A stretch of 64,000 nt of DNA from Rubritepida flocculans DSM 14296. GTDB lineage: Bacteria; Pseudomonadota; Alphaproteobacteria; Acetobacterales; Acetobacteraceae. The notes below the pieces were generated by a model. The model worked only from the letters and a program-made list of their open reading frames with translations, searched no databases and was not told the origin of the DNA. The stretch spans positions 1 through 64,000 of the forward strand of contig NZ_AUDH01000014.1 of NCBI RefSeq assembly GCF_000425365.1. Reading direction: 5' to 3'. Positions 1 through 64,000 of this stretch are shown here, one piece after another; the first letter of the stretch is position 1; every line of letters starts with the position of its first letter. The translations under genes were made by a program, and so were the position numbers.

Positions 1-279
1 GCCTGGGCCGCCACCCGCAAGAAGGACAGCTATCTCCGCGCCCAGTTCCACCATCTGCGACAGCGCCGCGGACCGAAAAAAGCCATCTGCGCCGTCGCCG
101 CCTCCATCCTCACCGCCGTCTGGCACATGCTCCAAAACGGAACCTTCTGGCACGATCTCGGACCAAATCACTTCCACCAACGCTCGCCAGAACAGCAGGC
201 ACGTCACCTCGCCGCCCAAATCATAAAGCTCGGCTTCAAGTGCTCCCTCGAACCACAAGCCGAGGGAGTTTCTGTCTAG
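1..279 (+). CDS. IS110-family transposase, C-terminal part (5' end outside window)
   Basis: The first 92 codons read as the end of an IS110-type (Transposase_20) protein. They show a basic stretch around residues 6-30 (RKKDSYLRAQFHHLRQRRG), the typical xxAVAASILTAVWHML helix, and a closing DLGPNHFHQRSP segment. The family cuts with an N-terminal DEDD RuvC-like domain, which lies outside the window, and a C-terminal Tnp domain with a catalytic Ser. Base use is clearly more AT-rich than in the following genes, as expected for a mobile gene. The stop TAG (277-279) shares the palindrome CTAG with the stop of the convergent benE-like gene. Family call is firm; completeness cannot be judged. Confidence 0.85.
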   Translation, partial: AWAATRKKDSYLRAQFHHLRQRRGPKKAICAVAASILTAVWHMLQNGTFWHDLGPNHFHQRSPEQQARHLAAQIIKLGFKCSLEPQAEGVSV

Positions 280-280
280 G
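1..280 (+). mobile_element. Right end of an IS110-type insertion sequence
   Basis: Only the transposase tail is visible. Host-like, strongly GC-biased sequence coding for BenE begins at once after the transposase stop, so the element's right boundary must lie at or within a few bases of position 280. IS110 elements lack long terminal inverted repeats, and none is seen here. The left end is outside the window. Confidence 0.6.
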
Positions 281-1418
281 CGCGCGGCGCGAGCAGCGCA
301 TAGAGCGCGCCCCCCGCGAGCAAGCCCCAGAAGGCCGCGCCGATCCCGAGCACCGAGAGGCCCGAGGCGGCGATGACGAAGGTGGCGATGGCGGGCAGCC
401 GCGTCGCCTCGGCCGAGAGCGCCGTGGAGAGCGCCCCCGCGAGCGAGCCCAGCAGCGCGAGCCCGGCCACCGCCTGGATCAGCAGCGGCGGCGCGGCCGC
501 CACCACGCTCGCCGCCACGCCCGAGACGAGGGCGAAGCCGAGATAGCCGAGGCTCGCCACCGCCCCCGCCACCCAGCGGCGCTTCGGGTCCGGATGCGCC
601 TCGGGCCCCGCGCACAGCGCCGCGGTGATGGCGGCGAGGTTCACGAGCTGCCCGCCGAAGAAGCCGCCGGCGAAGCTGCCCGCCCCGGTGGCGAGGAAGA
701 CCGGCCGCATGGCGGGCCGGTAGCCATTGGCCTGCAGCACGGCGAGGCCCGGCAGGTTCTGCGAGGCCATGGTGACGAGGAACAGCGGCAGCGCGATGCC
801 CACCATCGCCCCCCACTCGAAGGCGGGGCTCACCCAGACGAGCGCGGGCGGGGTGAAGCGCGCCGTCCCGGGCAGGCCGGGCCCCAGCGCCAGCGCCGCC
901 ACCGCGACCAGCACCGCCGCCGGCACGGCCCAGAGCCGCGCGAGCCGCAGCATCAGCGCCCAGGCCAGCACCACGGGCAGGGCGAGGAAGGGCAGCGCCC
1001 CCACCGCCCGCACCGGGGCGAGGCAGAGATCGAGCAGCACCCCCGCCAGCATGGCGGCGGCGAGCGGCGGCGGGATGCGCTCCACCGCCCGCGCGAAGGG
1101 CCGCCACAGCCCGGCCAGCACCAGCAGCAGCGCCGCCGCCAGGAAGGCGCCCACCGCGGCCGCGAAGCCGCCCTCCGGCGCGCCCGTCGTCACCAGCAGC
1201 GCCGCCCCCGGGGTGGACCAGGCGATGCTGACGGGCATGCGCCAGAGAAGCGAGAAGCCGAGCCCGAGCCCCCCCATCAGCAGGCAGAGCACCACGAGCC
1301 CCGAGGCCGCCTGCTCCGGGCTCGCCCCCACCGCCGCGAAGCCCGCCAGCACCACCGCGAAGGAGGAGGCGAAGCCCACGAAGGCCGCGAGCAGCCCGAG
1401 CGTGACGGGCTGCAGCAT
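276..1418 (-). CDS. benE: BenE-family benzoate/H+ symporter
   Basis: The protein is a 380-residue inner-membrane carrier rich in Leu/Ala/Gly, with about 12 predicted hydrophobic segments. It matches the BenE family (aromatic acid uptake, benzoate in the archetype) over its full length, including VLQANGYRPAM and the PALIW-like TPPALVWVSP region. The start is ATG 1418, which shares one base with the TGA of the upstream penicillin-acylase gene (TGATG), so translation is probably coupled. A longer open frame upstream lies inside the neighbour and is rejected. It is the last gene of the operon, and its TAG stop coincides with the transposase end. Substrate is inferred; an aromatic or other carboxylate released by the upstream hydrolases is plausible. 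Confidence 0.85.
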   Translation of the reverse strand: MLQPVTLGLLAAFVGFASSFAVVLAGFAAVGASPEQAASGLVVLCLLMGGLGLGFSLLWRMPVSIAWSTPGAALLVTTGAPEGGFAAAVGAFLAAALLLVLAGLWRPFARAVERIPPPLAAAMLAGVLLDLCLAPVRAVGALPFLALPVVLAWALMLRLARLWAVPAAVLVAVAALALGPGLPGTARFTPPALVWVSPAFEWGAMVGIALPLFLVTMASQNLPGLAVLQANGYRPAMRPVFLATGAGSFAGGFFGGQLVNLAAITAALCAGPEAHPDPKRRWVAGAVASLGYLGFALVSGVAASVVAAAPPLLIQAVAGLALLGSLAGALSTALSAEATRLPAIATFVIAASGLSVLGIGAAFWGLLAGGALYALLAPRA

Positions 1419-3700
1419 CAGGGCGAGAGGCGCAGCATGCCGGTGCTCGCGCCCGGCACGCGGGAGAGGCGGCGCATCCCGCCCGTCCGCCAGGCCTCGA
1501 ACTGGTCGCTCCAATGCGGCGAGAGCGGATGGCCCGACTGGCCGGTGGCGATGACGGCGAGCGCTCCGTCAGGATCGGCGAGGTCGGCCACGAAGCGCAG
1601 CCCCGCCCCGTGCACGGCCTGGAAGGGCGCCCGCCCGCCCGCGCGGAAGGACTGGCGCTGCACCGTCTCGCCATCGCCCGAGACGGGGGCGGAAAGCCCG
1701 ACCAGCGCCCCGAGGCCCGGGACGAAGCGCAGCAGAGGGTGTTCGAAGCGCGCGAGATGCGCCGCGCCCCAGCGCCAGCGCGCGGGATCGGGCCCGTGCT
1801 CGCGCGCGAGCTCGCCCACCGCCTCGGCCAGCGCCAGCGCCGCCATGGCGCGGCAATCGCCGCCGCACCACCAGGCGGCGCGCTCCTCGCCCGAGAGGAG
1901 GAAGCGCAGGAACTCGGCACTCGCCGGCGCCTCGGGCACCCGCGCCTGGGCGAGGGCGAGCTGCGGCATGCGCCGGGCGAAGCCGGCCCAGATCAGCGGC
2001 TCGGGGCGCTCGGCTGCCATGGTCCCGTCCCACTCCGCGAGCAGCGCCTGCGCCGCGGCGAGCGCGCCCGTCCCTCGCGGCAGGGCGCGCAGCAGGGGAA
2101 GGGATTCGCGGGCGAGCAGCGAGAGCGCGTCCATCTGCATGGCGGCGAAGCCCGCCGCATCGTGCCGCTCGCGCTCGGCCAGCAGGGCGTGGATGCGGCG
2201 GAAGCGCCAGTCGCCCGGCCAGTCCCGGCCCAGGAAGGCCGGGTGCCCCTCCGGGCTCACCCGGTTGTTGGCGTTGACCAGCACGCCCGAGGCCGGGTTC
2301 TCCACATGCGGCAGCGCCTCGAAGTCGAGGAAGCCGCGCCAGGGCTCGGTTCCGGGCTGCGCGCCGTCATGGCCCTCGGCGCGCAGCGGCGTGCGGCCGG
2401 TGAGATACATGGCGATGCCGCCCCCGCGCTCGGCCACCATCAGGTTCTGCGGCGGCGAGGCGATGAGCGCGGCCGCCGCCCGCGCCTCGGCGAGGCTGCG
2501 CGCGCGGTTGAGCGCGAGCAGCCCGCGCGCCGAGCTGTCGCGCGGCTCCAGGTTCGCCATGCGCAGGCTGAGCACGCGGCCATCGCCGCGCGGCGTCTCG
2601 TCGAGGTCGGAGACGACGGGGCCATTCGCCGTCTCGCGCACCGTCATCGTCACCGGCGCCCCCCCGCGCACGCGGATCACCTCGGTGCGGGTGACGCGCG
2701 CAGCGGATTCCGGGTCGAGGAACACGTCCTGCGTGTCGGAATGGGTGGTGGTGAAGCCCCAGGCGAGATCGGCGTTGCGGCCGATGACGAGGAAGGGCAC
2801 GCCCGGCGCGGTGGCCCCGGCGAGGAAGCGCCCGTCGGGGAACTCGATGCGCGCGAGATACCACAGGATGGGCGCGCCATAGCCCAGATGCGGGTCGGCC
2901 GCGAGCAGCGGCGCGCCCGAGGCGCTGCGCGCGCCCGCCACCGCCCAGGCGTTGGAGGCGGAGGAGGGCAGGGGCGCGTCCTCGCCGAAGCGCGGGATGG
3001 CGGCGAGCAGCCGCTCGAGCCCCGGCAGCGCGGCGACATCCGCCCGCCCCGCGCTGCGGTCGAGCGGCCAGAGATCCCACACCCTCCCCTCGGGCAGCAC
3101 GGCGGCGAGCCGCGCGCGCTCGATCTCCGTGCGCCAGTTGCCCGAGAGCCAGAGCCCCATCACCTTCGCCCAGAGCAGCGAATGTTCGGGCCGCCAGGCC
3201 TCGGGCGCGCCCAGGATCAGGAACTCCGGCGCGGCGAAGCGCCCGCGCTCGGCGATGCGCGCGTTCACGCCCAGCGCATAGGCGTCGAGCAGCGCGCGGG
3301 TGGGGGCGTCGAGGGCGGCGAGATCCTCCTCCGCCCGCTGCGCGAGGCCGAGCAGACGGGTGAATCGGTCCGCGCGCAGCGCCGCCGGCCCCGCCACCTC
3401 CGCGAGCCGGCCCTGCGCGCCGCGGCGCATCGTCTCCATCTGGAACAGGCGGTCGCGCGCGTGCAGGTAGCCGAGCGCCATGGCGGCGTCGCGCTCGTTC
3501 GCCGCGGCGATGCGCGGCACGCCCTCCGCGCCGAGGCGGATTTCCACCGGGGCGGAGAGGCCGGGCAGGGCGATGCGCGCCTCGCGCGCCGGCAGCGTCC
3601 ACCACAGCGCCGCGAGCGCGCCGAGCGGCAGGGCGATCAGCAGCAGGAACAGGGCGCCGAGCGCCCGACGCCAGAGGCTGGGGCGGCGGCGCCGGCGCAT
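1418..3700 (-). CDS. Penicillin acylase-family Ntn-hydrolase
   Basis: The 760-residue precursor belongs to the penicillin/cephalosporin acylase family, which hydrolyses amide bonds of N-acyl compounds in the periplasm after self-cleavage. It has an N-terminal signal anchor (about residues 11-33) behind a run of arginines. An A-subunit-like region with GVPRI and GYLHARDRLFQMET follows. The conserved Ser nucleophile that becomes the beta-chain N-terminus is in SSASNAW (Ser249). DPHLGYGAP and the GFTTTHSDTQD region are also conserved. The gene starts one base after the Bug-protein stop and overlaps benE by one base. Substrate is unknown: family members act on penicillins, N-acyl-homoserine lactones or other amides. 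Confidence 0.92.
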   Translation of the reverse strand: MRRRRRPSLWRRALGALFLLLIALPLGALAALWWTLPAREARIALPGLSAPVEIRLGAEGVPRIAAANERDAAMALGYLHARDRLFQMETMRRGAQGRLAEVAGPAALRADRFTRLLGLAQRAEEDLAALDAPTRALLDAYALGVNARIAERGRFAAPEFLILGAPEAWRPEHSLLWAKVMGLWLSGNWRTEIERARLAAVLPEGRVWDLWPLDRSAGRADVAALPGLERLLAAIPRFGEDAPLPSSASNAWAVAGARSASGAPLLAADPHLGYGAPILWYLARIEFPDGRFLAGATAPGVPFLVIGRNADLAWGFTTTHSDTQDVFLDPESAARVTRTEVIRVRGGAPVTMTVRETANGPVVSDLDETPRGDGRVLSLRMANLEPRDSSARGLLALNRARSLAEARAAAALIASPPQNLMVAERGGGIAMYLTGRTPLRAEGHDGAQPGTEPWRGFLDFEALPHVENPASGVLVNANNRVSPEGHPAFLGRDWPGDWRFRRIHALLAERERHDAAGFAAMQMDALSLLARESLPLLRALPRGTGALAAAQALLAEWDGTMAAERPEPLIWAGFARRMPQLALAQARVPEAPASAEFLRFLLSGEERAAWWCGGDCRAMAALALAEAVGELAREHGPDPARWRWGAAHLARFEHPLLRFVPGLGALVGLSAPVSGDGETVQRQSFRAGGRAPFQAVHGAGLRFVADLADPDGALAVIATGQSGHPLSPHWSDQFEAWRTGGMRRLSRVPGASTGMLRLSP

Positions 3701-3701
3701 G

Positions 3702-4685
3702 CTACTCGGGCTCGATCCCCGCGCTGCGGATCATCTGCCCCCAGGAGGCGATCTGCGCGACGATGAAGCGCCCCAGCTCCTCGGGCGTGGAGGTCACCCC
3801 CTCGAAGAAGACGCGCGCCATGCCCTCGCGGTATTCGGGCTTCGCGCCCACGCGCAGCATGGCGGCCGAGAGCGCCTGGGTCACCTCCGCCGGGAGCCGG
3901 GCGGGGCCGAGCAGCGCGGCCCAGCTCAGCATCTCGAAGCCGCTCATGCCCTGCTCGGCCAGGGTGGGCACCTCGGGCACCAGGCTGCTGCGGCTGCCGG
4001 AGGTGATGCCGAGCGCGCGCAGCCGCCCCTCGCGCACATGGGCGATGGAGGGGGCGAGGTCCACCACCATCGAGTCCACGCGGCCCGCCAGCACATCGGT
4101 CAGCGCGGGGGGCACGGAGCGGTAGGGCACATGCGTCATCTCCACCCCCGCGTGGCGGGCGATGGCCGCGCTCGCCACGATGCCGGAGGAGTTGCCCGAG
4201 GCGTAGGTGACGCGCCCCGGGTTGGCGCGCGCATGGGCCGCGAACTCCGCCAGGTTGCGCGCCGGCAGGGCCGGGTTCACCACCAGCCAGAAGGTGTAGT
4301 TGCCGAGCCGCGAGATGGGCGTGAAATCCGCGATCGGGTCGTATTCCAGCCGGCGCATCAGCCAGGGGTTGGCGGCGTGCGGCGTGTTGGTGGTGACGAA
4401 GAGCGTGTGCCCGTCGGCGGGGGCGCGCACCACCGCCATGGCGGCGATGGCGCCATTGGCGCCGGGGCGGTTGTCCACCGTCACCGTCGCGCCGCCGAGC
4501 TCGGCGGCGAGGAGCGGCGCGAGGGTGCGCGCCACCGCATCGGTGCCCGAGCCGGCCGCGAAGGGCACGACGAGGGTGATGGGGCGGCTGGGCCGCCACT
4601 CGGCGGGGCCCGCCCCCTGGGCGCGCGCGGGGCGCGCGAGGAGCGGCAGCAGCGGGGCGACGGCGATGATCTGGCGGCGGTGCAT
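3702..4685 (-). CDS. Bug-family (TctC) tripartite tricarboxylate transporter binding protein
   Basis: The 327-residue periplasmic solute-binding protein has an N-terminal signal peptide (about residues 1-22, MHRRQII start). Family signatures are RPITLVVPFAAGSGTD, VTVDNRPGANGAI and the second-lobe YASGNSSGI and PEVPTLAEQG. Bug proteins bind carboxylates or amides and deliver them to TctA/TctB membrane partners. No tctA or tctB is in this window, so it is an orphan unless partners lie elsewhere. The gene sits between the cupin and acylase genes with gaps of only a few bases, which points to the operon's substrate as its ligand. Confidence 0.93.
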   Translation of the reverse strand: MHRRQIIAVAPLLPLLARPARAQGAGPAEWRPSRPITLVVPFAAGSGTDAVARTLAPLLAAELGGATVTVDNRPGANGAIAAMAVVRAPADGHTLFVTTNTPHAANPWLMRRLEYDPIADFTPISRLGNYTFWLVVNPALPARNLAEFAAHARANPGRVTYASGNSSGIVASAAIARHAGVEMTHVPYRSVPPALTDVLAGRVDSMVVDLAPSIAHVREGRLRALGITSGSRSSLVPEVPTLAEQGMSGFEMLSWAALLGPARLPAEVTQALSAAMLRVGAKPEYREGMARVFFEGVTSTPEELGRFIVAQIASWGQMIRSAGIEPE

Positions 4686-4690
4686 CTTCC

Positions 4691-5080
4691 TCAGTCTCCT
4701 TGGACGTGGCGGCGGATCACCTTCTGCGGGTTCTCGCCATAGGGGGGCGCGTAGATCACGAGCACGCGCACGGGCTCCTCGCCGATCACCTGGAACAGGT
4801 GTTCCGCATCGGCGGGGAAGAAGCAGGCGTCGCCGGGGCCGATCTCGCCCTCCTCGCCGTTGCAGGCGACGCGCGCGCGCCCGGCGAGGATGTAGCAGAC
4901 CTGCTCGATGCCGGGATGGGCGTGCGGCAGGGCGGCGCCGCCGGGCTGCAGCGTGCCGTGCAGCACCTCCACTTGCCGCGCGCCCACCGTCTCGGGGCCG
5001 ATCAGCCGGTGGTTCACCGTGCCGTGGTGGTTGGCGGGGGAATAGGGCGTCACATCGCCCATGCGCACGATCAATGTCAT
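4691..5080 (-). CDS. Small cupin-domain protein
   Basis: The 129-residue single-domain cupin has motif 1 as G-x5-PHAHPGIEQV (metal-binding His/Glu) and motif 2 as GDACFFPADAEHLF. Proteins of this size act as metal-dependent isomerases, decarboxylases or ligand sensors, and the exact reaction cannot be read from sequence. The start is ATG 5080, overlapping the M20 peptidase stop as ATGA, so the two are co-translated. The gene lies in the catabolic operon between peptidase and binding-protein genes. Confidence 0.85.
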   Translation of the reverse strand: MTLIVRMGDVTPYSPANHHGTVNHRLIGPETVGARQVEVLHGTLQPGGAALPHAHPGIEQVCYILAGRARVACNGEEGEIGPGDACFFPADAEHLFQVIGEEPVRVLVIYAPPYGENPQKVIRRHVQGD

Positions 5081-6300
5081 GCCGAGAGCTCCATCTCCGC
5101 GACGGCGAGGATCGTCGCCAGGCTCGCGCGCATGCCGCGCAGCGAGGATTCGATCTCCACGTCGATCCACTCCTCCAGCGAATGGGCCCGCCCGCCCGTG
5201 CCGCCCGAGCCGATGCGCAGCGCGGGGATGCCGAGGCTCATCGGGATGTTCGCATCCGTGGAGGACCATTCGAAGCCGGGCGTGTAGCCCTCGGCCGCCA
5301 CCGCCGCCGCCGCCAGCCGCGCGATGGGCGCGCCGTTGGGCGTGTGGCCTGCGGGCCGGTCGCCCACCCGCTGCACCTCGGCCTTGAGCGTGCCCTGGCG
5401 CGCCGCGTTCTCCGCGGCCACCGCGGCCTCCACCCCGGCGAGGAAGGCGGCCTCCAGCTTCGCGAGTTCCTCCGCCCCGGCGGAGCGCAGATCCACCTCC
5501 ATCGTCACCGCCTCGGGGATGGCGTTGATCGAGGTCCCGCCCGCGACGACGCTGACGCAATGCGTGGTCACCGGCTCGCGCGGGACGGGGATGGCGGCGA
5601 GCGCGCGGGCCGCCTCGGCCATCGCATAGACGGGGTTCACGAGGCCGAAGGCGGCAAAGCTGTGCCCGCCCGGGCCGCGGAAGGTGACGCGGTAGCGGCG
5701 CGAGCCGATGCCGCCGGTGACGATGCGCTCCACATCCGGGCTGTCCACCGTGAGGAAGGCGCGGAAGCGGGCGCGCTTCGGGTGATGGGCGAAGAGGTGG
5801 CGCACGCCGCGCAGATCGCCCAAGCCTTCCTCGCCGACATCGCCGAGGAAGAGGATGTCGTGCCGCGTGCGGATGCCGGCCGCGTCCATCGCGCGCAGGA
5901 AGGCGAGGTTGACGGCGAGGCTGCGCGTGTCGTCCCCCACCCCGGGGGCGAAGAGCTTCGTGCCCTCGCGGCGGACGCGCACATCGGTGCCGGCGGGGAA
6001 CACCGTGTCGAGATGCGCCGCCACCACCAGGATGTCGCCATTGCCGAAGCCGCGGCGCAGGCCCATCACATTGCCCACCGCGTCCTGCTCCACCTCCTCG
6101 AGGCCATGGGCGCGCAGCATCTCGAGATAGGCGGCCGCGCGCTTCTCCTCGCCGAAAGGGGGTGCTGGGATTTCGGTCAGCGCGATGATGTCCTGCACCG
6201 TGCGCTCATGCTCGGCGCGCATCACCTCGCAGGCGTGGCGGAAGCGCGCGTCCGCGCGGATGGCGGCGATGGTCTCCTCGGTCTGCGGCGTGGCCCTCAT
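5077..6300 (-). CDS. M20 family metallopeptidase (PepT-like)
   Basis: This 407-residue di-zinc peptidase or amidohydrolase has metal-site residues His96 and Asp98 (AHLDTVF), Asp123 (GVGDDTRS) and the catalytic Glu pair 157-158 (GDVGEEG). A dimerisation-domain segment GPGGHSFAAFG and a C-terminal GGRAHSLEEW metal motif follow. The family cleaves peptides, carbamoyl groups or N-acyl groups from amino acids. ATG 6300 overlaps the amidohydrolase stop (ATGA), and its own stop overlaps the cupin start. It is likely a cytoplasmic step of the same pathway. The family is certain; the substrate is unknown. Confidence 0.93.
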   Translation of the reverse strand: MRATPQTEETIAAIRADARFRHACEVMRAEHERTVQDIIALTEIPAPPFGEEKRAAAYLEMLRAHGLEEVEQDAVGNVMGLRRGFGNGDILVVAAHLDTVFPAGTDVRVRREGTKLFAPGVGDDTRSLAVNLAFLRAMDAAGIRTRHDILFLGDVGEEGLGDLRGVRHLFAHHPKRARFRAFLTVDSPDVERIVTGGIGSRRYRVTFRGPGGHSFAAFGLVNPVYAMAEAARALAAIPVPREPVTTHCVSVVAGGTSINAIPEAVTMEVDLRSAGAEELAKLEAAFLAGVEAAVAAENAARQGTLKAEVQRVGDRPAGHTPNGAPIARLAAAAVAAEGYTPGFEWSSTDANIPMSLGIPALRIGSGGTGGRAHSLEEWIDVEIESSLRGMRASLATILAVAEMELSA

Positions 6301-7688
6301 GCGGCGGCCCTCCGCGCGGCGATGGCGGCGGGGATGGCCCCACGCCGCTCCGCCTCCGCCCAGACGCGCGCGATGGCGGCGGCCCCGCGCCGGGTGATGG
6401 CCGCGGCGTCGCCGCGCAGCAGGGTGCGGTGGGCCACCCGCAGCCTGCCCGCGGTGACGACCGTGTGCGCGTCCCGCCCCGCGCCGTTGGTGAGCAGCGC
6501 GCGGAGCGGGTTCCACACCGGCTGGTAGCGCGGGGCGGAGAGGTCGAACATCACGAGATCGGCCCGCGAGCCCGGCGTGAGCCGCCCGAGATCGGGCCGG
6601 CCCAGCGCATCGGCGGAATCCCGCGTCGCGGCCGCAAGCAGCCGCTCCGCCGCGCCCTGCGAGGGATCGCCCGACTGCGTCCGGGCCAGCACCGCCGCGG
6701 CGCGCAGCTCGTCCACCATGTCGAGCGTCACGCCGTCCGTGCCGATGCCGAGCCGCACCCCCGAGGCGAGGAAGCGCGCGAGCGGCACCGCCCGGCCCGA
6801 GCGCGCGAAGCCGAGCGGGCAGGAGGCGATGGCCGCCCCCGCATCCCGCACCTGCGCGATCTCCTCGTCGGTCGCGAACATGCAGTGGCCGAGGATCACG
6901 CCCGGCCGCAGCAGCCCGCATTCGGCGAGATGCGCCACGCTGCGCCGGCCGTGCGCCGCCTCCACCGCCGCGATCTCGAGCGGGTTCTGCGCGCAGTGGA
7001 TGGAGACGAGCGCACCCATCTCGCGCGCCGCGCGGTCCACCCGGCGCAGCAGTTCGGGCGAGTTGCTGTCGGGCCCATGCGGGCCGAAGCCCACGGAGGC
7101 GAGCCCGTCCGGGCCCTCATGCGCCTCGGCGAAGAGGCGCATCACGAAGTCGAAGCTGGCCTCGGAGGCGTCCTCGCCGCGCCATTCGGGCCTGCCGTCC
7201 GCGCCCATGGCGAGGTTGGGCCGCGTGAACAGGTAGGGGCAGGACCAGGTGCGCAGGCCGAGCGCGCGCGCGCGCGGGATGAAGGCGCGCTGCTGCGGCC
7301 GCCAGATGTCGAGCATGGCCGTCGTGCCCGTCATCAGGCATTCGAGCAGCGCCATCTCCACCGCGTCCCCGATCTCCTCGGGGTCCATGATCTCGGCCAC
7401 CAGGTCGCCGAGCGGCATGAGCAGCGAGAAGAGGATGTGCCCGGGCAGCGCGCCGGGCGCGATGTCGTCCGCGAGGCCGCGGAACAGGGGCGCGGAGAAG
7501 GCGTGGTTGTGCAGGTTGATCAGGCCGGGCAGCAGCAGCCCGTCCTCGAGCGCGATGCGCTCCGCGTCCATGGAGGGCGGCTCGGCGAGGATGGCCGCGA
7601 TGCGGTCGCCCTCCACGAGGATGTGCGGGCGCTCGCGCAGCCCCGTCTCGGCGCACCAGGACCAGCGCGGCGAGAGCAGCAGCGCCAT
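6297..7688 (-). CDS. Metal-dependent amidohydrolase (TRZ/ATZ, deaminase-like)
   Basis: The 463-residue amidohydrolase-superfamily enzyme has an N-terminal beta-sandwich, then the HxH metal motif at His60/His62 (LINLHNH). A third His lies in SIHCAQN, a fourth in ILGHCMF, and the Asp in GIGTDGV. It resembles guanine deaminase, SsnA and triazine hydrolases. One oddity is that the third-His motif reads HCAQ where deaminases usually have HxxE, so the proton-shuttle Glu appears replaced by Gln. That argues against assuming a classical deaminase. The gene starts directly after the dehydrogenase stop without a gap, and its end overlaps the M20 start. Confidence 0.88.
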   Translation of the reverse strand: MALLLSPRWSWCAETGLRERPHILVEGDRIAAILAEPPSMDAERIALEDGLLLPGLINLHNHAFSAPLFRGLADDIAPGALPGHILFSLLMPLGDLVAEIMDPEEIGDAVEMALLECLMTGTTAMLDIWRPQQRAFIPRARALGLRTWSCPYLFTRPNLAMGADGRPEWRGEDASEASFDFVMRLFAEAHEGPDGLASVGFGPHGPDSNSPELLRRVDRAAREMGALVSIHCAQNPLEIAAVEAAHGRRSVAHLAECGLLRPGVILGHCMFATDEEIAQVRDAGAAIASCPLGFARSGRAVPLARFLASGVRLGIGTDGVTLDMVDELRAAAVLARTQSGDPSQGAAERLLAAATRDSADALGRPDLGRLTPGSRADLVMFDLSAPRYQPVWNPLRALLTNGAGRDAHTVVTAGRLRVAHRTLLRGDAAAITRRGAAAIARVWAEAERRGAIPAAIAARRAAA

Positions 7689-8654
7689 TCAGACGACCTG
7701 GTTCACGAGGGCGGCCTCGCCCCGCTGCAGCCGGGCGATGTTCTCCAGCATCAGGTCCAGCACGTTGTTCTCGTAGGCGCAGGTCTCGCCGCCCGTGTGC
7801 GGTGTGACGAAGCTGTTGGGCAGGCGCCAGAGCGGGCTCTCGGGCGGCAGGGGCTCGGTGGCGAAGACGTCGAGTGCGGCGGCGCGGATGCGCCCCTCGG
7901 CGAGGGCGGCGATCAGCGCCGCCTCCTCCACCACCGGCCCGCGCGCGCAGTTCACGAGGATGGCCGTGGGCTTCATGGCCGCGAAGCTGCCCGCATGGAT
8001 CAGCCCGCGCGTGGCCTCCGTCAGCGGGCAGACGAGGATCACCGCATCGGCCTGCGGCAGAAGCGAGGGCAGGGCGGCGGCGGCGTGCACCTCGTCCGCC
8101 CCGGCCGCCCCGGCCTCGGGGTTCTGGCGCACGGCGATCACCCGCATGTCGAAGGCCTTGAGCAGCCGGATCAGCTTCGCCCCGATCCGCCCCGTGCCGA
8201 CGACGAGCGCGGTCTTGCCCGCAAGCTCGTCCTCGCGCTCGGCGAAATCGCCCTTCATGCCGGACCAGTGCCGGCGGTGCTGGTCGTCGCGCGCCAGGAA
8301 GAGCCTGCGCGTGACGCCGAGCAGCAGCCCCACCGCGTGTTCGGCCACCGCATTGGCGTTGGCCCCGGCGGCGGAGGCGAGGCGGATGCCGTGCCGGGCG
8401 AACACCGCGCGGTCATACTGGTCCGTGCCGGCGGAGAGGGACTGCACGAACTTCAGCCGGGGCGAGAGGGCGGGCAGCGTGTTGCGCCACAGCCCGCTGA
8501 CGACGAGCACATCCGCCTCGCCGATGCGCGCCTCGAGCTCGGGCAGCGAGCGCACCTCGAAGAAGGGAAAGGGCGCGCCGCGCGCGGCGAAGCGCTCGCC
8601 GCAGCGATAGGCCACATGGGCGAAGCAGATGCTGGGTCGGCTCGGAAAACTCAC
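7689..8654 (-). CDS. D-isomer-specific 2-hydroxyacid dehydrogenase family protein
   Basis: The protein is a 321-residue NAD(P)-dependent reductase of 2-oxo acids. The Rossmann motif VVGTGRIG follows a variable N-terminal catalytic half. The catalytic triad is the Arg in NCARGPVVEE, the Glu in VFATEPLPPESPLW and the His in TPHTGG. No ATG fits. The start is GTG 8654, whose last bases overlap the preceding gene's stop (GTGA), as elsewhere in this operon. It is similar to GhrA/GhrB-type glyoxylate or hydroxypyruvate reductases, but the substrate is not determinable. It probably reduces an oxo-acid produced by the hydrolytic steps. Confidence 0.9.
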   Translation of the reverse strand: MSFPSRPSICFAHVAYRCGERFAARGAPFPFFEVRSLPELEARIGEADVLVVSGLWRNTLPALSPRLKFVQSLSAGTDQYDRAVFARHGIRLASAAGANANAVAEHAVGLLLGVTRRLFLARDDQHRRHWSGMKGDFAEREDELAGKTALVVGTGRIGAKLIRLLKAFDMRVIAVRQNPEAGAAGADEVHAAAALPSLLPQADAVILVCPLTEATRGLIHAGSFAAMKPTAILVNCARGPVVEEAALIAALAEGRIRAAALDVFATEPLPPESPLWRLPNSFVTPHTGGETCAYENNVLDLMLENIARLQRGEAALVNQVV

Positions 8655-9697
8655 GCGGATGCCTCTTCGAGAAAGACCTGCACGGCCTGGAACAGCGCGC
8701 CCCGGTTGCGCTCCATCATCATGGTGTGGGTGCCCTCGCCCAGCACCACGAGGCGCCTGCCCGGCGAGGCCGTGAGCAGCGGCAGGATGGCGAAGGCCAT
8801 GGAGGGGGGCGTGTCGCGGTCCCACTCGCCCACCACCAGCAGGGTGGGGGCAGTGATGCGGCCGGGGTCGTAGAAGGGGCGGCCGGCCTGCCAGAACTCG
8901 CGGCTGTCCAGCAGCACGCCGTTGGGCGCGCGGAGCGCGGGCGGGTTGCGGCGCAGCCCCTCGGGGTCGGTCGCCCAGGTCACGCCGGCCCAATGCTCGA
9001 ACCAGCCGGCGGGGATGATCGTGTTGCGCGCCGAATCCGGCACGCCGGCGAGCCAGCGCTCGCGCGCCTGGGCTTGGGTGACGAAGCGATAGGCGCCGAG
9101 CTCCGCCGTGGCGCCGGCGGCGGCGGGCGAGGCGCCCTCGCGCAGCCAGACCGGCGCGTAGAGCACGAGGCGCTCCACCAGCCCGGGATTCTCGGCGGCG
9201 AAGCGCCCCTGCGTCGCCGTGCCCCAGGACCAGCCCATGTGCACGAGGCGCGGGAGGCTCCGGCGCTGGCGGATGAAGGCGGCGGCGGCGGCGATGTCGG
9301 CCACCGCCGTCTCGCCGCGCACGAGGGGCGGATTCGCCTCGGGCGGCTGGCCCATCTCCGGCGGGCGGGTGGAGCGGCCATAGCCGCGCAGGTCGAGGCT
9401 CCAGACATCGAAGCCGCGGCCGGCGATGTAGTCCATCCAGGAGAGGCCGCCGAGCGGCAGGTCGAAGCTCGTGTGCGCCGGATAGGTCGCGCCATGCACG
9501 AAGAGCAGGGTGCGTGCGGGCGAGAAGCTTGTCAGATTCGCCGGCCGCTTGTTGCGCAGGAACAGCTCGATTCCCGCATCGCGGGCGGGGATCATGAACT
9601 CCTCGGTGACGAGCGGGGCGGGCTGGGCCGCCGCCTCGGCGGAGATCAGCAGGGGCGCGGCGAGCGCGGGCGCGGCGAGCACGGCGCGGCGATGCAT
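8651..9697 (-). CDS. Secreted alpha/beta-hydrolase
   Basis: The 348-residue alpha/beta-hydrolase starts with a signal peptide (about residues 1-24, MHRRAVLAAP, cleavage after AEAAAQ). Features include LLFVHGATYP (oxyanion region), the nucleophile elbow GWSWG with Ser157, an acid in VVGEWDRDTP, and the catalytic His in GEGTHTMMM. It probably acts as an esterase or amidase in the periplasm. It is the first gene of the operon running down to 276, and its TGA overlaps the GTG of the next gene. The promoter should lie in 9698-9772, where no clear hexamers were identified. Confidence 0.88.
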   Translation of the reverse strand: MHRRAVLAAPALAAPLLISAEAAAQPAPLVTEEFMIPARDAGIELFLRNKRPANLTSFSPARTLLFVHGATYPAHTSFDLPLGGLSWMDYIAGRGFDVWSLDLRGYGRSTRPPEMGQPPEANPPLVRGETAVADIAAAAAFIRQRRSLPRLVHMGWSWGTATQGRFAAENPGLVERLVLYAPVWLREGASPAAAGATAELGAYRFVTQAQARERWLAGVPDSARNTIIPAGWFEHWAGVTWATDPEGLRRNPPALRAPNGVLLDSREFWQAGRPFYDPGRITAPTLLVVGEWDRDTPPSMAFAILPLLTASPGRRLVVLGEGTHTMMMERNRGALFQAVQVFLEEASA

Positions 9698-9740
9698 GAC
9701 GGTCTCCCTCGGGCGTCTGCGGGCGAGACTACCGAAGGAA

Positions 9741-9761
9741 CGCCCCCGCCGCGAGGGGGCG
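9741..9761 (-). terminator. Hairpin downstream of the trypsin-like protease gene
   Basis: A 7-bp GC stem (CGCCCCC / GGGGGCG, loop of seven) sits just after the protease stop, between two minus-strand genes. No U-tract follows, only TTCC-rich sequence, so it may be a pause or mRNA 3'-end structure rather than a strong intrinsic terminator. Confidence 0.4.
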
Positions 9762-9772
9762 GGGCAGGGCCC

Positions 9773-10831
9773 TCAGCGCTCGCAGCGGATGAACAGGGTG
9801 GAGCGGTGCGCGATCTCGCCCACATCGGCGGTGGGCAAATCCCGCCCCGCGCCCTCGGCCACGCGCGGCTCCACCCCCGCCCGGCGGGCGAAGGCGAGCG
9901 CCGCCTGGCCCTGCACGGCGAAGTTCACGTTCTGCGCGATGTCGCCCGTGCGCTGGGCCACCCGCTGGGCGTTGAGCTTGGAGACGATCACGCCCACCAC
10001 GCGCCCCTGCATGTCCAGAAGCGGCCCGCCCGAGTTGCCCGGCTGCACCTCGGCGCTGATCTGGTACTGGTTCGGATTGTCGCCCAGCCCGCGCAGCCCG
10101 TTCACCACCCCCTGGGTGAGCTTGGGGTCGGAAGAGAGCAGCCCCGCGAGCGGGAAGCCATAGGCCACCACCCCCTCGCCGCGCCGCACCTCGGGGCCGG
10201 TGCGGAAGGGCAGGGCGGGGCCGACCAGCCCCGGCACGTTCAGCAGCGCGAGGTCGAGCGCCGCATCCACCCGCGCGGGCGGGCGCGCCTCCATCCAGTG
10301 GCCCGAGGGCGTGCGCAGGATGACCCGGTTGCAGCCGTTGATGACGTGCTCGTTCGTCATCACCCGGCCCTCGGCGATCAGGAAGCCCGTGCCGGTCGAG
10401 ACCTGGCGCGCCTGGCGGTTGGGCTCGACCACCAGCTCGCGCGAGGCTGGGCCCGCGGGGCGCGGCGCGGGCTGCGCGGCCTGGGCGGGGCGCGCGGCCT
10501 GGGTCACCTCGATCTGCCGGTTCACGCAGATGTCCTGCCCGGCGAGCCGCGCCTCGCGCCCGTCGGCGAAGACGAGGCGCAGGTCGAAGCGGCAGCCGGC
10601 GTCGGCGGCGGGGTTCACGCGAAAGCCCGCGCCATCGGCCAGCGGGCGGTCGGGGCGCAGCAGGTTGCCGCCCCAGTCGTTCTGCGCCCCGCGCGGGCTG
10701 CGCACGGCGTGCAGCGCGATGGCCTCCACCCCGGCGCGGTTCACCACCCGGAACTCCCCGGGCTGGGCCGCGTTCTGCGCCAGGGCGGGCAGCGGCAGGG
10801 CGAGGGCGAGGAGAAGCAGCAGGGCGCGCAT
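9773..10831 (-). CDS. Secreted trypsin-like serine protease (S1C/DegP-type core)
   Basis: The 352-residue protein has a clear signal peptide (MRALLLLLALALPLPALAQ). An N-terminal region of about 100 residues has two conserved-looking Cys (DAGCRF, QDICVN), and a Pro/Ala linker leads to the protease domain. The triad is His162 (TNEHVING), Asp193 (ALDLALL) and Ser267 (QPGNSGGPLL). No PDZ domain follows, which separates it from DegP/DegQ. ATG 10831 is chosen because the signal peptide begins there; an upstream in-frame start would lie inside the copA promoter. It is transcribed divergently from copA. The N-terminal domain is not recognised. Confidence 0.88.
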   Translation of the reverse strand: MRALLLLLALALPLPALAQNAAQPGEFRVVNRAGVEAIALHAVRSPRGAQNDWGGNLLRPDRPLADGAGFRVNPAADAGCRFDLRLVFADGREARLAGQDICVNRQIEVTQAARPAQAAQPAPRPAGPASRELVVEPNRQARQVSTGTGFLIAEGRVMTNEHVINGCNRVILRTPSGHWMEARPPARVDAALDLALLNVPGLVGPALPFRTGPEVRRGEGVVAYGFPLAGLLSSDPKLTQGVVNGLRGLGDNPNQYQISAEVQPGNSGGPLLDMQGRVVGVIVSKLNAQRVAQRTGDIAQNVNFAVQGQAALAFARRAGVEPRVAEGAGRDLPTADVGEIAHRSTLFIRCER

Positions 10832-10850
10832 GGCCGGGATGTGCGCTGCT

Positions 10851-10868
10851 CCTTGCGCCAGCGCAAGG
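10851..10868. promoter_or_regulatory. Perfect 8-bp dyad between protease and copA
   Basis: CCTTGCGC-CA-GCGCAAGG is a perfect palindrome lying 10 bp upstream of a second dyad in front of copA. Its CCT...AGG ends resemble MerR-family half-sites. It sits in the 5' leader or promoter of the protease and could link that gene to the copper regulator, or simply form an mRNA hairpin. Function is inferred. Confidence 0.4.
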
Positions 10869-10878
10869 TCGGGCGGGC

Positions 10879-10910
10879 TTGACCCTGCCACGGTGGCAGG
10901 CACCACCTCG
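10879..10910 (+). promoter_or_regulatory. CueR-type copper promoter/operator of copA
   Basis: A consensus -35 TTGACC (10879-10884) runs directly into the perfect dyad CCTGCCACGGTGGCAGG (10884-10900). This is the MerR/CueR arrangement, with a dyad in an over-long (19 bp) spacer. With that spacer the -10 would fall at 10904-10909 (CACCTC), a poor match, and transcription would begin almost at the copA ATG 10917, implying a leaderless mRNA. A CueR homologue is encoded two genes downstream, so activation by Cu(I) with feedback is likely. Confidence 0.7.
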
Positions 10911-10916
10911 CGGCGC

Positions 10917-13262
10917 ATGATGGATCAGGTCACCCCCCTCGAACGCCTCCGCCTTCCCGTCTCGGGCATGAGCTGCGCGAGCTGCGCGGGCCGCGTCGAA
11001 CGCGCGCTGGCCGCCGTGCCCGGCGTCGTCTCCGCCCGCGTGAACCTTGCCGAGGAGAGCGCCGAGGTGGCCGGAAGCGCCCCGCTTTCCGCCCTGGAGG
11101 CCGCGCTGCGCCAGGCGGGCTACGGGCTGCGCGAGCGCGTGATGGAGCTCGCCATCACCGGCATGAGCTGCGCGAGCTGCGCGCGGCGGCTGGAGCGGGC
11201 GCTCGCGTCCGTGCCCGGGGTGCTGGAGGCGGCGGTGAACTTCGCCTCCGAGCGCGCCACGCTGCGCGTGCTGGAGGGCACGCAGACGGCGGCGCTGGAG
11301 GCCGCGGTGGCGCGGGCGGGCTATGGGCTCGCTTCGGCCGGGGCGCGGCGCGGGCTTCCGTGGGAGGATCTGGCCCTCGCCCTCGCCGCGCTGCTGGCCG
11401 CGCCCTTCCTCATCGGCATGATCGGCATGGCGCTGGGCCGGGACTGGATGCCGGGCGGCTGGTGGCAGCTCGCGCTCGCCACGCCGCTGCAGTTCGGCCT
11501 GGGCTGGCGCTTCTACCGCGCGGGGGCGGCGGCGCTGCGCGCGCGCACGGGCAACATGGACCTGCTCGTGGCCATGGGCACCAGCGCGGCCTATGGCCTC
11601 TCGCTCTGGATGCTGCTGACCGAGGCGCAGGCCCATCACCTCTATTTCGAGGCGGTCGCGCTCGTGATCTTCTTCGTGCTGGTCGGCAAGCGGCTGGAGG
11701 CGCGGGCCAAGCGCGCCACCGCGGGCGCGATCCAGGCGCTGCTCGATCTCAAGCCCCGCACCGCGCGGCGCATCGAAGCGGAGGGCGAGCGCGAGGTCCC
11801 CGCCGCCCTGCTGCGCGTGGGGGAGAGGGTGGCGCTGCGCCCCGGCGAGCGCGTGCCGGCTGATGGCGTGATCGAGGCGGGCGAGGCGGGCCTCGACGAG
11901 AGCGCGCTGACCGGCGAAAGCCGCCCCGTGCCCAAGGGGCCCGGCGATTCCCTCGCCACCGGCACGGTGGTGCTCGATGGCGCGCTGACCCTGCGCGTCA
12001 CCGCCGTGGGCGAGGAGACGGTGCTGGCCCGCGTGGCCGCGCTGGTGGCCGCGGCCCAGGCCAGCCGCGCGCCCATCCAGAAGCTGGTGGACCGCGTCTC
12101 GGCCGTCTTCGTGCCCGTGGTGGCGGCCATCGCCCTCGCCACGCTGGCGGGCTGGCTGATCGCCGGGGCGGGGGTGGAGGAGGCGGTGATCCACGCCGTC
12201 GCGGTGCTGGTCATCGCCTGCCCCTGCGCGCTCGGCCTCGCCACGCCGGCCGCCATCATGGCCGGGACGGGGGCGGCCGCGCGGGCGGGGATCCTGCTGC
12301 GCGACGCGGAGGCGATCGAGCGCGGGCACGCCGTGCGGCTCGTCGCCTTCGACAAGACGGGCACGCTGACCGAGGGGCGGCCCATCCTCGCCGCGCATCA
12401 CGCCGCCGAGGAGGGGGCGCTCGCCCTCGCCGCCGCGCTGCAGCAGCACAGCGAGCATCCGCTCGCCCGCGCCGTGCTGGCCGCCCATGGCGCGCCGCCG
12501 GCGCCGGTGGAGGGCTTCCGCGCCCTGCCTGGCCGGGGTGTCACGGGGGTCGTGGCGGGGCGCGCGCTCTGGCTCGGCAACCGGCGCCTGGCGGAGGAGC
12601 GCGGCGCGGGCGGCGCCTTCGCGGCCGAGGCGGCCGAGGAGGAAGGGCGGGGCCGGACCCTCGCCTGGCTGGGCGAGGGGGGGCGGGCGCTCGCGCTGCT
12701 CGCCTTCGAGGATTCGCTGCGCCCGGGCGCGGCCGAGGCGGTGGCGCGGCTTCGCGCCATGGGCCTCGGCGTGGCCATGCTCTCGGGCGATTCGCCCGCG
12801 GCGGCGCGGGCGGCGGCGGCGCGCCTCGGCATCGCGGAGGTCGCGGCCGGGCTGCTGCCGGAGGAGAAATCCGCCTGGGTCGCGGCGCGCCGCGCCGAGG
12901 GCGCGCGGGTGGCGATGGTGGGCGATGGCGTGAACGACGCGCCGGCGCTGGCCGCGGCCGATCTCGGCATCGCCATGGGGCAGGGGACGGAGGCGGCCAT
13001 CGCCGCGGCCGGGATCGCCCTGCTGCGCTCGGACCCCGCGCTGGTGCCCGCGGCCATCGCGGTGGCGCGGGCCACGCGCGCCAAGATCCGGCAGAACCTG
13101 TTCTGGGCCTTCGCCTACAACGCGGCGGGACTGCCGCTGGCGGCGTTCGGCCTCTTGTCGCCGGCGCTGGCGGGGGCGGCCATGGCGGCCTCCTCCGTCT
13201 CGGTGCTCGGCAATGCGCTGCTGCTCGCGCGGTGGCGCCCGGTCGAGGGATGGGAGAGATGA
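10917..13262 (+). CDS. copA: Cu(I)-exporting P1B-type ATPase CopA
   Basis: The 781-residue pump drives Cu(I) from cytoplasm to periplasm. It has two N-terminal HMA domains, each with GMSCASC (Cys20/23 and Cys85/88), and then eight membrane segments. The membrane metal site is CPC (435-437), the phosphorylated Asp479 lies in DKTGT, TGES marks the A-domain, and GDGVNDAP starts at 669. The start is ATG 10917 or the adjacent ATG 10920. No Shine-Dalgarno sequence is visible, which fits a leaderless transcript. The stop overlaps the cueR start (ATGA). It forms an operon with cueR and copZ. Confidence 0.96.
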   Translation: MMDQVTPLERLRLPVSGMSCASCAGRVERALAAVPGVVSARVNLAEESAEVAGSAPLSALEAALRQAGYGLRERVMELAITGMSCASCARRLERALASVPGVLEAAVNFASERATLRVLEGTQTAALEAAVARAGYGLASAGARRGLPWEDLALALAALLAAPFLIGMIGMALGRDWMPGGWWQLALATPLQFGLGWRFYRAGAAALRARTGNMDLLVAMGTSAAYGLSLWMLLTEAQAHHLYFEAVALVIFFVLVGKRLEARAKRATAGAIQALLDLKPRTARRIEAEGEREVPAALLRVGERVALRPGERVPADGVIEAGEAGLDESALTGESRPVPKGPGDSLATGTVVLDGALTLRVTAVGEETVLARVAALVAAAQASRAPIQKLVDRVSAVFVPVVAAIALATLAGWLIAGAGVEEAVIHAVAVLVIACPCALGLATPAAIMAGTGAAARAGILLRDAEAIERGHAVRLVAFDKTGTLTEGRPILAAHHAAEEGALALAAALQQHSEHPLARAVLAAHGAPPAPVEGFRALPGRGVTGVVAGRALWLGNRRLAEERGAGGAFAAEAAEEEGRGRTLAWLGEGGRALALLAFEDSLRPGAAEAVARLRAMGLGVAMLSGDSPAAARAAAARLGIAEVAAGLLPEEKSAWVAARRAEGARVAMVGDGVNDAPALAAADLGIAMGQGTEAAIAAAGIALLRSDPALVPAAIAVARATRAKIRQNLFWAFAYNAAGLPLAAFGLLSPALAGAAMAASSVSVLGNALLLARWRPVEGWER

Positions 13263-13642
13263 ACATCGGCGAAGCGGCGGCCGCGAGCGGCGTCAGCGCC
13301 AAGATGATCCGGCATTACGAGACCCTGGGGCTGATCCGGCCGGAGCGGCGGGCGAACAACTACCGCCGCTACACCGAGCGCGACGTGGCGGTGCTGCGCT
13401 TCATCCGCCATGCGCGGGAGCTCGCCTTCCCGCTCTCCGAGGTGAAGCGGCTGCTCGCGCTCTGGCAGGACAGTTCGCGCCAGTCGGCCGAGGTGCAGCG
13501 CATCGCCATGAGCCATGTCGAGGCGCTGGAGGAGAAGGCGCGCTCCCTGCAGGCCGTGGCCGCCTCGCTGCGGCATCTGGCGCGCGCCTGCGCGGGCGAC
13601 CACCGCCCGGAATGTCCCATCATCGAGCACCTGGAGGGGTGA
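13259..13642 (+). CDS. cueR: MerR-family copper-responsive regulator CueR
   Basis: The 127-residue protein has an N-terminal winged helix-turn-helix (MNIGEAAAASGVSAKMIRHY), a long dimerisation helix, and a C-terminal metal loop with Cys111 and Cys119 followed by PIIEHLEG. This C-x7-C-PII spacing is that of CueR (monovalent Cu/Ag/Au). ATG 13259 overlaps the copA stop and has a GGGAGAG ribosome site. An in-frame start 27 bp upstream is less likely. It probably binds the dyad at 10884-10900 and thereby controls its own operon. Confidence 0.94.
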   Translation: MNIGEAAAASGVSAKMIRHYETLGLIRPERRANNYRRYTERDVAVLRFIRHARELAFPLSEVKRLLALWQDSSRQSAEVQRIAMSHVEALEEKARSLQAVAASLRHLARACAGDHRPECPIIEHLEG

Positions 13643-13644
13643 GC

Positions 13645-13842
13645 ATGGCCGTCGTGGAACTGACCGTGGAGGGGCTGAGCTGCGGCCATTGCGTGAAGGC
13701 GGTGACGGCGGCCATCCAGGCGCGCGACCCGGCGGCGAAGGTGGAGATCGCGCTGCCCTCGGGCGCGCTGCGCGCCGAGACGGTGCTGAGCCCCGCGCAG
13801 GTGGCCGAGGCGGTGGCGGGCGAGGGCTACGCGGCGCGCTGA
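13645..13842 (+). CDS. copZ: Copper chaperone CopZ (HMA domain)
   Basis: The 65-residue single HMA domain has the Cu(I) motif GLSCGHC (Cys13, Cys16) and the usual ferredoxin-like pattern, ending VAEAVAGEGYAAR. It would shuttle Cu(I) to CopA's N-terminal domains in the cytoplasm. It starts two bases after the cueR stop, with GGAGGGG as ribosome site inside cueR's last codons. It is the last gene of the copper operon. Confidence 0.92.
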   Translation: MAVVELTVEGLSCGHCVKAVTAAIQARDPAAKVEIALPSGALRAETVLSPAQVAEAVAGEGYAAR

Positions 13843-13851
13843 GCGCGGATG

Positions 13852-13881
13852 AAAAAAGCCCGGCGGATCGCTCCGCCGGGC
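13852..13881 (-). terminator. Rho-independent terminator of the BI-1/YccA gene
   Basis: A perfect 10-bp stem, GCCCGGCGGA and TCCGCCGGGC with a TCGC loop (13858-13881), is followed on the minus strand by TTTTTTC. It lies between the convergent copZ and BI-1 genes. The U-tract is only on the minus side, so it terminates mainly the BI-1 transcript. Confidence 0.85.
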
Positions 13882-13908
13882 CATGCGGGCCGTGCTCCGG
13901 CCCTGCCG

Positions 13909-14697
13909 TCAGTCCTGGTTGCGGGCGCCCATGAACTGCAGCAGGAACTGGAACAGGTTGATGAAGTTCAGGTAGAGCGCCAGCGCGTCCATCACGCTGC
14001 GCTTGCCCGCCATCTCCGTGCCCTCGGCATAGGCGAACTCGATGTAGTCGTTCTTGATCCGCTGCGTGTCCCAGGCGGTGAGGCCGCAGAAGATCACGAC
14101 GCCGAGCACCGAGATCGCGAAGGCGATGGCCGGCGAGCCGAGGAAGATGTTGACCAGCGAGGCCAGGATGATGCCGATCAGCCCCATCAGCAGGAAGCTG
14201 CCCATCTTCGTCAGGTCGCGCTGCGTGGTGTAGCCGATCAGGCTCATCGCCGCGAACATGCTCGCGCAGACGAAGAAGGTGCTGGCGATCGAGGCCTTCG
14301 TGTAGATCACGAAGATGTTCGACAGGCTCGCGCCCATCACCGCCGCGAAGAGCCAGAACAGCGCCTGCGCCGTCGTCTTGCTCATCCGGTTGATGCCGAA
14401 GGAGAGGACGAGGACGAAGGCGAGCGGCGCGAACATCGCGATCCAGCCCAGGATCGTCGGCGCCGTCGCCAGCCCGCGCGGGGTGCGCACGGTGGTGTAG
14501 AACAGCTCCGCGATCGCGGGGTTGTGGGCGATGAGATAGGCGACGATGCCCGTCAGCAGCAGGCCGGACGCCATCCAGTTGTAGACGCGCAGCATGTAGC
14601 CGCGCAGGCCCTCGTCGATCGCGGCCTGATCCACGGCGGCGCTGCGGCCCCAGCCTTGCAGCGGCTGCGTCCAGCGCGATTCGGGTTGAGTAGCCAT
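13909..14697 (-). CDS. Bax inhibitor-1/YccA family membrane protein
   Basis: The 262-residue inner-membrane protein has about seven hydrophobic helices and the family motifs RVYNWMASGLLLTG, YTTQRDLTKMG and CGLTAWDTQRIK. Bacterial members (YccA, YbhL) modulate the FtsH protease or act as Ca2+ leak channels; the role here is not known. ATG 14697 is preceded by AGGAGG at good spacing. It stands alone, with its own terminator. Confidence 0.92.
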   Translation of the reverse strand: MATQPESRWTQPLQGWGRSAAVDQAAIDEGLRGYMLRVYNWMASGLLLTGIVAYLIAHNPAIAELFYTTVRTPRGLATAPTILGWIAMFAPLAFVLVLSFGINRMSKTTAQALFWLFAAVMGASLSNIFVIYTKASIASTFFVCASMFAAMSLIGYTTQRDLTKMGSFLLMGLIGIILASLVNIFLGSPAIAFAISVLGVVIFCGLTAWDTQRIKNDYIEFAYAEGTEMAGKRSVMDALALYLNFINLFQFLLQFMGARNQD

Positions 14698-14788
14698 GTG
14701 TGTCTGATCCTCCTGGGGACGCGGAAATCCCGCATGAGCAGGATATGGAGTTCTTGTAATCCGGTTCAACCGAAAACGGAAGCCCGCG

Positions 14789-17283
14789 TCATTCGTTCCT
14801 GAGCAGGGGCGCGGGCCGCGCGCGCAGCGCGAGCGCCGTGCCGGCATAGCCGAAGGCGAGCACCAGCGCCATGCAGCCCAGCACCGTCGCGGCGAGCGTG
14901 CCGGGCAGGAACACCCAGCCCTGGCGCATCACGCCCACCACCACGCCCCAGGCGGCCGCCGTGCCCGCCGCCGCCGCCAGCAGCCCCGCGAAGGCGCCGA
15001 GCACCCCGAACTCCACCAGGAAGGCGCGGCGGATCTGCGCGCGCGTGGCGCCCACGGTCTTGAGCACCACCGCCTCGCGCACCCGCCGGCGCTGCCCCGC
15101 CGCCACCGCGCCCGCCAGCACCAGCGCCCCCGCGAGCAGCGTGACCGAGCCCGTGGCCGTCAGCGCCGTGCCGATGCGCCCGAGCAGTTGCGCCACCTGC
15201 TCCAGCGCCTCGCGCACGCGGATGCCCGAGACATTGGGCAGCGAGTCGGTGATCCGGCGCAGCAGCGCCGAATCCTGCGCCGGATCGCCGCGCACGGTGG
15301 CGAGATGGGTGTGCGGCGCGGCCGAGAGCAGCCCGGGCGAGGCGATCAGCGCGAAGTTCATCGCCAGGCTGCGCCATTCCACATGGCGCAGATTGGCGAT
15401 GGTCATCTCCACGTCGCGGCCCAGCACGTTCACCGTGATGGTGTCGCCGATGCCCACCCCCCAGCCGCGCGCGAGATTCGCATCGAAGGAGACGAGGGTG
15501 GGCCCCGCATGGTCCGCCGGCCACCATTCGCCCGCCACGAGGCGCGTGCCCGGCGGCGGTGCGGCCGCATAGGTCAGGCCGCGCTCGCCGCGCAGCGCCC
15601 AGGCCGTCTCGGGGGTGGCGCGCACCTCCTCGGCCGGCACGCCGTTCACCGCGCTGATGCGCGCGCGCAGCGAGGGCACGCGGCGGATTTCCTCGACGCC
15701 GGGGATGGAGCGGGCCAGGCGGTCGAACTCGCCCACCTGGTCGGGCTGGATGTCGATGAAGAAGAAGTTGGGCGCGGCGCGCGGCATCTCGCCGCCGATG
15801 GCCGCGCGCAGGTTCCCCTCGATCTGCGCGATGGCGGCCAGCGTGGTCAGGCCGAGGCCGATGGCCATGAGCATGATGGGGGTGGGGGCGCCGGGCCGGT
15901 GCAGGTTCGCAAGCCCCAGCCGCAGCGCCGGCCGGCGGATGTGGGAGAGCCGCCGCGCCCCCCACATCAGCAGCGCCGCACCCAGGCGGAAGGCGAGGAT
16001 CGCCGCCGCCGCCCCGGCGCAGAAGGCCGCGGCGAAGAAGGGCTGCTCGGCCGTGCCGATGACGAGCGCCACCAGCGCCGCCGCCGCCAGCGCGTTCAGC
16101 AGCGCGACGCCGAGCCCCGGCCAGCGCGCCCCCCCGCCCAGCACGTCGCGGAACAGCGCCGCCCCGGGGATGCGCCCCGCCCGCCCGAGCGGCCAGAGCG
16201 CGAAGGTCAGCGCCGTGAGCAGCCCGTAGAGCGCCGCGAGCGCGAGCGGGGCCGGATAGACGCCCAGCCGCGGCGGCACCGGCAGCGCGCCCGAGAGCGC
16301 CTGCGCCGCCAGCATGGTCAGCCCCCAGCCCGCGACGAGTCCGAGCAGGATGCCGAGCCCCGCCAGGGCCAGCACCTGGAACAGATAGGCCGCGAAGATC
16401 GCCCCCGCCGGCGCGCCCAGGCAGCGCAGCGTGGCGATGCTGCGCGCCCGCGCCTCCAGCCAGGCGCGCACCCCCGTCGCCACGCCGATGCCGCCCACCA
16501 GCAGCGCCGTGAGGCCCGCGAGGGTGAGGAAGGCGGCCGCGCGGTCGAGGAAGCGGCTCACCCCGGGCTCGGCCTGCTCGGCGAGGCGGATGCGCCAGGG
16601 CGCGCCGGGGAAGGCCGTGCGCAGCTCGGCGGCGAAGCCGCGCGCCGAGACCCCGGCCGGCAGGCGGATGCGATACTCGTGCGCGATCAGGCTGCCCGGC
16701 TGGATCAGCCCCGTCGCCGGCAACTGGTCGAGGGGCAGGATCACGCGCGGGCCGAAGGCGGTGGGGGTGGCCACCCGGTCCGGCTCCTCGGCGATGCTGG
16801 CGGCGAAGGTGAAGCGCCCCTCGCCCAGCCGCACCGCATCGCCGGGCGCGAGGCCGAGGCGCTCGGCCACCGCGGGCTCGGCCGCCAGCACGGGGCCGCG
16901 CAGCGCGACCTCGGGCGCCAGGACGAGCGCGCCGTAGAGCGGATAGCGCCCATCCGCCGCCTTCACCTCCACGAGGCTGCGCTCGCCCGAGGAGGCGACG
17001 AGCATGGCGCGCAGCAGGCGCACCTCGCTCACCACGCCGCCGCGCGCCTCCACGGCGCGCAGCACCTCCGGCTCCAGCGGCTGGTAGCCGCTGCGGATTT
17101 CGAGATCGCCGCCCAGGATGCGCGCGCCATCGGCCTGCAGCCCCGCCTGCACCCCCGCGCGCAGCGTGCCCACCGCGGCGATGGCCGCAACGCCGAGCGC
17201 GAGGCAGAGCAGCACGATCAGCAGCCCGCGCGGGCCCGCGCGCAGCTCCCGCCGTGCGAGCGTCAGGCCGAGGCGGAGGTTCC

Positions 17284-17287
<4 letters not shown>
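14789..17287 (-). CDS. ABC transporter permease, FtsX-like (YbbP/lipoprotein-release type)
   Basis: The 832-residue permease has an N-terminal TM helix (residues 20-43), a large periplasmic MacB-PCD-like domain, a first FtsX block of helices (about 260-430), a second periplasmic domain (about 470-690) and a closing FtsX block (about 700-825). This two-block topology is that of YbbP. It overlaps the upstream ATPase gene by ATGA, so the two form one exporter. In E. coli ybbA-ybbP is likewise divergent from tesA. The cargo is unknown. Confidence 0.9.
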
Positions 17288-17992
<705 letters not shown>

Positions 17993-17994
<2 letters not shown>

Positions 17995-18652
17995 GATGCA
18001 CCGATATGGGCGGCGCGCTGCGCTGCGAAAGGCCCTGCTGCTGGCCGGGGGCGGGGCGCTGCCCGCCCGGGCGGCGCAGCCGCAGCGCCTGCTGGCGCTG
18101 GGCGACAGCCTGACGGCGGGCTACGGGCTGCCGCGCGGCCAGGGCTTCGTGCCCCAGCTCCAGGCCGCGCTCGCCGCGCGCGGGCGGGCGGTGCGGGTGC
18201 TGGATGGCGGGGTTTCGGGCGACACCATGGCCGGCGGCGCGGCGCGGCTCGACTGGGCGCTGGCCGACCGGCCCCAGGCCGCCCTCGTGGCGCTGGGCGG
18301 CAATGACGGGCTGCGCGGCCTGCCGGTCGCGCAGATGGCCGCCGCGCTCGACTCCATCCTCGCGCGGCTCGAGGCGCGGCGCATTCCCACCCTGCTCGCG
18401 GGCATGCACGCGCCGCCCAACCTGGGCGCGGATTACGGCCGCGCCTTCCACGCCATCTTCACCGAGGCGGCGGCGCGCCGGCCCGGGCTGGTGTTCATGC
18501 CCTTCTTTCTGGAGGGGGTGGCGGGCGAGCCGCGGCTGAACCAGCCCGACGGCATCCATCCCAACGCCGAGGGTGTGGCCGAGATGGTCCGCCGCATCCT
18601 GCCCTTCGTGGAACAAGTGCTGGACCGCGCCGCCGCCCAGGCCGCAGGATAA
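17993..18652 (+). CDS. TesA/arylesterase-type SGNH hydrolase
   Basis: The 219-residue periplasmic GDSL hydrolase (lysophospholipase/thioesterase/arylesterase) starts with a short basic region and a hydrophobic segment ending PARAA, probably a signal peptide. Block I GDSLTAGYGLP carries the Ser. SGDTMAGG gives block II, GGNDGLRG block III (Asn), and DGIHPN block V (Asp, His). Starts at 17981, 17993 and 17996 are all possible; 17993 puts the basic residues at the N-terminus with the G tract about 12 bases upstream. It is divergent from the YbbA/YbbP exporter, as tesA is in enterobacteria. Confidence 0.9.
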
Positions 18653-18679
18653 GCGCGCGAATCCGGAAGGGGGTGCCCG

Positions 18680-19216
18680 ATGCGTCTCTTCGTCGCTCTC
18701 ACGCTTCCGGAGGCGGTGCGCGATCGCCTGGCCAGCCTGACGCTCCGGATTCCCGGCCTGCGCTGGGTGCCGCCGGAGAACTACCACCTCACCCTGCGTT
18801 TCATCGGCGAGGTGCCGGCCTTCCAGTGCGAGGAGGTGGACCTCGCGCTCGCCGCCATCCGCGCGCGGCCCTTCGACCTGGCGCTGGCCGGGCTAGGCGT
18901 CTTCGAGAAGCAGGGCAGGGTGCAGTCCCTGCACGCGCTGGCCGAGCGCAGCCCGGCGCTCTCGCACCTCCAGGCCAAGATCGAGACGGCGCTGCAGCGC
19001 GCCGGCCTGCCGCCCGAGCGGCGGCGCTTCACCCCGCATGTGACGCTGGCGCGCTGCGAGGGCGCGCCGGTGGAGAAGCTCGCCGCCTTCCTCCAGGCCC
19101 AGGCCCTGTTCCGCACCGAGCCCGTGCCGATGGAGCATTTCGTGCTGTTCTCCTCGCGGCTCGGCAAGGAGCAGGCGGTCTATACGCCCGAGGTGGAATA
19201 CGCGCTGGCGGCTTGA
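18680..19216 (+). CDS. thpR: RNA 2',3'-cyclic phosphodiesterase ThpR (LigT)
   Basis: The 178-residue member of the 2H phosphoesterase superfamily has the two catalytic HxTx motifs at His36 (HLTL) and His120 (HVTL). It opens 2',3'-cyclic phosphates on RNA ends and was first described as a 2'-5' RNA ligase. The start ATG 18680 has GGAAGGGGG upstream. It follows the esterase by 27 bases on the same strand. Confidence 0.93.
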   Translation: MRLFVALTLPEAVRDRLASLTLRIPGLRWVPPENYHLTLRFIGEVPAFQCEEVDLALAAIRARPFDLALAGLGVFEKQGRVQSLHALAERSPALSHLQAKIETALQRAGLPPERRRFTPHVTLARCEGAPVEKLAAFLQAQALFRTEPVPMEHFVLFSSRLGKEQAVYTPEVEYALAA

Positions 19217-19247
19217 AGCGCGCGGGCGGGGGGGATAAGCCTCCCAT

Positions 19248-19628
19248 GTGGCAAGGTTGAGGCCCTTCCTGGCGCGCTGCTTCGCGCTCCTGCTGCTGGT
19301 GCAGTCGGGGGCGGCGCTGGCCCATTGCCTGCGGGGGCTCTCGCCGGGCGAGGGGCTGCTGGCGGACATCTGCACGCCGGAGGGGAAGAGGCTCCTGCTG
19401 CTCGGCCCCGGCGGCGAGCCGCTGGAGCCGCCCGAGCCCGCCGCCGAGGGGGGCTTCTGCCCCGTCTGCCACGGGCTTCCCGAGCTGGTGCCGCCGCCGC
19501 CTCCGGTGCGGGCCGCGCCCCCGCGGCTCGCGGCGCCCGCCCCCTGGCACGGGCAGGGCGAGGCGCTGCGCCTGCCCCCCGGCCGCGTCGCGCCCCACGC
19601 CCCCCGCGCCCCGCCCGCCCTGGCCTGA
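19248..19628 (+). CDS. DUF2946-like secreted protein, copper-associated
   Basis: The 126-residue protein begins with GTG and a signal peptide (hydrophobic residues 10-25). Cys pairs lie in ADICTPEG and FCPVCHG, the arrangement of DUF2946, whose members usually neighbour copper-handling genes. A Pro-rich tail follows. It lies 67 bases before a PCu(A)C chaperone gene, which supports a role in periplasmic copper handling. Molecular function is unknown. Confidence 0.72.
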   Translation: MARLRPFLARCFALLLLVQSGAALAHCLRGLSPGEGLLADICTPEGKRLLLLGPGGEPLEPPEPAAEGGFCPVCHGLPELVPPPPPVRAAPPRLAAPAPWHGQGEALRLPPGRVAPHAPRAPPALA

Positions 19629-19695
19629 GCCCCCACCCGACCGGCCGGGCGCTCGCCCGCGCCGTGACGCCACTCTCACGCCAGGACATGACACC

Positions 19696-20181
19696 ATGAT
19701 CTCCCGTCGCACCCTTGCGGGCGCCGCCCTGATGCTGGCCGCCCTTCCGCTTCGCCCCGCCCTCGCCCAGACCATCGAGGCCGGCGCGCTGCGCCTCGAG
19801 AACCCCTGGACCCGCGCCGCCAACCAGGGCGCGCAGGGGGCGGGCTTCCTCGTCATCCGCAACACGGCGGCCGAGCCGGACCGGCTGCTCGCCGCCTCCT
19901 CGCCCGCCGCCCAGCGCATGGAGCTGCACACCCATATCCGCGAGGGCGAGGTGATGCGCATGCGCCCGGTGAACGACATCCCCGTGCCGGGGAATGGCAG
20001 CGTCAGCCTCCAGCCCGGCGGGCTGCACCTGATGCTGATCGGCCTCACCCAGCCGCTGGTCGCGGGGCAGAGCGTGCCCGTCACCCTGCGCTTCGAACGC
20101 GCCGGCGAGGTGACCATCCAGCTCGCCGTACAGGCGGCCGGGGCGCGGCAGATGCAGATGGGGCAGGGGCATCGCCATTGA
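19696..20181 (+). CDS. Periplasmic PCu(A)C copper chaperone (DUF461)
   Basis: The 161-residue protein has a Tat-like signal (MISRRTLAG, cleavage near ALAQ) and the exact PCu(A)C metal motif H-x10-M-x21-H-x-M: His78, Met89, His111, Met113. Such proteins deliver Cu(I) to the CuA site or CuB of cytochrome oxidases. An added tail QMQMGQGHRH offers extra Met/His ligands. It probably forms an operon with the DUF2946-like gene. Confidence 0.93.
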   Translation: MISRRTLAGAALMLAALPLRPALAQTIEAGALRLENPWTRAANQGAQGAGFLVIRNTAAEPDRLLAASSPAAQRMELHTHIREGEVMRMRPVNDIPVPGNGSVSLQPGGLHLMLIGLTQPLVAGQSVPVTLRFERAGEVTIQLAVQAAGARQMQMGQGHRH

Positions 20182-20240
20182 TGCGGCGCCATGCAGGGCG
20201 CTCATGACATTTCCTTCATCAGTACCTTGCCATATTGGGG

Positions 20241-20267
20241 GCGCCCGGCCATCTGCCGGGCGCTTTC
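20241..20267 (+). terminator. Hairpin with short T-run after the copper chaperone gene
   Basis: The perfect stem GCGCCCGGC / GCCGGGCGC (loop CATCT) is followed by TTTC. It could end the chaperone transcript, whose stop is 60 bases upstream. It is also just 9 bases before the ribosome site of the leader frame at 20284 and may act as an attenuator for the membrane-protein gene. Confidence 0.55.
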
Positions 20268-20283
20268 AACCAAGGAGCCCCCC

Positions 20284-20316
20284 ATGACCCCCAGCCACCG
20301 CGAGCCCGCCCGATGA
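20284..20316 (+). CDS. Ten-codon leader frame overlapping the next gene
   Basis: ATG 20284 has a near-ideal AAGGAG site six bases upstream (20272-20277), yet the frame encodes only MTPSHREPAR. Its TGA shares ATGA with the start of the membrane-protein gene. That gene has no good ribosome site of its own, so the mini-frame probably serves translational coupling. No conserved peptide is recognised. Confidence 0.5.
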   Translation: MTPSHREPAR

Positions 20317-20987
20317 GGCGCTGGGTTCCCTTCGCCATCGCGGGCTTCATGCTCACGCCCTTCGCGCTCTGGGCGCTGTTCTCGGCGCTGGGCATCCGCT
20401 CCGGCTTCGAGGGGCTGCACAGCCCGGTGGGCTGGGCGCTGTTCCTCGCCTCGCTGCCGCTGGCGGGGCTGTTCTGGATCCAGAACCTGCGGCAGATGGG
20501 CGACTCCATGGGCGCGCCCTCGCGGGTCTCGGCCGCGGCGCGGCTCGCCGCCCTGCTGCCCTGGGCCATCGCGGGCATCGGGCTTGCGGGCGCCGCCTGG
20601 CTCTTCTCGGCCGGGGAGGGGGCGGGGGTGGCCCTGCTGGTGGGCGCAGCCGCGCTGGCTCTCGCGCTGCTGGGCGGGCTCGCCGCCCGCGCGCCGGTGG
20701 AGCCGCCCGTCTCCGGCGTGCCCGTCGAGGACGGCGCGGCGATGGACGCCCAGGGCCGCGCCTGGCTGCTGGCCATCGGCAATGTCGCGATGGCCCTCGC
20801 GCTGGCCGCCTATTACTGGACGCCCTGGGTGCTGCTCTGGGCGGTGGGGGCCCTGGTGCCGCTCGCCTTCGTCGCCATGTTGGCGCTGTGCTGGTGGGCC
20901 ACCCTGATCCCCGCGACCTCCACGCCGCCCGCCGCGCGGCCCCCGCGCCCGGCGAACGAGGAGGCGCGCCCCGCCCGCGCGGCCTGA
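20313..20987 (+). CDS. Integral membrane protein of unknown function
   Basis: The 224-residue protein has about six hydrophobic helices arranged in pairs, a cytoplasmic-looking loop rich in Pro/Val in the middle (PVEPPVSGVPVEDGAAMD), and a soluble Pro/Arg tail. No family motif is recognised. ATG 20313 is in ATGA overlap with the leader frame. It is followed by the sirtuin gene after 14 bases and may be co-transcribed with it. Confidence 0.65.
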   Translation: MRRWVPFAIAGFMLTPFALWALFSALGIRSGFEGLHSPVGWALFLASLPLAGLFWIQNLRQMGDSMGAPSRVSAAARLAALLPWAIAGIGLAGAAWLFSAGEGAGVALLVGAAALALALLGGLAARAPVEPPVSGVPVEDGAAMDAQGRAWLLAIGNVAMALALAAYYWTPWVLLWAVGALVPLAFVAMLALCWWATLIPATSTPPAARPPRPANEEARPARAA

Positions 20988-21001
20988 GGGGGGGTGCGGC
21001 G

Positions 21002-21694
21002 GTGAACCTCGTCGTCCTCACCGGCGCGGGGATTTCGGCCGAGAGCGGGCTCGCCACCTTCCGCGACCTGGGCGGCATCTGGAGCCAGGTGCGGCTCGAG
21101 GAGGTGGCGACCCCCGAGGCCTTCGCCGCCGATCCCGCGCGGGTGCAGGGCTTCTACAACGCGCGGCGCGCGCAGCTTTTCCGCGTCGCGCCCAACCCGG
21201 CCCATCTGGCCCTGGCGCGGCTCGACGCGCTCTGGACGCGCGGCGATTTCCTGCTCGTCACCCAGAACGTGGACGACCTGCACGAGCGCGCCGGCGCCCG
21301 CCGCCTGCTGCACATGCATGGCGAGCTGCGCCGCGCCCGCTGCCTTGCCTGCGGCGAGGACCACCCTTGGCTGGAGGACATCGCCCCGCACTCCGCCTGC
21401 CCCGGCTGCGGGGCGGCGGGGCGGCTGCGCCCGCATGTCGTCTGGTTCGGCGAGATGCCGCTGCACATGGCGCGCATCCAGGAGGCGCTGGCCGGCTGCG
21501 ACCTCTTCGTCTCCATCGGCACCTCGGGCCGGGTCTGGCCCGCCGCGGGCTTCGTGGCCGAGCTGCGCGGCCGGGCGCGGACGCTCGAGATCAACCTCGA
21601 ACCCTCGGAGGGCGCCTCGCTCTTCGACGAGACCCGGCATGGCCCCGCGAGCCGCCTCGTGCCCGCCTGGGTGGAGGAGATGCTGACCGCATGA
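21002..21694 (+). CDS. cobB: NAD-dependent protein deacylase, class III sirtuin (CobB-like)
   Basis: The 230-residue Sir2 enzyme starts with GTG after a GAGGGGGGG ribosome site. It has GAGISAESG (NAD binding), Tyr52 and Arg55 in GFYNARR (the class III pair selecting succinyl/malonyl-lysine), TQNVDDLHERAG, and catalytic His106 (HGEL). The zinc Cys are 114/117 and 133/136. It removes acyl groups from lysines, with nicotinamide release. The stop TGA overlaps an ATG in frame with the next protease. Confidence 0.93.
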   Translation: MNLVVLTGAGISAESGLATFRDLGGIWSQVRLEEVATPEAFAADPARVQGFYNARRAQLFRVAPNPAHLALARLDALWTRGDFLLVTQNVDDLHERAGARRLLHMHGELRRARCLACGEDHPWLEDIAPHSACPGCGAAGRLRPHVVWFGEMPLHMARIQEALAGCDLFVSIGTSGRVWPAAGFVAELRGRARTLEINLEPSEGASLFDETRHGPASRLVPAWVEEMLTA

Positions 21695-21701
21695 TCCGCC
21701 T

Positions 21702-21829
21702 CATGCCAGCGGCCGCTGATCTCGACTCCTTAAAAGTCCGTGCGGCCGCTGGTATGCCTTTGTTTCGGCGCGCAGCCGCCACACCAACCCTGCGCGCGAT
21801 ACGCTCGGCTTGTCATGCCGACCGTATCA
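21702..21829 (+). repeat. Double-palindrome repeat, copy A (128 bp)
   Basis: This is one of three related copies in the window. It has an inverted repeat around NotI-like GCGGCCGC cores (CCAGCGGCCGCTG ... GCGGCCGCTGG), a GC-rich middle, and a right palindrome ending GCCGACCGTATCA. It is about 87% identical by eye to copy B over equal length. It lies between the sirtuin stop and the protease signal peptide, with the frame open through it. Its last base begins the ATG used by the protease. Confidence 0.85.
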
Positions 21830-22602
21830 TGCCCTCGGCCGCTCGCCGTGACGCGGGCGAAAGCGGCCGCTGGCGTCATGCCGCGCTGATCGTCGCGCTG
21901 CTGCTGCTGGCCGCCGGCCCGGCGCTCGCCCAGGGCAAGCCCGGCGCGCCCCCGCCCGCCCCGGCCCTGCCCGGCATCGGCTCGGAGGACCCGCGCCGCG
22001 TGGTGAGCCCGCGCGAGATGCCCTGGGCGGCGCTCGGCCGGGTGGTGACGGGGCTGGGCAGCCGCTGCACCGGCACCCTCATCGCGCCCGACCAGGTGCT
22101 GACGGCCGCGCATTGCCTCGTCGCGCCCGGCAGCCTCGCCTTCGCCCACCCGCACGCGGTCCTCTTCCTGCTCGGCTATGAGCGAGGGGCCTTCCGGGCG
22201 CGGGCGCGCGTCGCCCATTACCGCATGGGCCTGGGCTACGATCCGGTGAGCGGCGGCCCGGCGCGCGAGGACTGGGCCATCCTCACCCTCGAAACCCCCC
22301 TGCCAGGGCCCTTCCTGCCCCTGCTCGATCGCCCGCCCCCGCCGCGCAGCCCCCTCATGCTTGGCGGCTACCAGGCCGATGCGCCCGAGGTGCTGCAGGC
22401 GGACCTGGACTGCCGACTCCTCGAGGCGCGCGACGGCGTGCTGCTGCACGATTGCGCGGGCACGCGCGGCGCCTCGGGCGGGCCAGTCCTCACCCGCACC
22501 CGGGACGGCTGGGCCGTGGCCGGCGTCGCCTCCCGCGTCGCCCGCGACCTCGCCCTCGGCGCCGCCGCATCCATCGAGGCGGTGCAGGAGGCACTCCGGT
22601 AG
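21829..22602 (+). CDS. Secreted trypsin-like serine peptidase
   Basis: The 257-residue S1 protease has a signal peptide (hydrophobic residues 18-34, ending ALAQ), a Pro-rich linker, and the triad His95 (LTAAHC), Asp148 (REDWAIL) and Ser216 (GASGGPV). Paired Cys include Cys80/Cys96. The frame is open back to ATG 21691, which overlaps the sirtuin stop as ATGA, but that would place 46 repeat-encoded residues ahead of the signal peptide. ATG 21829, at the repeat edge, is therefore preferred. Confidence 0.88.
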   Translation: MPSAARRDAGESGRWRHAALIVALLLLAAGPALAQGKPGAPPPAPALPGIGSEDPRRVVSPREMPWAALGRVVTGLGSRCTGTLIAPDQVLTAAHCLVAPGSLAFAHPHAVLFLLGYERGAFRARARVAHYRMGLGYDPVSGGPAREDWAILTLETPLPGPFLPLLDRPPPPRSPLMLGGYQADAPEVLQADLDCRLLEARDGVLLHDCAGTRGASGGPVLTRTRDGWAVAGVASRVARDLALGAAASIEAVQEALR

Positions 22603-22605
22603 CGA

Positions 22606-22874
22606 GGCGAGAACCGGGAAGGGCGTTGCTGGAGAGGGGCGCCGCCCCTCTCCAGACCTCACCCCGCCAGGAGGCTGTAGCCTCCTGGACCTCGGGCATC
22701 AGTCGGGCTTGGGGGGAGGGGCCGACGCGAGCGTTTGGCCCGGCGGTTCCGCCGGCCCCTCCCCCCGAGCCCGACACGGTTCCGGGTTCCAAGGGGCCAC
22801 TGCCCCTTGGCGGGATGGGGTGCGGGGAAGGGCAGCGCCCTTCCCCGGGGGCGCGCCCCTTCCCGGCTCTCGCC
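22606..22874. repeat. Multi-hairpin intergenic element closed by an outer inverted repeat
   Basis: Outer arms 22606-22625 and 22854-22874 are near-perfect complements (one mismatch, one bulge). Inside are four strong hairpins: 22629-22655 (13-bp arms), 22667-22688 (10), 22704-22773 (21-bp arms with one mismatch, containing a small inner hairpin at 22741-22754) and 22789-22810 (9). A fifth lies at 22824-22846 (10). The arms begin 3-5 bases beyond the stops of the two convergent flanking genes. No coding frame is visible. Confidence 0.88.
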
Positions 22875-22878
22875 TTTG

Positions 22879-23277
22879 CTACTGGTCTTCCTCCTGTTCC
22901 AGCCGCGCGATGTCGGCGTCGGAGAGGCCGAAGTGGTGGGCGATTTCGTGGATCAGCACGTTGCGGACGAGGCGGAACAGGTCTTCGCCCGTCTCGATCC
23001 ATTCGAGGAGGATGGGTTCGCGGTAGAGCAGGATGGTGTCCGGCTCGCCGGGGGTGTCGGCGAGGGATTTGCGGGTCAGCGGCGTGCCGCGGTAGAGCCC
23101 CGTCAGTTCCCAGGGGCTTTCCAGCTCCATTTCGGCCACCGTTTCGTCATCGGGGATCTCCTCGACGACGATGGCCGCCCCGCGCACCATCTCGCGCAGC
23201 TCGCGGGGGATGGCGGCGAGCGCATCCTCCGCCATCTCCAGTATGTCCTCGAGGCTCGGGGGCGTGGTCGGGCGCAT
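22879..23277 (-). CDS. Zinicin-like metallopeptidase family protein
   Basis: The 132-residue protein has the minimal zinc-metalloprotease motif [11 protein letters not shown] near its C-terminus (His110, Glu111, His114, Asp120). It matches the small family of possible zinc peptidases formerly DUF1025. An acidic N-terminal half ([15 protein letters not shown]) and [11 protein letters not shown] are typical. Substrates are unknown. The start at 23277 is 27 bases from the divergent PCD gene. Confidence 0.9.
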
Positions 23278-23304
23278 GGTGCGTCATCGCATGGGGAGGG
23301 CCGG

Positions 23305-23592
23305 ATGGTCGAGAAGCTGGACGAGGCGGCGCGGGCCGCGCTGCCGGAGCTGTTGCCGGAATGGCGCGTGCTGGAGGGGCGGGACGCGATCCAGCGCGCC
23401 TTCCGCTTCCGCGATTTCAACGCCGCCTGGGGCTTCATGGCGCGCGTCGCCCTGCTGGCCGAGCGGCAGGACCACCACCCCGAGTGGTTCAACGTCTACA
23501 ACCGCGTCGAGATCACGCTGACCACGCATGACGCAGGCGGGCTCTCGGCGCGCGACGTGGCGCTCGCCCGCGCCATCGACGCGCTTGTCTGA
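23305..23592 (+). CDS. phhB: 4a-hydroxytetrahydrobiopterin dehydratase (PCD)
   Basis: The 95-residue pterin-4a-carbinolamine dehydratase has the active-site segment [12 protein letters not shown] (His57, His58) and later [11 protein letters not shown]. It recycles the pterin cofactor of phenylalanine hydroxylase, or acts in pterin metabolism generally. ATG 23305 follows GGGGAGGG. The end overlaps the downstream MmcB start by eight bases. Confidence 0.94.
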
Positions 23593-24061
23593 CACGCCCC
23601 TCGGCGCGCGGGCGCGCACCGAGGCCATCACCCGCGCGGTGCTGCGCTGGTGTCTCGCCCAGGGCTGGGCGCCGCTCGCCGAGGTGCCGCTGCCCGACGG
23701 GCGGCGGGCGGATGTGCTGGCGATTCGCGCCGATGGCGGGCTCGTGATCATCGAGGTGAAGTCCGGCGCGCGGGACTATCTGAGCGACGCGAAATGGGGC
23801 GACTACGCCGCCTGGTGCGACGCCTTCCTCTTCGCCGTGGACCTCGACTTCCCCGAGGCGCTGCTGCCCGCCGAGCCGGGGCTGCTGGTGGTGGCCGGGC
23901 GCGAGGCGGCGCTGCGCCGCGCTCCGCCCGAGGCGGCGCTGGCGCCCGCGCGGCGGCGGGCGCTCACGCTGCGCCTCGCCCGGCTCGCCGCCACCCGGCT
24001 CGCCGAGGCCGCGGACCCCGAGGGCGCGGCGGAGCGGCGGGCGGCGTTGCGCCTCGCCTGA
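23585..24061 (+). CDS. mmcB: MmcB family DNA repair protein
   Basis: The 158-residue protein has a PD-(D/E)XK nuclease-like core: [22 protein letters not shown] followed by [21 protein letters not shown]. This matches MmcB, a mutagenesis-linked protein of alphaproteobacteria. The only start near the domain is TTG 23585 (eight-base overlap with the PCD gene). An ATG at 23528 would add residues with no family similarity and a 65-base overlap. Confidence 0.88.
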
Positions 24062-24082
24062 GGCGCGGCCATAAGCCCCGCC

Positions 24083-25012
24083 ATGGCCCATCTCGCGCGG
24101 CTCGCCGCCGGCTTCATTCCCTTCACGCCCTACCCCTATCGCGGCCGGCACGAGCCCTGCGCGCTGTGCGGCGGGGCGGAGACGCTGCCGCTCTCCGCGC
24201 ATGACCGGCGCCTCAAGCGCCTCGGCACCGTGATCTGCGCCGGCTGCGGGCTGATCCGCACCGACCCGATGCCGACGGAGGAGGAGCTGGCCGAGTATTA
24301 CCGCCACCACTACCGGATGGATTACCAGCTCGTCGGCACGAAGCCGCCGCGGCGGCACCTGGTCCGCACCCGGGCGGAGGCGGCGCGGCGCGTGGCGCTG
24401 CTCGCCCCCGTGCTGGGGCCGGGGGCGCGGGTGCTCGACTACGGCTCGGGCTCGGGCGAGTTCCTGCAGGCCGGCGCGGCGGCCGGCTGGGCCATGGAGG
24501 GGGTGGAGCCGGGCGAGGCCTATGCCGCCCATGCGCGGCGCCTCGGCGTCACCGTCCATGCCGCCCTGCCCGAGGGGGCGGGGCCCTATGACGCCATCAC
24601 CTCGCACCATGTGTTCGAGCATCTGCGCGATCCGCTCGCGGTGCTGCGGCGGCTCGCGGCGGTGCTGAAGCCCGGGGGGGTGCTCTACCTCTCCGTGCCC
24701 GACATGGGCCCCAATCCGCGCCCCGCCTTCGACCGGCTGCACTTCGCCCATGTGCACGGCTTCGTGCCCGAGACGCTGGACCTTCTGGCCGCGGGCGCCG
24801 GGCTCGCGCCCGATCCGCGCTTTCCGCGCGAGCGCACCACCTGCGTCTATCGCCCCGCCGAGGTGGCCTTCCGCCCGGACCCGACGCTCGCCCCGCGCGT
24901 GCGCGCGGGCTTCCGCATGGTGGACCCGATCCGGCATGTGCTCACCCTCGGCTGGCTCGCGCCCGGCCTCCGCCGCCTCTCGCGCGATCTGCGCGACAGC
25001 TTCCGCCGCTGA
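24083..25012 (+). CDS. Class I SAM-dependent methyltransferase with N-terminal zinc ribbon
   Basis: In this 309-residue protein an N-terminal four-Cys ribbon (Cys26, 29, 52, 55) precedes a Rossmann methyltransferase with SAM motif VLDYGSGSGEFL and SHHVFEHLRDPLAVL. This architecture is common in sugar C-methyltransferases and in uncharacterised methyltransferases of polysaccharide clusters. No such cluster is adjacent, so the substrate is open. Confidence 0.85.
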   Translation: MAHLARLAAGFIPFTPYPYRGRHEPCALCGGAETLPLSAHDRRLKRLGTVICAGCGLIRTDPMPTEEELAEYYRHHYRMDYQLVGTKPPRRHLVRTRAEAARRVALLAPVLGPGARVLDYGSGSGEFLQAGAAAGWAMEGVEPGEAYAAHARRLGVTVHAALPEGAGPYDAITSHHVFEHLRDPLAVLRRLAAVLKPGGVLYLSVPDMGPNPRPAFDRLHFAHVHGFVPETLDLLAAGAGLAPDPRFPRERTTCVYRPAEVAFRPDPTLAPRVRAGFRMVDPIRHVLTLGWLAPGLRRLSRDLRDSFRR

Positions 25013-25073
25013 CTTGCGCAGCCGCGCGGGGCCGTGCCAGCGTCGCGCCGGTGAGGGACGAAAGGCGTTCGGC

Positions 25074-25394
25074 ATGAAGCGGATGGCGCTGCTGGGGCTG
25101 CTGGTGCTGCTGGCGAGCCCGGCGGCGGGGCAGGGCCCCGCGCCGGTGCTGATCGGCGAGGGGCAGCGCCTCGCGCACCAGTGGTGCGCCAACTGCCACG
25201 CCGTGGCGCCCGGCCAGCGCCCGCCCGCCGGGGATGCGGCGGCGAGCTTCCCCGCCATCGCCGCGCTGCCCTCCACCACCGAGGCCTCCCTGCGCGTCTT
25301 CCTCCAGACGCCGCACGCCGGCATGCCCGACTACCGGCTGAGCCGGACGGAGATGGACGCGCTGGTGTCCTACATCCTCTCGCTGCGCCGCTAG
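25074..25394 (+). CDS. Small secreted c-type cytochrome
   Basis: The 106-residue class I cytochrome c has a signal peptide (residues 1-19), haem motif CANCH (38-42) and a probable axial Met84 in HAGMPDY, followed by the usual C-terminal helix ALVSYILSLRR. It is periplasmic and could shuttle electrons to an oxidase or dehydrogenase; no partner gene is adjacent. Confidence 0.92.
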   Translation: MKRMALLGLLVLLASPAAGQGPAPVLIGEGQRLAHQWCANCHAVAPGQRPPAGDAAASFPAIAALPSTTEASLRVFLQTPHAGMPDYRLSRTEMDALVSYILSLRR

Positions 25395-25395
25395 G

Positions 25396-25484
25396 GCGGT
25401 TTCCAGACGACCGGGAACCGCTCTCGCCGAGTCGTTCCGAGCAGCTCGGCGCCATGGCCGATTGCAGCCATGGGCGATCTGCTC
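25396..25484. other. Two hairpins between cytochrome c and amidohydrolase genes
   Basis: A stem 25396-25404/25412-25420 (8 of 9 pairs) lies just after the cytochrome stop. It is followed by a nested hairpin 25439-25484 (GAGCAG...CTGCTC outside, CGCCATGGC...GCCATGGGCG inside). There is no T-run; they may protect the upstream mRNA 3' end or regulate the next gene. Nothing else is seen up to 25528. Confidence 0.45.
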
Positions 25485-25528
25485 CGGGGGGCTCGCCACC
25501 CCCGCCCCGCCGGGTGCATGGTGGGGGC

Positions 25529-26947
25529 ATGCAGAACAGCGAACCCATCTGGCGCCTGGTGGACGAGAAGGCGCAGCCGGCCATCGAGCTGTCCGACCGC
25601 GTCTGGGGCATGCCCGAACTCGCCTATGCCGAGACGCGCTCCGCCGCCGAGCACACGCAGTATCTCGAGCGCGAGGGCTTCCGCGTCACGCAGAACCTCG
25701 CCGGCATCCCGACCGCGATGATGGGCGAGGCGGGCGAGGGCGGGCCCGTCATCGCCATACTGGGCGAGTTCGACGCGCTGCCCGGCCTCTCCAACGAGGC
25801 CGGGGTGGCCGAGCCCCGGCCCATCCCCGGCGATGGCAACGGCCATGGCTGCGGCCACAACCTGCTCGGCGCGGGCTCGCTGCTCGCCGCCACGGCGCTG
25901 AAGGAATGGCTGAAGGCGGAGGGCATCCAGGCGCGCGTGCGCTACTACGGCTGCCCGGCCGAGGAGGGCGGGGCGGCCAAGGGCTTCATGGCCCGTGCGG
26001 GCCTGTTCGACGACGTGGATGTCGCGATCTCCTGGCACCCCTCGGCCTTCGCCGGCGTGAACGAGCCGCTGAGCCTCGCCAACACGCGCATCGACTTCAC
26101 CTTCACCGGCCGCGCGAGCCATGCGGCGGCGAGCCCGCATCTGGGGCGCAGCGCGCTCGACGCGGTGGAGCTGATGAGCGTGGGCGTGAACTACCTGCGC
26201 GAGCACATCCCGCAGGAGAGCCGCATCCACTACGCCTATCTCGACGCCGGCGGGGTGGCGCCCAACGTGGTGCAGGCGCGCGCGAAGGTGCGCTACCTGA
26301 TCCGCGCCGCGGATGTGACGGCGCTCAACGCCCTGGTGCCGCGCGTGCGCGACATCGCGCAGGGGGCCGCGCTGATGACGGGCACGCGCGTGGAGGCGCG
26401 GGTGATCTCGGCCGTCTCCAACCTGCTCGGCAACAGCGTGCTGGAGCGGACGATGCAGGACAATCTCGACCGCCTCGGCCCGCCCCCCTTCGACGCCGAG
26501 GACCGGCGCATCGCCGCCCGGTTCCAGGCCACGCTCTCGGAGGAGGAGATCGCCAGCGCCTTCCGCAAGATGGGGCTGCCGCGCGACGACTCGCCGCTGA
26601 CGCAGCGCGTGGTGCCGCTCGAGAGCAGGCGCGCGCCGATGATCGGCAGCACCGATGTGGGCGATGTGAGCTGGGTGGTCCCCACCGTGCAGGCGCGGGG
26701 CGCGACGCACGCCATCGGCACGCCTCTGCATTCCTGGCAGGCCACGGCGCAGGGCAAGCTGCCCTACGCGCACAAGGGCATGGTGCATGTGGCGAAGGTG
26801 ATGGCCGGCACGGCGGTGGACCTGCTGCGCCGGCCCGAGCTGATCGCCGCCGCGAAGGCCGAGCACCGCGAGCGCAGCGGCGGCAGATACGTCTGCCCGC
26901 TGCCCGAGGACGCCACGCCGCCCATCGGCATGTCGCTCGCCGTGTGA
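25529..26947 (+). CDS. M20 amidohydrolase, AbgB-like
   Basis: The 472-residue enzyme is of the p-aminobenzoyl-glutamate hydrolase B / indole-acetyl-amino-acid hydrolase group. It has a metal centre around GNGHGCGHNLLGAGS, PAEEGGAAKG with the catalytic Glu, the ISWHPS loop, dimerisation segment GRASHAAASPHLG, and a C-terminal HSWQATAQGKLPYAHKGM. It cleaves an amide to an aromatic or amino acid; the substrate is not known. Its TGA stop is the first triplet of repeat copy B. Confidence 0.9.
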   Translation: MQNSEPIWRLVDEKAQPAIELSDRVWGMPELAYAETRSAAEHTQYLEREGFRVTQNLAGIPTAMMGEAGEGGPVIAILGEFDALPGLSNEAGVAEPRPIPGDGNGHGCGHNLLGAGSLLAATALKEWLKAEGIQARVRYYGCPAEEGGAAKGFMARAGLFDDVDVAISWHPSAFAGVNEPLSLANTRIDFTFTGRASHAAASPHLGRSALDAVELMSVGVNYLREHIPQESRIHYAYLDAGGVAPNVVQARAKVRYLIRAADVTALNALVPRVRDIAQGAALMTGTRVEARVISAVSNLLGNSVLERTMQDNLDRLGPPPFDAEDRRIAARFQATLSEEEIASAFRKMGLPRDDSPLTQRVVPLESRRAPMIGSTDVGDVSWVVPTVQARGATHAIGTPLHSWQATAQGKLPYAHKGMVHVAKVMAGTAVDLLRRPELIAAAKAEHRERSGGRYVCPLPEDATPPIGMSLAV

Positions 26948-27072
26948 TACGGTCGGCATGGCATGCCGACCGTATCGCGCGCAGGGTTGGCGTGGCGGCT
27001 GCGCGCCAAAGCAAGCTCATGCCAGCGGCCGCTCCGCCTTCTCAGGAGTCGAAATCAGCGGCCGCTGGTATG
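26945..27072 (-). repeat. Double-palindrome repeat, copy B (128 bp, inverted orientation)
   Basis: It has the same architecture and length as copy A but reversed: the palindrome GATACGGTCGGCATG/GCATGCCGACCGTATC (26946-26976) comes first and the GCGGCCGC inverted repeat last. It begins at the TGA that stops the amidohydrolase and ends 19 bases before the stop of the convergent histidine phosphatase. Confidence 0.88.
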
Positions 27073-27091
27073 AGAGGCGCGGCGGGGCGGC

Positions 27092-27733
27092 CTACTGGCA
27101 GCCGTGGAAGCCGCCGTCCGGGAAGGGCGCGAACTCCACCACGCCGAGCAGGCTGCCCTGCGCCCCGCCCGGGGCGATGACCAGCGCCGCGCCTTCGGGG
27201 AAGGCGCGCCCGGCCACCGCATCGCCGAACACCATGATGCCCGGCGTGCGGTGGCCCACCAGCACGCGGTTCACCCCCGCGGGCACGGGGGCGGCGAAGA
27301 GGCGGCGGTGCTCGGCCAGCACCCGGTCGAGCCGCGGGCCCGCGTAGTCGTCGGCCAGCAGGCTCTCGGTCACCACCACATTCGCCGCGCCGAAGGCGAT
27401 CTCCGCCGTGTCGCGCGCGCGATAGACGGGGCCGGCCAGCACCGGGAGCTGCACGGGAATGCCGAGCGCGCGCATCCGCGCCGCGATGGCGGCCGACTGC
27501 TCCCGCCCGCGCGGGGAGAGGTTGCGCTGCCCCGCGCGGTCGCCCAGGCGGTAGCTGCGGTCGCAGGGCTCGCCCAGCGTGTCGGCGTGGCGGAAGAACA
27601 GCACGAGGCCGCCCGCGCGCAGCCGGGGCAGAAGGCCCGAGGCCTCGACATCCACGGGCGCCAGGCGTTGCGCCCGGGCGGGGGCGGCGAGCAGCAGGGC
27701 GGGAAGCGCCCGCCGAGGGAGGGAGTGGCGCAT
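27092..27733 (-). CDS. Secreted histidine phosphatase family protein
   Basis: The 213-residue protein has a signal-like N-terminus (about 1-21) and the phosphohistidine motif FFRHADT (Arg48, His49). ARDTAEIAFG, the second His in VLVGHRTPGI and EGAALVI follow, matching branch 1/2 histidine phosphatases of periplasmic type. The substrate is unknown. The gene is convergent with the amidohydrolase across repeat B. Confidence 0.88.
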   Translation of the reverse strand: MRHSLPRRALPALLLAAPARAQRLAPVDVEASGLLPRLRAGGLVLFFRHADTLGEPCDRSYRLGDRAGQRNLSPRGREQSAAIAARMRALGIPVQLPVLAGPVYRARDTAEIAFGAANVVVTESLLADDYAGPRLDRVLAEHRRLFAAPVPAGVNRVLVGHRTPGIMVFGDAVAGRAFPEGAALVIAPGGAQGSLLGVVEFAPFPDGGFHGCQ

Positions 27734-27827
27734 GGGGCGGGGAGTGGGCCGCCCCGGAGGAATGTCAAGCCTCGCGCCGGGCGCATCGGGGGTGGACGGG
27801 CCCGCAGGCGCCGCCGCCCCCCAGCGC

Positions 27828-30800
27828 TCAGCCGATGATGATCTGGTCGGCGAGCTGCCCCGGCGTCAGGCCCACCACGAGGATGCCGCCCGCCCCGCCC
27901 AGCGCCTGGGTGGACACCAGCGTGCCGCCGCTGACCGCGGTGAGCGTGATGCCCGAGGCCAGCCCCTCGAAGCGCAGGAAGTCGAAGTTCCCCGCCGCCT
28001 CGCCGAAGTCGAAGATGCGGTCGAAGACGCCGGCCTGGAAATCCGCCGCCTGGAACCAGAACACGTCGTTGCCGGCGCCGCCGTAGAGGTCGTCCGCGCC
28101 CGCGCCGCCGAAGAGCTGGTCGTTGCCCGCACCGCCCACCAGGATGTCGGCCCCGCCCTGGCCGTAGAGCCAGTCGTCGCCGGCGAGGCCGTAGAGGATG
28201 TTCGCCTGCGCGTCGCCGATCAGATAGTCGCCATGGGCGGAGCCGATGACGTTCTCCACGGCCAGCATCCGGTCCTCGGCCGCCTCGCCGCCCGCGCCCA
28301 CGCCGATGTCGAGGCGCACCACCACCCCTTGGGCGGACTCGAAATAGGCGATGGTGTCCACGCCGTCGCCGCCGTCGAGCCAGTCGGCGCCGAGCCCGCC
28401 GTAGAGCAGGTCGCCGTCCAGTCCGCCGAGCAGGATGTCGTTGCCGCCCTCGCCCACCAGCGTGTCGGCCCCCGCGCCGCCCCGGGCGCGGTCATTGCCC
28501 GCGCCGAGGAAGACGACGTCGTCGCCCGCGCCCGCATCCACATCGTCGCGGCCGTCGCGGAAGACCAGCCGCTCGTCGCCCGCCCCGCCGGCGAAGGCGA
28601 AGTCGAAGGGGCCGGAGCTGGCGCGCTGCGCCTGCACGAGGCTGACGCGCTCGCCCACGATCACCTGCACATAGGGGTCGCCCACCGTGTCCTGGCGGAA
28701 GGCGAGGTTCTGGATGCGCGTGTCCTCGGCCCGGCCGAGGTCCAGCACGTCGAAGGCCTTGGCCTGGGTGCCGTGGCGGGCGGCGAGATACTCCGCCAGC
28801 GCATCCTGCTCCGAGCCCTTGGCGGCGAAGCTGGCCACGCCATCGGGCAGGGCCGGGTTGTTGAGCAGATCCACCCGGCTGCCGGGGATGGTGAAGGCCG
28901 GGAAGGGGTAGCCGTCGCCGCCGAGCAGCGGATTGGCGCCCGGGTTGGCCAGGAAGTTCAGCGTGACCAGCGAGATGACGCGGTTCGGGTCGCCCTGGAG
29001 CACGCCGTCGCGCACGATCACGTCGGCCACCGTGCCGTCGTCGTTGTAGAGGACGAGGTTGCGCACCCGCTCGCCCACCACGCCGCCGGGCGCGGTGTCG
29101 GAGAGGGTGGCGCCGGCGCCGCTGCCCACCGTCACCAGCACCTGGGCGGGGCGGCTCAGGTCGAAGGAGAAGGCGGCGCCGCCGATCTGCGGGAACTGGC
29201 CCGGGGTGTTGGTGGGGGTGCTGCCCGCCACCGCATGCTCGAAGATGCGCTCGAGATTGGCGGCGGTGACGCTGAGCTTGGTGAGGCTGTTGTTGAAGCG
29301 CAGCGAGTTCTCGATGTCGAGCTGGCTGACCGCGCCCTCGGGCTTGTTCACGCTTGGGTTGGCCGGCGGCGGCAGCTCCTCGGGCGTGGGCTGGCCCGCG
29401 ATGCGGCCGATCTCGGCGCGGATGCCGCCGCCGTTCTTCAGCGAGAGCGCCACGGTCGGGTCGAGCTGGCGCGCGACGAAGAGGTTCGCATCCGCCGTGA
29501 GGTTGCCCAGATTCGTCTCCTCCGTGCGCACCTCGCTGCGACGGCCCTCGAGGAAGACCTCGGTGAAGCCGAAGACGTTCCCGTCCTTGGCGTTGATCAC
29601 GGCCTGCACGGCGTTGGAGATGGTCTGCACCTGGCCGCCGCGGGTGCCCGCCGCATAGGGGTCGCTGCCGCCCCACAGCGCCGCCACATTGGCGTCGGTG
29701 GTGGCGATGGGGCCGTTCAGCGCCGGGTCGAGGGCGGAGGTGTTGATCACGCCCTGGGCGTCGAACTCCACCACCAGCCGGCCGACATAGGCGTATTCGC
29801 TCGCCGTGTTGACGACCACGACGGGGTTGCCGTCCAGCCCCGTGCGCAGCGTGGGGTAGGGCGAGGCGATGCTGTCGCCGGGCCGCAGCGCGTCGTTCCC
29901 GTCGGCGAAGACGGCGTGGCTGCCGCCGGCGATGATGATGTCCACGCCGCGCAGCAGCGTGGCGAGCTCGAGCTCGAGCTGGTACTGCTGCAGATGCGAG
30001 AGCAGGATCACCTTGTTGATCCCGAGCGCCGTCATCTGGTCCACATAGGGCTGCAGGATCTGCGCGAGCTCGGCCATGTTGTTCAGCCCGCCATCGCCGG
30101 CGGGATCGAGCACGCGCACCCCGTCCACCGTCGAAATCTGGCCGAGGATCTGGGTGGTGACGCCGAGCACGCCGATCGGCTCGCCGTTCTCGTGGATCAC
30201 CGTCCAGGGCGAGATCTGCCGGTCGAGGTTCTCGGCCGCCACGGCGTTGTTGTCGGCAAGGTCGGCCGCGGTGGTGGCGTAGCTCGCCGCATCGCGCAGC
30301 ATGGGCGTGAACAGCGGGTTGAGCGCCGCATCGCCCGAGAAGTTCAGGTTGGCCGAGAGATAGGGGAACTGCGCGCCGATATTGGTCACGCGCAGCCCGG
30401 GCGTGGTGCCCGTGGTGTTGGAGGTGAAGTCGATGGCGGCGGCGAGCGCGTTGGTGCCGAGGTCGAACTCGTGGTTGCCCAGCACCGAGGCCTGCACGCC
30501 GATGGCGTTGAGGATGGCGATGTCGGCCGCGAAGAAGGGCGAGGAGCTGCCGTTCAGCGCGCCCAGCGTGCCCGGCGGCAGGCCCAGCGCCTGCTCGTAG
30601 AAGGCGCGCAGCACGGGCACGACGGTCGCATCCGTGCCGGCGGCGGCGAAGGGGCCGGGGATGAAGTTGTCGCCGGAGGAGAGGGTGATGCTGTTGGGCA
30701 GCGCATCCTCCAGCCGGTCCACGATGGCGGCGAACTGCTTCATGCGGCCGCCCGCGAGCAGCCCCGCCTCGAAGTCCGATCCGTGCAGGATCTGCAGCAC

Positions 30801-32471
30801 ATAGCTTCCCGAGGGGCCGCCCGAGGCGTTCACGTCGTAGAGGGTGGTGGTGCGGCTCACCTCGTTCGCCACCGCAAGCCGCGCATCGCCCGTCCCGCCC
30901 ACGCCGGGGGTGGCGGGGGGGACGAAGACGCTCGTCTCCGGCGCCGTGTCGCCCGGCTTGTTGATGAAGCCGAGGAAGGCGACCTCCGTCGGGCTCTCGA
31001 TGCGGAACACCATGTTGGCGTTGGCACGCTCGAGCCCGACGAAGACGTGGATCTCGCCGCCGATGGTGGCGAGGGTGATGTGCTCGGGCTCGGCGCCCTT
31101 GTCGTCGGAGCGCGTGTCGGCATAGCCCTGCGGCAGCAGCGCGGCCACGGTGCGGTCGATGAAGTCGCCCGAGTCGAAGACCTGGGTGAGGGTGGGCGCG
31201 GAGGCCGTGCCGCCCACCTCCCAGATCGAGAAGCTGCGGCCGCCGAAGATGTGGATCTGGTCGAGCTGCCCGTTGCCGTCCGTGTCGCCCGACCAGCGGC
31301 TGACGTTGAGCCGGCCGAGATCGCCATCGGCCCGGCGCGACTGGATCTGCGCGAGCAGCCCGGCCTCGATCTGCGGCATGCCCGCGGGCGGGGTGCCGCC
31401 CGAGGCCGGCACCAGCGCCGAGAGGCGCACCGCCTCGTTCAGCGGGTGGGCGTTGCCGGCGCTATCGCCGCTCGGCAGCAGCCCGTATTCGCGCGCATCG
31501 CCCTCATTGGCGGTGACGAGATAGGTCCGCCCGCCCGATTCGAAGGCCGCGATCGCGTCGGGCTGATACATGCCGAAGACGGGGAGCTGGCGGATGTTCG
31601 GCCCGCCATCGCGGTCCGAGCTGTCGATGCCGCGCCCGGCGAGGCTGTGATCGGCGAGGCCGAGCGGCAGCACCGTGACCCAGCCCAGCGGCCCCGCCAT
31701 GGCGTCGAGGTTGAACACGCCGATGGCGTTGTTCTCCTGCAGGGTGACGAAGGCGCGCGCGCCGTCGGGCGAGATGGCGATGTATTCCGGCTCGAAGTCG
31801 AGCGAGGGCAGGGCGGTGTTGTAGGCCGCGCTGCCCGGGATGGCGGTGTTGATCTTCACCCCCGCCGCACGCAGCGCCGCGGCCTGCGCGTCGAAGGCGC
31901 CGAAGCCGAAGAAGGTCGAGGTCCAGTTCAGCGGATCGGGGTCGGCGATCTCGATCACCGTCACGCCGCCCGGCGGGTCGGCGGGGAAGCTCGAGGCGTA
32001 GGGCGTGGCGCCGGAGGTGTCGGGCACGGGCTCGCCCTCGATGGCGACCAGAAGCCGGGCGCCATCGGGGGTGAACACCACCATGTCGGGCACCGCGCCC
32101 ACCTCGAAGGTGGCGGTCCAGGCCGCCCCGGTGCCGGCCCCGTTGATGGTGTAGAAGGCGACATAGCCGTTCGCGCCGGCGGCGGGGCCATCGAGCGCGA
32201 TGGCGAGGGTGTCGCCATGCACGGCGATCGAGTTGCCCGTGCCATAGGCCGGCGGGGCGCCCCCGCCCGGGGCGGGGATGGCGCTCTTCGGAATGGCGAA
32301 GGCGAGCGCGCCGTCCGCGAGCCGCAGCGCATCCACCCCGTCCGCGCCGATCACGAACAGCAGGCCGCGGGCGGCGTCCAGCGCCACCACCTCGGAGCCC
32401 CGGGCCGCGCCGGCGGGCAGGGCGGTGGCGGCGTGGTTCACGGTGAAGAGCGGGCTGGCGATGCTGTTCAT
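27828..32471 (-). CDS. Large secreted metallophosphatase/5'-nucleotidase with choice-of-anchor I and RTX repeats
   Basis: The 1547-residue protein has no Sec signal. Residues about 1-540 form a choice-of-anchor I (beta-propeller-like) domain with FEPEYIAISPDGARAFVTLQ. From 560 a calcineurin-like 5'-nucleotidase begins: HGSDFEAG (His563), SGDNFIPG and GNHEFD (His667). The 5'-nucleotidase C-terminal domain contains NGGGIRAEIG. Residues about 1300-1460 carry GGxGxDxLx calcium repeats (for example GGAGADTLVGEGGNDILLGG), and an uncleaved secretion tail follows. This layout implies type I secretion and calcium folding. It probably releases phosphate from extracellular nucleotides. No T1SS genes are adjacent. 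Confidence 0.92.
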   Translation of the reverse strand: MNSIASPLFTVNHAATALPAGAARGSEVVALDAARGLLFVIGADGVDALRLADGALAFAIPKSAIPAPGGGAPPAYGTGNSIAVHGDTLAIALDGPAAGANGYVAFYTINGAGTGAAWTATFEVGAVPDMVVFTPDGARLLVAIEGEPVPDTSGATPYASSFPADPPGGVTVIEIADPDPLNWTSTFFGFGAFDAQAAALRAAGVKINTAIPGSAAYNTALPSLDFEPEYIAISPDGARAFVTLQENNAIGVFNLDAMAGPLGWVTVLPLGLADHSLAGRGIDSSDRDGGPNIRQLPVFGMYQPDAIAAFESGGRTYLVTANEGDAREYGLLPSGDSAGNAHPLNEAVRLSALVPASGGTPPAGMPQIEAGLLAQIQSRRADGDLGRLNVSRWSGDTDGNGQLDQIHIFGGRSFSIWEVGGTASAPTLTQVFDSGDFIDRTVAALLPQGYADTRSDDKGAEPEHITLATIGGEIHVFVGLERANANMVFRIESPTEVAFLGFINKPGDTAPETSVFVPPATPGVGGTGDARLAVANEVSRTTTLYDVNASGGPSGSYVLQILHGSDFEAGLLAGGRMKQFAAIVDRLEDALPNSITLSSGDNFIPGPFAAAGTDATVVPVLRAFYEQALGLPPGTLGALNGSSSPFFAADIAILNAIGVQASVLGNHEFDLGTNALAAAIDFTSNTTGTTPGLRVTNIGAQFPYLSANLNFSGDAALNPLFTPMLRDAASYATTAADLADNNAVAAENLDRQISPWTVIHENGEPIGVLGVTTQILGQISTVDGVRVLDPAGDGGLNNMAELAQILQPYVDQMTALGINKVILLSHLQQYQLELELATLLRGVDIIIAGGSHAVFADGNDALRPGDSIASPYPTLRTGLDGNPVVVVNTASEYAYVGRLVVEFDAQGVINTSALDPALNGPIATTDANVAALWGGSDPYAAGTRGGQVQTISNAVQAVINAKDGNVFGFTEVFLEGRRSEVRTEETNLGNLTADANLFVARQLDPTVALSLKNGGGIRAEIGRIAGQPTPEELPPPANPSVNKPEGAVSQLDIENSLRFNNSLTKLSVTAANLERIFEHAVAGSTPTNTPGQFPQIGGAAFSFDLSRPAQVLVTVGSGAGATLSDTAPGGVVGERVRNLVLYNDDGTVADVIVRDGVLQGDPNRVISLVTLNFLANPGANPLLGGDGYPFPAFTIPGSRVDLLNNPALPDGVASFAAKGSEQDALAEYLAARHGTQAKAFDVLDLGRAEDTRIQNLAFRQDTVGDPYVQVIVGERVSLVQAQRASSGPFDFAFAGGAGDERLVFRDGRDDVDAGAGDDVVFLGAGNDRARGGAGADTLVGEGGNDILLGGLDGDLLYGGLGADWLDGGDGVDTIAYFESAQGVVVRLDIGVGAGGEAAEDRMLAVENVIGSAHGDYLIGDAQANILYGLAGDDWLYGQGGADILVGGAGNDQLFGGAGADDLYGGAGNDVFWFQAADFQAGVFDRIFDFGEAAGNFDFLRFEGLASGITLTAVSGGTLVSTQALGGAGGILVVGLTPGQLADQIIIG

Positions 32472-32637
32472 GTCGACCCCGTGCGGATGTTTCGGGCGTC
32501 ATGACCTATCCATGCGCCGCCCGGCGGTCGTTGCAGCAACCCTTAAGCTTCGATGAAGAGTCCTTGAAAAGATGCGGTTATTTCTGCCTGAAACCTGGGC
32601 AGCGACATCCTGCTGCCCCCGGCTGGTCAAGCTTTCG
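32472..32637 (-). promoter_or_regulatory. AT-richer upstream region of the RTX nucleotidase gene
   Basis: These 166 bases separate the Nudix stop from the RTX gene start. The middle (about 32535-32595) is much more AT-rich than the rest of the window, as expected for a promoter. A stem GGGCAGC/GCTGCCC (32597-32618) may end the Nudix transcript. No hexamer pair could be assigned with confidence. Confidence 0.4.
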
Positions 32638-33078
32638 TCATGCCGAGGCCATGCGGCGGCCCGATGCAGCGGCGGCGATCACCTCCTGCGCCTCCCGCGT
32701 CAGGCCGAAGGGCGCGAGCGCCGACAGCCCCGCCCAGGCCACCGCCGAGACATCGTCGCCCGGCGCCGCCTCGCCCGCCAGCCATTCGGCCGCGTAGTCC
32801 ACGATGGTGTAGTGGAAGCGCAGCGCCCCCTCCGCGTCATGGGTGAGGGAATCCACCACCGCGACGAGGCGGAGCGGGCCCACCTCCACCCCCGTCTCCT
32901 CGCGCAGTTCCCGGCGGGCGGCCTCCTCGGCACGCTCGCCCAGGCGCTGCGCGCCGCCGGGCAGCGACCAGGCGCCCAGCCGCGGCGGCCTGCCCCGGCG
33001 CACCAGCAGCACCTCCTCGCCGCGGAACACCACCACGCCGATGCCGATCCAGGGCCGGTCGGGGTATTCGCGGCTCAT
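32638..33078 (-). CDS. Nudix hydrolase
   Basis: The 146-residue protein has a complete Nudix box: Gly42-x5-Glu48-x7-Arg56-Glu57-Leu-Arg-Glu60-Glu61-x-Gly63. The short N-terminus WIGIGVVVFRG and LGAWSLPGG are typical of ADP-ribose pyrophosphatase or MutT-like housekeeping enzymes. It overlaps the DUF4340 gene by ATGA and is the last gene of the ABC operon, though functionally it is probably separate. Confidence 0.93.
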   Translation of the reverse strand: MSREYPDRPWIGIGVVVFRGEEVLLVRRGRPPRLGAWSLPGGAQRLGERAEEAARRELREETGVEVGPLRLVAVVDSLTHDAEGALRFHYTIVDYAAEWLAGEAAPGDDVSAVAWAGLSALAPFGLTREAQEVIAAAASGRRMASA

Positions 33079-34076
33079 TCGGGCATCAGATCGGCGAGGC
33101 GGGGGATGATGGCCTTCTCCTTCCATTGGCCGAGCTGATAGGCCCAGCCGCGCAGGCGCGCCTCCAGCGCCTGCGCCTCCGGCCCGCCCTCGGCGCGCAG
33201 CACCACCCAGAACTGGCCCTCATGCAGCCGCGGCCAGGCGGTCAGCGTCACCTCGTCGGTGTAGAGGAAGCGCGCCTCGCCCAGCGCCTCGCCCGGCAGA
33301 TCGGGCCCGGCGCGGCGCACCTCGGTGAAGGTGAGCATCTCGAAGGCGCGCCCGATTTCGTCCAGCGCCAGCGGGTCCGGGGAGGGGGCGTTCTCGGGGG
33401 CGACGAGGCGCAGCGGCGCCTCCGGCGCGGCCTCGCGCGCGACGACGAGCGGCTCCTCGCCCGCGCGGCGGATTTCGGCGCGGCGCAGCCGTTCGGCGGG
33501 GAGGTTGGCGATGTCCCGATCCACCCAGAGCTGCGGGTCGGCGTCCGCCACGAGCCGCCCCTCGGCGAGCCAGGCGCGCGCCTCGCCCGCGCGGCGCAGA
33601 TAGACGGTCTCGGGCGCGGCGCCCTGGGTGCGGACGCGCCGGCGGCCGAGCAGCAGGTCCACGAGCGGCGCGCCCGATGCGTCCAGCACGCGCAGCCGCA
33701 GGGCGGTGCTGCCCGGGCTCGCGGGGTCGTCCACGCCGAGCCGTGCATGGGCCGCCGCGTCGCTGCTGCGCTCCTCGATCAGGCGCAGCTCAGTCAGCCC
33801 CGTCAGGGTTTCGCGCACGCGGCCGGGCCGGGCGGGATAGCCCTCGAGTTCCTCGATCCGCCAGCTCTCGCCTTCCCGCAGCAGGGTGACGCGCTGGGCG
33901 TGACGGATCACCTCGATCCGCGCCGCCCCGCCCAGGCGCTCGGCAAGGCCCGGATAGGCCAGGTCGCCGGGGGCGAAGCGGCCCTGCTCCTCGCCGGGCG
34001 GCGCGAACCAGAGCCCTGCGCCGAGCGCCCCCGTGCCCGCCAGGCCCAGCAGCAGAAGGCCGCGGCGCGAGATCAT
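33075..34076 (-). CDS. DUF4340 domain protein, membrane anchored
   Basis: The 333-residue protein has an N-terminal anchor (residues 5-24) followed by a periplasmic beta-rich DUF4340 region, with repeated segments on residue pairs such as SWRIEELEGYPARPGRVRETL. DUF4340 proteins co-occur with GldG-type ABC auxiliary proteins, as here (ATGA overlap with the gene upstream). Function is unknown; it probably forms part of the same envelope complex. Confidence 0.85.
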   Translation of the reverse strand: MISRRGLLLLGLAGTGALGAGLWFAPPGEEQGRFAPGDLAYPGLAERLGGAARIEVIRHAQRVTLLREGESWRIEELEGYPARPGRVRETLTGLTELRLIEERSSDAAAHARLGVDDPASPGSTALRLRVLDASGAPLVDLLLGRRRVRTQGAAPETVYLRRAGEARAWLAEGRLVADADPQLWVDRDIANLPAERLRRAEIRRAGEEPLVVAREAAPEAPLRLVAPENAPSPDPLALDEIGRAFEMLTFTEVRRAGPDLPGEALGEARFLYTDEVTLTAWPRLHEGQFWVVLRAEGGPEAQALEARLRGWAYQLGQWKEKAIIPRLADLMPE

Positions 34077-35989
34077 GCCCGCGCCGCCCGGCGCCGGCGC
34101 GCCCGCCAGAGCCCCATGCCCAGCGCCGCCGCCGCCACCAGCAGCGGCACCAGGCCGATGTTGAGCGCGCGCAGCCAGCCCTCCAGCGCCTCGATGTCGC
34201 GGCGCATCTCGAGCTGTACGGCGCGCAGCTCGCGCCGGGTGGCGGCGATCTCCTCGCGCGCGCGGTCGATCTCGGCGCGCTGTTCGGGGGTGATCACGGT
34301 CTGGTTCGCGTTGCGCTCGCCGCCGCCCGTGCCCTGGCGCAGCTCGCGCAGGCGGCGCTCCGTGGCCTGCAGCCGTTCGGTGAGCTGCTGCTCGCTCTGG
34401 CGGAAGCGGGCGTCCGCCTCGCGGCGGATCGCCTCCACCACCTCGAAGGGGCGCTGGCTCTCGCCGCGCGAGCGCAGGCTGATCATGGCGTCCGAGCCGG
34501 CGAGCGTGTCGGCCAGGTTCACGATGAAGCTGCCATTGCCCGAGAAGGGGGTGGCGACGGGCTGGCCGAAGAACTCCTGCACGCGCACCCAGAAGCGGTC
34601 CTCCAGGATGTCGCTGTCATGGATCACGACGAGGTTCGCCGGCCCCTCGCTGCGCGGGAGATGGGCGGGAAGCCCGGCGGGGCGCTCCGCCCCCTCGGGC
34701 GGGGCGGGCGGGCCGTCGGGGAAGGCGGAGACGAGGTTGCCCCGGATTCGCGCGGCGATCACATGCCGTTCGCCATCGGCGCGGAAGCCCGCGAGCAGCC
34801 GCGCCGCCTGGGGCTGGCCGCGCACCTCCGCCGCATCGGCCAGCATGGACTGGCGGGAACTGGTCAGCAGCGGGACGAACTCCACGCCCGCGCCGGGGCG
34901 CGGCCGCAGCACGCCCGCCGAGGCCACCGTCACCTGGTCGAGCGGGGCGGTGGCGATCTCCTCGCGGTTCAGGCTGTCGCCCTGCAGGTTGAACCAGGCG
35001 ATGTAGTCCACCGCCTGCACGCGGTCCCCCGGCGCGGCGCGCACGCGCCAGGCGCCGCGCAGGTCGAGCACCACGCGGTCCTTGGGCGCCTCCACCCCCC
35101 AGGGCTGGAGCAGCCGGTCGAGCGAGGAGGAGGTGTCGCGCGGCGCGCCGGGCATGGCGGGGGGCCGGGCGGCCTGCATCTCGCTGTGCGGGTCGATGAG
35201 CAGGATCAGCCGCCCGCCGCGCATCACGAACTGGTCGAGGGCGTAGAGGGTCGCCTCGGACAGGCCCTGCGGGTGCGCCACCATCAGCAGCCGCAGATGG
35301 GCGGGGATGAGCGGCGCGTCGGTCGGCACCTCCTCCACCGCGAAGGCCTCGCGGAGCTGGCGCATCACCACCATCGGCTCCGCCAGCCGCGGCTGGCGCA
35401 GCATCAGCGCGCGCGGATCGCCGTTCAGCGGCAGCCCCGTCATCACGCCCAGCGCCGGCTTCTCGGGGTTGGAAAGCTCGAAGATCAGCCGCGTCAGGTC
35501 CGCCTCCAGGAAGCGTTCGCGCTCGGCCTGGAAGAAGGGGATGACGCGCTCCTCGTCGGCGAGGTTGGCCGCAGCGAGGCCGAAATAGACCTGCTCGCCG
35601 CTCTCGTTCAGCGGCACGCCCTGGATGCCGAGGGCGATGGCGCGGTCCTCCACCTCCGAGAAGGGCTCGGGGTCGAAGAGTTCGAGGCGCAGCCGGCCGC
35701 CCGCGGCGGCGACGTATTCGCGCAGCAGGGCGCGCACCCGCTCGGCATAGGCGCCGTAGTGCGGCACCTCGGCGCCCAGCCGGCGCGAGTAGAAGAGGCG
35801 CAGTGTGATCGGATCCTGCAGCCCCGCCAGCACCTGCCGCGTGCCGGGCGAGAGGGTGTAGAGCCGCCCCTCGGTGAGATCGAGCCGCGCCGAGGGCGGC
35901 AGCCGCTCGGCCAGCAGATTGACGCCCACCGCGAGCAGCAGCGCGAAGACCACGCCGAGGGAGGAGAAGATCAGGCGCTGGCGGCGCAT
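34073..35989 (-). CDS. GldG-like ABC transporter auxiliary protein
   Basis: The 638-residue protein has an N-terminal TM (about 9-29), then DLTEGRLYTLSPGTRQVL and a large periplasmic GldG/ABC_transp_aux domain (residues about 40-500). A predicted coiled coil rich in Arg/Glu/Gln (about 525-600) precedes a C-terminal TM (about 609-628) and a basic tail. Gld proteins were defined in gliding Bacteroidetes, but homologues in Proteobacteria form ABC complexes of unknown cargo. Start shares TGATG with the permease stop. Confidence 0.88.
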   Translation of the reverse strand: MRRQRLIFSSLGVVFALLLAVGVNLLAERLPPSARLDLTEGRLYTLSPGTRQVLAGLQDPITLRLFYSRRLGAEVPHYGAYAERVRALLREYVAAAGGRLRLELFDPEPFSEVEDRAIALGIQGVPLNESGEQVYFGLAAANLADEERVIPFFQAERERFLEADLTRLIFELSNPEKPALGVMTGLPLNGDPRALMLRQPRLAEPMVVMRQLREAFAVEEVPTDAPLIPAHLRLLMVAHPQGLSEATLYALDQFVMRGGRLILLIDPHSEMQAARPPAMPGAPRDTSSSLDRLLQPWGVEAPKDRVVLDLRGAWRVRAAPGDRVQAVDYIAWFNLQGDSLNREEIATAPLDQVTVASAGVLRPRPGAGVEFVPLLTSSRQSMLADAAEVRGQPQAARLLAGFRADGERHVIAARIRGNLVSAFPDGPPAPPEGAERPAGLPAHLPRSEGPANLVVIHDSDILEDRFWVRVQEFFGQPVATPFSGNGSFIVNLADTLAGSDAMISLRSRGESQRPFEVVEAIRREADARFRQSEQQLTERLQATERRLRELRQGTGGGERNANQTVITPEQRAEIDRAREEIAATRRELRAVQLEMRRDIEALEGWLRALNIGLVPLLVAAAALGMGLWRARRRRAARA

Positions 35990-36720
35990 CAGTCGGCCTT
36001 CCGATGGTCGAGCACGGCGGCGTTCACGAAGAGCCAGAAGCCGATGAAGCTCGCGAAGAACACCACGTCCTTCGCCGCGATCACGCCGCGCGCGAAGCCC
36101 GCGAAGCGCTCGGCGACGGAAAGCGCGCGCGCGGTCTCCGCCAGGGCGGGCAGCCGGGCGGAGAGGAACTCGCTCACCACCGGCGAGCCGGCCGCGGCGA
36201 AGAGGAAGCAGGCGGCCACCGCCAGCACGAAGGCGATCACCTGGTTGCGCGTGCTGGCCGAGAGCGCGGCGCCCAGCGCCAGATAGGCCCCGGCCACCAG
36301 CAGGCAGCCGACATAGCCCGCGAGGATCGCGCCGTTGTCCGGGCTGCCCAGGAAGTTCACCGTCAGCACGAGCGGGAAGGTGAGCAGCAGAGCCACCGCG
36401 CAGAAGGCCCAGGCGGCGAGGAACTTGCCCAGCACCGCCTGCCAGGGCGAGAGCGGCAGCGTCAGCAGCAGCTCGATGGTGCCCAGCCGCCGCTCCTCGG
36501 CCCAGAGCCGCATGGTCAGCGCCGGCACGAGGAAGAGGAACAGCCAGGGCACCAGGTTGAAGAAGGGGATCAGATCCGCCTGGCCGCGCGCGAAGAAGCC
36601 GCCGACCGTGAAGGTCAGCGCGCCCGCCAGCACGAGGAAGATCACGAGGAAGACGGCCGCCACGGGGGTGGCGAAATAGGCCGCGAACTCGCGCCGCGCG
36701 ACCGCGAGAAGCCCCCTCAT
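35989..36720 (-). CDS. ABC-2 type permease (GldF/NosY-like)
   Basis: The 243-residue permease has six hydrophobic helices and the family motif LTMRLWAEERRLGTIELLLTLPLS. ATG 36720 overlaps the ATPase stop as ATGA. Together with the ATPase and the GldG-like protein it should make one membrane complex. The cargo is unknown. Confidence 0.92.
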   Translation of the reverse strand: MRGLLAVARREFAAYFATPVAAVFLVIFLVLAGALTFTVGGFFARGQADLIPFFNLVPWLFLFLVPALTMRLWAEERRLGTIELLLTLPLSPWQAVLGKFLAAWAFCAVALLLTFPLVLTVNFLGSPDNGAILAGYVGCLLVAGAYLALGAALSASTRNQVIAFVLAVAACFLFAAAGSPVVSEFLSARLPALAETARALSVAERFAGFARGVIAAKDVVFFASFIGFWLFVNAAVLDHRKAD

Positions 36721-37433
36721 GCGGCCTCCGCCGGCAGGGTCAGCGCGCGGAACACCTCCTCGAGGCTGCGCCCGTCGCGCACCAGCCCCGCGGGCGTGTC
36801 GTCGGCCAGGATGCGCCCGCGCGCGATCACGATGGCGCGGGTGCAGACCGCCGCCACCTCCTCCAGGATGTGGGTGGAGATCACGATCGCCTTCTCGGGC
36901 GCCATGGCGCGGATCAGGCCGCGCACCTCGTGCTTCTGGTTGGGGTCGAGGCCGTCCGTCGGCTCGTCCAGCACCAGCACGGGGGGGTCGTGCAGCAGGG
37001 CCTGGGCGAGGCCCACGCGCCGCTTGTAGCCCTTGGAGAGGGTCTCGATGGGCTGGCGGCGCACGGCTTCGAGCTGCGTCAGCGCCATGGCGCGGGCCAC
37101 CGCCTCGCGCCCGCAGCCGCGCACCCGCGCGCAGAAGGCGAGGAAATCCTCCACCTCCATCTCGGGATAGCTGGGCGCGCCCTCGGGCAGGAAGCCGAGA
37201 TGGCGCTTCGCCGCCACCGGCCTTTCCACCACATCCTCGCCGCAGATGCGCGCCGTGCCGGCGCTGGGCAGCATGAAGCCGGCCAGCATCCGCATGGTGG
37301 TGGATTTGCCCGCGCCGTTGGGGCCCAGGAAGCCCACCACCTCGCCCCGCGCCACGGAGAACCCCACGCCCTCCACCGCCGTGAAGGCGCCGAAGCGTTT
37401 CGTCAGCCCCTCGATCTCGATGAGCGCCGCCAC
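36717..37433 (-). CDS. ABC transporter ATPase (GldA/CcmA-like)
   Basis: The 238-residue ATPase has Walker A GPNGAGKS (37-44), signature LSKGYKRRVGLAQAL, Walker B VLVLDEPTDGLDP and ISTHILEEVAAVC. No ATG is available; the start is GTG 37433, with a G-rich leader just upstream. It is the first gene of the ABC operon, beginning 58 bases after the stop of recG on the same strand, so read-through from recG is possible. Confidence 0.93.
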   Translation of the reverse strand: MAALIEIEGLTKRFGAFTAVEGVGFSVARGEVVGFLGPNGAGKSTTMRMLAGFMLPSAGTARICGEDVVERPVAAKRHLGFLPEGAPSYPEMEVEDFLAFCARVRGCGREAVARAMALTQLEAVRRQPIETLSKGYKRRVGLAQALLHDPPVLVLDEPTDGLDPNQKHEVRGLIRAMAPEKAIVISTHILEEVAAVCTRAIVIARGRILADDTPAGLVRDGRSLEEVFRALTLPAEAA

Positions 37434-37491
37434 CTCACACCCCCGGTGAATCGCGGCGCCCGGTTTACCGTCCGCGCCCCGGTTTTCAAGG

Positions 37492-39579
37492 TCATCCGGC
37501 GGCGAGGTAGCCGGCCGCCTCGCGCTTGCCGAACAGGTCGAGCAGCAGCCGCGCCGCCCGCCCGCGCGGCGAATCGAGCATGGGGTCCTGGTGCAGCAGA
37601 TGCGCCGCGTCCTGCGCGGCCATGGCGATGAGCGCCGCCTGGCGGCGGGCGGCGCGCTCGCCCTCCTCCTCCTCGCCGCGCAGCGCGAGGCGGTAGAGCC
37701 GCTGCCCCGCCTGGCGCGTGCCCAGAATGTCTCCGCCGCCGCGCAGGCGGAGATCCTCCTCGGCGATGGCGAAGCCGTCCTCGCTGTCGCGCAGGATGGA
37801 AAGCCGCTCGCGCTCGCGCGCCGAGAGCCCCTCGGAATGCACGAGCAGGCAGGAGGAGGGGCGCGCGCCGCGCCCCACCCGTCCGCGGAGCTGGTGCAGG
37901 GCCGACAGGCCGAAGCGCTCGGCCTGCTCGACGAGCATGATGGTCGCCTCCGGGACATCCACCCCCACCTCGACGACGGTGGTGGCGACGAGGAGCCGCG
38001 TGCGCCCGGCGGCGAAATCGGCCAGCGCGGCCTCGCGCACCGCCACGTCCAGCTCGCCGTGCGCGAGGCCGACGAGGCCCGGGAAGCGGGCCGAGAGCTC
38101 GGCGAAGCGCGTCTCGGCGGCCACGCTGTCGTCGTGCTCGCCGCCGGTGATCGCGCGCACCACCCAGTAGGCGCGCTCGCCGCGCGCGAGGGCGGCGGCC
38201 AGGCGCTCCACCACCTCGGGCAGCCGTTCCGCGCCGATCACCCGGGTGGCGATGGGCTGGCGGCCGCGCGGCTTCTCGGCGATGCGGCTCACCTCCATCT
38301 CGCCCCAATGGGTGAGTTCGAGGGTGCGCGGGATGGGGGTGGCGGTCATCACCAGCATGTCCGCGCCCATGCCCTTGGCGGCGAGCTCCAGCCGCTGGGC
38401 CACGCCGAAGCGGTGCTGCTCGTCCACCACCGCAAGGCCGAGATCGCGGAAGCGCACCCCCTCCTGGAACAGCGCATGGGTGCCCACGACGATGGGCAGC
38501 GTCCCCTCCGCCAGCCCCTCCAGCACGCGCCGCCGCGCGCGGCCCTTCACGCTGCCCGCGAGCAGCGCCACCGGCACGGGGCACAGGCGCTCCAGCGTGC
38601 GCAGGTGCTGCCGGGCGAGGAGCTCGGTCGGCGCCATCAGCGCCGCCTGCGCGCCGCTCTCCACGGCCTGCAGCATGGCGAGGACGGCCACCAGCGTCTT
38701 GCCCGCGCCGACATCGCCCTGCAGCAGCCGCAGCATGCGGCGCGGCGCGGCGAGGTCGGCCGCGATCTCGGCCAGGGCGGCCTGCTGGGCGGGGGTGGGC
38801 GCATGGCCGAAGCGGGCCAGCGCCTCGGCCTGCAGCCGGCCGTCTCCCGGCCGCGCGCGCCCCGGCTGCCCGCGGCGATGCCGGCGCAGCAGGGCGAGGG
38901 CAAGCTGATCGGCCAGCACCTCGTCATAGGCCAGCCGCTCGCGCGGGGCGGGGCCTGGCGGGGCGATGGGCGCGTGCAGGGCGCGCAGGGCCGCGGCGAA
39001 GCCGGGCCAGCCCTCGCGCCGCAGCAGGGCCGCATCCTGCCATTCGGGCAGGGCGGGCAGGCGTTCCAGCGCGGCGCGCATGGCCGGGGCGAGGTGGCCG
39101 CGCTTCAGCCCCTCGGTGAGCGGCCAGACGGGCTCGAGCGGCGGCAGCGCCTCCGGGCTCTTCGCCACCTCGGGATTGATGCAGGAGAAGCCATCGCCCT
39201 CCGGCCGCAGCCTTCCCGCGATCCAGCGCCGCTCGCCGCGCGGCAGCAGGCGCTCGATGTGGCCGAGCGCCCCGCCCATGAAGCGCAGCGTCACCCGCTC
39301 CTCGGTGCGCACCTCCACATAGCGGCGGCGCGTGGCCTTGCTCAGCGCGGCCCGGGCCATCAGCGGGGTGAGGGGCAGCACCGCCTCCGCCTCGGCCGGC
39401 GCCTCCTCGGGGCTTGCGATCGGATGCCGCTCGGCGATGCGCTCGGGCAGGTGGAAGAGCAGGTCGAGCACGCGCCCGCCGCCCACCGCCTTCTCGATCA
39501 GCGCCGCGCGCGCGGGGCCCACGCCCGGCAGGCTCGTCACGGGGGCGTGCAGGGGGGCGAGGCTGACAGCATCCGACAC
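37492..39579 (-). CDS. recG: ATP-dependent DNA helicase RecG
   Basis: This 695-residue SF2 helicase remodels stalled forks and Holliday junctions. It has an N-terminal wedge/OB region with SLPGVGPARAALIEKA, Walker A GDVGAGKT (288-295), DEQHRFGV box, TATPIPRTLELT, and C-terminal QLRGRVGRG with the RecG tail LRLRGGGDILGTRQAG. The start is GTG 39579, ten bases from the divergent sdhE. A TATA-like -10 lies seven bases before it, which suggests a leaderless transcript. Confidence 0.96.
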   Translation of the reverse strand: MSDAVSLAPLHAPVTSLPGVGPARAALIEKAVGGGRVLDLLFHLPERIAERHPIASPEEAPAEAEAVLPLTPLMARAALSKATRRRYVEVRTEERVTLRFMGGALGHIERLLPRGERRWIAGRLRPEGDGFSCINPEVAKSPEALPPLEPVWPLTEGLKRGHLAPAMRAALERLPALPEWQDAALLRREGWPGFAAALRALHAPIAPPGPAPRERLAYDEVLADQLALALLRRHRRGQPGRARPGDGRLQAEALARFGHAPTPAQQAALAEIAADLAAPRRMLRLLQGDVGAGKTLVAVLAMLQAVESGAQAALMAPTELLARQHLRTLERLCPVPVALLAGSVKGRARRRVLEGLAEGTLPIVVGTHALFQEGVRFRDLGLAVVDEQHRFGVAQRLELAAKGMGADMLVMTATPIPRTLELTHWGEMEVSRIAEKPRGRQPIATRVIGAERLPEVVERLAAALARGERAYWVVRAITGGEHDDSVAAETRFAELSARFPGLVGLAHGELDVAVREAALADFAAGRTRLLVATTVVEVGVDVPEATIMLVEQAERFGLSALHQLRGRVGRGARPSSCLLVHSEGLSARERERLSILRDSEDGFAIAEEDLRLRGGGDILGTRQAGQRLYRLALRGEEEEGERAARRQAALIAMAAQDAAHLLHQDPMLDSPRGRAARLLLDLFGKREAAGYLAAG

Positions 39580-39592
39580 GGGGCCCTATATG
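39563..39592 (+). promoter_or_regulatory. sdhE-mfd promoter, possibly bidirectional with recG
   Basis: CTGACA (39563-39568), an 18-bp spacer and TATATG (39587-39592) make a good sigma-70-type promoter for sdhE-mfd. The predicted transcript start coincides with GTG 39599 of sdhE. The same TATA core read on the other strand (CATATA) stands seven bases before the recG GTG. Confidence 0.55.
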
Positions 39593-39882
39593 CCACCCGT
39601 GACGAGTCCCGACGAAACCCCCGCCCTCTCCCCCCGCCACCGCCGCCTTCTCTTCCGCGCGCAGCACCGCGGCACCAAGGAGTGCGACCTGATGATCGGC
39701 GGCTTCGTGCGCCGCCACATCGCCGCGCTGGGCGAGGCGGAGCTGGCGGAGCTGGAGGCCATCCTCGAGCTGCCCGACGTGGACCTGGCCGACTGGCTCT
39801 GCGGTCGCCGGCCCATGCCCGCCGATCTGCGCTCGCCGCTGCTCGAGCGCATGGCGCAAGAGGCGCGCGCGGGCCTCGCGCG

Positions 39883-39886
<4 letters not shown>
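39590..39886 (+). CDS. sdhE: FAD assembly factor SdhE
   Basis: The 98-residue protein carries the SdhE signature RGTKECDLMIGGF (RGxxE at 27-31), which promotes covalent flavinylation of succinate dehydrogenase SdhA. ATG 39590 is the longest start, but it lies in the -10 box; GTG 39599 (95 residues) fits a leaderless mRNA better. The stop overlaps mfd as ATGA. The sdhE-mfd pairing is common in alphaproteobacteria. Confidence 0.93.
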
Positions 39887-43314
<3,428 letters not shown>

Positions 43315-44622
43315 GGGGCCCCCACACCCCCGGCCGCACCGCCACCGCCGCCAGCACGCCATAGGCGGTGATGCCGAGCGCCACGGCCAGGAACTGCCCC
43401 GCCATGCCGAGGCCCAGCGCATCGCCGAGCAGCCAGCCCCCGCCCACCGCGATCAACAGCCGCGACAGCCCCGCCGCCACCGGCCAGCCCATCCGCCCCG
43501 CGCCCATCGCCGCGAAATACATCGCCATGCCGAGGCCGAAGCCGCCGAAGGCCGGCCCCACATAGGAGAGCGCCTGCGCGGCGATGGCCGCCACCTCCGC
43601 ATCCGAGGCGAAGAGCCGGGCGAAGAACAGCGGAAACACCGCCACCGTCGCGCCGATGGCGCTGCACAGCGCGAAGGCCATGCCCCCGCCCACCCAGGCG
43701 GTGCGCCGCGCCGTCTCCCAGTCGCCCTGGCCCACCGCGCGGCCGACCAGCGCCGTCAGGGCCGAGCCCACGCCGAAGGCGAGCGGGATCATCATGAACT
43801 CGAGCCGCGCGGAGACGCCATAGGCCGCCACCGCCGCCGCGCCATGGGCCGCGAGCCGCGCGGTGACGAGGATGGTGGCGAGATTCGCCACCAGCGCCAG
43901 CGTGCAGGCCACCGCGCCCACGGCCAGGATGCGCCGGAAGAGCTCCCAGCGCAGCCGCAGTGTCAGCGCGGGCACGAAGCCCGCCGCCCCCGAGAACACC
44001 ACCCGCGCCATCACCGCCGCCGCCGCCCAGAAGCACAGCGCGAAGCCGAGCCCGAGGCCCACGAGGCCGAGGCCGAGCGTCTCGGCCAGCAGGAAGCCCA
44101 GCGCCGGATAGGCCATCCAGGCCAGGTTCAGCACCCGCGCCGCCAGCCCGTGCCGCCCCGCCCCGCGCAGGATGGAGGCCAGCGTGTTCGCCGCCCAGGC
44201 GGGAACGGCGCCGAGCCCGAACAGCGTCATGGCGTAGGGCGCGCCCGCCGCCGCCGCCACCGGCCCGCCGATCCAGCCCAGCAGCGCGAAGGGGAAGAGC
44301 GCGAGCGGGACGATGAACAGCAGCGCGAAGCCGAGCGCGATGAGCAGCGCGTGCAGCGCGAGCGCCGCCGCCTCCTCCGGCCGCTGCGCCCCCAGCGCGC
44401 GCGAGATCGCGCCCACCACCCCGCCGCCCATCGCGCCTGCCGACATCTGCCCGAGCAGCAGCGCGAAGGGCAGCACCACCGCCCAGCCCGCCAGCGCCTC
44501 GCGCCCCAGCCGCGCGGCGATCCAGGTCTCGATCAGCAGCGCGGCCACCTGCAGCGCCGAGAGCAGCGTGGTGGGCGCGGCGAGGGCGAGGATGCGGCGC
44601 GCCAGCTCGCCGGCCGAGGGCC

Positions 44623-45873
44623 TCACGCGAAGCGCCCGATGGAAAAGGGCGAGAGATCCGTGTTCGGCGCGGGCCCCAGCATCGCGCGCGCCAGCAGCGC
44701 CCCCGTGGGCGCGGAGGCGGTGAGGCCGAGATGCCCGTGCCCGAAGGCGCACCACAGCCCGGGATGGTTCGGCACGGGGCCGAGCACGGGCAGCGTGTCG
44801 GGCAGGCAGGGGCGATGGCCCATCCAGAAGGGCCGCGCATCGGCGGTGCGCGCCTGCGGATAGACCATGCGCAGATCCTCGAGCAGCAGCGCGGCGCGGG
44901 CGGGGTTCGGGGCGCGCTCGGTGCCGCCGAACTCCACCGTGCCGCCCACGCGCAGCCCCTCCTCCATGGGCGTGAGGAAGGCCTTGCGGTCGGCCGGCAC
45001 GACGGGCCGGCGCGGCATCACGCCCGGATCGGGCAGCATGACGTGATAGCCGCGCTGGCTCTCCAGCGGCACGCGCAGGCCGAGCGGCGCGAGCAGCCTG
45101 GCCGACCAGGCGCCGGCCGCCAGCACCACCTCATCGGCGAGGATCGCCTCGCCCTCCGCGCGCACGCCGATGACGCGCGGCCCCTCGGCGAGCAGTGCCT
45201 CCACCCGCGCGCGGCGGATCGCGCCCCCCATGCGCGCGACGCCGCGCGCCACCACCCGCGCATGGCGCAGCGGGTTCACGCAATGTCCCTGGCGCGGGAG
45301 GAAGACGCCGATGCTGTAGGCCGCGCTCACCTCCGGCTCCAGCGCGAGCACGCCCGCGCGGTCCAGCACCTGCATCTCGAGGCCGTGCGCGCGGCGCAGC
45401 GCCCAGGCGGCCTCGTCCTTCGCCAGGTGCGCCTCGTCCCGGTAGAGGTAGAGCTGGCCTTCGTCGCGGATGAGGTCGAGCGCACCCTCGGCGCGCAGGA
45501 TGTCGCGGTGCCGCTCCTCCGCGCCCGCGAGGAGCTGCGCCATGCCGTCCGCGATCTCGCGCACGCGCGCGGGCCGCGCGCTGAGCACGAAGCGCCACAG
45601 CCAGGGCAGGGCGGCGGGCCAGTAGGGCGCGGGGATGTGCAGCGCCGCCTTGCGGTCGAGCAGCATGCGCGGCACCTGCGCGAGCACGCCGGGCATGGCG
45701 AGCGGCGCGACGCTGCCCGCCGAGATCGCGCCCGCATTGCCCGAGGAGGCGCCCTCGCCCGGGCCGTCGCGGTCCAGCACCGTCACCGCCGCGCCGTCGC
45801 GCTGCAGGAACCAGGCGACGCAGAGGCCGACGATGCCGGCGCCGACGACGATCACGCGGGGCGGGTTGGGCAT
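44623..45873 (-). CDS. FAD-dependent D-amino-acid dehydrogenase-like oxidoreductase (DadA family)
   Basis: The 416-residue DAO-fold enzyme has the N-terminal FAD motif GAGIVGL (11-17) with Asp-Arg after strand 2 (LDRDGPGEGASSGNAGAI). GYHVMLPDPG and the C-terminal GHRPCLPDTLPVLG and GHGHLGLT are typical of DadA, which oxidises D-amino acids to 2-oxo acids. The start ATG 45873 is 58 bases from the divergent dehydrogenase gene. The exact substrate is unknown. Confidence 0.9.
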   Translation of the reverse strand: MPNPPRVIVVGAGIVGLCVAWFLQRDGAAVTVLDRDGPGEGASSGNAGAISAGSVAPLAMPGVLAQVPRMLLDRKAALHIPAPYWPAALPWLWRFVLSARPARVREIADGMAQLLAGAEERHRDILRAEGALDLIRDEGQLYLYRDEAHLAKDEAAWALRRAHGLEMQVLDRAGVLALEPEVSAAYSIGVFLPRQGHCVNPLRHARVVARGVARMGGAIRRARVEALLAEGPRVIGVRAEGEAILADEVVLAAGAWSARLLAPLGLRVPLESQRGYHVMLPDPGVMPRRPVVPADRKAFLTPMEEGLRVGGTVEFGGTERAPNPARAALLLEDLRMVYPQARTADARPFWMGHRPCLPDTLPVLGPVPNHPGLWCAFGHGHLGLTASAPTGALLARAMLGPAPNTDLSPFSIGRFA

Positions 45874-45931
45874 CGGGCGATGCTCGCGCATCATGCGCGC
45901 GCCGTCCATGCGCCCCTTCGGAGGAAACGCC

Positions 45932-47023
45932 ATGCTCCACGCCACCGTCGATTCCGTGCGCGCGCAGATCGCGGCCATCCTCGCCGCCTGGGGCGCGCCG
46001 CCGCACCTCGCCGAGACCACGGCCGAGGTGATGGCCGAGACGGACCTGATGGGCGTGGACAGCCACGGCATCTCGATGCTGACCATGTACGAGGAGATCC
46101 ATCGCGCCGGCGTGCTGCGCCTCGCGGGGGAGCCCTTCCTGCGGCGCGACTATGCCGCCACCGCGCTGGTGGATGGCGCGGACGGGCTCGGTCATCCGGC
46201 GGCGATGATGGCGATGAAGCTCGCCATCGAGAAGGCGCGCGCCTTCGGCATCGGCGCGGTGGGCGTGGTGAACAGCCACCATTTCGGCGCGGCCGGCTGC
46301 TACGCGCGCATGGCCGCCGCGGCGGGGCTGATGGGTCTCGTCACCTCCACCGCGCGCGGCGTGATCCTCGTGCCGACGCGCGCGGCCGAGCCGGTGCTCG
46401 GCACCAACCCCATCGCCTTCGCCGCCCCGGTGCCCGGCGCGCCGCCCATGGTGCTCGACATGGCGACGACGACGGTGGCGGCGAACAAGGTGAAGGCCTA
46501 CCACCTGAGGGAGAAGGATCTGCCGCCCGGCTGGGTGGTGGACGGCGCGGGCCGCCCCGTCACCGCCCATGCGGAGGCGATGGAGTTCGTCTTCCGCCGG
46601 CGCGAGGGGGGAATCACGCCGCTCGGCGGCGGCGAGGAGACGGGCGGGCACAAGGGCTATGGCCTCGCGCTCATGGTGCAGATGCTGGCGGGCGCGCTGG
46701 TGGGCGGCAGCTTCTCGGCCCTGCGCGCCCGCACGGCGCGGCCCGGCCAGCCGCACAACATCGGCCATCTGATGATCGCGCTCGACCCGCGCGCCTTCCG
46801 CGACCTGGCCGACTACGAGGCCGATGCGGCGGCGACCCTCGCCCTGCTGCGCGAGACGCCGCCGGCCGATCCGGCCCTGCCCGTGCTCGCGCCCGGCGAT
46901 CCGGAGGAGGCGGCGCGCGCCGAGCGGCTTTCGGGCGGCATCCCCATCCCCGAGGCGCTGGAGCGGGAGCTCCGCGAGATCGCGGCGCGCGCGGGCGCGC
47001 CCTTCCTGCTGCGGGCGGCCTGA
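45932..47023 (+). CDS. Malate/L-lactate dehydrogenase family oxidoreductase (Ldh type 2)
   Basis: The 363-residue NAD(P)-dependent enzyme of the MDH2/YbiC/DlgD fold has ETDLMGVDSHGISML with the catalytic His, GVVNSHHFGAAGCYARMAA, LGTNPIAFAAP, and PHNIGHLMIALDP. It reduces 2-oxo acids (malate, lactate, ureidoglycolate or similar). ATG 45932 has GGAGG eight bases upstream. It is divergent from the DadA-like gene, suggesting linked oxo-acid metabolism. Confidence 0.93.
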   Translation: MLHATVDSVRAQIAAILAAWGAPPHLAETTAEVMAETDLMGVDSHGISMLTMYEEIHRAGVLRLAGEPFLRRDYAATALVDGADGLGHPAAMMAMKLAIEKARAFGIGAVGVVNSHHFGAAGCYARMAAAAGLMGLVTSTARGVILVPTRAAEPVLGTNPIAFAAPVPGAPPMVLDMATTTVAANKVKAYHLREKDLPPGWVVDGAGRPVTAHAEAMEFVFRRREGGITPLGGGEETGGHKGYGLALMVQMLAGALVGGSFSALRARTARPGQPHNIGHLMIALDPRAFRDLADYEADAAATLALLRETPPADPALPVLAPGDPEEAARAERLSGGIPIPEALERELREIAARAGAPFLLRAA

Positions 47024-47032
47024 TGGCGGCGC

Positions 47033-47428
47033 TCAGCCCGCCCGCGTCTCGGTGCGGAAGGCCTTGCTCACGATGCGCCAGCCCTCGGCGGTCTTGAGCA
47101 GTAGCAGATAGTCGGTGAACCAGCGCGGCGGCAGGCAGCAGGCCAGCTTCACGCAGGCCGCCTCCTCGCCCGCGAGGTCGATCGCGAGGATGCGGTCCTC
47201 GCGCACCAGGCCCTGGGACTGCGCGGAGGGCCGCGCGCGCACCGCCGCGAGCCATTCCTCGCGCGGCAGATCGGCCACCTCGCCCGCGCTGAGGCTGTAG
47301 AGATGCGCGCAGGGATGGAAGGCGCGCGCGAGCTTCTCCGCATCGCCCTCGTGCAGCCCGTCGAGGTAGAGGCGCACCACCGCCTCGATGGCGGCGAGCT
47401 CGGGCAGGGTGGGGGGCGCTTCGGGCAT
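47033..47428 (-). CDS. NTF2-like protein (lumazine-binding-like family)
   Basis: This 131-residue cone-fold protein has a helical start (AIEAVVRLYLDGLHEGDAEKL), AFHPCAHLYS, and a beta sheet ending WRIVSKAFRTE. These match SnoaL/Lumazine_bd_2 proteins, which bind small ligands or act as isomerases. ATG 47428 shares TGATG with the stop of the nucleotide-sugar dehydrogenase upstream; an adjacent GTG (47431) is possible. Function unknown. Confidence 0.8.
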   Translation of the reverse strand: MPEAPPTLPELAAIEAVVRLYLDGLHEGDAEKLARAFHPCAHLYSLSAGEVADLPREEWLAAVRARPSAQSQGLVREDRILAIDLAGEEAACVKLACCLPPRWFTDYLLLLKTAEGWRIVSKAFRTETRAG

Positions 47429-48639
47429 CACTCGGTCTCCTCGTCGCGGAACAGGCCGCGCGTGTCGATCACGGCGCGGCCCTCGAGCCAGGCGCGCGGG
47501 ATGCGCGCGAAGGCGGCATGGTCGGTCAGCAGCAGCACGGCGCCCGGTGCGGCGAAGGCCTGCTCCAGGGTGAGGAGCGGCGCGGCGAGCCCCTCGGGGG
47601 GCGCGGCGAGGTGCGGCTCCACCGCCACCACCTGCCCCGGGAAGCGGCGCGCGAGTGCCGTGGCGATGGCCAGCGCGGGGCTTTCGCGTAGATCATCCAC
47701 ATCCGCCTTGAAGGCGAGGCCGAGGCAGATCAGCCGCTCGCCCGCCTCGGCCAGCGCGGCGGCGCGGGCGATGACATGCGCGCGCTTCGCCGCGTCCACC
47801 GCCCGCGCGGCGGGGATGAGGCGCGCGGCCTCGGGTGCGGCGGCGGCGAGGAACCAGGGGTCCACCGCGATGCAATGCCCGCCCACCCCGGGCCCGGGCC
47901 TGAGGATGTTCACCCGCGGGTGGCGGTTGGCCAGCGCGATGACGCGCCAGACGTCGATGCCCTGCGCCTCGGCGATGAGCGAGAGCTCGTTGGCGAAGGC
48001 GATGTTCACGTCGCGGAAGGCGTTCTCGGCGAGCTTGACCATCTCCGCCGTCGCCGCATCCGCGCCCAGCACAGCGCCGCGCACGAAGAGGCGGTAGAAG
48101 TCCACCGCCCGGCGCGTCGCCTCGGGCGTGAGGCCGCCGGCCACGCGGTCGTTCTCGGTCAGCTCGGTCAGGATGCGGCCGGGCAGCACGCGCTCGGGGC
48201 CATAGGCGACGTGCAGCGCCGAGAGATCGGGCCGCAGCGCGCCGAGCAGCGCCGCCACGCGCGCGGTGGCGCCGATGGGGCTCGTGCTCTCGAGCAGCAC
48301 CAGGTTCTCCTCCGCCAGCGCGGGGGCGAGGGCGCGCGCGGCGGCGAAGACATGCTCGAGCACCGGCGCGTGGTCCGGCCCGAGCGGCGTGGGCACGGCG
48401 ATGAGGAACACCTCCGCCGGGGGCGGCTCGGCGTGCAGGGTGAGCAGGCCCGTGCGCAGCCCGCGCTCCAGCAGCGCCTCCACCTCCGGCTCGGCGATGT
48501 GCGCGCGGCCGGAGGCGAGCCGCGCCAGCACGGCGGGGTTGCTGTCCACCCCCTGCACGCGGAAGCCCCGGCTGGCGAGCAGCGCGGCGGTGGGCAGGCC
48601 GATGTAGCCGAGGCCGAGGATGGTGACGCGCGGGAGCAT
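47428..48639 (-). CDS. wecC: Nucleotide-sugar dehydrogenase, probable UDP-N-acetyl-D-mannosamine dehydrogenase
   Basis: This 403-residue NAD-dependent four-electron dehydrogenase starts with ILGLGYIGLPTAALLASRG. STSPIGATARV, the catalytic Cys motif GPGVGGHCIAVDPWFL and LGLAFKADVDDLRESPA follow. GGHCIAVDPWF is typical of the WecC group, making UDP-ManNAc uronate for surface polysaccharide. No other polysaccharide genes are nearby, so it is isolated. It is divergent from the Bug gene at 48715. Confidence 0.9.
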   Translation of the reverse strand: MLPRVTILGLGYIGLPTAALLASRGFRVQGVDSNPAVLARLASGRAHIAEPEVEALLERGLRTGLLTLHAEPPPAEVFLIAVPTPLGPDHAPVLEHVFAAARALAPALAEENLVLLESTSPIGATARVAALLGALRPDLSALHVAYGPERVLPGRILTELTENDRVAGGLTPEATRRAVDFYRLFVRGAVLGADAATAEMVKLAENAFRDVNIAFANELSLIAEAQGIDVWRVIALANRHPRVNILRPGPGVGGHCIAVDPWFLAAAAPEAARLIPAARAVDAAKRAHVIARAAALAEAGERLICLGLAFKADVDDLRESPALAIATALARRFPGQVVAVEPHLAAPPEGLAAPLLTLEQAFAAPGAVLLLTDHAAFARIPRAWLEGRAVIDTRGLFRDEETE

Positions 48640-48714
48640 GGCCCATCCTGCCATGGCCGCAGGGCTTCCGCACCCGCGCGCGCCGCGCCACAAAGGCGAT
48701 GGAGGAAGAACGCC

Positions 48715-49698
48715 ATGACCCAGCGCCGCGCCCTGCTCGCCCTGCCTGCCCTGTGGCCTGCCCTGCAGCCCGCGCTCTCGCCCGCGCCGGCCGCGGCGCA
48801 GCCCGCCTGGCCGCAGCGGCCCGTGCGCCTCGTCGTGCCCTATGCGGCCGGCGGCGGCACGGACATCCTGGCCCGCGCCCTGGCCGAGGCGCTGCGCCCC
48901 GCCCTGCCGCAGCCCGTGGTGGTGGAGAACCGCGCGGGCGCCGCGGGCGTGATCGGCAGCGAGATGGTGATGCGCGCCGAGCCCGACGGGCAGACGCTGC
49001 TCATGGTCGTCTCCACCCATGTGATGAACCGCCACGTGATGGCGCAGCTTCCCTTCGACCCCATCCGCGACTTCACGCCGGTGGCGATGCTCACGCGCAA
49101 CACCATGGTGCTGGCGGCCAGCGCGGCGCTGCCCTTCACCGATCTGCGAGGCATGGCCGCTTATGCGCGCGCCAACCCCGCGCGGCTTTCCACCGGCAGC
49201 ACCGAGGCGCTCTCGAGCTTCCTCGGCCAGGAACTCGCGCGGCGGCTCGGCATCGAGACGCCCGACGTGCAGTACCGCTCCGGCGGGCAGCTCATGACCG
49301 ACATCGTGGCCGGGCACCTGCCCATGGGCTGGACCAGCACGGCGAGCGTCACGCCGCACATGGGCACGGGGCGGGTGCGGGTGATCGCCGTCTCCACCGC
49401 CACGCGCACGCCCTTCTTCCCCGATGTGCCGAGCGCGCAGGAGCAGGGGGTGGCGGAGTTCGACCTGGCGGGCTGGGTCGGCCTCTTCGCGCCGCCGCGC
49501 ATGGCCGAGCCGCTCGCCGCGCGCATCCGCGAGGCCTTCATGGGCGCCTTCCGCGACGAGGCGCTGCGCCAGCGCCTCGCCACGCTCGGCATCGAGCCCG
49601 ATCTGCGCGACGGGGCGGGGCTGCTCGCCGCCATGCAGCGCGAGGACCGTCTCTGGGCCGCGGCCGCCGCCGCCGGCCACATCCAGCGCCAGCAATAG
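48715..49698 (+). CDS. Bug-family (TctC) binding protein
   Basis: The 327-residue periplasmic binding protein has a signal peptide (ending PAAAQ near 28), RPVRLVVPYAAGGGTDILA, VVVENRAGAAGVIGSE, LPFDPIRDFTPVA and DVPSAQEQGV, all Bug-family landmarks. ATG 48715 follows GGAGGAA. It precedes a PEP-mutase/ICL-family enzyme by nine bases, so its ligand may be a carboxylate handled by that enzyme. No TctA/B is present. Confidence 0.93.
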   Translation: MTQRRALLALPALWPALQPALSPAPAAAQPAWPQRPVRLVVPYAAGGGTDILARALAEALRPALPQPVVVENRAGAAGVIGSEMVMRAEPDGQTLLMVVSTHVMNRHVMAQLPFDPIRDFTPVAMLTRNTMVLAASAALPFTDLRGMAAYARANPARLSTGSTEALSSFLGQELARRLGIETPDVQYRSGGQLMTDIVAGHLPMGWTSTASVTPHMGTGRVRVIAVSTATRTPFFPDVPSAQEQGVAEFDLAGWVGLFAPPRMAEPLAARIREAFMGAFRDEALRQRLATLGIEPDLRDGAGLLAAMQREDRLWAAAAAAGHIQRQQ

Positions 49699-49707
49699 GA
49701 ACACGTC

Positions 49708-50580
49708 ATGGCCAATCCCGCCCTCAAGGCCGCCTTCGCGGCCAGGCGCTTCATCGTCGCCCCCGGCGTCTTCGACATGATCAGCGCGAAGATCGCCGAC
49801 GGCATGGGCTTCGACTGCCTCTACGGCACGGGCTTCGGCACGGTCGCCTCGCATCTGGGCGTCGCGGATGCCGGCATCGCCACCTACACCGACATGGTGG
49901 CGCGCATGGGCCAGATGGCGCGCGGGGTGAGGACGCCCATGATCGCCGACGCCGATACGGGCTATGGCGGGCTGCTCAACGTGCGCCACACGGTGCAGGG
50001 CTACGAGGCGGCGGGGCTTTCGGGCATCCAGCTCGAGGACCAGGAGATGCCGAAGAAATGCGGCCACACCCCGGGCCGCCGCGTCATCCCCGCCGAGGAG
50101 ATGGTGCTCAAGATCCGCGTCGCCGCCGAGGCGCGGCGCGACCCCGACTTCCTCATCGTCGCACGCACCGATGCGCGCACCACCCTCGGCCTCGAGGAGG
50201 CGATCCGCCGCGGGCGGATGTACGGCGAGGCGGGGGCGGACATCGTCTTCATCGAAAGCCCCGAGAGCGAGGCGGAGATGGCCGAGATCGGCCGCAGCAT
50301 CGACAAGCCGCTGCTCGCCAACATGGTGGAGGGCGGGCGCACGCCCATCCTGCCCGCGAAGCGGCTGGAGGAGCTGGGCTACGCCATCGCCATCTATCCG
50401 GCGGTGGGCTTCCTCGCGGCGGCCGCGGCGCTGGAGCGCGCCTATGCGCACCTCAAGGCCGCGGGCGACAGCCTCGCGCTCGGCGAATCCTACGGCTTCC
50501 GGCGCATGACGGAGCTGATGGGCTTCCCCGAGGTCTGGGCCTTCGAATCGCGCTGGGCCGCGAAGGACGCCGCCGAATGA
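49708..50580 (+). CDS. Isocitrate lyase/PEP mutase family protein
   Basis: The 290-residue TIM-barrel enzyme has the Mg2+-binding ADADTGYGG, the gating loop EDQEMPKKCGH with the active Cys, and ARTDARTTLGL. FIESPES follows. The family includes methylisocitrate lyase, carboxyphosphonoenolpyruvate mutase, oxaloacetate decarboxylase and dimethylmalate lyase. KKCGH indicates a lyase rather than a phosphonate mutase. The product may enter central metabolism. The stop overlaps the dehalogenase start. Confidence 0.9.
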   Translation: MANPALKAAFAARRFIVAPGVFDMISAKIADGMGFDCLYGTGFGTVASHLGVADAGIATYTDMVARMGQMARGVRTPMIADADTGYGGLLNVRHTVQGYEAAGLSGIQLEDQEMPKKCGHTPGRRVIPAEEMVLKIRVAAEARRDPDFLIVARTDARTTLGLEEAIRRGRMYGEAGADIVFIESPESEAEMAEIGRSIDKPLLANMVEGGRTPILPAKRLEELGYAIAIYPAVGFLAAAAALERAYAHLKAAGDSLALGESYGFRRMTELMGFPEVWAFESRWAAKDAAE

Positions 50581-51293
50581 AGGAGGTCCAGGCTCTCGTC
50601 TTCGACGTGTTCGGCACGGTGGTGGACTGGCGCAGCGGCGTGGCGCGCTGGCTCGGCCCCTTCCTCGCCGCGCATGGCCGGGGCGATCTCGACCCCTTCG
50701 CGCTCGCCGACGCCTGGCGCCGGCGCTACCAGCCCGCGATGGAGGAGGTGCGCTCGGGCCGCCGCCCCTTCACGCGGCTCGACGTGCTGCACCGGGAAAA
50801 TCTCGAGCTGGTGCTGCGCGAGCACGGGATGGACCCCGGGCGCATGGCCGAGGCCGATCTCGATGATCTCAACCGCGCCTGGCACCGGCTCGACCCCTGG
50901 CCCGATGTGCTGCTCGGCCTGCACCGGTTGAAGCGGCGCTTCTTCATCGCGCCGCTCTCCAACGGCAACATCCTGCTGCTGGCGAACATGGCCAAGCGCG
51001 CCGGCCTGCCCTGGGACGCGATCCTGGGCGCGGAGCCCGTGCGGGCCTACAAGCCGCAGCCCGAGGCCTATCTGCGCACGGCGGACATCCTCGCCCTGCC
51101 GCCGGGGCGCCTCTGCCTCGTCGCCGCGCACAACGGGGATCTGGCGGCGGCCCGCGCCGCGGGGCTCGCCACCGCCTTCATCCCGCGCCCCACCGAGCAC
51201 GGGCCGGGGCAGAAGATCGACCTCGCGCCCGAACAGGCATGGGACTGGGTGGCGGAGGATTTCGTGGATCTCGCGGCGCAGCTCGGGGCGTGA
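50577..51293 (+). CDS. Type II haloacid dehalogenase-like hydrolase
   Basis: This 238-residue HAD-superfamily enzyme has nucleophile Asp10 in VFDVFGTVVDW, the Ser in APLSNGN, the Lys in VRAYKPQPEAY and the acidic motif AAHNGDLAAARAAG, all in the L-2-haloacid dehalogenase pattern. It hydrolyses a 2-haloacid or a phosphate ester. ATGA overlap with the lyase gene indicates coupling. Repeat copy C begins two bases after its stop. Confidence 0.9.
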   Translation: MKEVQALVFDVFGTVVDWRSGVARWLGPFLAAHGRGDLDPFALADAWRRRYQPAMEEVRSGRRPFTRLDVLHRENLELVLREHGMDPGRMAEADLDDLNRAWHRLDPWPDVLLGLHRLKRRFFIAPLSNGNILLLANMAKRAGLPWDAILGAEPVRAYKPQPEAYLRTADILALPPGRLCLVAAHNGDLAAARAAGLATAFIPRPTEHGPGQKIDLAPEQAWDWVAEDFVDLAAQLGA

Positions 51294-51294
51294 T

Positions 51295-51380
51295 CATGCC
51301 AGCGGTCGCCGGCATGGCTTTGTCCCGGCGCAGCGCCGCCCGGCGACACATACGGTCGGCATGCCATGCCGACCGTATCA
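51295..51380 (+). repeat. Double-palindrome repeat, copy C (86 bp, short form)
   Basis: It has a shortened left part (ATGCCAGCGG-TC-GCCGGCAT) and an intact right palindrome ATACGGTCGGCATG/CATGCCGACCGTAT that ends TCA. That terminal TCA is the stop codon, on the minus strand, of the phosphatase gene. It lies between two convergent genes. Confidence 0.85.
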
Positions 51381-52007
51381 CTCCCGCCGCAGCACCTTGT
51401 CGGTGAACCAGGAGGCGACCGGGCGCGGGCGGAAGGCGGCGCGCAGCGCCTGCTCGTCGTACTCGCGCGAGAGCCACTCCTCGAAGGAAAGGCCGCGCGC
51501 CTCCGCCTCGGCATAGGCGGCGAAGAAGGCGTCGAGGATGCCGGTCTTGGCCGCGGCGACATGGCCGTAGCGCAGCGAGAGCTCTTCCGCCGCCCGCGCC
51601 GCGCCCTGGCCCTCGATGAGCCGCCACACCCCCGCCGCCAGCCCGGTGCGGTCCGCGCCCGATTTGCAGTGGATCAGGATGGGCTCGGGCAGGCTGCGGT
51701 AGAGGTGGATCAGCCGCCGCAGACGTTCCTTGTGCGGCGCGCCGCGGCTCTCGAAGGGCTGGTCGGCATGGGCGAGGCCGAGGGCGGCGGCCGCCTCTCG
51801 CCCGAGCGAATCGGCGCCGCAGCCCGCGCGCTGGCCGCGCAGATTGATCACGCTGCGGATGCCGAAGCGCCGCACCGCCTGTTCGAGCTGCCAGGGCAGG
51901 GGGTGGTTGGAGCGATAGAGCCGCCCATGCTCCACCACCCCCCAGTTGCGCCAGGGAATGCGCAGCAGCGCGTGGTCCACCAGAAGCGCGTTGAGCCAGC
52001 GGGACAT
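51378..52007 (-). CDS. Dual-specificity/tyrosine phosphatase family protein
   Basis: This 209-residue phosphatase has the Cx5R active site HCKSGADRTG (Cys114, Arg120). VVEHGRLYRSNHP and SVINLRGQRAG are family segments of DSP-type bacterial phosphatases, which act on phosphotyrosine, phosphoinositides or lipid-A phosphate. No signal peptide is obvious. Its stop codon is the terminal triplet of repeat copy C. Confidence 0.9.
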   Translation of the reverse strand: MSRWLNALLVDHALLRIPWRNWGVVEHGRLYRSNHPLPWQLEQAVRRFGIRSVINLRGQRAGCGADSLGREAAAALGLAHADQPFESRGAPHKERLRRLIHLYRSLPEPILIHCKSGADRTGLAAGVWRLIEGQGAARAAEELSLRYGHVAAAKTGILDAFFAAYAEAEARGLSFEEWLSREYDEQALRAAFRPRPVASWFTDKVLRRE

Positions 52008-52019
52008 GCCCGCCTGTTA

Positions 52020-52994
52020 CTACTCCAGCCGCGCGCCGGAAATCCGCACCATTTCCTGCCAGAGCGGGCGCTCGCGCCGCGCGCGCTCCCACACCCCGTC
52101 GGGGGCGGAGGAGATGGCGCGCGCCCCGGTCCGCAGGAAGCGCTCCTGCGTGGCCGGCTCGGCCGCGATCTGCTGCATCAGCGCGCTCGCACGCTGCACG
52201 ATGGGCTGCGGCACCCCGGCGGGGAAGCTGAAGGCGCACCAGGACTGGACGTTGAAGTTCTCCACCCCGGCCTCGGCCATGGTGGGCACATCGGGCAGGG
52301 CCGGGTGGCGCTCAGCGCTGGTGACCGCCAGCGCGCGCATCCGCCCCTCCTGCACCACGGGCACATAGCTCGCGAGATTGTCTATGGCGAAGCTCACATC
52401 CCCCGAGAGCATGGCCGGGATGGTCTGGGCCGCGCCGCGGAAGGGGATGTGCGTGGCGTCGAGGTTGTGCCGCGCGGCGAAGAGCGCGCCCGAGAGGTGC
52501 GGCGTGGTGCCGATGCCCGGCGAGCCGTAGGAGACGCCCTGCCGCCGCGCCCGCGCCCACTCCACGAACTCGCGCACATTGCGCGAGGGGTTGTGCGCAG
52601 CGGGCACCACCAGCACGTTCGGCAACTCCCAGTGCAGCGAGATGGGCTGGAAGTCGCGGTCCGGGTTGAAGGGCAGGCGCTCGTAGAGGAACATCGCGAT
52701 GGCCCAGACCGTGAGCGTCAGCGGGCCCATGGTGTAGCCGTCGGGCGTGGCCTTCGCGATGGCGTCCGCGCCGATGTTGCCGCCCGCGCCGGGGCGGTTC
52801 TCCACCGGGAATGACTGGCCGGTGACGGCCTGCAGCCGCTCGCAGAGAATGCGGCAGAGCACGTCGGTGCTGCCGCCCGGCGGCCAGGGGACGATCACGC
52901 GCACCGGGCGGTCGGGCCATTGCGGCTGGGCGAGGGCCGGGGCGGCGAGGGGGCTGAGCAGGCCGGCGGCGAGCAGGGTGCGGCGGTGGGTCAT
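52020..52994 (-). CDS. Bug-family (TctC) binding protein
   Basis: The 324-residue periplasmic binding protein begins MTHRRTLLAAG (signal to about ALAQ), followed by RPVRVIVPWPPGGSTDVL, FPVENRPGAGGNIGAD, LPFNPDRDFQPIS and DVPTMAEAGV. ATG 52994 has GGAGG upstream. It is the third Bug gene in the window, again without TctA/B. It is separated by 12 bases from the phosphatase downstream. Confidence 0.93.
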   Translation of the reverse strand: MTHRRTLLAAGLLSPLAAPALAQPQWPDRPVRVIVPWPPGGSTDVLCRILCERLQAVTGQSFPVENRPGAGGNIGADAIAKATPDGYTMGPLTLTVWAIAMFLYERLPFNPDRDFQPISLHWELPNVLVVPAAHNPSRNVREFVEWARARRQGVSYGSPGIGTTPHLSGALFAARHNLDATHIPFRGAAQTIPAMLSGDVSFAIDNLASYVPVVQEGRMRALAVTSAERHPALPDVPTMAEAGVENFNVQSWCAFSFPAGVPQPIVQRASALMQQIAAEPATQERFLRTGARAISSAPDGVWERARRERPLWQEMVRISGARLE

Positions 52995-53143
52995 TCTCGG
53001 TTCCTCCCGTTCGGCGGGGAGGATGCGGCGGTCTCGGCCGTTCAACAACCCGGCATTAAGGGCTGTGCCATGAAAATGCCCCGGGCCCGGCGCGAAACCG
53101 CCCCGACGGGCGGCGAGAAACGGGCCGAACAGGGGTGCCGGCC

Positions 53144-53233
53144 ATGCTCGTTCGATTCCTCCGCCGCTTCCGCCACTGGCTCCGCTACCGGCCGGAGCGC
53201 CGCTACATGCGCGGCGGGCGCGGGATGGCGTGA
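53144..53233 (+). CDS. Small Arg-rich protein, 29 residues (tentative)
   Basis: The frame begins MLVRFLRRFRHWLRY and ends RGGRGMA. About one third of its residues are Arg and an amphipathic basic helix is likely. It fills the gap between the Bug gene and hemF, its TGA ending one base before the hemF stop. The upstream AGGGGTG is a weak ribosome site. No family is recognised; it could be chance. Confidence 0.4.
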   Translation: MLVRFLRRFRHWLRYRPERRYMRGGRGMA

Positions 53234-53234
53234 A

Positions 53235-54125
53235 TCACCACGCCGCCTCGGGCGGCAGCGACATCAGAATCGCCTCCACATTCCCGCCCGTCCTGAGGCC
53301 GAAGATCGTGCCGCGGTCGTGCAGGAGGTTGAACTCCACATAGCGCCCGCGGCGGCGGAGCTGGTGCTGGCGCTCGGCCTCCGTCCAGGGCTCGTGCATG
53401 CGCCGGCGCAGGATGGCCGGATAGACCTCGAGGAAGGCGAGTCCGACATCCCGGGTGAAGGCGAAATCGGCCTCCGCCCCCTTGCCGGGCGTGCGATCGC
53501 CCAGCCAGTCGTAGAAGATGCCGCCGAGGCCCCGCGTCTCGCCCCGGTGCGGCAGGTAGAAATACTCGTCGCACCACTGCTTGAAGCGCGGGTAGTAGCC
53601 CGGGTCGTGCCGGTCGCAGGCGGCCTTGTAGGCGGCGTGGAAGTCGGCCGCGTCCTCTCTCGCCTCGGGGCTGTCCAGATCCATCGGGGTGATGTCCCCG
53701 CCGCCGCCGAACCAGGCGCGGGTGGTGAGGATGAACCGCGTGTTCATGTGCGCCGTGGGCGCGCGGGGCGAGCGCGGGTGCGCCACCAGCGAAATCCCGG
53801 TGGCGAGGAAGCGCGGATCCTCCTCCGCGCCCGGGATCTGCTTGCGGAAATCCGGGCTGAACTCGCCCCACACGGTGGAGACGTTCACCCCCACCTTCTC
53901 GAGCACCCGCCCGCGCATCAGCCCCATCACGCCGCCGCCGCCCTCGGCCCTGGTCCAGGGGGTGAAGGTGAAGCGGCCGGGAGGCAGATGGGCGTGCGGG
54001 CCCTCGGCCAGAGCGTCCTCCACCGCCTCGAAGGCGGCGCAGAGCCTGTCGCGCAGGGATTCGAACCAGAGGCGGGCGGGCTCCGCCAGCGGGTGGGTCG
54101 GCGGGCTGGGTGCGGATTCGGTCAT
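53235..54125 (-). CDS. hemF: Oxygen-dependent coproporphyrinogen III oxidase HemF
   Basis: This 296-residue enzyme converts coproporphyrinogen III to protoporphyrinogen IX in haem synthesis. Landmarks are [11 protein letters not shown], the substrate-loop [41 protein letters not shown], and [20 protein letters not shown]. It is divergent from petABC, whose products need haem. The length is normal for the family. Confidence 0.96.
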
Positions 54126-54145
54126 GGCGGCAGCCTAGCACCGTA

Positions 54146-54169
54146 GGCGCGGAATCCATGTTCCGCGCC
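54146..54169. promoter_or_regulatory. 9-bp dyad between hemF and petA
   Basis: GGCGCGGAA-TCCATG-TTCCGCGCC is a perfect inverted repeat immediately upstream of the petABC promoter and 20 bases from the hemF start. It is placed for an operator controlling both haem synthesis and the bc1 complex. The regulator is unknown. Confidence 0.5.
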
Positions 54170-54180
54170 CGGGCGGACGG

Positions 54181-54209
54181 TTGCCACTTCCCGGCAGCCT
54201 CCCTAATAC
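54181..54209 (+). promoter_or_regulatory. petABC promoter (sigma-70 type)
   Basis: TTGCCA (54181-54186) and TAATAC (54204-54209) with a 17-bp spacer are the best sigma-70-like pair seen in the window. They predict a transcript start near 54216 and a leader of about 90 bases before petA. Confidence 0.7.
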
Positions 54210-54306
54210 GCCACAGGCGCGACGGAGAGGCGCGGGCCGAGGCCTGCGCGCCGACCCGGAACGGAAGGCGAATGCCCCCATGGGGGGCGACATCGAGGTG
54301 ATCGCG

Positions 54307-54870
54307 ATGGCGGAGATGGTGACGGCGCAGGGCGCTTCGCAAGGGGCCGGGCAGCCGGAGGCGACGAAGCGGGACTTCCTGAAGCTGACGACGACGGCCT
54401 TCGCCGCGGTGGGGGTGGGGGCCATCGTCTGGCCCTTCATCGCCTCGATGAACCCGGCGCGCGACGTGCTGGCGCTGGCCAGCACCGAGCTCGACCTCTC
54501 GCCCATCGCGGTCGGCCAGTCGGTGACGGTGATGTGGCGCGGCAAGCCCGTCTTCGTGCGCCACCGCACGCCCGAGCAGATCGCCGCCGCCCGCGCCGTG
54601 CCGCTGTCGGAGCTGAAGGATCCCGCCACCGACGAGAGCCGCGCGCCGCGGCCCGAATGGCTGGTGATGATCGGCGTCTGCACGCATCTGGGCTGCGTGC
54701 CGCTCGGCCAGAAGCCGACCGACCCGACGGGCGATTTCAACGGCTGGTTCTGCCCCTGCCATGGCAGCCACTACGACACCTCGGGGCGCATCCGGCGCGG
54801 CCCCGCGCCCTCGAACCTCGAAATCCCGCCCTACAGCTTCATGAGCCCCACCCAGATCCGCATTGGCTGA
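54307..54870 (+). CDS. petA: Ubiquinol-cytochrome c reductase iron-sulfur (Rieske) subunit
   Basis: This 187-residue protein has a Tat-type anchor ([17 protein letters not shown], then a TM). The 2Fe-2S ligands lie in CTHLGC (Cys125, His127) and CPCHGS (Cys149, His152), with the disulfide Cys130/Cys151. ATG 54307 has AGGTGA five bases upstream; ATG 54280 is an alternative. It accepts electrons from ubiquinol in the periplasmic bc1 site and is the first gene of petABC. Confidence 0.94.
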
Positions 54871-54934
54871 GGGCGCGCGGGCGGCGGGTATGGTCCCGCC
54901 CCGCCCGGCCCCACCCGATCAGAGGACGAGCACC

Positions 54935-56221
54935 ATGGCCATCGGCCTGCACGACAGCCCGTTCAAGAACCCCGTGATCCGCTGGGTGGACCAGCGGCTG
55001 CCGGTGTTCACGATGATGCAGAAGGAGTACGGGACGTTCCCCACGCCCCGGAACTTCAACTATTTCTGGAATTTCGGCGCGCTGGCCATGATCAACCTGC
55101 TGATCATGATCGCCACCGGCGTGTTTCTCTCCATGCACTACACGGCGCACACCGCCTACGCCTTCGACAGCGTGGAGCGGATCATGCGCGACGTGAACTA
55201 CGGCTGGCTGATCCGCTACGTGCACATGAACGGCGCCTCGATGTTCTTCATCGTGGTGTACATCCACATCTGGCGCGGCCTCTACTACGGCTCCTACAAG
55301 GCGCCGCGCGAGCTGCTGTGGATGCTGGGCGTCGTCATCTTCCTGCTGATGATGGCCACCGCCTTCATGGGCTATGTGCTGCCCTGGGGGCAGATGTCCT
55401 TCTGGGGCGCCACGGTCATCACCAACCTGTTCAGCGCCATCCCGCTGGTGGGGCATGACATCGTGATCTGGCTTTGGGGCGGCTTCAGCGTGGACAACCC
55501 CACGCTCAACCGCTTCTTCTCGCTGCACTATCTGCTGCCCTTCGTGATCGTGGGCGTGGTGTTCCTGCACGTCGCCGCGCTGCACATCACCGGCTCCAAC
55601 AACCCGCTCGGCATCGAGCCCAAGGGCCCGCAGGACACGCTGCCTTTCCACCCCTACTACACCATCAAGGACAGCGTGGGCATGGTGGCCTATTTTGCCG
55701 TCTTCGCCTTCCTGGTCTTCTTCATGCCCAACTATCTGGGCCATCCGGACAACTACATCCCGGCCAACCCGCTCTCCACGCCCGCGCACATCGTGCCCGA
55801 GTGGTATTTCCTGCCCTTCTACGCGATCCTGCGCGCGGTGCCGGACAAGCTGGGCGGCGTGGTGCTGATGTTCGGCTCCATCGCCATCCTCTTCGTGCTG
55901 CCCTGGCTCGACACCTCCAAGGTGCGCTCCATGCGCTTCCGGCCCATCGCGCGCATCTTCCTGCTGCTCTGGACGATCAACTTCTTCGTCCTGATGTGGG
56001 TGGGGGCGAAGCCGGCCGAGGGGCACTATGTGCTCATCGCGCAGATCGCGACGGTGATCTATTTCGCCTATTTCCTCGTGGTGCTGCCCGCCCTCGGCCG
56101 CCTCGAGAAGCCGCTGCCGCTGCCCGAGAGCATCGCCCGCGCGGTGCTGGGGCCGAACGCGACCCTGGGCGGCGGGCCCGTGCCCGGCGCCGTCGCCGCC
56201 AAGCCGATGGACAAGGCCTGA
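54935..56221 (+). CDS. petB: Cytochrome b of the bc1 complex
   Basis: This 428-residue protein has eight or more TM helices and the haem-ligand helices [21 protein letters not shown] and [15 protein letters not shown]. The Qo-site PEWY motif is at 288-291. The length is that of a full cytochrome b, not the split b6/subunit IV form. It starts 64 bases after petA with GAGGA upstream. Confidence 0.96.
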
Positions 56222-56225
56222 TCCG

Positions 56226-56987
56226 ATGCGTGTGATCCGCTCCCTCGCCCTCGCCGCCTCGCTGCTCGCCGCCGGCCCCGCCCTGGCCGCGGGCAGCGCG
56301 CCCACCCCGCCGGACGCGCGCTTCGGCTTCGCGGGCCTTTTCGGCACCTTCGACCGCGGCGCGCTGCAGCGCGGCTTCCAGGTGTACAAGGAGGTCTGCG
56401 CCGCCTGCCACGCCATGCGCCAGCTCTCCTACCGCAACCTGCTGGAGATCGGCCTCTCCGAGGCCCAGGTGCGCGAGATCGCGGCGCAGTTCCAGGTGAC
56501 CGACGGCCCCAATGACGAGGGCCAGATGTTCGAGCGGCCCGCCCGCCTCTCGGACCGCTTCCGCCGCCCCTTCCCGAACGAGCAGGCCGCGCGCGCCGCC
56601 AACAACGGCGCCTATCCGCCCGATCTCTCGGTGATCGTGAAGGCCCGTCCGGACGGGGCGAACTACATCGCCGCGCTGCTCACCGGCTATGTGGACCCGC
56701 CGCCGGGCGTGGAGGTGATGGAGGGCATGCACTACAACGCCTGGTTCCCGGGCCATCAGATCGCCATGCCGAACATCCTCAACCCGGATGGAGTGGAGTA
56801 TGCCGACGGCACCCCGGCGACGGTGGAGCAGCAGGCGCGCGACGTGACGACCTTCCTCGCCTGGGCGGCGGAGCCGGAGCTCGAGCAGCGCCGCCGCATG
56901 GGCGTGCAGGTGCTGATCTTCCTCGCCATCCTGGGCGGCCTCGTCTATGCGACGAAGCGCAAGGTCTGGGCCGACGTGAAGCACTGA
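56226..56987 (+). CDS. petC: Cytochrome c1 of the bc1 complex
   Basis: The 253-residue protein has a signal peptide (1-22), haem c motif CAACH (58-62), PPDLSVIVKAR, and the axial Met181 in IAMPN. A C-terminal membrane anchor (about 228-245) ends in a basic tail. It begins four bases after petB. It passes electrons from the Rieske protein to soluble cytochrome c. Confidence 0.96.
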   Translation: MRVIRSLALAASLLAAGPALAAGSAPTPPDARFGFAGLFGTFDRGALQRGFQVYKEVCAACHAMRQLSYRNLLEIGLSEAQVREIAAQFQVTDGPNDEGQMFERPARLSDRFRRPFPNEQAARAANNGAYPPDLSVIVKARPDGANYIAALLTGYVDPPPGVEVMEGMHYNAWFPGHQIAMPNILNPDGVEYADGTPATVEQQARDVTTFLAWAAEPELEQRRRMGVQVLIFLAILGGLVYATKRKVWADVKH

Positions 56988-57045
56988 GAGTCCGGGCGGT
57001 GATGCGGGGCGTATCGAACGCGCCCCGGCGTCACCGCCACCCGGA

Positions 57046-58068
57046 TCAGTCCACCCGCACCAGCAGCTTGCCGAAATTCTCGCCCCGCAGCAGGCCGATG
57101 AAGGCGCGCGGGGCGTTGCGCAGCCCCTCCACCACATCCTCGCGCCAGCGCATCCGCCCCGCGGCGATGAGCGGGCGCATCTCGGCGAGGAAGGCGTCGT
57201 AGCGCCCCCAGCCCGTGTCGCTGACGATGAAGCCCTGGATGCGCAGCCGCTTGCGCACCACGGGCCCGAGGTTGGGCCCGGGCGGCGCGCCCGCCGCATC
57301 CGCGCCGGGGGCGATGTTGTACTGCGCGATCATCCCGCACATCACCATGCGTCCGAAATCGCGCAGCCGCGGGAACACCGCCGCCTGCACGGGCCCGCCC
57401 ACATTCTCCCAGTACACGTCCACCCCCTCGGGGCAGGCGGCGTCGAGCTGCGCCTCGAGCGGCCGGCGGTGGTCGAGGCAGGCGTCGAAGCCGAGTTCCT
57501 CCGTCACGAAGGCGCATTTCGCAGGCCCGCCCGCGATGCCGATGACGTGCGCGCCCCGCGCCTTGGCGAGCTGCCCCACCACCTGGCCCACCGCGCCCGA
57601 GGCGGCGCTGACCACCACCGTCTCGCCCGGCTTGGGCTGGCCGATGTCCTCGAGCCCCACCCAGGCGGTGAGCCCGGGCATGCCGAGCACGCCGAGCCAG
57701 GCCGGCAGCGGCGCCAGCGTCGCGTCCACCTTCCGCAGCCGCGCGCCCTCCACCAGGCAGAGGCGCTGCCAGCCCCGCCCGCCGGCCACGAGATCGCCGG
57801 GCGCGAAGCGCGGATCCTGGGAGGCGAGCACCTCGCCCGCCGTCTCGCCCTCCATCACCTCGCCGAGCTCCACGGGCTTCGCGTAGCTCTTGGCCGCGCT
57901 CATCCGCCCGCGCATGTAGGGGTCGAGGGAGAGGAAGCGCGCGCGCACCAGCACCTGGCCCGGGCCGGGGGCGGGGGGCGGCGGGGCCTCGGCGATCTCG
58001 AAATCCTCCGGGCCGGGCTCGCCCTCGGGGCGGCGGCGCAGCCGCACCTGCAGGTTGGTCTCGCTCAT
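57046..58068 (-). CDS. NADP-dependent medium-chain reductase (CurA/leukotriene B4 dehydrogenase-like)
   Basis: The 340-residue zinc-independent MDR has an N-terminal LSLDPYMRGRMS, cofactor motif VVVSAASGAVGQVVGQLAKARGAHVIGIAGG, and DVYWENVGGPV. The C-terminal RIQGFIVSD and RGENFGKLLVRV segments belong to curcumin reductase / alkenal-one oxidoreductases. It reduces alpha,beta-unsaturated carbonyls. It overlaps the aroKB stop (ATGA) although no functional link is obvious. Confidence 0.92.
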   Translation of the reverse strand: MSETNLQVRLRRRPEGEPGPEDFEIAEAPPPPAPGPGQVLVRARFLSLDPYMRGRMSAAKSYAKPVELGEVMEGETAGEVLASQDPRFAPGDLVAGGRGWQRLCLVEGARLRKVDATLAPLPAWLGVLGMPGLTAWVGLEDIGQPKPGETVVVSAASGAVGQVVGQLAKARGAHVIGIAGGPAKCAFVTEELGFDACLDHRRPLEAQLDAACPEGVDVYWENVGGPVQAAVFPRLRDFGRMVMCGMIAQYNIAPGADAAGAPPGPNLGPVVRKRLRIQGFIVSDTGWGRYDAFLAEMRPLIAAGRMRWREDVVEGLRNAPRAFIGLLRGENFGKLLVRVD

Positions 58069-59744
58069 GGCTCGCACCCCTCCTCCTGCAGAAGGGCGCG
58101 CACCGTCGCCTCCTGCACGCCCGATTCCGTGAAGGCCTCGCCGGGGCCGCGCAGCAGCACGAAGCGCATCGCCCCCTCGCGCGCCTTCTTGTCGGCCTTC
58201 ATCCGCGCGATCAGCCGCTCGGCCGAGAAGCGCCGCGGCAGGGCGGCGATGCGCGGGGGCAGCCCCACCTCGCGCAGATGCTCGCGCACGCGCCCGGGCA
58301 GCTCCTGGCTGCACAGGCCGAGCCGCGCCGAGAGCTCGGCGGCGAGGCCGAGGCCGATGGCCACCGCCTCGCCATGCAGCAGCTCGCCCGAATAGCCGCA
58401 CTCCGCCTCCAGCGCATGGCCGAAGGTGTGGCCGAGATTGAGCAGGGCGCGCCCGCCCTCGGGCTGGGTCTCGAACTCGTCCTCGGCGACGATGCCGGCC
58501 TTGAGCCGGCAGGATTCCAGCACGGCATGGGCGAGCGGCCCCGCCTCGCCGCGCATGGCGGCGGGGCCTTCGGCCTCGCACCACTCCCACAGCGGGCCCT
58601 GCAGCAGCCCGTGCTTGGCCACCTCCGCCCAGCCCGCCCGCAGCTCCCGACCGGGCAGGGTGGCGAGGGCGGCGGTGTCGGCCAGCACGAGCCTGGGCTG
58701 GTGGAAGGCGCCGAGCAGATTCTTCCCCTGCGCGGTGTTGATGCCCGTCTTGCCGCCCACGCTGCTGTCCACCTGCGCGAGCAGGGTGGTGGGGCATTGC
58801 ACGAAAGGCAGGCCGCGCAGCACCGTGGCCGCGACGAAGCCCGCAAGATCGCCCACCACGCCGCCGCCCAGCGCCACCACCACCGTCCGCCGGTCCGGCC
58901 GGGCGGCGAGGACGGCCTCGGCCACGCGCCCGTATTCCTCGAGGCTCTTGCTCGCCTCGCCCGGCGGCACAAGCACCTCCGCCAGGACGGCGAAGCCGCC
59001 CTCCGCGAGTCCCTCGCGCAGCGCGGGCAGATGCAGCGGCGCCACCTGCGCGTCGGAGACGACGACGGCGCGCCGCCCCTCCAGCCGCTGCGCCATCTCC
59101 GCGCCTGCGCGGCGCAGCAGCCCCGGGCCGATCAGCACGTCATAGGCGCCGCGGGCGAGGTCCACCCGCAGCCGCGCGGGCGGGCGATGGGCCAGCACCG
59201 CCTCGGCCACGCGGCGGGTGGTGGCCTCGGGGCTTTCGTCCGAACAGTTCACGATCAGGTCGGCCTCCGCATAGGACGGGTGGCGCTGGGCCATCAGGCG
59301 TTCCAGCACCTCGCGCGGGTCGGCATTCTGGAACATGGGCCGGTGCTCGCGCCCCGCCACGCGGCGCAGCAGCACGGGCAGCCGGCACTTGAGCCAGACC
59401 GAGAGCGCGCCCGATTCGCGCACCGCCGCCCGGGTGCGCGCATCCGCCCAGGCGCCGCCGCCGGTGGCGAGCACCACCGGGCCGCCCTCCGCGCGCAGCA
59501 GGCGCGCGATGACGCGCCGCTCGCCCTCGCGGAAATACGCCTCGCCATAGCGGGCGAAGATGTCCGCGATGGGAATGCCCGCGGCGGCCTCGATCTCCGC
59601 GTCCGCATCCAGGAAGGGCAGGTTCCAGCGCGCCGCGAGCCGCCGGCCGATGGAGGATTTGCCGCAGCCCGGCATGCCGACGAGCACGACGCTCCGGGTG
59701 GGGGCGGCCGGTGCTTCGGCCGATTCGACGAGGTTGCGTGACAC
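58065..59744 (-). CDS. aroKB: Fused shikimate kinase / 3-dehydroquinate synthase (AroK-AroB)
   Basis: In this single 559-residue frame, residues 1-185 are shikimate kinase: P-loop GMPGCGKS (23-30), the shikimate Asp in DADAEI, and RHPSYAEAD. Residues about 190-559 are 3-dehydroquinate synthase: ALGGGVVGDLAGFVAA, QVDSSVGGKTGIN, and the metal-site LNLGHTFGHALE. They catalyse two non-consecutive shikimate-pathway steps. The start is GTG 59744 (or GTG 59762). In E. coli the two are separate neighbouring genes; fused forms are, as I recall, annotated in Acetobacteraceae. Confidence 0.95.
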   Translation of the reverse strand: MSRNLVESAEAPAAPTRSVVLVGMPGCGKSSIGRRLAARWNLPFLDADAEIEAAAGIPIADIFARYGEAYFREGERRVIARLLRAEGGPVVLATGGGAWADARTRAAVRESGALSVWLKCRLPVLLRRVAGREHRPMFQNADPREVLERLMAQRHPSYAEADLIVNCSDESPEATTRRVAEAVLAHRPPARLRVDLARGAYDVLIGPGLLRRAGAEMAQRLEGRRAVVVSDAQVAPLHLPALREGLAEGGFAVLAEVLVPPGEASKSLEEYGRVAEAVLAARPDRRTVVVALGGGVVGDLAGFVAATVLRGLPFVQCPTTLLAQVDSSVGGKTGINTAQGKNLLGAFHQPRLVLADTAALATLPGRELRAGWAEVAKHGLLQGPLWEWCEAEGPAAMRGEAGPLAHAVLESCRLKAGIVAEDEFETQPEGGRALLNLGHTFGHALEAECGYSGELLHGEAVAIGLGLAAELSARLGLCSQELPGRVREHLREVGLPPRIAALPRRFSAERLIARMKADKKAREGAMRFVLLRGPGEAFTESGVQEATVRALLQEEGCEP

Positions 59745-59801
59745 GGCGACGATAGGTAGCACAGGGCCCCGACCGCGCGAGGGGATGCCCCGACACCCGC
59801 C

Positions 59802-59948
59802 ATGTTCCGCCGCCCCGTCCTGCTGATCCTCCTCCTGCTGCTGCTCGCCGCGGGGGGCGGGACGCTCTGGCTCGCCGCCTTCCCGCCGCCCGTCACCCCG
59901 GTTCCGGTCGAGCGGCTGCTGCCCAACGACCGTTTCCAGGTGCGCTGA
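59802..59948 (+). CDS. Small membrane-anchored protein upstream of xerD
   Basis: The frame encodes 48 residues: a basic start MFRRPV, one strong hydrophobic helix (about 6-27, Leu-rich) and a short periplasmic tail with PVTPVPVERLLPND. Codon use is GC3-rich like real neighbours. The stop is four bases before the xerD GTG. It is divergent from aroKB. Function unknown; single-helix proteins of this size can be regulators or complex subunits. Confidence 0.6.
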   Translation: MFRRPVLLILLLLLLAAGGGTLWLAAFPPPVTPVPVERLLPNDRFQVR

Positions 59949-59952
59949 GACG

Positions 59953-60882
59953 GTGGCCGCGCGCGCGCTCGAGAGCTTCCTCGAGATGATGGCGGCCGAG
60001 CGGGGCGCGGCGCGCAACACGCTCGAGGCCTATCGGCGCGACCTCACGGACGCCATCGCCCATCTGGGCCCGGGCGCGGCTGAGGCCGATGCGGCGGCGC
60101 TGCGCGGCTATCTCCAGGGGCTGGCGGCGCAGGGGCTCTCGCCGCGCACCCAGGCGCGGCGGCTGTCGGCGCTGCGGCAGTTCTACCGCTTCCTCGCCCG
60201 CGAGGGGCTGCGCCGCGACGACCCGACGGAGCTGCTCGACGCGCCGCGCCTGCCCGCGCCGCTGCCCAAGGCGCTCTCGGAGGCGGAGGTGGCGGCGCTG
60301 ATCGAGGGGGCGCAGCGCCTGCCGCCCGGAAAGGCCGCGGTGGCGGTGGCGGTGCTCGAGATGCTCTACGCCTCGGGGTTGCGCGTCTCCGAGCTCGTGA
60401 CGCTGCCCGCGGGCGCGCTGCGCGAGGAGGCGCCGCTGCTGCTGGTGCGCGGCAAGGGGGGGAAGGAGCGGCTGGTGCCTCTCTCCCGCCGGGCGCGGGA
60501 GGCGGCGCGCGCCGCGCGCGAGGGGCTGGCCGGGAAGGCCGGCGCGCGTCCCCGCTCGGCCCGCTTCCTGCTGCCCTCGCGCGCCGCGGGGGGCCATCTC
60601 ACGCGGCAATCCGTGGGGCTGCTGCTGAAGGAGGCTGCCGCCGCCGCGGGGCTCGACCCCGCGCGCGTCAGCCCGCATGTGCTGCGCCACTCCTTCGCCA
60701 CGCATCTGCTCTCGCGCGGGGCGGATTTGCGCAGCCTGCAGGCGCTGCTCGGCCATGCCGACATCGCCACCACCCAGATCTACACCCGCGTGCTGGAGGA
60801 GCGGCTGCGGGCGGTGCTGGAGGAGCACCACCCGCTCGCCGCCCCGCCCGCGCGCGGGCGGGCGCGTCAGGCGCGGACCTGA
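59953..60882 (+). CDS. xerD: Tyrosine recombinase XerD
   Basis: This 309-residue site-specific recombinase resolves chromosome dimers at dif with XerC and FtsK. It has an N-terminal SAM-like core-binding domain (about 5-85). Catalytic residues are Arg144 (GLRVSEL), Lys168 (GKGGKE), His242 and Arg245 ([12 protein letters not shown]), His268 (LLGHAD) and Tyr277 (QIYTRV). The start is GTG 59953. The last 16 bases overlap the convergent chemoreceptor gene. Confidence 0.94.
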
Positions 60883-63185
60883 CGGAGGAACTCCGCGGCC
60901 CGGCCGCGCAGCGTGGCCGCCTGGGCCGCGAGGTCGTTCGCCGCGTCCAGCACCTCTCCCGCGGCCTGGCCGGTCTCGCTCGAGCCGCGGCGCACATCCT
61001 CGATGCGCCGGGTCATGGCGCCCGTGGTCTCGGCCACCAGGGCGGCGCTGCGCGCGATCTCGCGCGTCGCCGCACCCTGTTCCTCCACCGCGGCGGCGAT
61101 GGCCGCCGTCACCTCGTTCATGCGCTCGATGGTGGCGGTGATGGAGCGCAGCGCCTCCACCGCCTGCTCGGTGCTGCCCTGGATGCCGCCGATCTGGGCG
61201 GCGATCTCCTCCGTGGCCTTGGCGGTCTGCGCGGCGAGGTTCTTCACCTCCGAGGCGACCACCGCGAAGCCCTTGCCCGCCTCGCCCGCGCGCGCCGCCT
61301 CGATCGTGGCGTTGAGCGCGAGAAGGTTGGTCTGCCCCGCGATGTCGCTGATCAGCCGCACCACGTCGCCGATCTTCTGCGCGGCCTGGGCGAGGCCCTG
61401 CACCGTGCCGTCGGTGGCGCGCGCCTCCTCGGCCGCCGCGCGGGCCACCTGCGCGCCCTCGGCCACCTGGCGGGTGATCTCGGCCACGCTGGCCGCCAGC
61501 TCCTCCGCACTCGCGGCGACCGCCTGCACCTCGCCCCCGGCGCGGCCCGAGGCCTCGGCCACCGCATCGGCCTCGCGGCCCGAGACCTCGGCGGCGGCGG
61601 TCAGGGTGCGCGCATTCTCCTGCATGCGCGAGGCGCCGCTCGCCACCGCCTCCACCACGCCGCCCACATCGGCCTCGAACCGGTCGGCGAGGCGGACCTG
61701 CTCGGTGACGAAGCGCCAGGAGAGCATGGGCCCCACATAGCCGCCCGAGGCGTCGCGGATCGCATTCACGTTCAGCTCCACCGCCTCGCCGCCCAGCGTC
61801 ATGCGCGCGCGGTGCGGCAGGCGCGAGGGATCGGCGAGCAGGGCGCGCTGGTGCTCGGGGTTGCGGTGGAAGATGTCCATGCTGGCGCCCAGCATCTCCT
61901 CGGGCTTCACCGGCAGGGCGGAGGCGATGGTCTCCATCATCCGCATCGCCTCGGGGTTCATGTAGGTGATGCGGAACTCGTTCCTCGGGTCCGCCATCAT
62001 GATGCCGAGCGGCATCTGCTCCAGCATCTGGCCGCGGGCGAAGGCCTGCTTCACCTCGCCGCGCAGCGTCTCCAGCGCGCCGGCGATGCGGCCGATCTCG
62101 TCGCGCCGGCCCTGGTGCGGCACGGCCGTGTCGGCGTCGCCCCCGGCGATGCGGCCCATGACACCGGCCAGGGCGCGCAGCGGCGTGGCGATGGCGCGCG
62201 TCGTCAGCCAGGCGCTGAGCAGCAGCAGCACCACGATCACGCCCGAGGTGATCAGCACCGCGTTCAGCGTGGCGCGGGCGGCGGTCATCGCCTCGGCCTT
62301 CAGCGCCTCGCTCGCCGCGGCGAGGGATTCCTCGGCCGTGCCGATGGCGCGCATCACCGCCTCGCGCGCGGGGGTGGTGCGCTCGGCGCGGATGGTCTGG
62401 ATCTCCTGCGCCTTCGTCACGATCGCCTCCGACGCCTCGGCCATGGCGATGCCGACGCTGGTCAGCCGCTCCACGTCGAGGCGGAGCGATTCGGGCGCCT
62501 GGCTCGCCAGCCGCCGGGCGTGCACGCGCATCTGCGCGCCCGACCGGCGCGCCCGCTGGGCCGCGGCCGGATCGTCGGTGGCGAGATAGCGCTGCGTGCC
62601 GAAGCGCACCTCGCTGACGGACTGGGTGTAGGTGGTCAGCACGTCGCGGAATTCCTCCCGCGCATCGCCCTCCAGGGCGAACTGGAGGTTCGCCGTCACC
62701 GCCTCCAGCGCCTGGTCGAACTCCGGGATGCGGGGGAAGAAGCGCTGGTCGCGCAGGTTGATCACCTCGATGCGCGCGGCGATCAGCGCCTCGGAGGCCG
62801 CGGAATACTCCTGCAGCACGCGCGTCGCGGTCTCCAGCGCCTCGCGCGCGGCGGCGGGGCCGTTGGCCGAGAGCTCCCGCGCCGCGGCGAGGCTGCCCTC
62901 CGCGTCGCGCAGGGCCTGGAGCATGGTGTTCTCCTCCACCCGCAGCTCCCGCGTGCCCTGGGCGAGCAGCACGCCGCGCTGGTGGCTGTTGGCCTGCTGC
63001 ATGCGCATCGCCGTCTCGATGGCCGCGCTGCGGGCGTCGGCGCCGCGCCGCGCCTCCTCATTGGCGTGGTCGAGCTGGCCGAGCTCCATCACCGCCGTTC
63101 CGACCAGCCCGGCGAGGAGCAGCATCGTCAGGCCCGCGCTGAGCGACAGCTTGAGGCCCACTCCGAGATTGTTGAACAGGCGCAT
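60867..63185 (-). CDS. Methyl-accepting chemotaxis protein with PAS domain
   Basis: In this 772-residue receptor TM1 (about 11-33) is followed by a long helical periplasmic sensor (four-helix-bundle type, about 35-300), TM2 (about 305-327) and HAMP (about 328-380). A PAS-like domain follows (about 390-510, [20 protein letters not shown]). The MA signalling domain has hairpin [20 protein letters not shown] and tip [31 protein letters not shown]. The ligand is unknown. No che genes are adjacent. Confidence 0.93.
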
Positions 63186-63282
63186 GAGCGATTCCCGCAA
63201 TGGATGGCGCGCCAGCCTGACCCGGGGGCGGTGAAGGAAGGGTGAACCCCCCTCGACAGCCCCGCCCGCCGCCATCAAGTTG

Positions 63283-63302
63283 CCCCCCCGCAACCAGGGG
63301 GG
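63283..63302 (+). promoter_or_regulatory. Hairpin that would mask the flavin-reductase ribosome site
   Basis: A run of seven C (63283-63289) can pair with the run of six G (63297-63302) across a seven-base loop (GCAACCA). The G run is the only purine-rich ribosome-binding sequence before ATG 63312, nine bases on. The hairpin could thus gate translation, or be an accident of composition. Confidence 0.4.
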
Positions 63303-63311
63303 CCGCCCGCC

Positions 63312-63959
63312 ATGATGTTCGACTTCGAGACGCTCAGCGCCGCCGACCGCTACAAGCTGCTGGTGGCCACCGTGGTGCCCCGGCCCATCGCCTGGGTGGT
63401 GACGCAGGACAAGGCGGGCGTGGTCAACGCCGCCCCCTACTCCTTCTTCAACGCCTTCGCCGACAATCCGGCGGTGGTGGGCATCGGCTGCGGCCCCCGC
63501 CCGGACGGCCCCTCGCCCAAGGACACGCTGGCCAACATCGAGGCCACCGGCCAGTTCACCGTCTGCCTCGTGCCGCACCGGCTGGTGCACGAGATGGTCG
63601 CCACCGCCGTCGAGTTCGGCCCCGAGGTGGACGAGCTCGCCGAAGCCGGCCTGACCAGGCTGCCCTCGGCCAAGATCGCCCCCCCGCGCATCGGCGAGAG
63701 CCCCGTGGCCATGGAGTGCGAGACCTTCCAGCTCGTCCGCGCCGGCCACCACACCATCGTGCTGGGCAAGGTGCTGGCGATGCATGTGGCCGACGAGGCG
63801 GTGATGGACCCCGCCAAGCGCTACATCGACACCCCGAAGCTCGATCTGGTGGGCCGCATGCACGGGCGCGGCTGGTATGTGCGCACCACCGACCGCATCG
63901 AGGTGCCGCGCCTGACCGTGGCCGAATGGCAGGCGCGCAAGGCGGCGAAGGCCGGCTGA
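63312..63959 (+). CDS. Flavin reductase family protein (FMN-binding split barrel)
   Basis: The 215-residue split-barrel flavoprotein has [45 protein letters not shown], then [10 protein letters not shown] and [11 protein letters not shown]. This subgroup reduces FMN/FAD for two-component monooxygenases or serves as an oxidoreductase. ATG 63312 or 63315 can serve as start. No monooxygenase gene is within the window. Confidence 0.9.
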
Positions 63960-64000
63960 GACGCGCCGCGCCGCGGGTTCCCACCGCGCCCGATCCGCGC

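What the first reader, a model, noticed from the sequence alone, without database searches (positions are those of the whole stretch)
21702..51380. A dispersed family of double-palindrome repeats (three copies: 21702-21829, 26945-27072, 51295-51380)
Two 128-bp copies, about 87% identical by eye and in opposite orientation, and one 86-bp short form share an inverted repeat on GCGGCCGC cores and a right palindrome ending GCCGACCGTATCA. They are intergenic, lack coding potential and are not flanked by a transposase. This fits a REP/BIME- or MITE-like family that I do not recognise.
Basis: seen in the sequence. Interest (0 to 1): 0.7.

Follow-up and report, generated by a model that had tools for sequence, protein, structure and literature searches.

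The report
Mobile hairpin element at stop codons
The three repeats are copies of a small three-hairpin DNA element, too short to carry a transposase gene, that has spread through the genome, often by inserting exactly at the stop codon of a gene and duplicating it, so that the gene keeps its end; its middle hairpin carries a loop sequence that recurs on its own in related bacteria.

Summary
The window's genome (3.83 Mb, most likely Acetobacteraceae) holds roughly 100 copies, judged from 202 and 247 matches of the two palindrome arms. In its natural direction the element is palindrome A, a central hairpin, an A-rich spacer and palindrome B, about 123 bp, or about 160 bp with an extra hairpin inside the loop. 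It is mobile: flanking 3-bp triplets are equal in 51 of 61 parsed elements and in 12 of 13 young copies of genome G097 (TGA, TAA or TTA), and two of four sites tried gave clean empty sites in sister genomes. In the window's genome the triplet is the in-frame stop codon of the upstream gene in 36 of 51 parsed copies (about 32% expected), with one fixed direction in all 51; G097 shows this in only 2 of 12. Relatives keep the architecture with different arms. The central loop also occurs on other, covarying stems elsewhere in Alphaproteobacteria. No Rfam match, no RAYT in the own genome, no autonomous partner found in the part searched. Best reading: a non-autonomous, MITE-like element, perhaps moved by an IS5/IS1031-type enzyme (inferred); a new variant of a known kind.

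The parts
21701..21703 (.). target-site duplication of copy 1 (B side)
   Evidence: TCA on + strand, equal to 21827-21829
21704..21826 (-). copy 1, 123 bp (A-to-B direction is the - strand)
   Evidence: 87% to copy 2 over 128 bases
21704..21754 (-). palindrome B of copy 1
21768..21797 (-). central hairpin of copy 1 (GCGCGC stem, loop AGGGTTGGTGTGGCGGCT)
   Evidence: (41.6 bits to model R1)
21800..21826 (-). palindrome A of copy 1
21827..21829 (.). target-site duplication of copy 1 (A side); not an in-frame stop by codon score
26945..26947 (+). target-site duplication of copy 2 (A side) = in-frame stop codon TGA of the M20-peptidase gene ending at 26947
26948..27070 (+). copy 2, 123 bp
26948..26974 (+). 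palindrome A of copy 2
26977..27006 (+). central hairpin of copy 2
27020..27070 (+). palindrome B of copy 2
27071..27073 (.). target-site duplication of copy 2 (B side), TGA
51294..51296 (.). target-site duplication of copy 3 (B side), TCA on + strand
51297..51377 (-). copy 3, 81-bp short form (short palindrome B 51297-51314, decayed centre, intact palindrome A 51351-51377)
51378..51380 (-). target-site duplication of copy 3 (A side) = stop codon TGA of the tyrosine-phosphatase-like gene 51378-52007 (-)

Best explanation
A non-autonomous, MITE-like mobile element of three hairpins that has multiplied to roughly 100 copies in this genome. SHOWN: it inserts as one unit with exact ends (TAC...GTA) and duplicates a 3-bp TNA target; relatives have different arms while the ends, the central hairpin and the order are kept; in the 51 parsed copies of the window's genome the triplet on the A side is TGA or TAA, never TCA or TTA (one truncated copy, not parsed, has TCA), and in 36 of them it is the stop codon of the upstream gene, which the duplication regenerates. 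INFERRED: a DDE transposase making 3-bp staggered cuts at TRA moves it in trans, perhaps of the IS5/IS1031 kind, whose members duplicate TNA; it may recognise the end hairpins, since the ends share only about 4-6 bp of inverted repeat. Insertions at stop codons are harmless and persist, and the three hairpins then open the 3' untranslated region of the mRNA.
For: 13 copies in genome G097 are 98-100% alike over at least 123 bases; their triplets are equal in 12 of 13: TGA 5, TAA 5, TTA 2; the odd one is CGA/TGA. Of 4 of these 13 sites searched in two genomes of the same genus, 2 gave a clean empty site, with a single TGA or TAA. 51 of 61 complete elements parsed from all loci then fetched have equal triplets. 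In the window's genome 49 of 51 parsed copies do, and 36 of 51 lie at the in-frame stop codon (binomial p 2.5e-8 against 43/133 from the window). Relatives keep the architecture with different arms. IS5-like elements with TNA duplications occur in G097 (TTA, TAA, TCA) and in G200 (TGA). PMC12016507 (passage read) says that the IS1031 group prefers TNA and makes 3-bp repeats.
Against: No element with TACC...GGTA ends and a gene was found among the loci examined (the one candidate is two separate copies 0.8 kb apart), and the IS5-like ends seen begin GAGCC or GAGGC. PF13359 gave nothing over its cut-off in 6 genomes. Of the other two sites tried for emptiness, one has a local indel and one aligned only in part. 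10 of 61 parsed elements have unequal triplets. A truncated copy (L037/L109) has TCA on the A side. In G097 only 2 of 12 copies parsed were scored as lying at in-frame stops (codon model of another genome), so the stop-codon excess in the window's genome may be survival, not targeting. The copy 1 triplet is not scored as a stop codon.
Confidence: 0.75

Rival explanations
1. REP/BIME-type repeats spread by a RAYT (Y1) transposase, possibly one lost since.
For: Palindromic, intergenic, many copies; A and B palindromes also occur singly or in tandem.
Against: No Y1_Tnp hit in the window's genome even at E <= 10, while the same search rings in 10 of 14 control genomes; other carrier genomes were not tested for it. 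Target duplications of 3 bp. In PMC3733652 (abstract start, passages) REPs are 20-40 bp and tagged GTAG or CGTC; its CGTC repeats are missing from Acetobacteraceae.
Confidence: 0.07
2. A gene-end regulatory element (terminator or 3' mRNA stabiliser) kept by selection, its distribution reflecting function rather than mobility.
For: Fixed direction, mostly after stop codons, in the window's genome; strong hairpins; the central hairpin also occurs on other stems, 96.9% of cells paired over 15 pairs in 34 sequences chosen for long stems.
Against: Young near-identical copies, empty sites and target duplications show mobility. No run of T directly follows the hairpins in the contexts read by eye. 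A function after insertion is not excluded and would add to the main reading.
Confidence: 0.12
3. A multicopy small-RNA gene family.
For: Conserved loop on a covarying stem, optional extra hairpin in the loop.
Against: No Rfam match at the gathering threshold in the window, and at E <= 1 only tRNA, RNase P and weak below-cut-off hits in 15 and 9 loci; arms differ between genera; the hairpin on other stems was read in either direction relative to genes (by eye). Transcription was not tested.
Confidence: 0.06

Closest known systems
MITEs of bacteria (RUP, NEMIS, ERIC, Nezha and others; list from PMC3733652, passage read; TA duplications of several of them recalled)
   Same: 70-300 bp, no transposase gene, many intergenic copies, strong secondary structure; target duplication and movement in trans.
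   Different: Known ones have 15-30 bp terminal inverted repeats (same passage); here only about 4-6 bp match and each end is its own palindrome. The duplication is TNA, with fixed direction and stop-codon excess in the window's genome.
IS5 family, IS1031 group
   Same: Duplicates TNA (PMC12016507, passage); IS5-like elements with TNA duplications are present in two carrier genomes. Calling them IS1031-like is my inference from duplication and ends; no IS database was searched.
   Different: Their ends begin GAGCC or GAGGC; the element ends in TACC or TACG. No sequence link found.
Mycobacterial MIRUs
   Same: Short repeats that appear mobile and insert at translation signals with little effect on the genes (PMC12548453, passage read; sites with TGA recalled).
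   Different: That passage puts MIRUs at start codons with an ORF inside coupled to the next gene; here the site is mostly a stop codon and the element consists of palindromes.
REP/BIME with RAYT
   Same: Dispersed intergenic palindromes, sometimes in tandem.
   Different: No RAYT match in the own genome, target duplications, different size and architecture.

Membership tests
MITE (non-autonomous DNA transposon) | target-site duplication and empty sites | tested here: met
   12 of 13 G097 copies; 51 of 61 overall; 2 clean empty sites of 4 tried
MITE (non-autonomous DNA transposon) | small, too short for a transposase gene, many copies | tested here: met
   105-161 bp in 51 parsed copies; 202 and 247 arm matches
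MITE (non-autonomous DNA transposon) | terminal inverted repeats of 15-30 bp shared with an autonomous IS | tested here: not met
   the two ends share only TAC(C/G) plus a few bases; no IS with such ends among the loci examined. Hence 'MITE-like'.
REP/BIME | RAYT (Y1 transposase) in the genome | tested here: not met
   PF01797, own genome only, 0 matches at E <= 10
REP/BIME | no target duplication on insertion (recalled) | tested here: not met
   3-bp duplications
IS5/IS1031-derived element | 3-bp TNA duplication | tested here: met
   TGA, TAA and TTA pairs
IS5/IS1031-derived element | ends matching an IS5-like element of the genome | tested here: not met
   GAGCC.. or GAGGC.. versus TACC.. 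in those whose ends were found; others not resolved
IS5/IS1031-derived element | mobilised by that transposase | not testable with these tools
   needs a transposition assay
MIRU | insertion at a translation signal | tested here: inconclusive
   36 of 51 at in-frame stop codons in the window's genome, but 2 of 12 in G097
MIRU | internal ORF coupled to the next gene | not tested
   not examined
Rfam RNA family | match to a curated covariance model | tested here: not met
   tRNA and RNase P of neighbouring genes, and weak hits below the gathering score

The most novel reading that the evidence does not exclude
A new kind of bacterial mobile element that recognises its ends by hairpin shape rather than sequence and actively targets translation stop codons in one fixed direction. 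Its central hairpin is a separate, wider nucleic-acid motif of Alphaproteobacteria (loop AGGGTTGGYGTGGCGGCT on a freely covarying stem, in the element sometimes split by a second hairpin) with a function of its own at gene ends, perhaps as a bound structure or a two-layer G-quadruplex.
Probability: 0.25. Interest if true: 0.75.

Novelty: new variant of a known kind. Interest (0 to 1): 0.6.

Why it matters
It shows a way for mobile DNA to multiply in a packed genome (92% coding in the window by a simple gene caller) without breaking genes: insertion at a stop codon with duplication of that codon. The arms differ between genera while the ends, the loop and the order stay, which makes hairpin recognition by the unknown enzyme directly testable. 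The central loop motif recurs on other stems in other families of the class and matched none of the 4227 Rfam models at the thresholds used.

Tried and rejected
REP/RAYT: no Y1 transposase match in the own genome; not sought in other carriers. Known RNA: Rfam, three searches. Autonomous partner: DDE_Tnp_1 gave 30 matches in G097, 17 in the own genome, 5 in G200 and 0 in G018. Ends were determined for two multicopy IS5-like elements of G097 and one of G200; scans for inverted repeats with TNA flanks in 9 and 15 (four of them again) loci left most transposase loci unresolved. A + strand scan of all fetched loci for TACC-ended units of 0.6-3 kb gave one candidate, which is two neighbouring copies in L132. 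An A-like palindrome beside an open frame with a DDE_Tnp_1 match (635 aa, listed as a 629-aa ORF; L233) was a degenerate solo palindrome. PF13359: nothing over cut-off in 6 genomes. A solo B end at L301: ORFs listed, not scanned. Plasmids, phages, viral contigs: 2, 1 and 1 records with a partial match to the central part. G-quadruplex: with the quadruplex option the short centre gains 0.6 kcal/mol, the short centre of subfamily II 4.0, and both long centres nothing; 7.5% of shuffled 14-mers have four GG runs; some loop variants lose a GG run. Kept as speculation. A TA duplication (IS630-like) was rejected because the two clean empty sites hold one TNA and not TNA-TA-TNA. The first copy number was an undercount: only 40 of 260 candidates were scored.

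Papers: searches (9 of 10). Six 15-letter spellings of the loop core gave 0 papers; Roseomonas with 'repetitive extragenic palindromic' gave 0. 'Not in print' means only this. Passages were read of PMC3733652, PMC2680597 (nothing of use), PMC12548453 and PMC12016507; no paper was read whole.
Full report
WHAT IS THERE. Aligning them and refining the ends gives 123, 123 and 81 bp, each flanked by an identical triplet. In the element's own direction (A to B) the order is palindrome A (TACGGTCGGCATG..CATGCCGACCGTA), TC, central hairpin (GCGCGC-AGGGTTGGYGTGGCGGCT-GCGCGC), an A-rich spacer, and palindrome B (TACCAGCGGCCGC..GCGGCCGCTGGTA). Copy 2 reads this way on the + strand, copies 1 and 3 on the - strand. 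Of 200 shuffles none folds as well as copies 1 and 2 on either strand, or copy 3 on the - strand; 1 of 200 does for copy 3 on the + strand.

HOW MANY. A BLAST-type search of the own genome lists 39 near full-length and 3 partial places by my count of its rows, but scored only 40 of 260 candidates. Pattern counts are whole: 202 matches of the A arm (up to 2 mismatches) and 247 of the B arm (up to 1), controls 0. A palindrome can match on both strands, so there are very roughly 100 to 120 of each; this is an estimate, and the listings of places were cut. The exact 18-base loop occurs 51 times. Part of the difference is a long form of about 160 bp in which the loop is split by an extra hairpin (about 37 bases; CCCATCGAAGC..GCTTCGATGGG), and a second subfamily with another centre. 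Of the 51 copies parsed, 15 are 158-161 bp, 35 are 122-124 bp and 1 is 105 bp; the long ones were fetched on purpose, so this is no frequency.

WHO CARRIES IT. Exact matches to the junction of A and the centre were found in 13 stretches of named genomes: Elioraea tepidiphila, Paracraurococcus sp. (7 stretches), a Roseococcus MAG, Roseicella aerolata and three other MAGs. G018 shares the own genome's genus, so the window is most likely from Acetobacteraceae. The exact loop is in 33 of 200 genomes of the family and 9 of 289 of a draw from the class, own genome included in both; the reversed control pattern rang once, in G279. A covariance model of the hairpin matched 3 of 299 genomes of a phylum draw, own included, with at most 21 candidates scored per genome.

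IT MOVES. In G097, 13 copies are 98-100% alike, besides one full-length copy at 75% and partial ones that I did not count. Flanking triplets of the 13 are TGA/TGA 5, TAA/TAA 5, TTA/TTA 2 and CGA/TGA 1. A solo A palindrome has TGA/TTA. Ten sites were joined in silico, four were searched in two genomes of the same genus and aligned. Two gave clean empty sites: one TGA (copy L066) and one TAA (copy L139). One (L142) lies in a stretch with a local indel, and one (L231) aligned only in part. Over all loci then fetched, 182 loop contexts were found; 61 had both palindromes under my parser, and 51 of the 61 have equal triplets: 43 TGA, 6 TAA, 2 TTA. Unequal: L007, L020, L036, L039, L062, L071, L125, L130, L138, L152; some look like parse errors or decayed ends.

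WHERE IT LANDS. In the own genome 51 copies were parsed: 47 TGA/TGA, 2 TAA/TAA, 1 TGA/TAA, 1 TGA/TGG. The parser demanded TNA on the A side, which dropped L020 (ATG), and an outer B end, which dropped the truncated copy L037/L109, whose A side is TCA. None of the 51 has TCA or TTA there. In 36 of 51 the triplet is the in-frame stop codon of the upstream gene by codon score. Window copies 1 and 2 are among the 51, copy 3 is not. In the window 43 TGA/TAA stops stand against 90 other intergenic TNA triplets, so about 32% is expected; p = 2.5e-8. Gene caller, codon model and baseline are simple ones from this one window. Over all genomes, of 41 elements with a clear coding signal on the A side 31 were in frame. 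Against this, in G097 only 2 of 12 parsed copies were (codon model from a genome of different composition), and G097 has two TTA copies. I read this as an intrinsic TRA target with fixed direction, to which survival at harmless sites adds the stop-codon excess. Active targeting is not excluded.

THE ARMS AND THE CENTRE. Elements of other genera keep TGATAC..GTATC, GCGCGC, the loop, and CATACC..GGTATGA with small changes, but their arms differ, for example CCGGTCAGCGA in G097, CGTGCCGCGG in G200 and CCGGCCTGCAG in Paracraurococcus. The loop also occurs on other stems. In 76 contexts without GCGCGC on both sides (a few of them variant elements), positions 1-13 beside the exact loop pair in 51-73 of 76 cases, against 28-45 expected from independent columns. 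Of the 41 with stems of at least 12 bp by a rule allowing one mismatch I aligned 34, leaving out near-duplicates: 96.9% of cells paired, covariation score 0.883 against 0.193 shuffled. Choosing long stems favours this number; the 76-case count does not suffer from it. Some lie beside tRNA genes and one beside the RNase P RNA gene (Rfam). Direction relative to genes was mixed where I read it by eye. Because the searches used the exact loop, its conservation is partly by construction; variants seen include AGGGTTGGGGTGGCGGCT, AGGGTTGCTGTGGCGGCT and AGAGTTGG forms.

WHICH ENZYME. A 3-bp TNA duplication is what the IS1031 group of IS5 makes (PMC12016507, passage read). IS5-like elements with such duplications are present in many near-identical copies in G097 (TTA, TAA and TCA; one of those checked has TTA/TAA), and in G200 (perfect 20-base repeats, TGA). 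The IS1031 label for them is my inference. Their ends (GAGCC.., GAGGC..) do not match TACC.., and no element with matching ends was found in the loci examined. I examined only part of each genome, so absence is not shown. There is no RAYT match in the own genome.

VERDICT. A real, sizeable family of MITE-like elements, unnamed within the searches listed, with two unusual traits: hairpin ends in place of long inverted repeats, and insertion in a fixed direction at TRA, in the window's genome mostly stop codons. It works like a MITE and resembles MIRUs in sparing genes, but long shared inverted repeats, a usual mark of MITEs, were not found.

Noticed in passing
L290, L288, L293, L285, L287 and others (G000): Long form: the central loop is split by an extra hairpin of about 37 bases; a second subfamily (L298, L302, L300) has a different hairpin at the same point.
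   Followed up: partly
L078, L079, L099, L103, L105, L114 (Rfam); L242, L243, L245 (by eye): The loop hairpin on other stems lies next to tRNA genes, and in three or four tandem copies just before an RNase P RNA gene (L105), mostly in genomes outside the window's family.
   Followed up: partly
L140, L145, L141, L224 (G097): A short palindromic repeat (AGAGCGCGATCGGTTTAAG..) is hit both by the element and by an IS5-like element, so both use the same kind of TNA site (by eye).
   Followed up: no
L116, L156, L181, L188, L194, L195, L091: Hairpins on other stems are often preceded by another G-run hairpin (like GGGGGTCTAAGGGGGGCT..GCCCCCCTT) (by eye).
   Followed up: no
window 21827-21873: A degenerate extra B-like palindrome directly beside copy 1 (75% match).
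   Followed up: no
L003, L013, L015, L016, L020, L286 (G000): Tandem elements, and single A palindromes joined to a B end through TGA, as if elements insert beside each other (by eye).
   Followed up: no
L160, L161 (G202), L191 (G000), L157, L164: Elements with two central hairpins in tandem, and elements lacking palindrome B (by eye).
   Followed up: no
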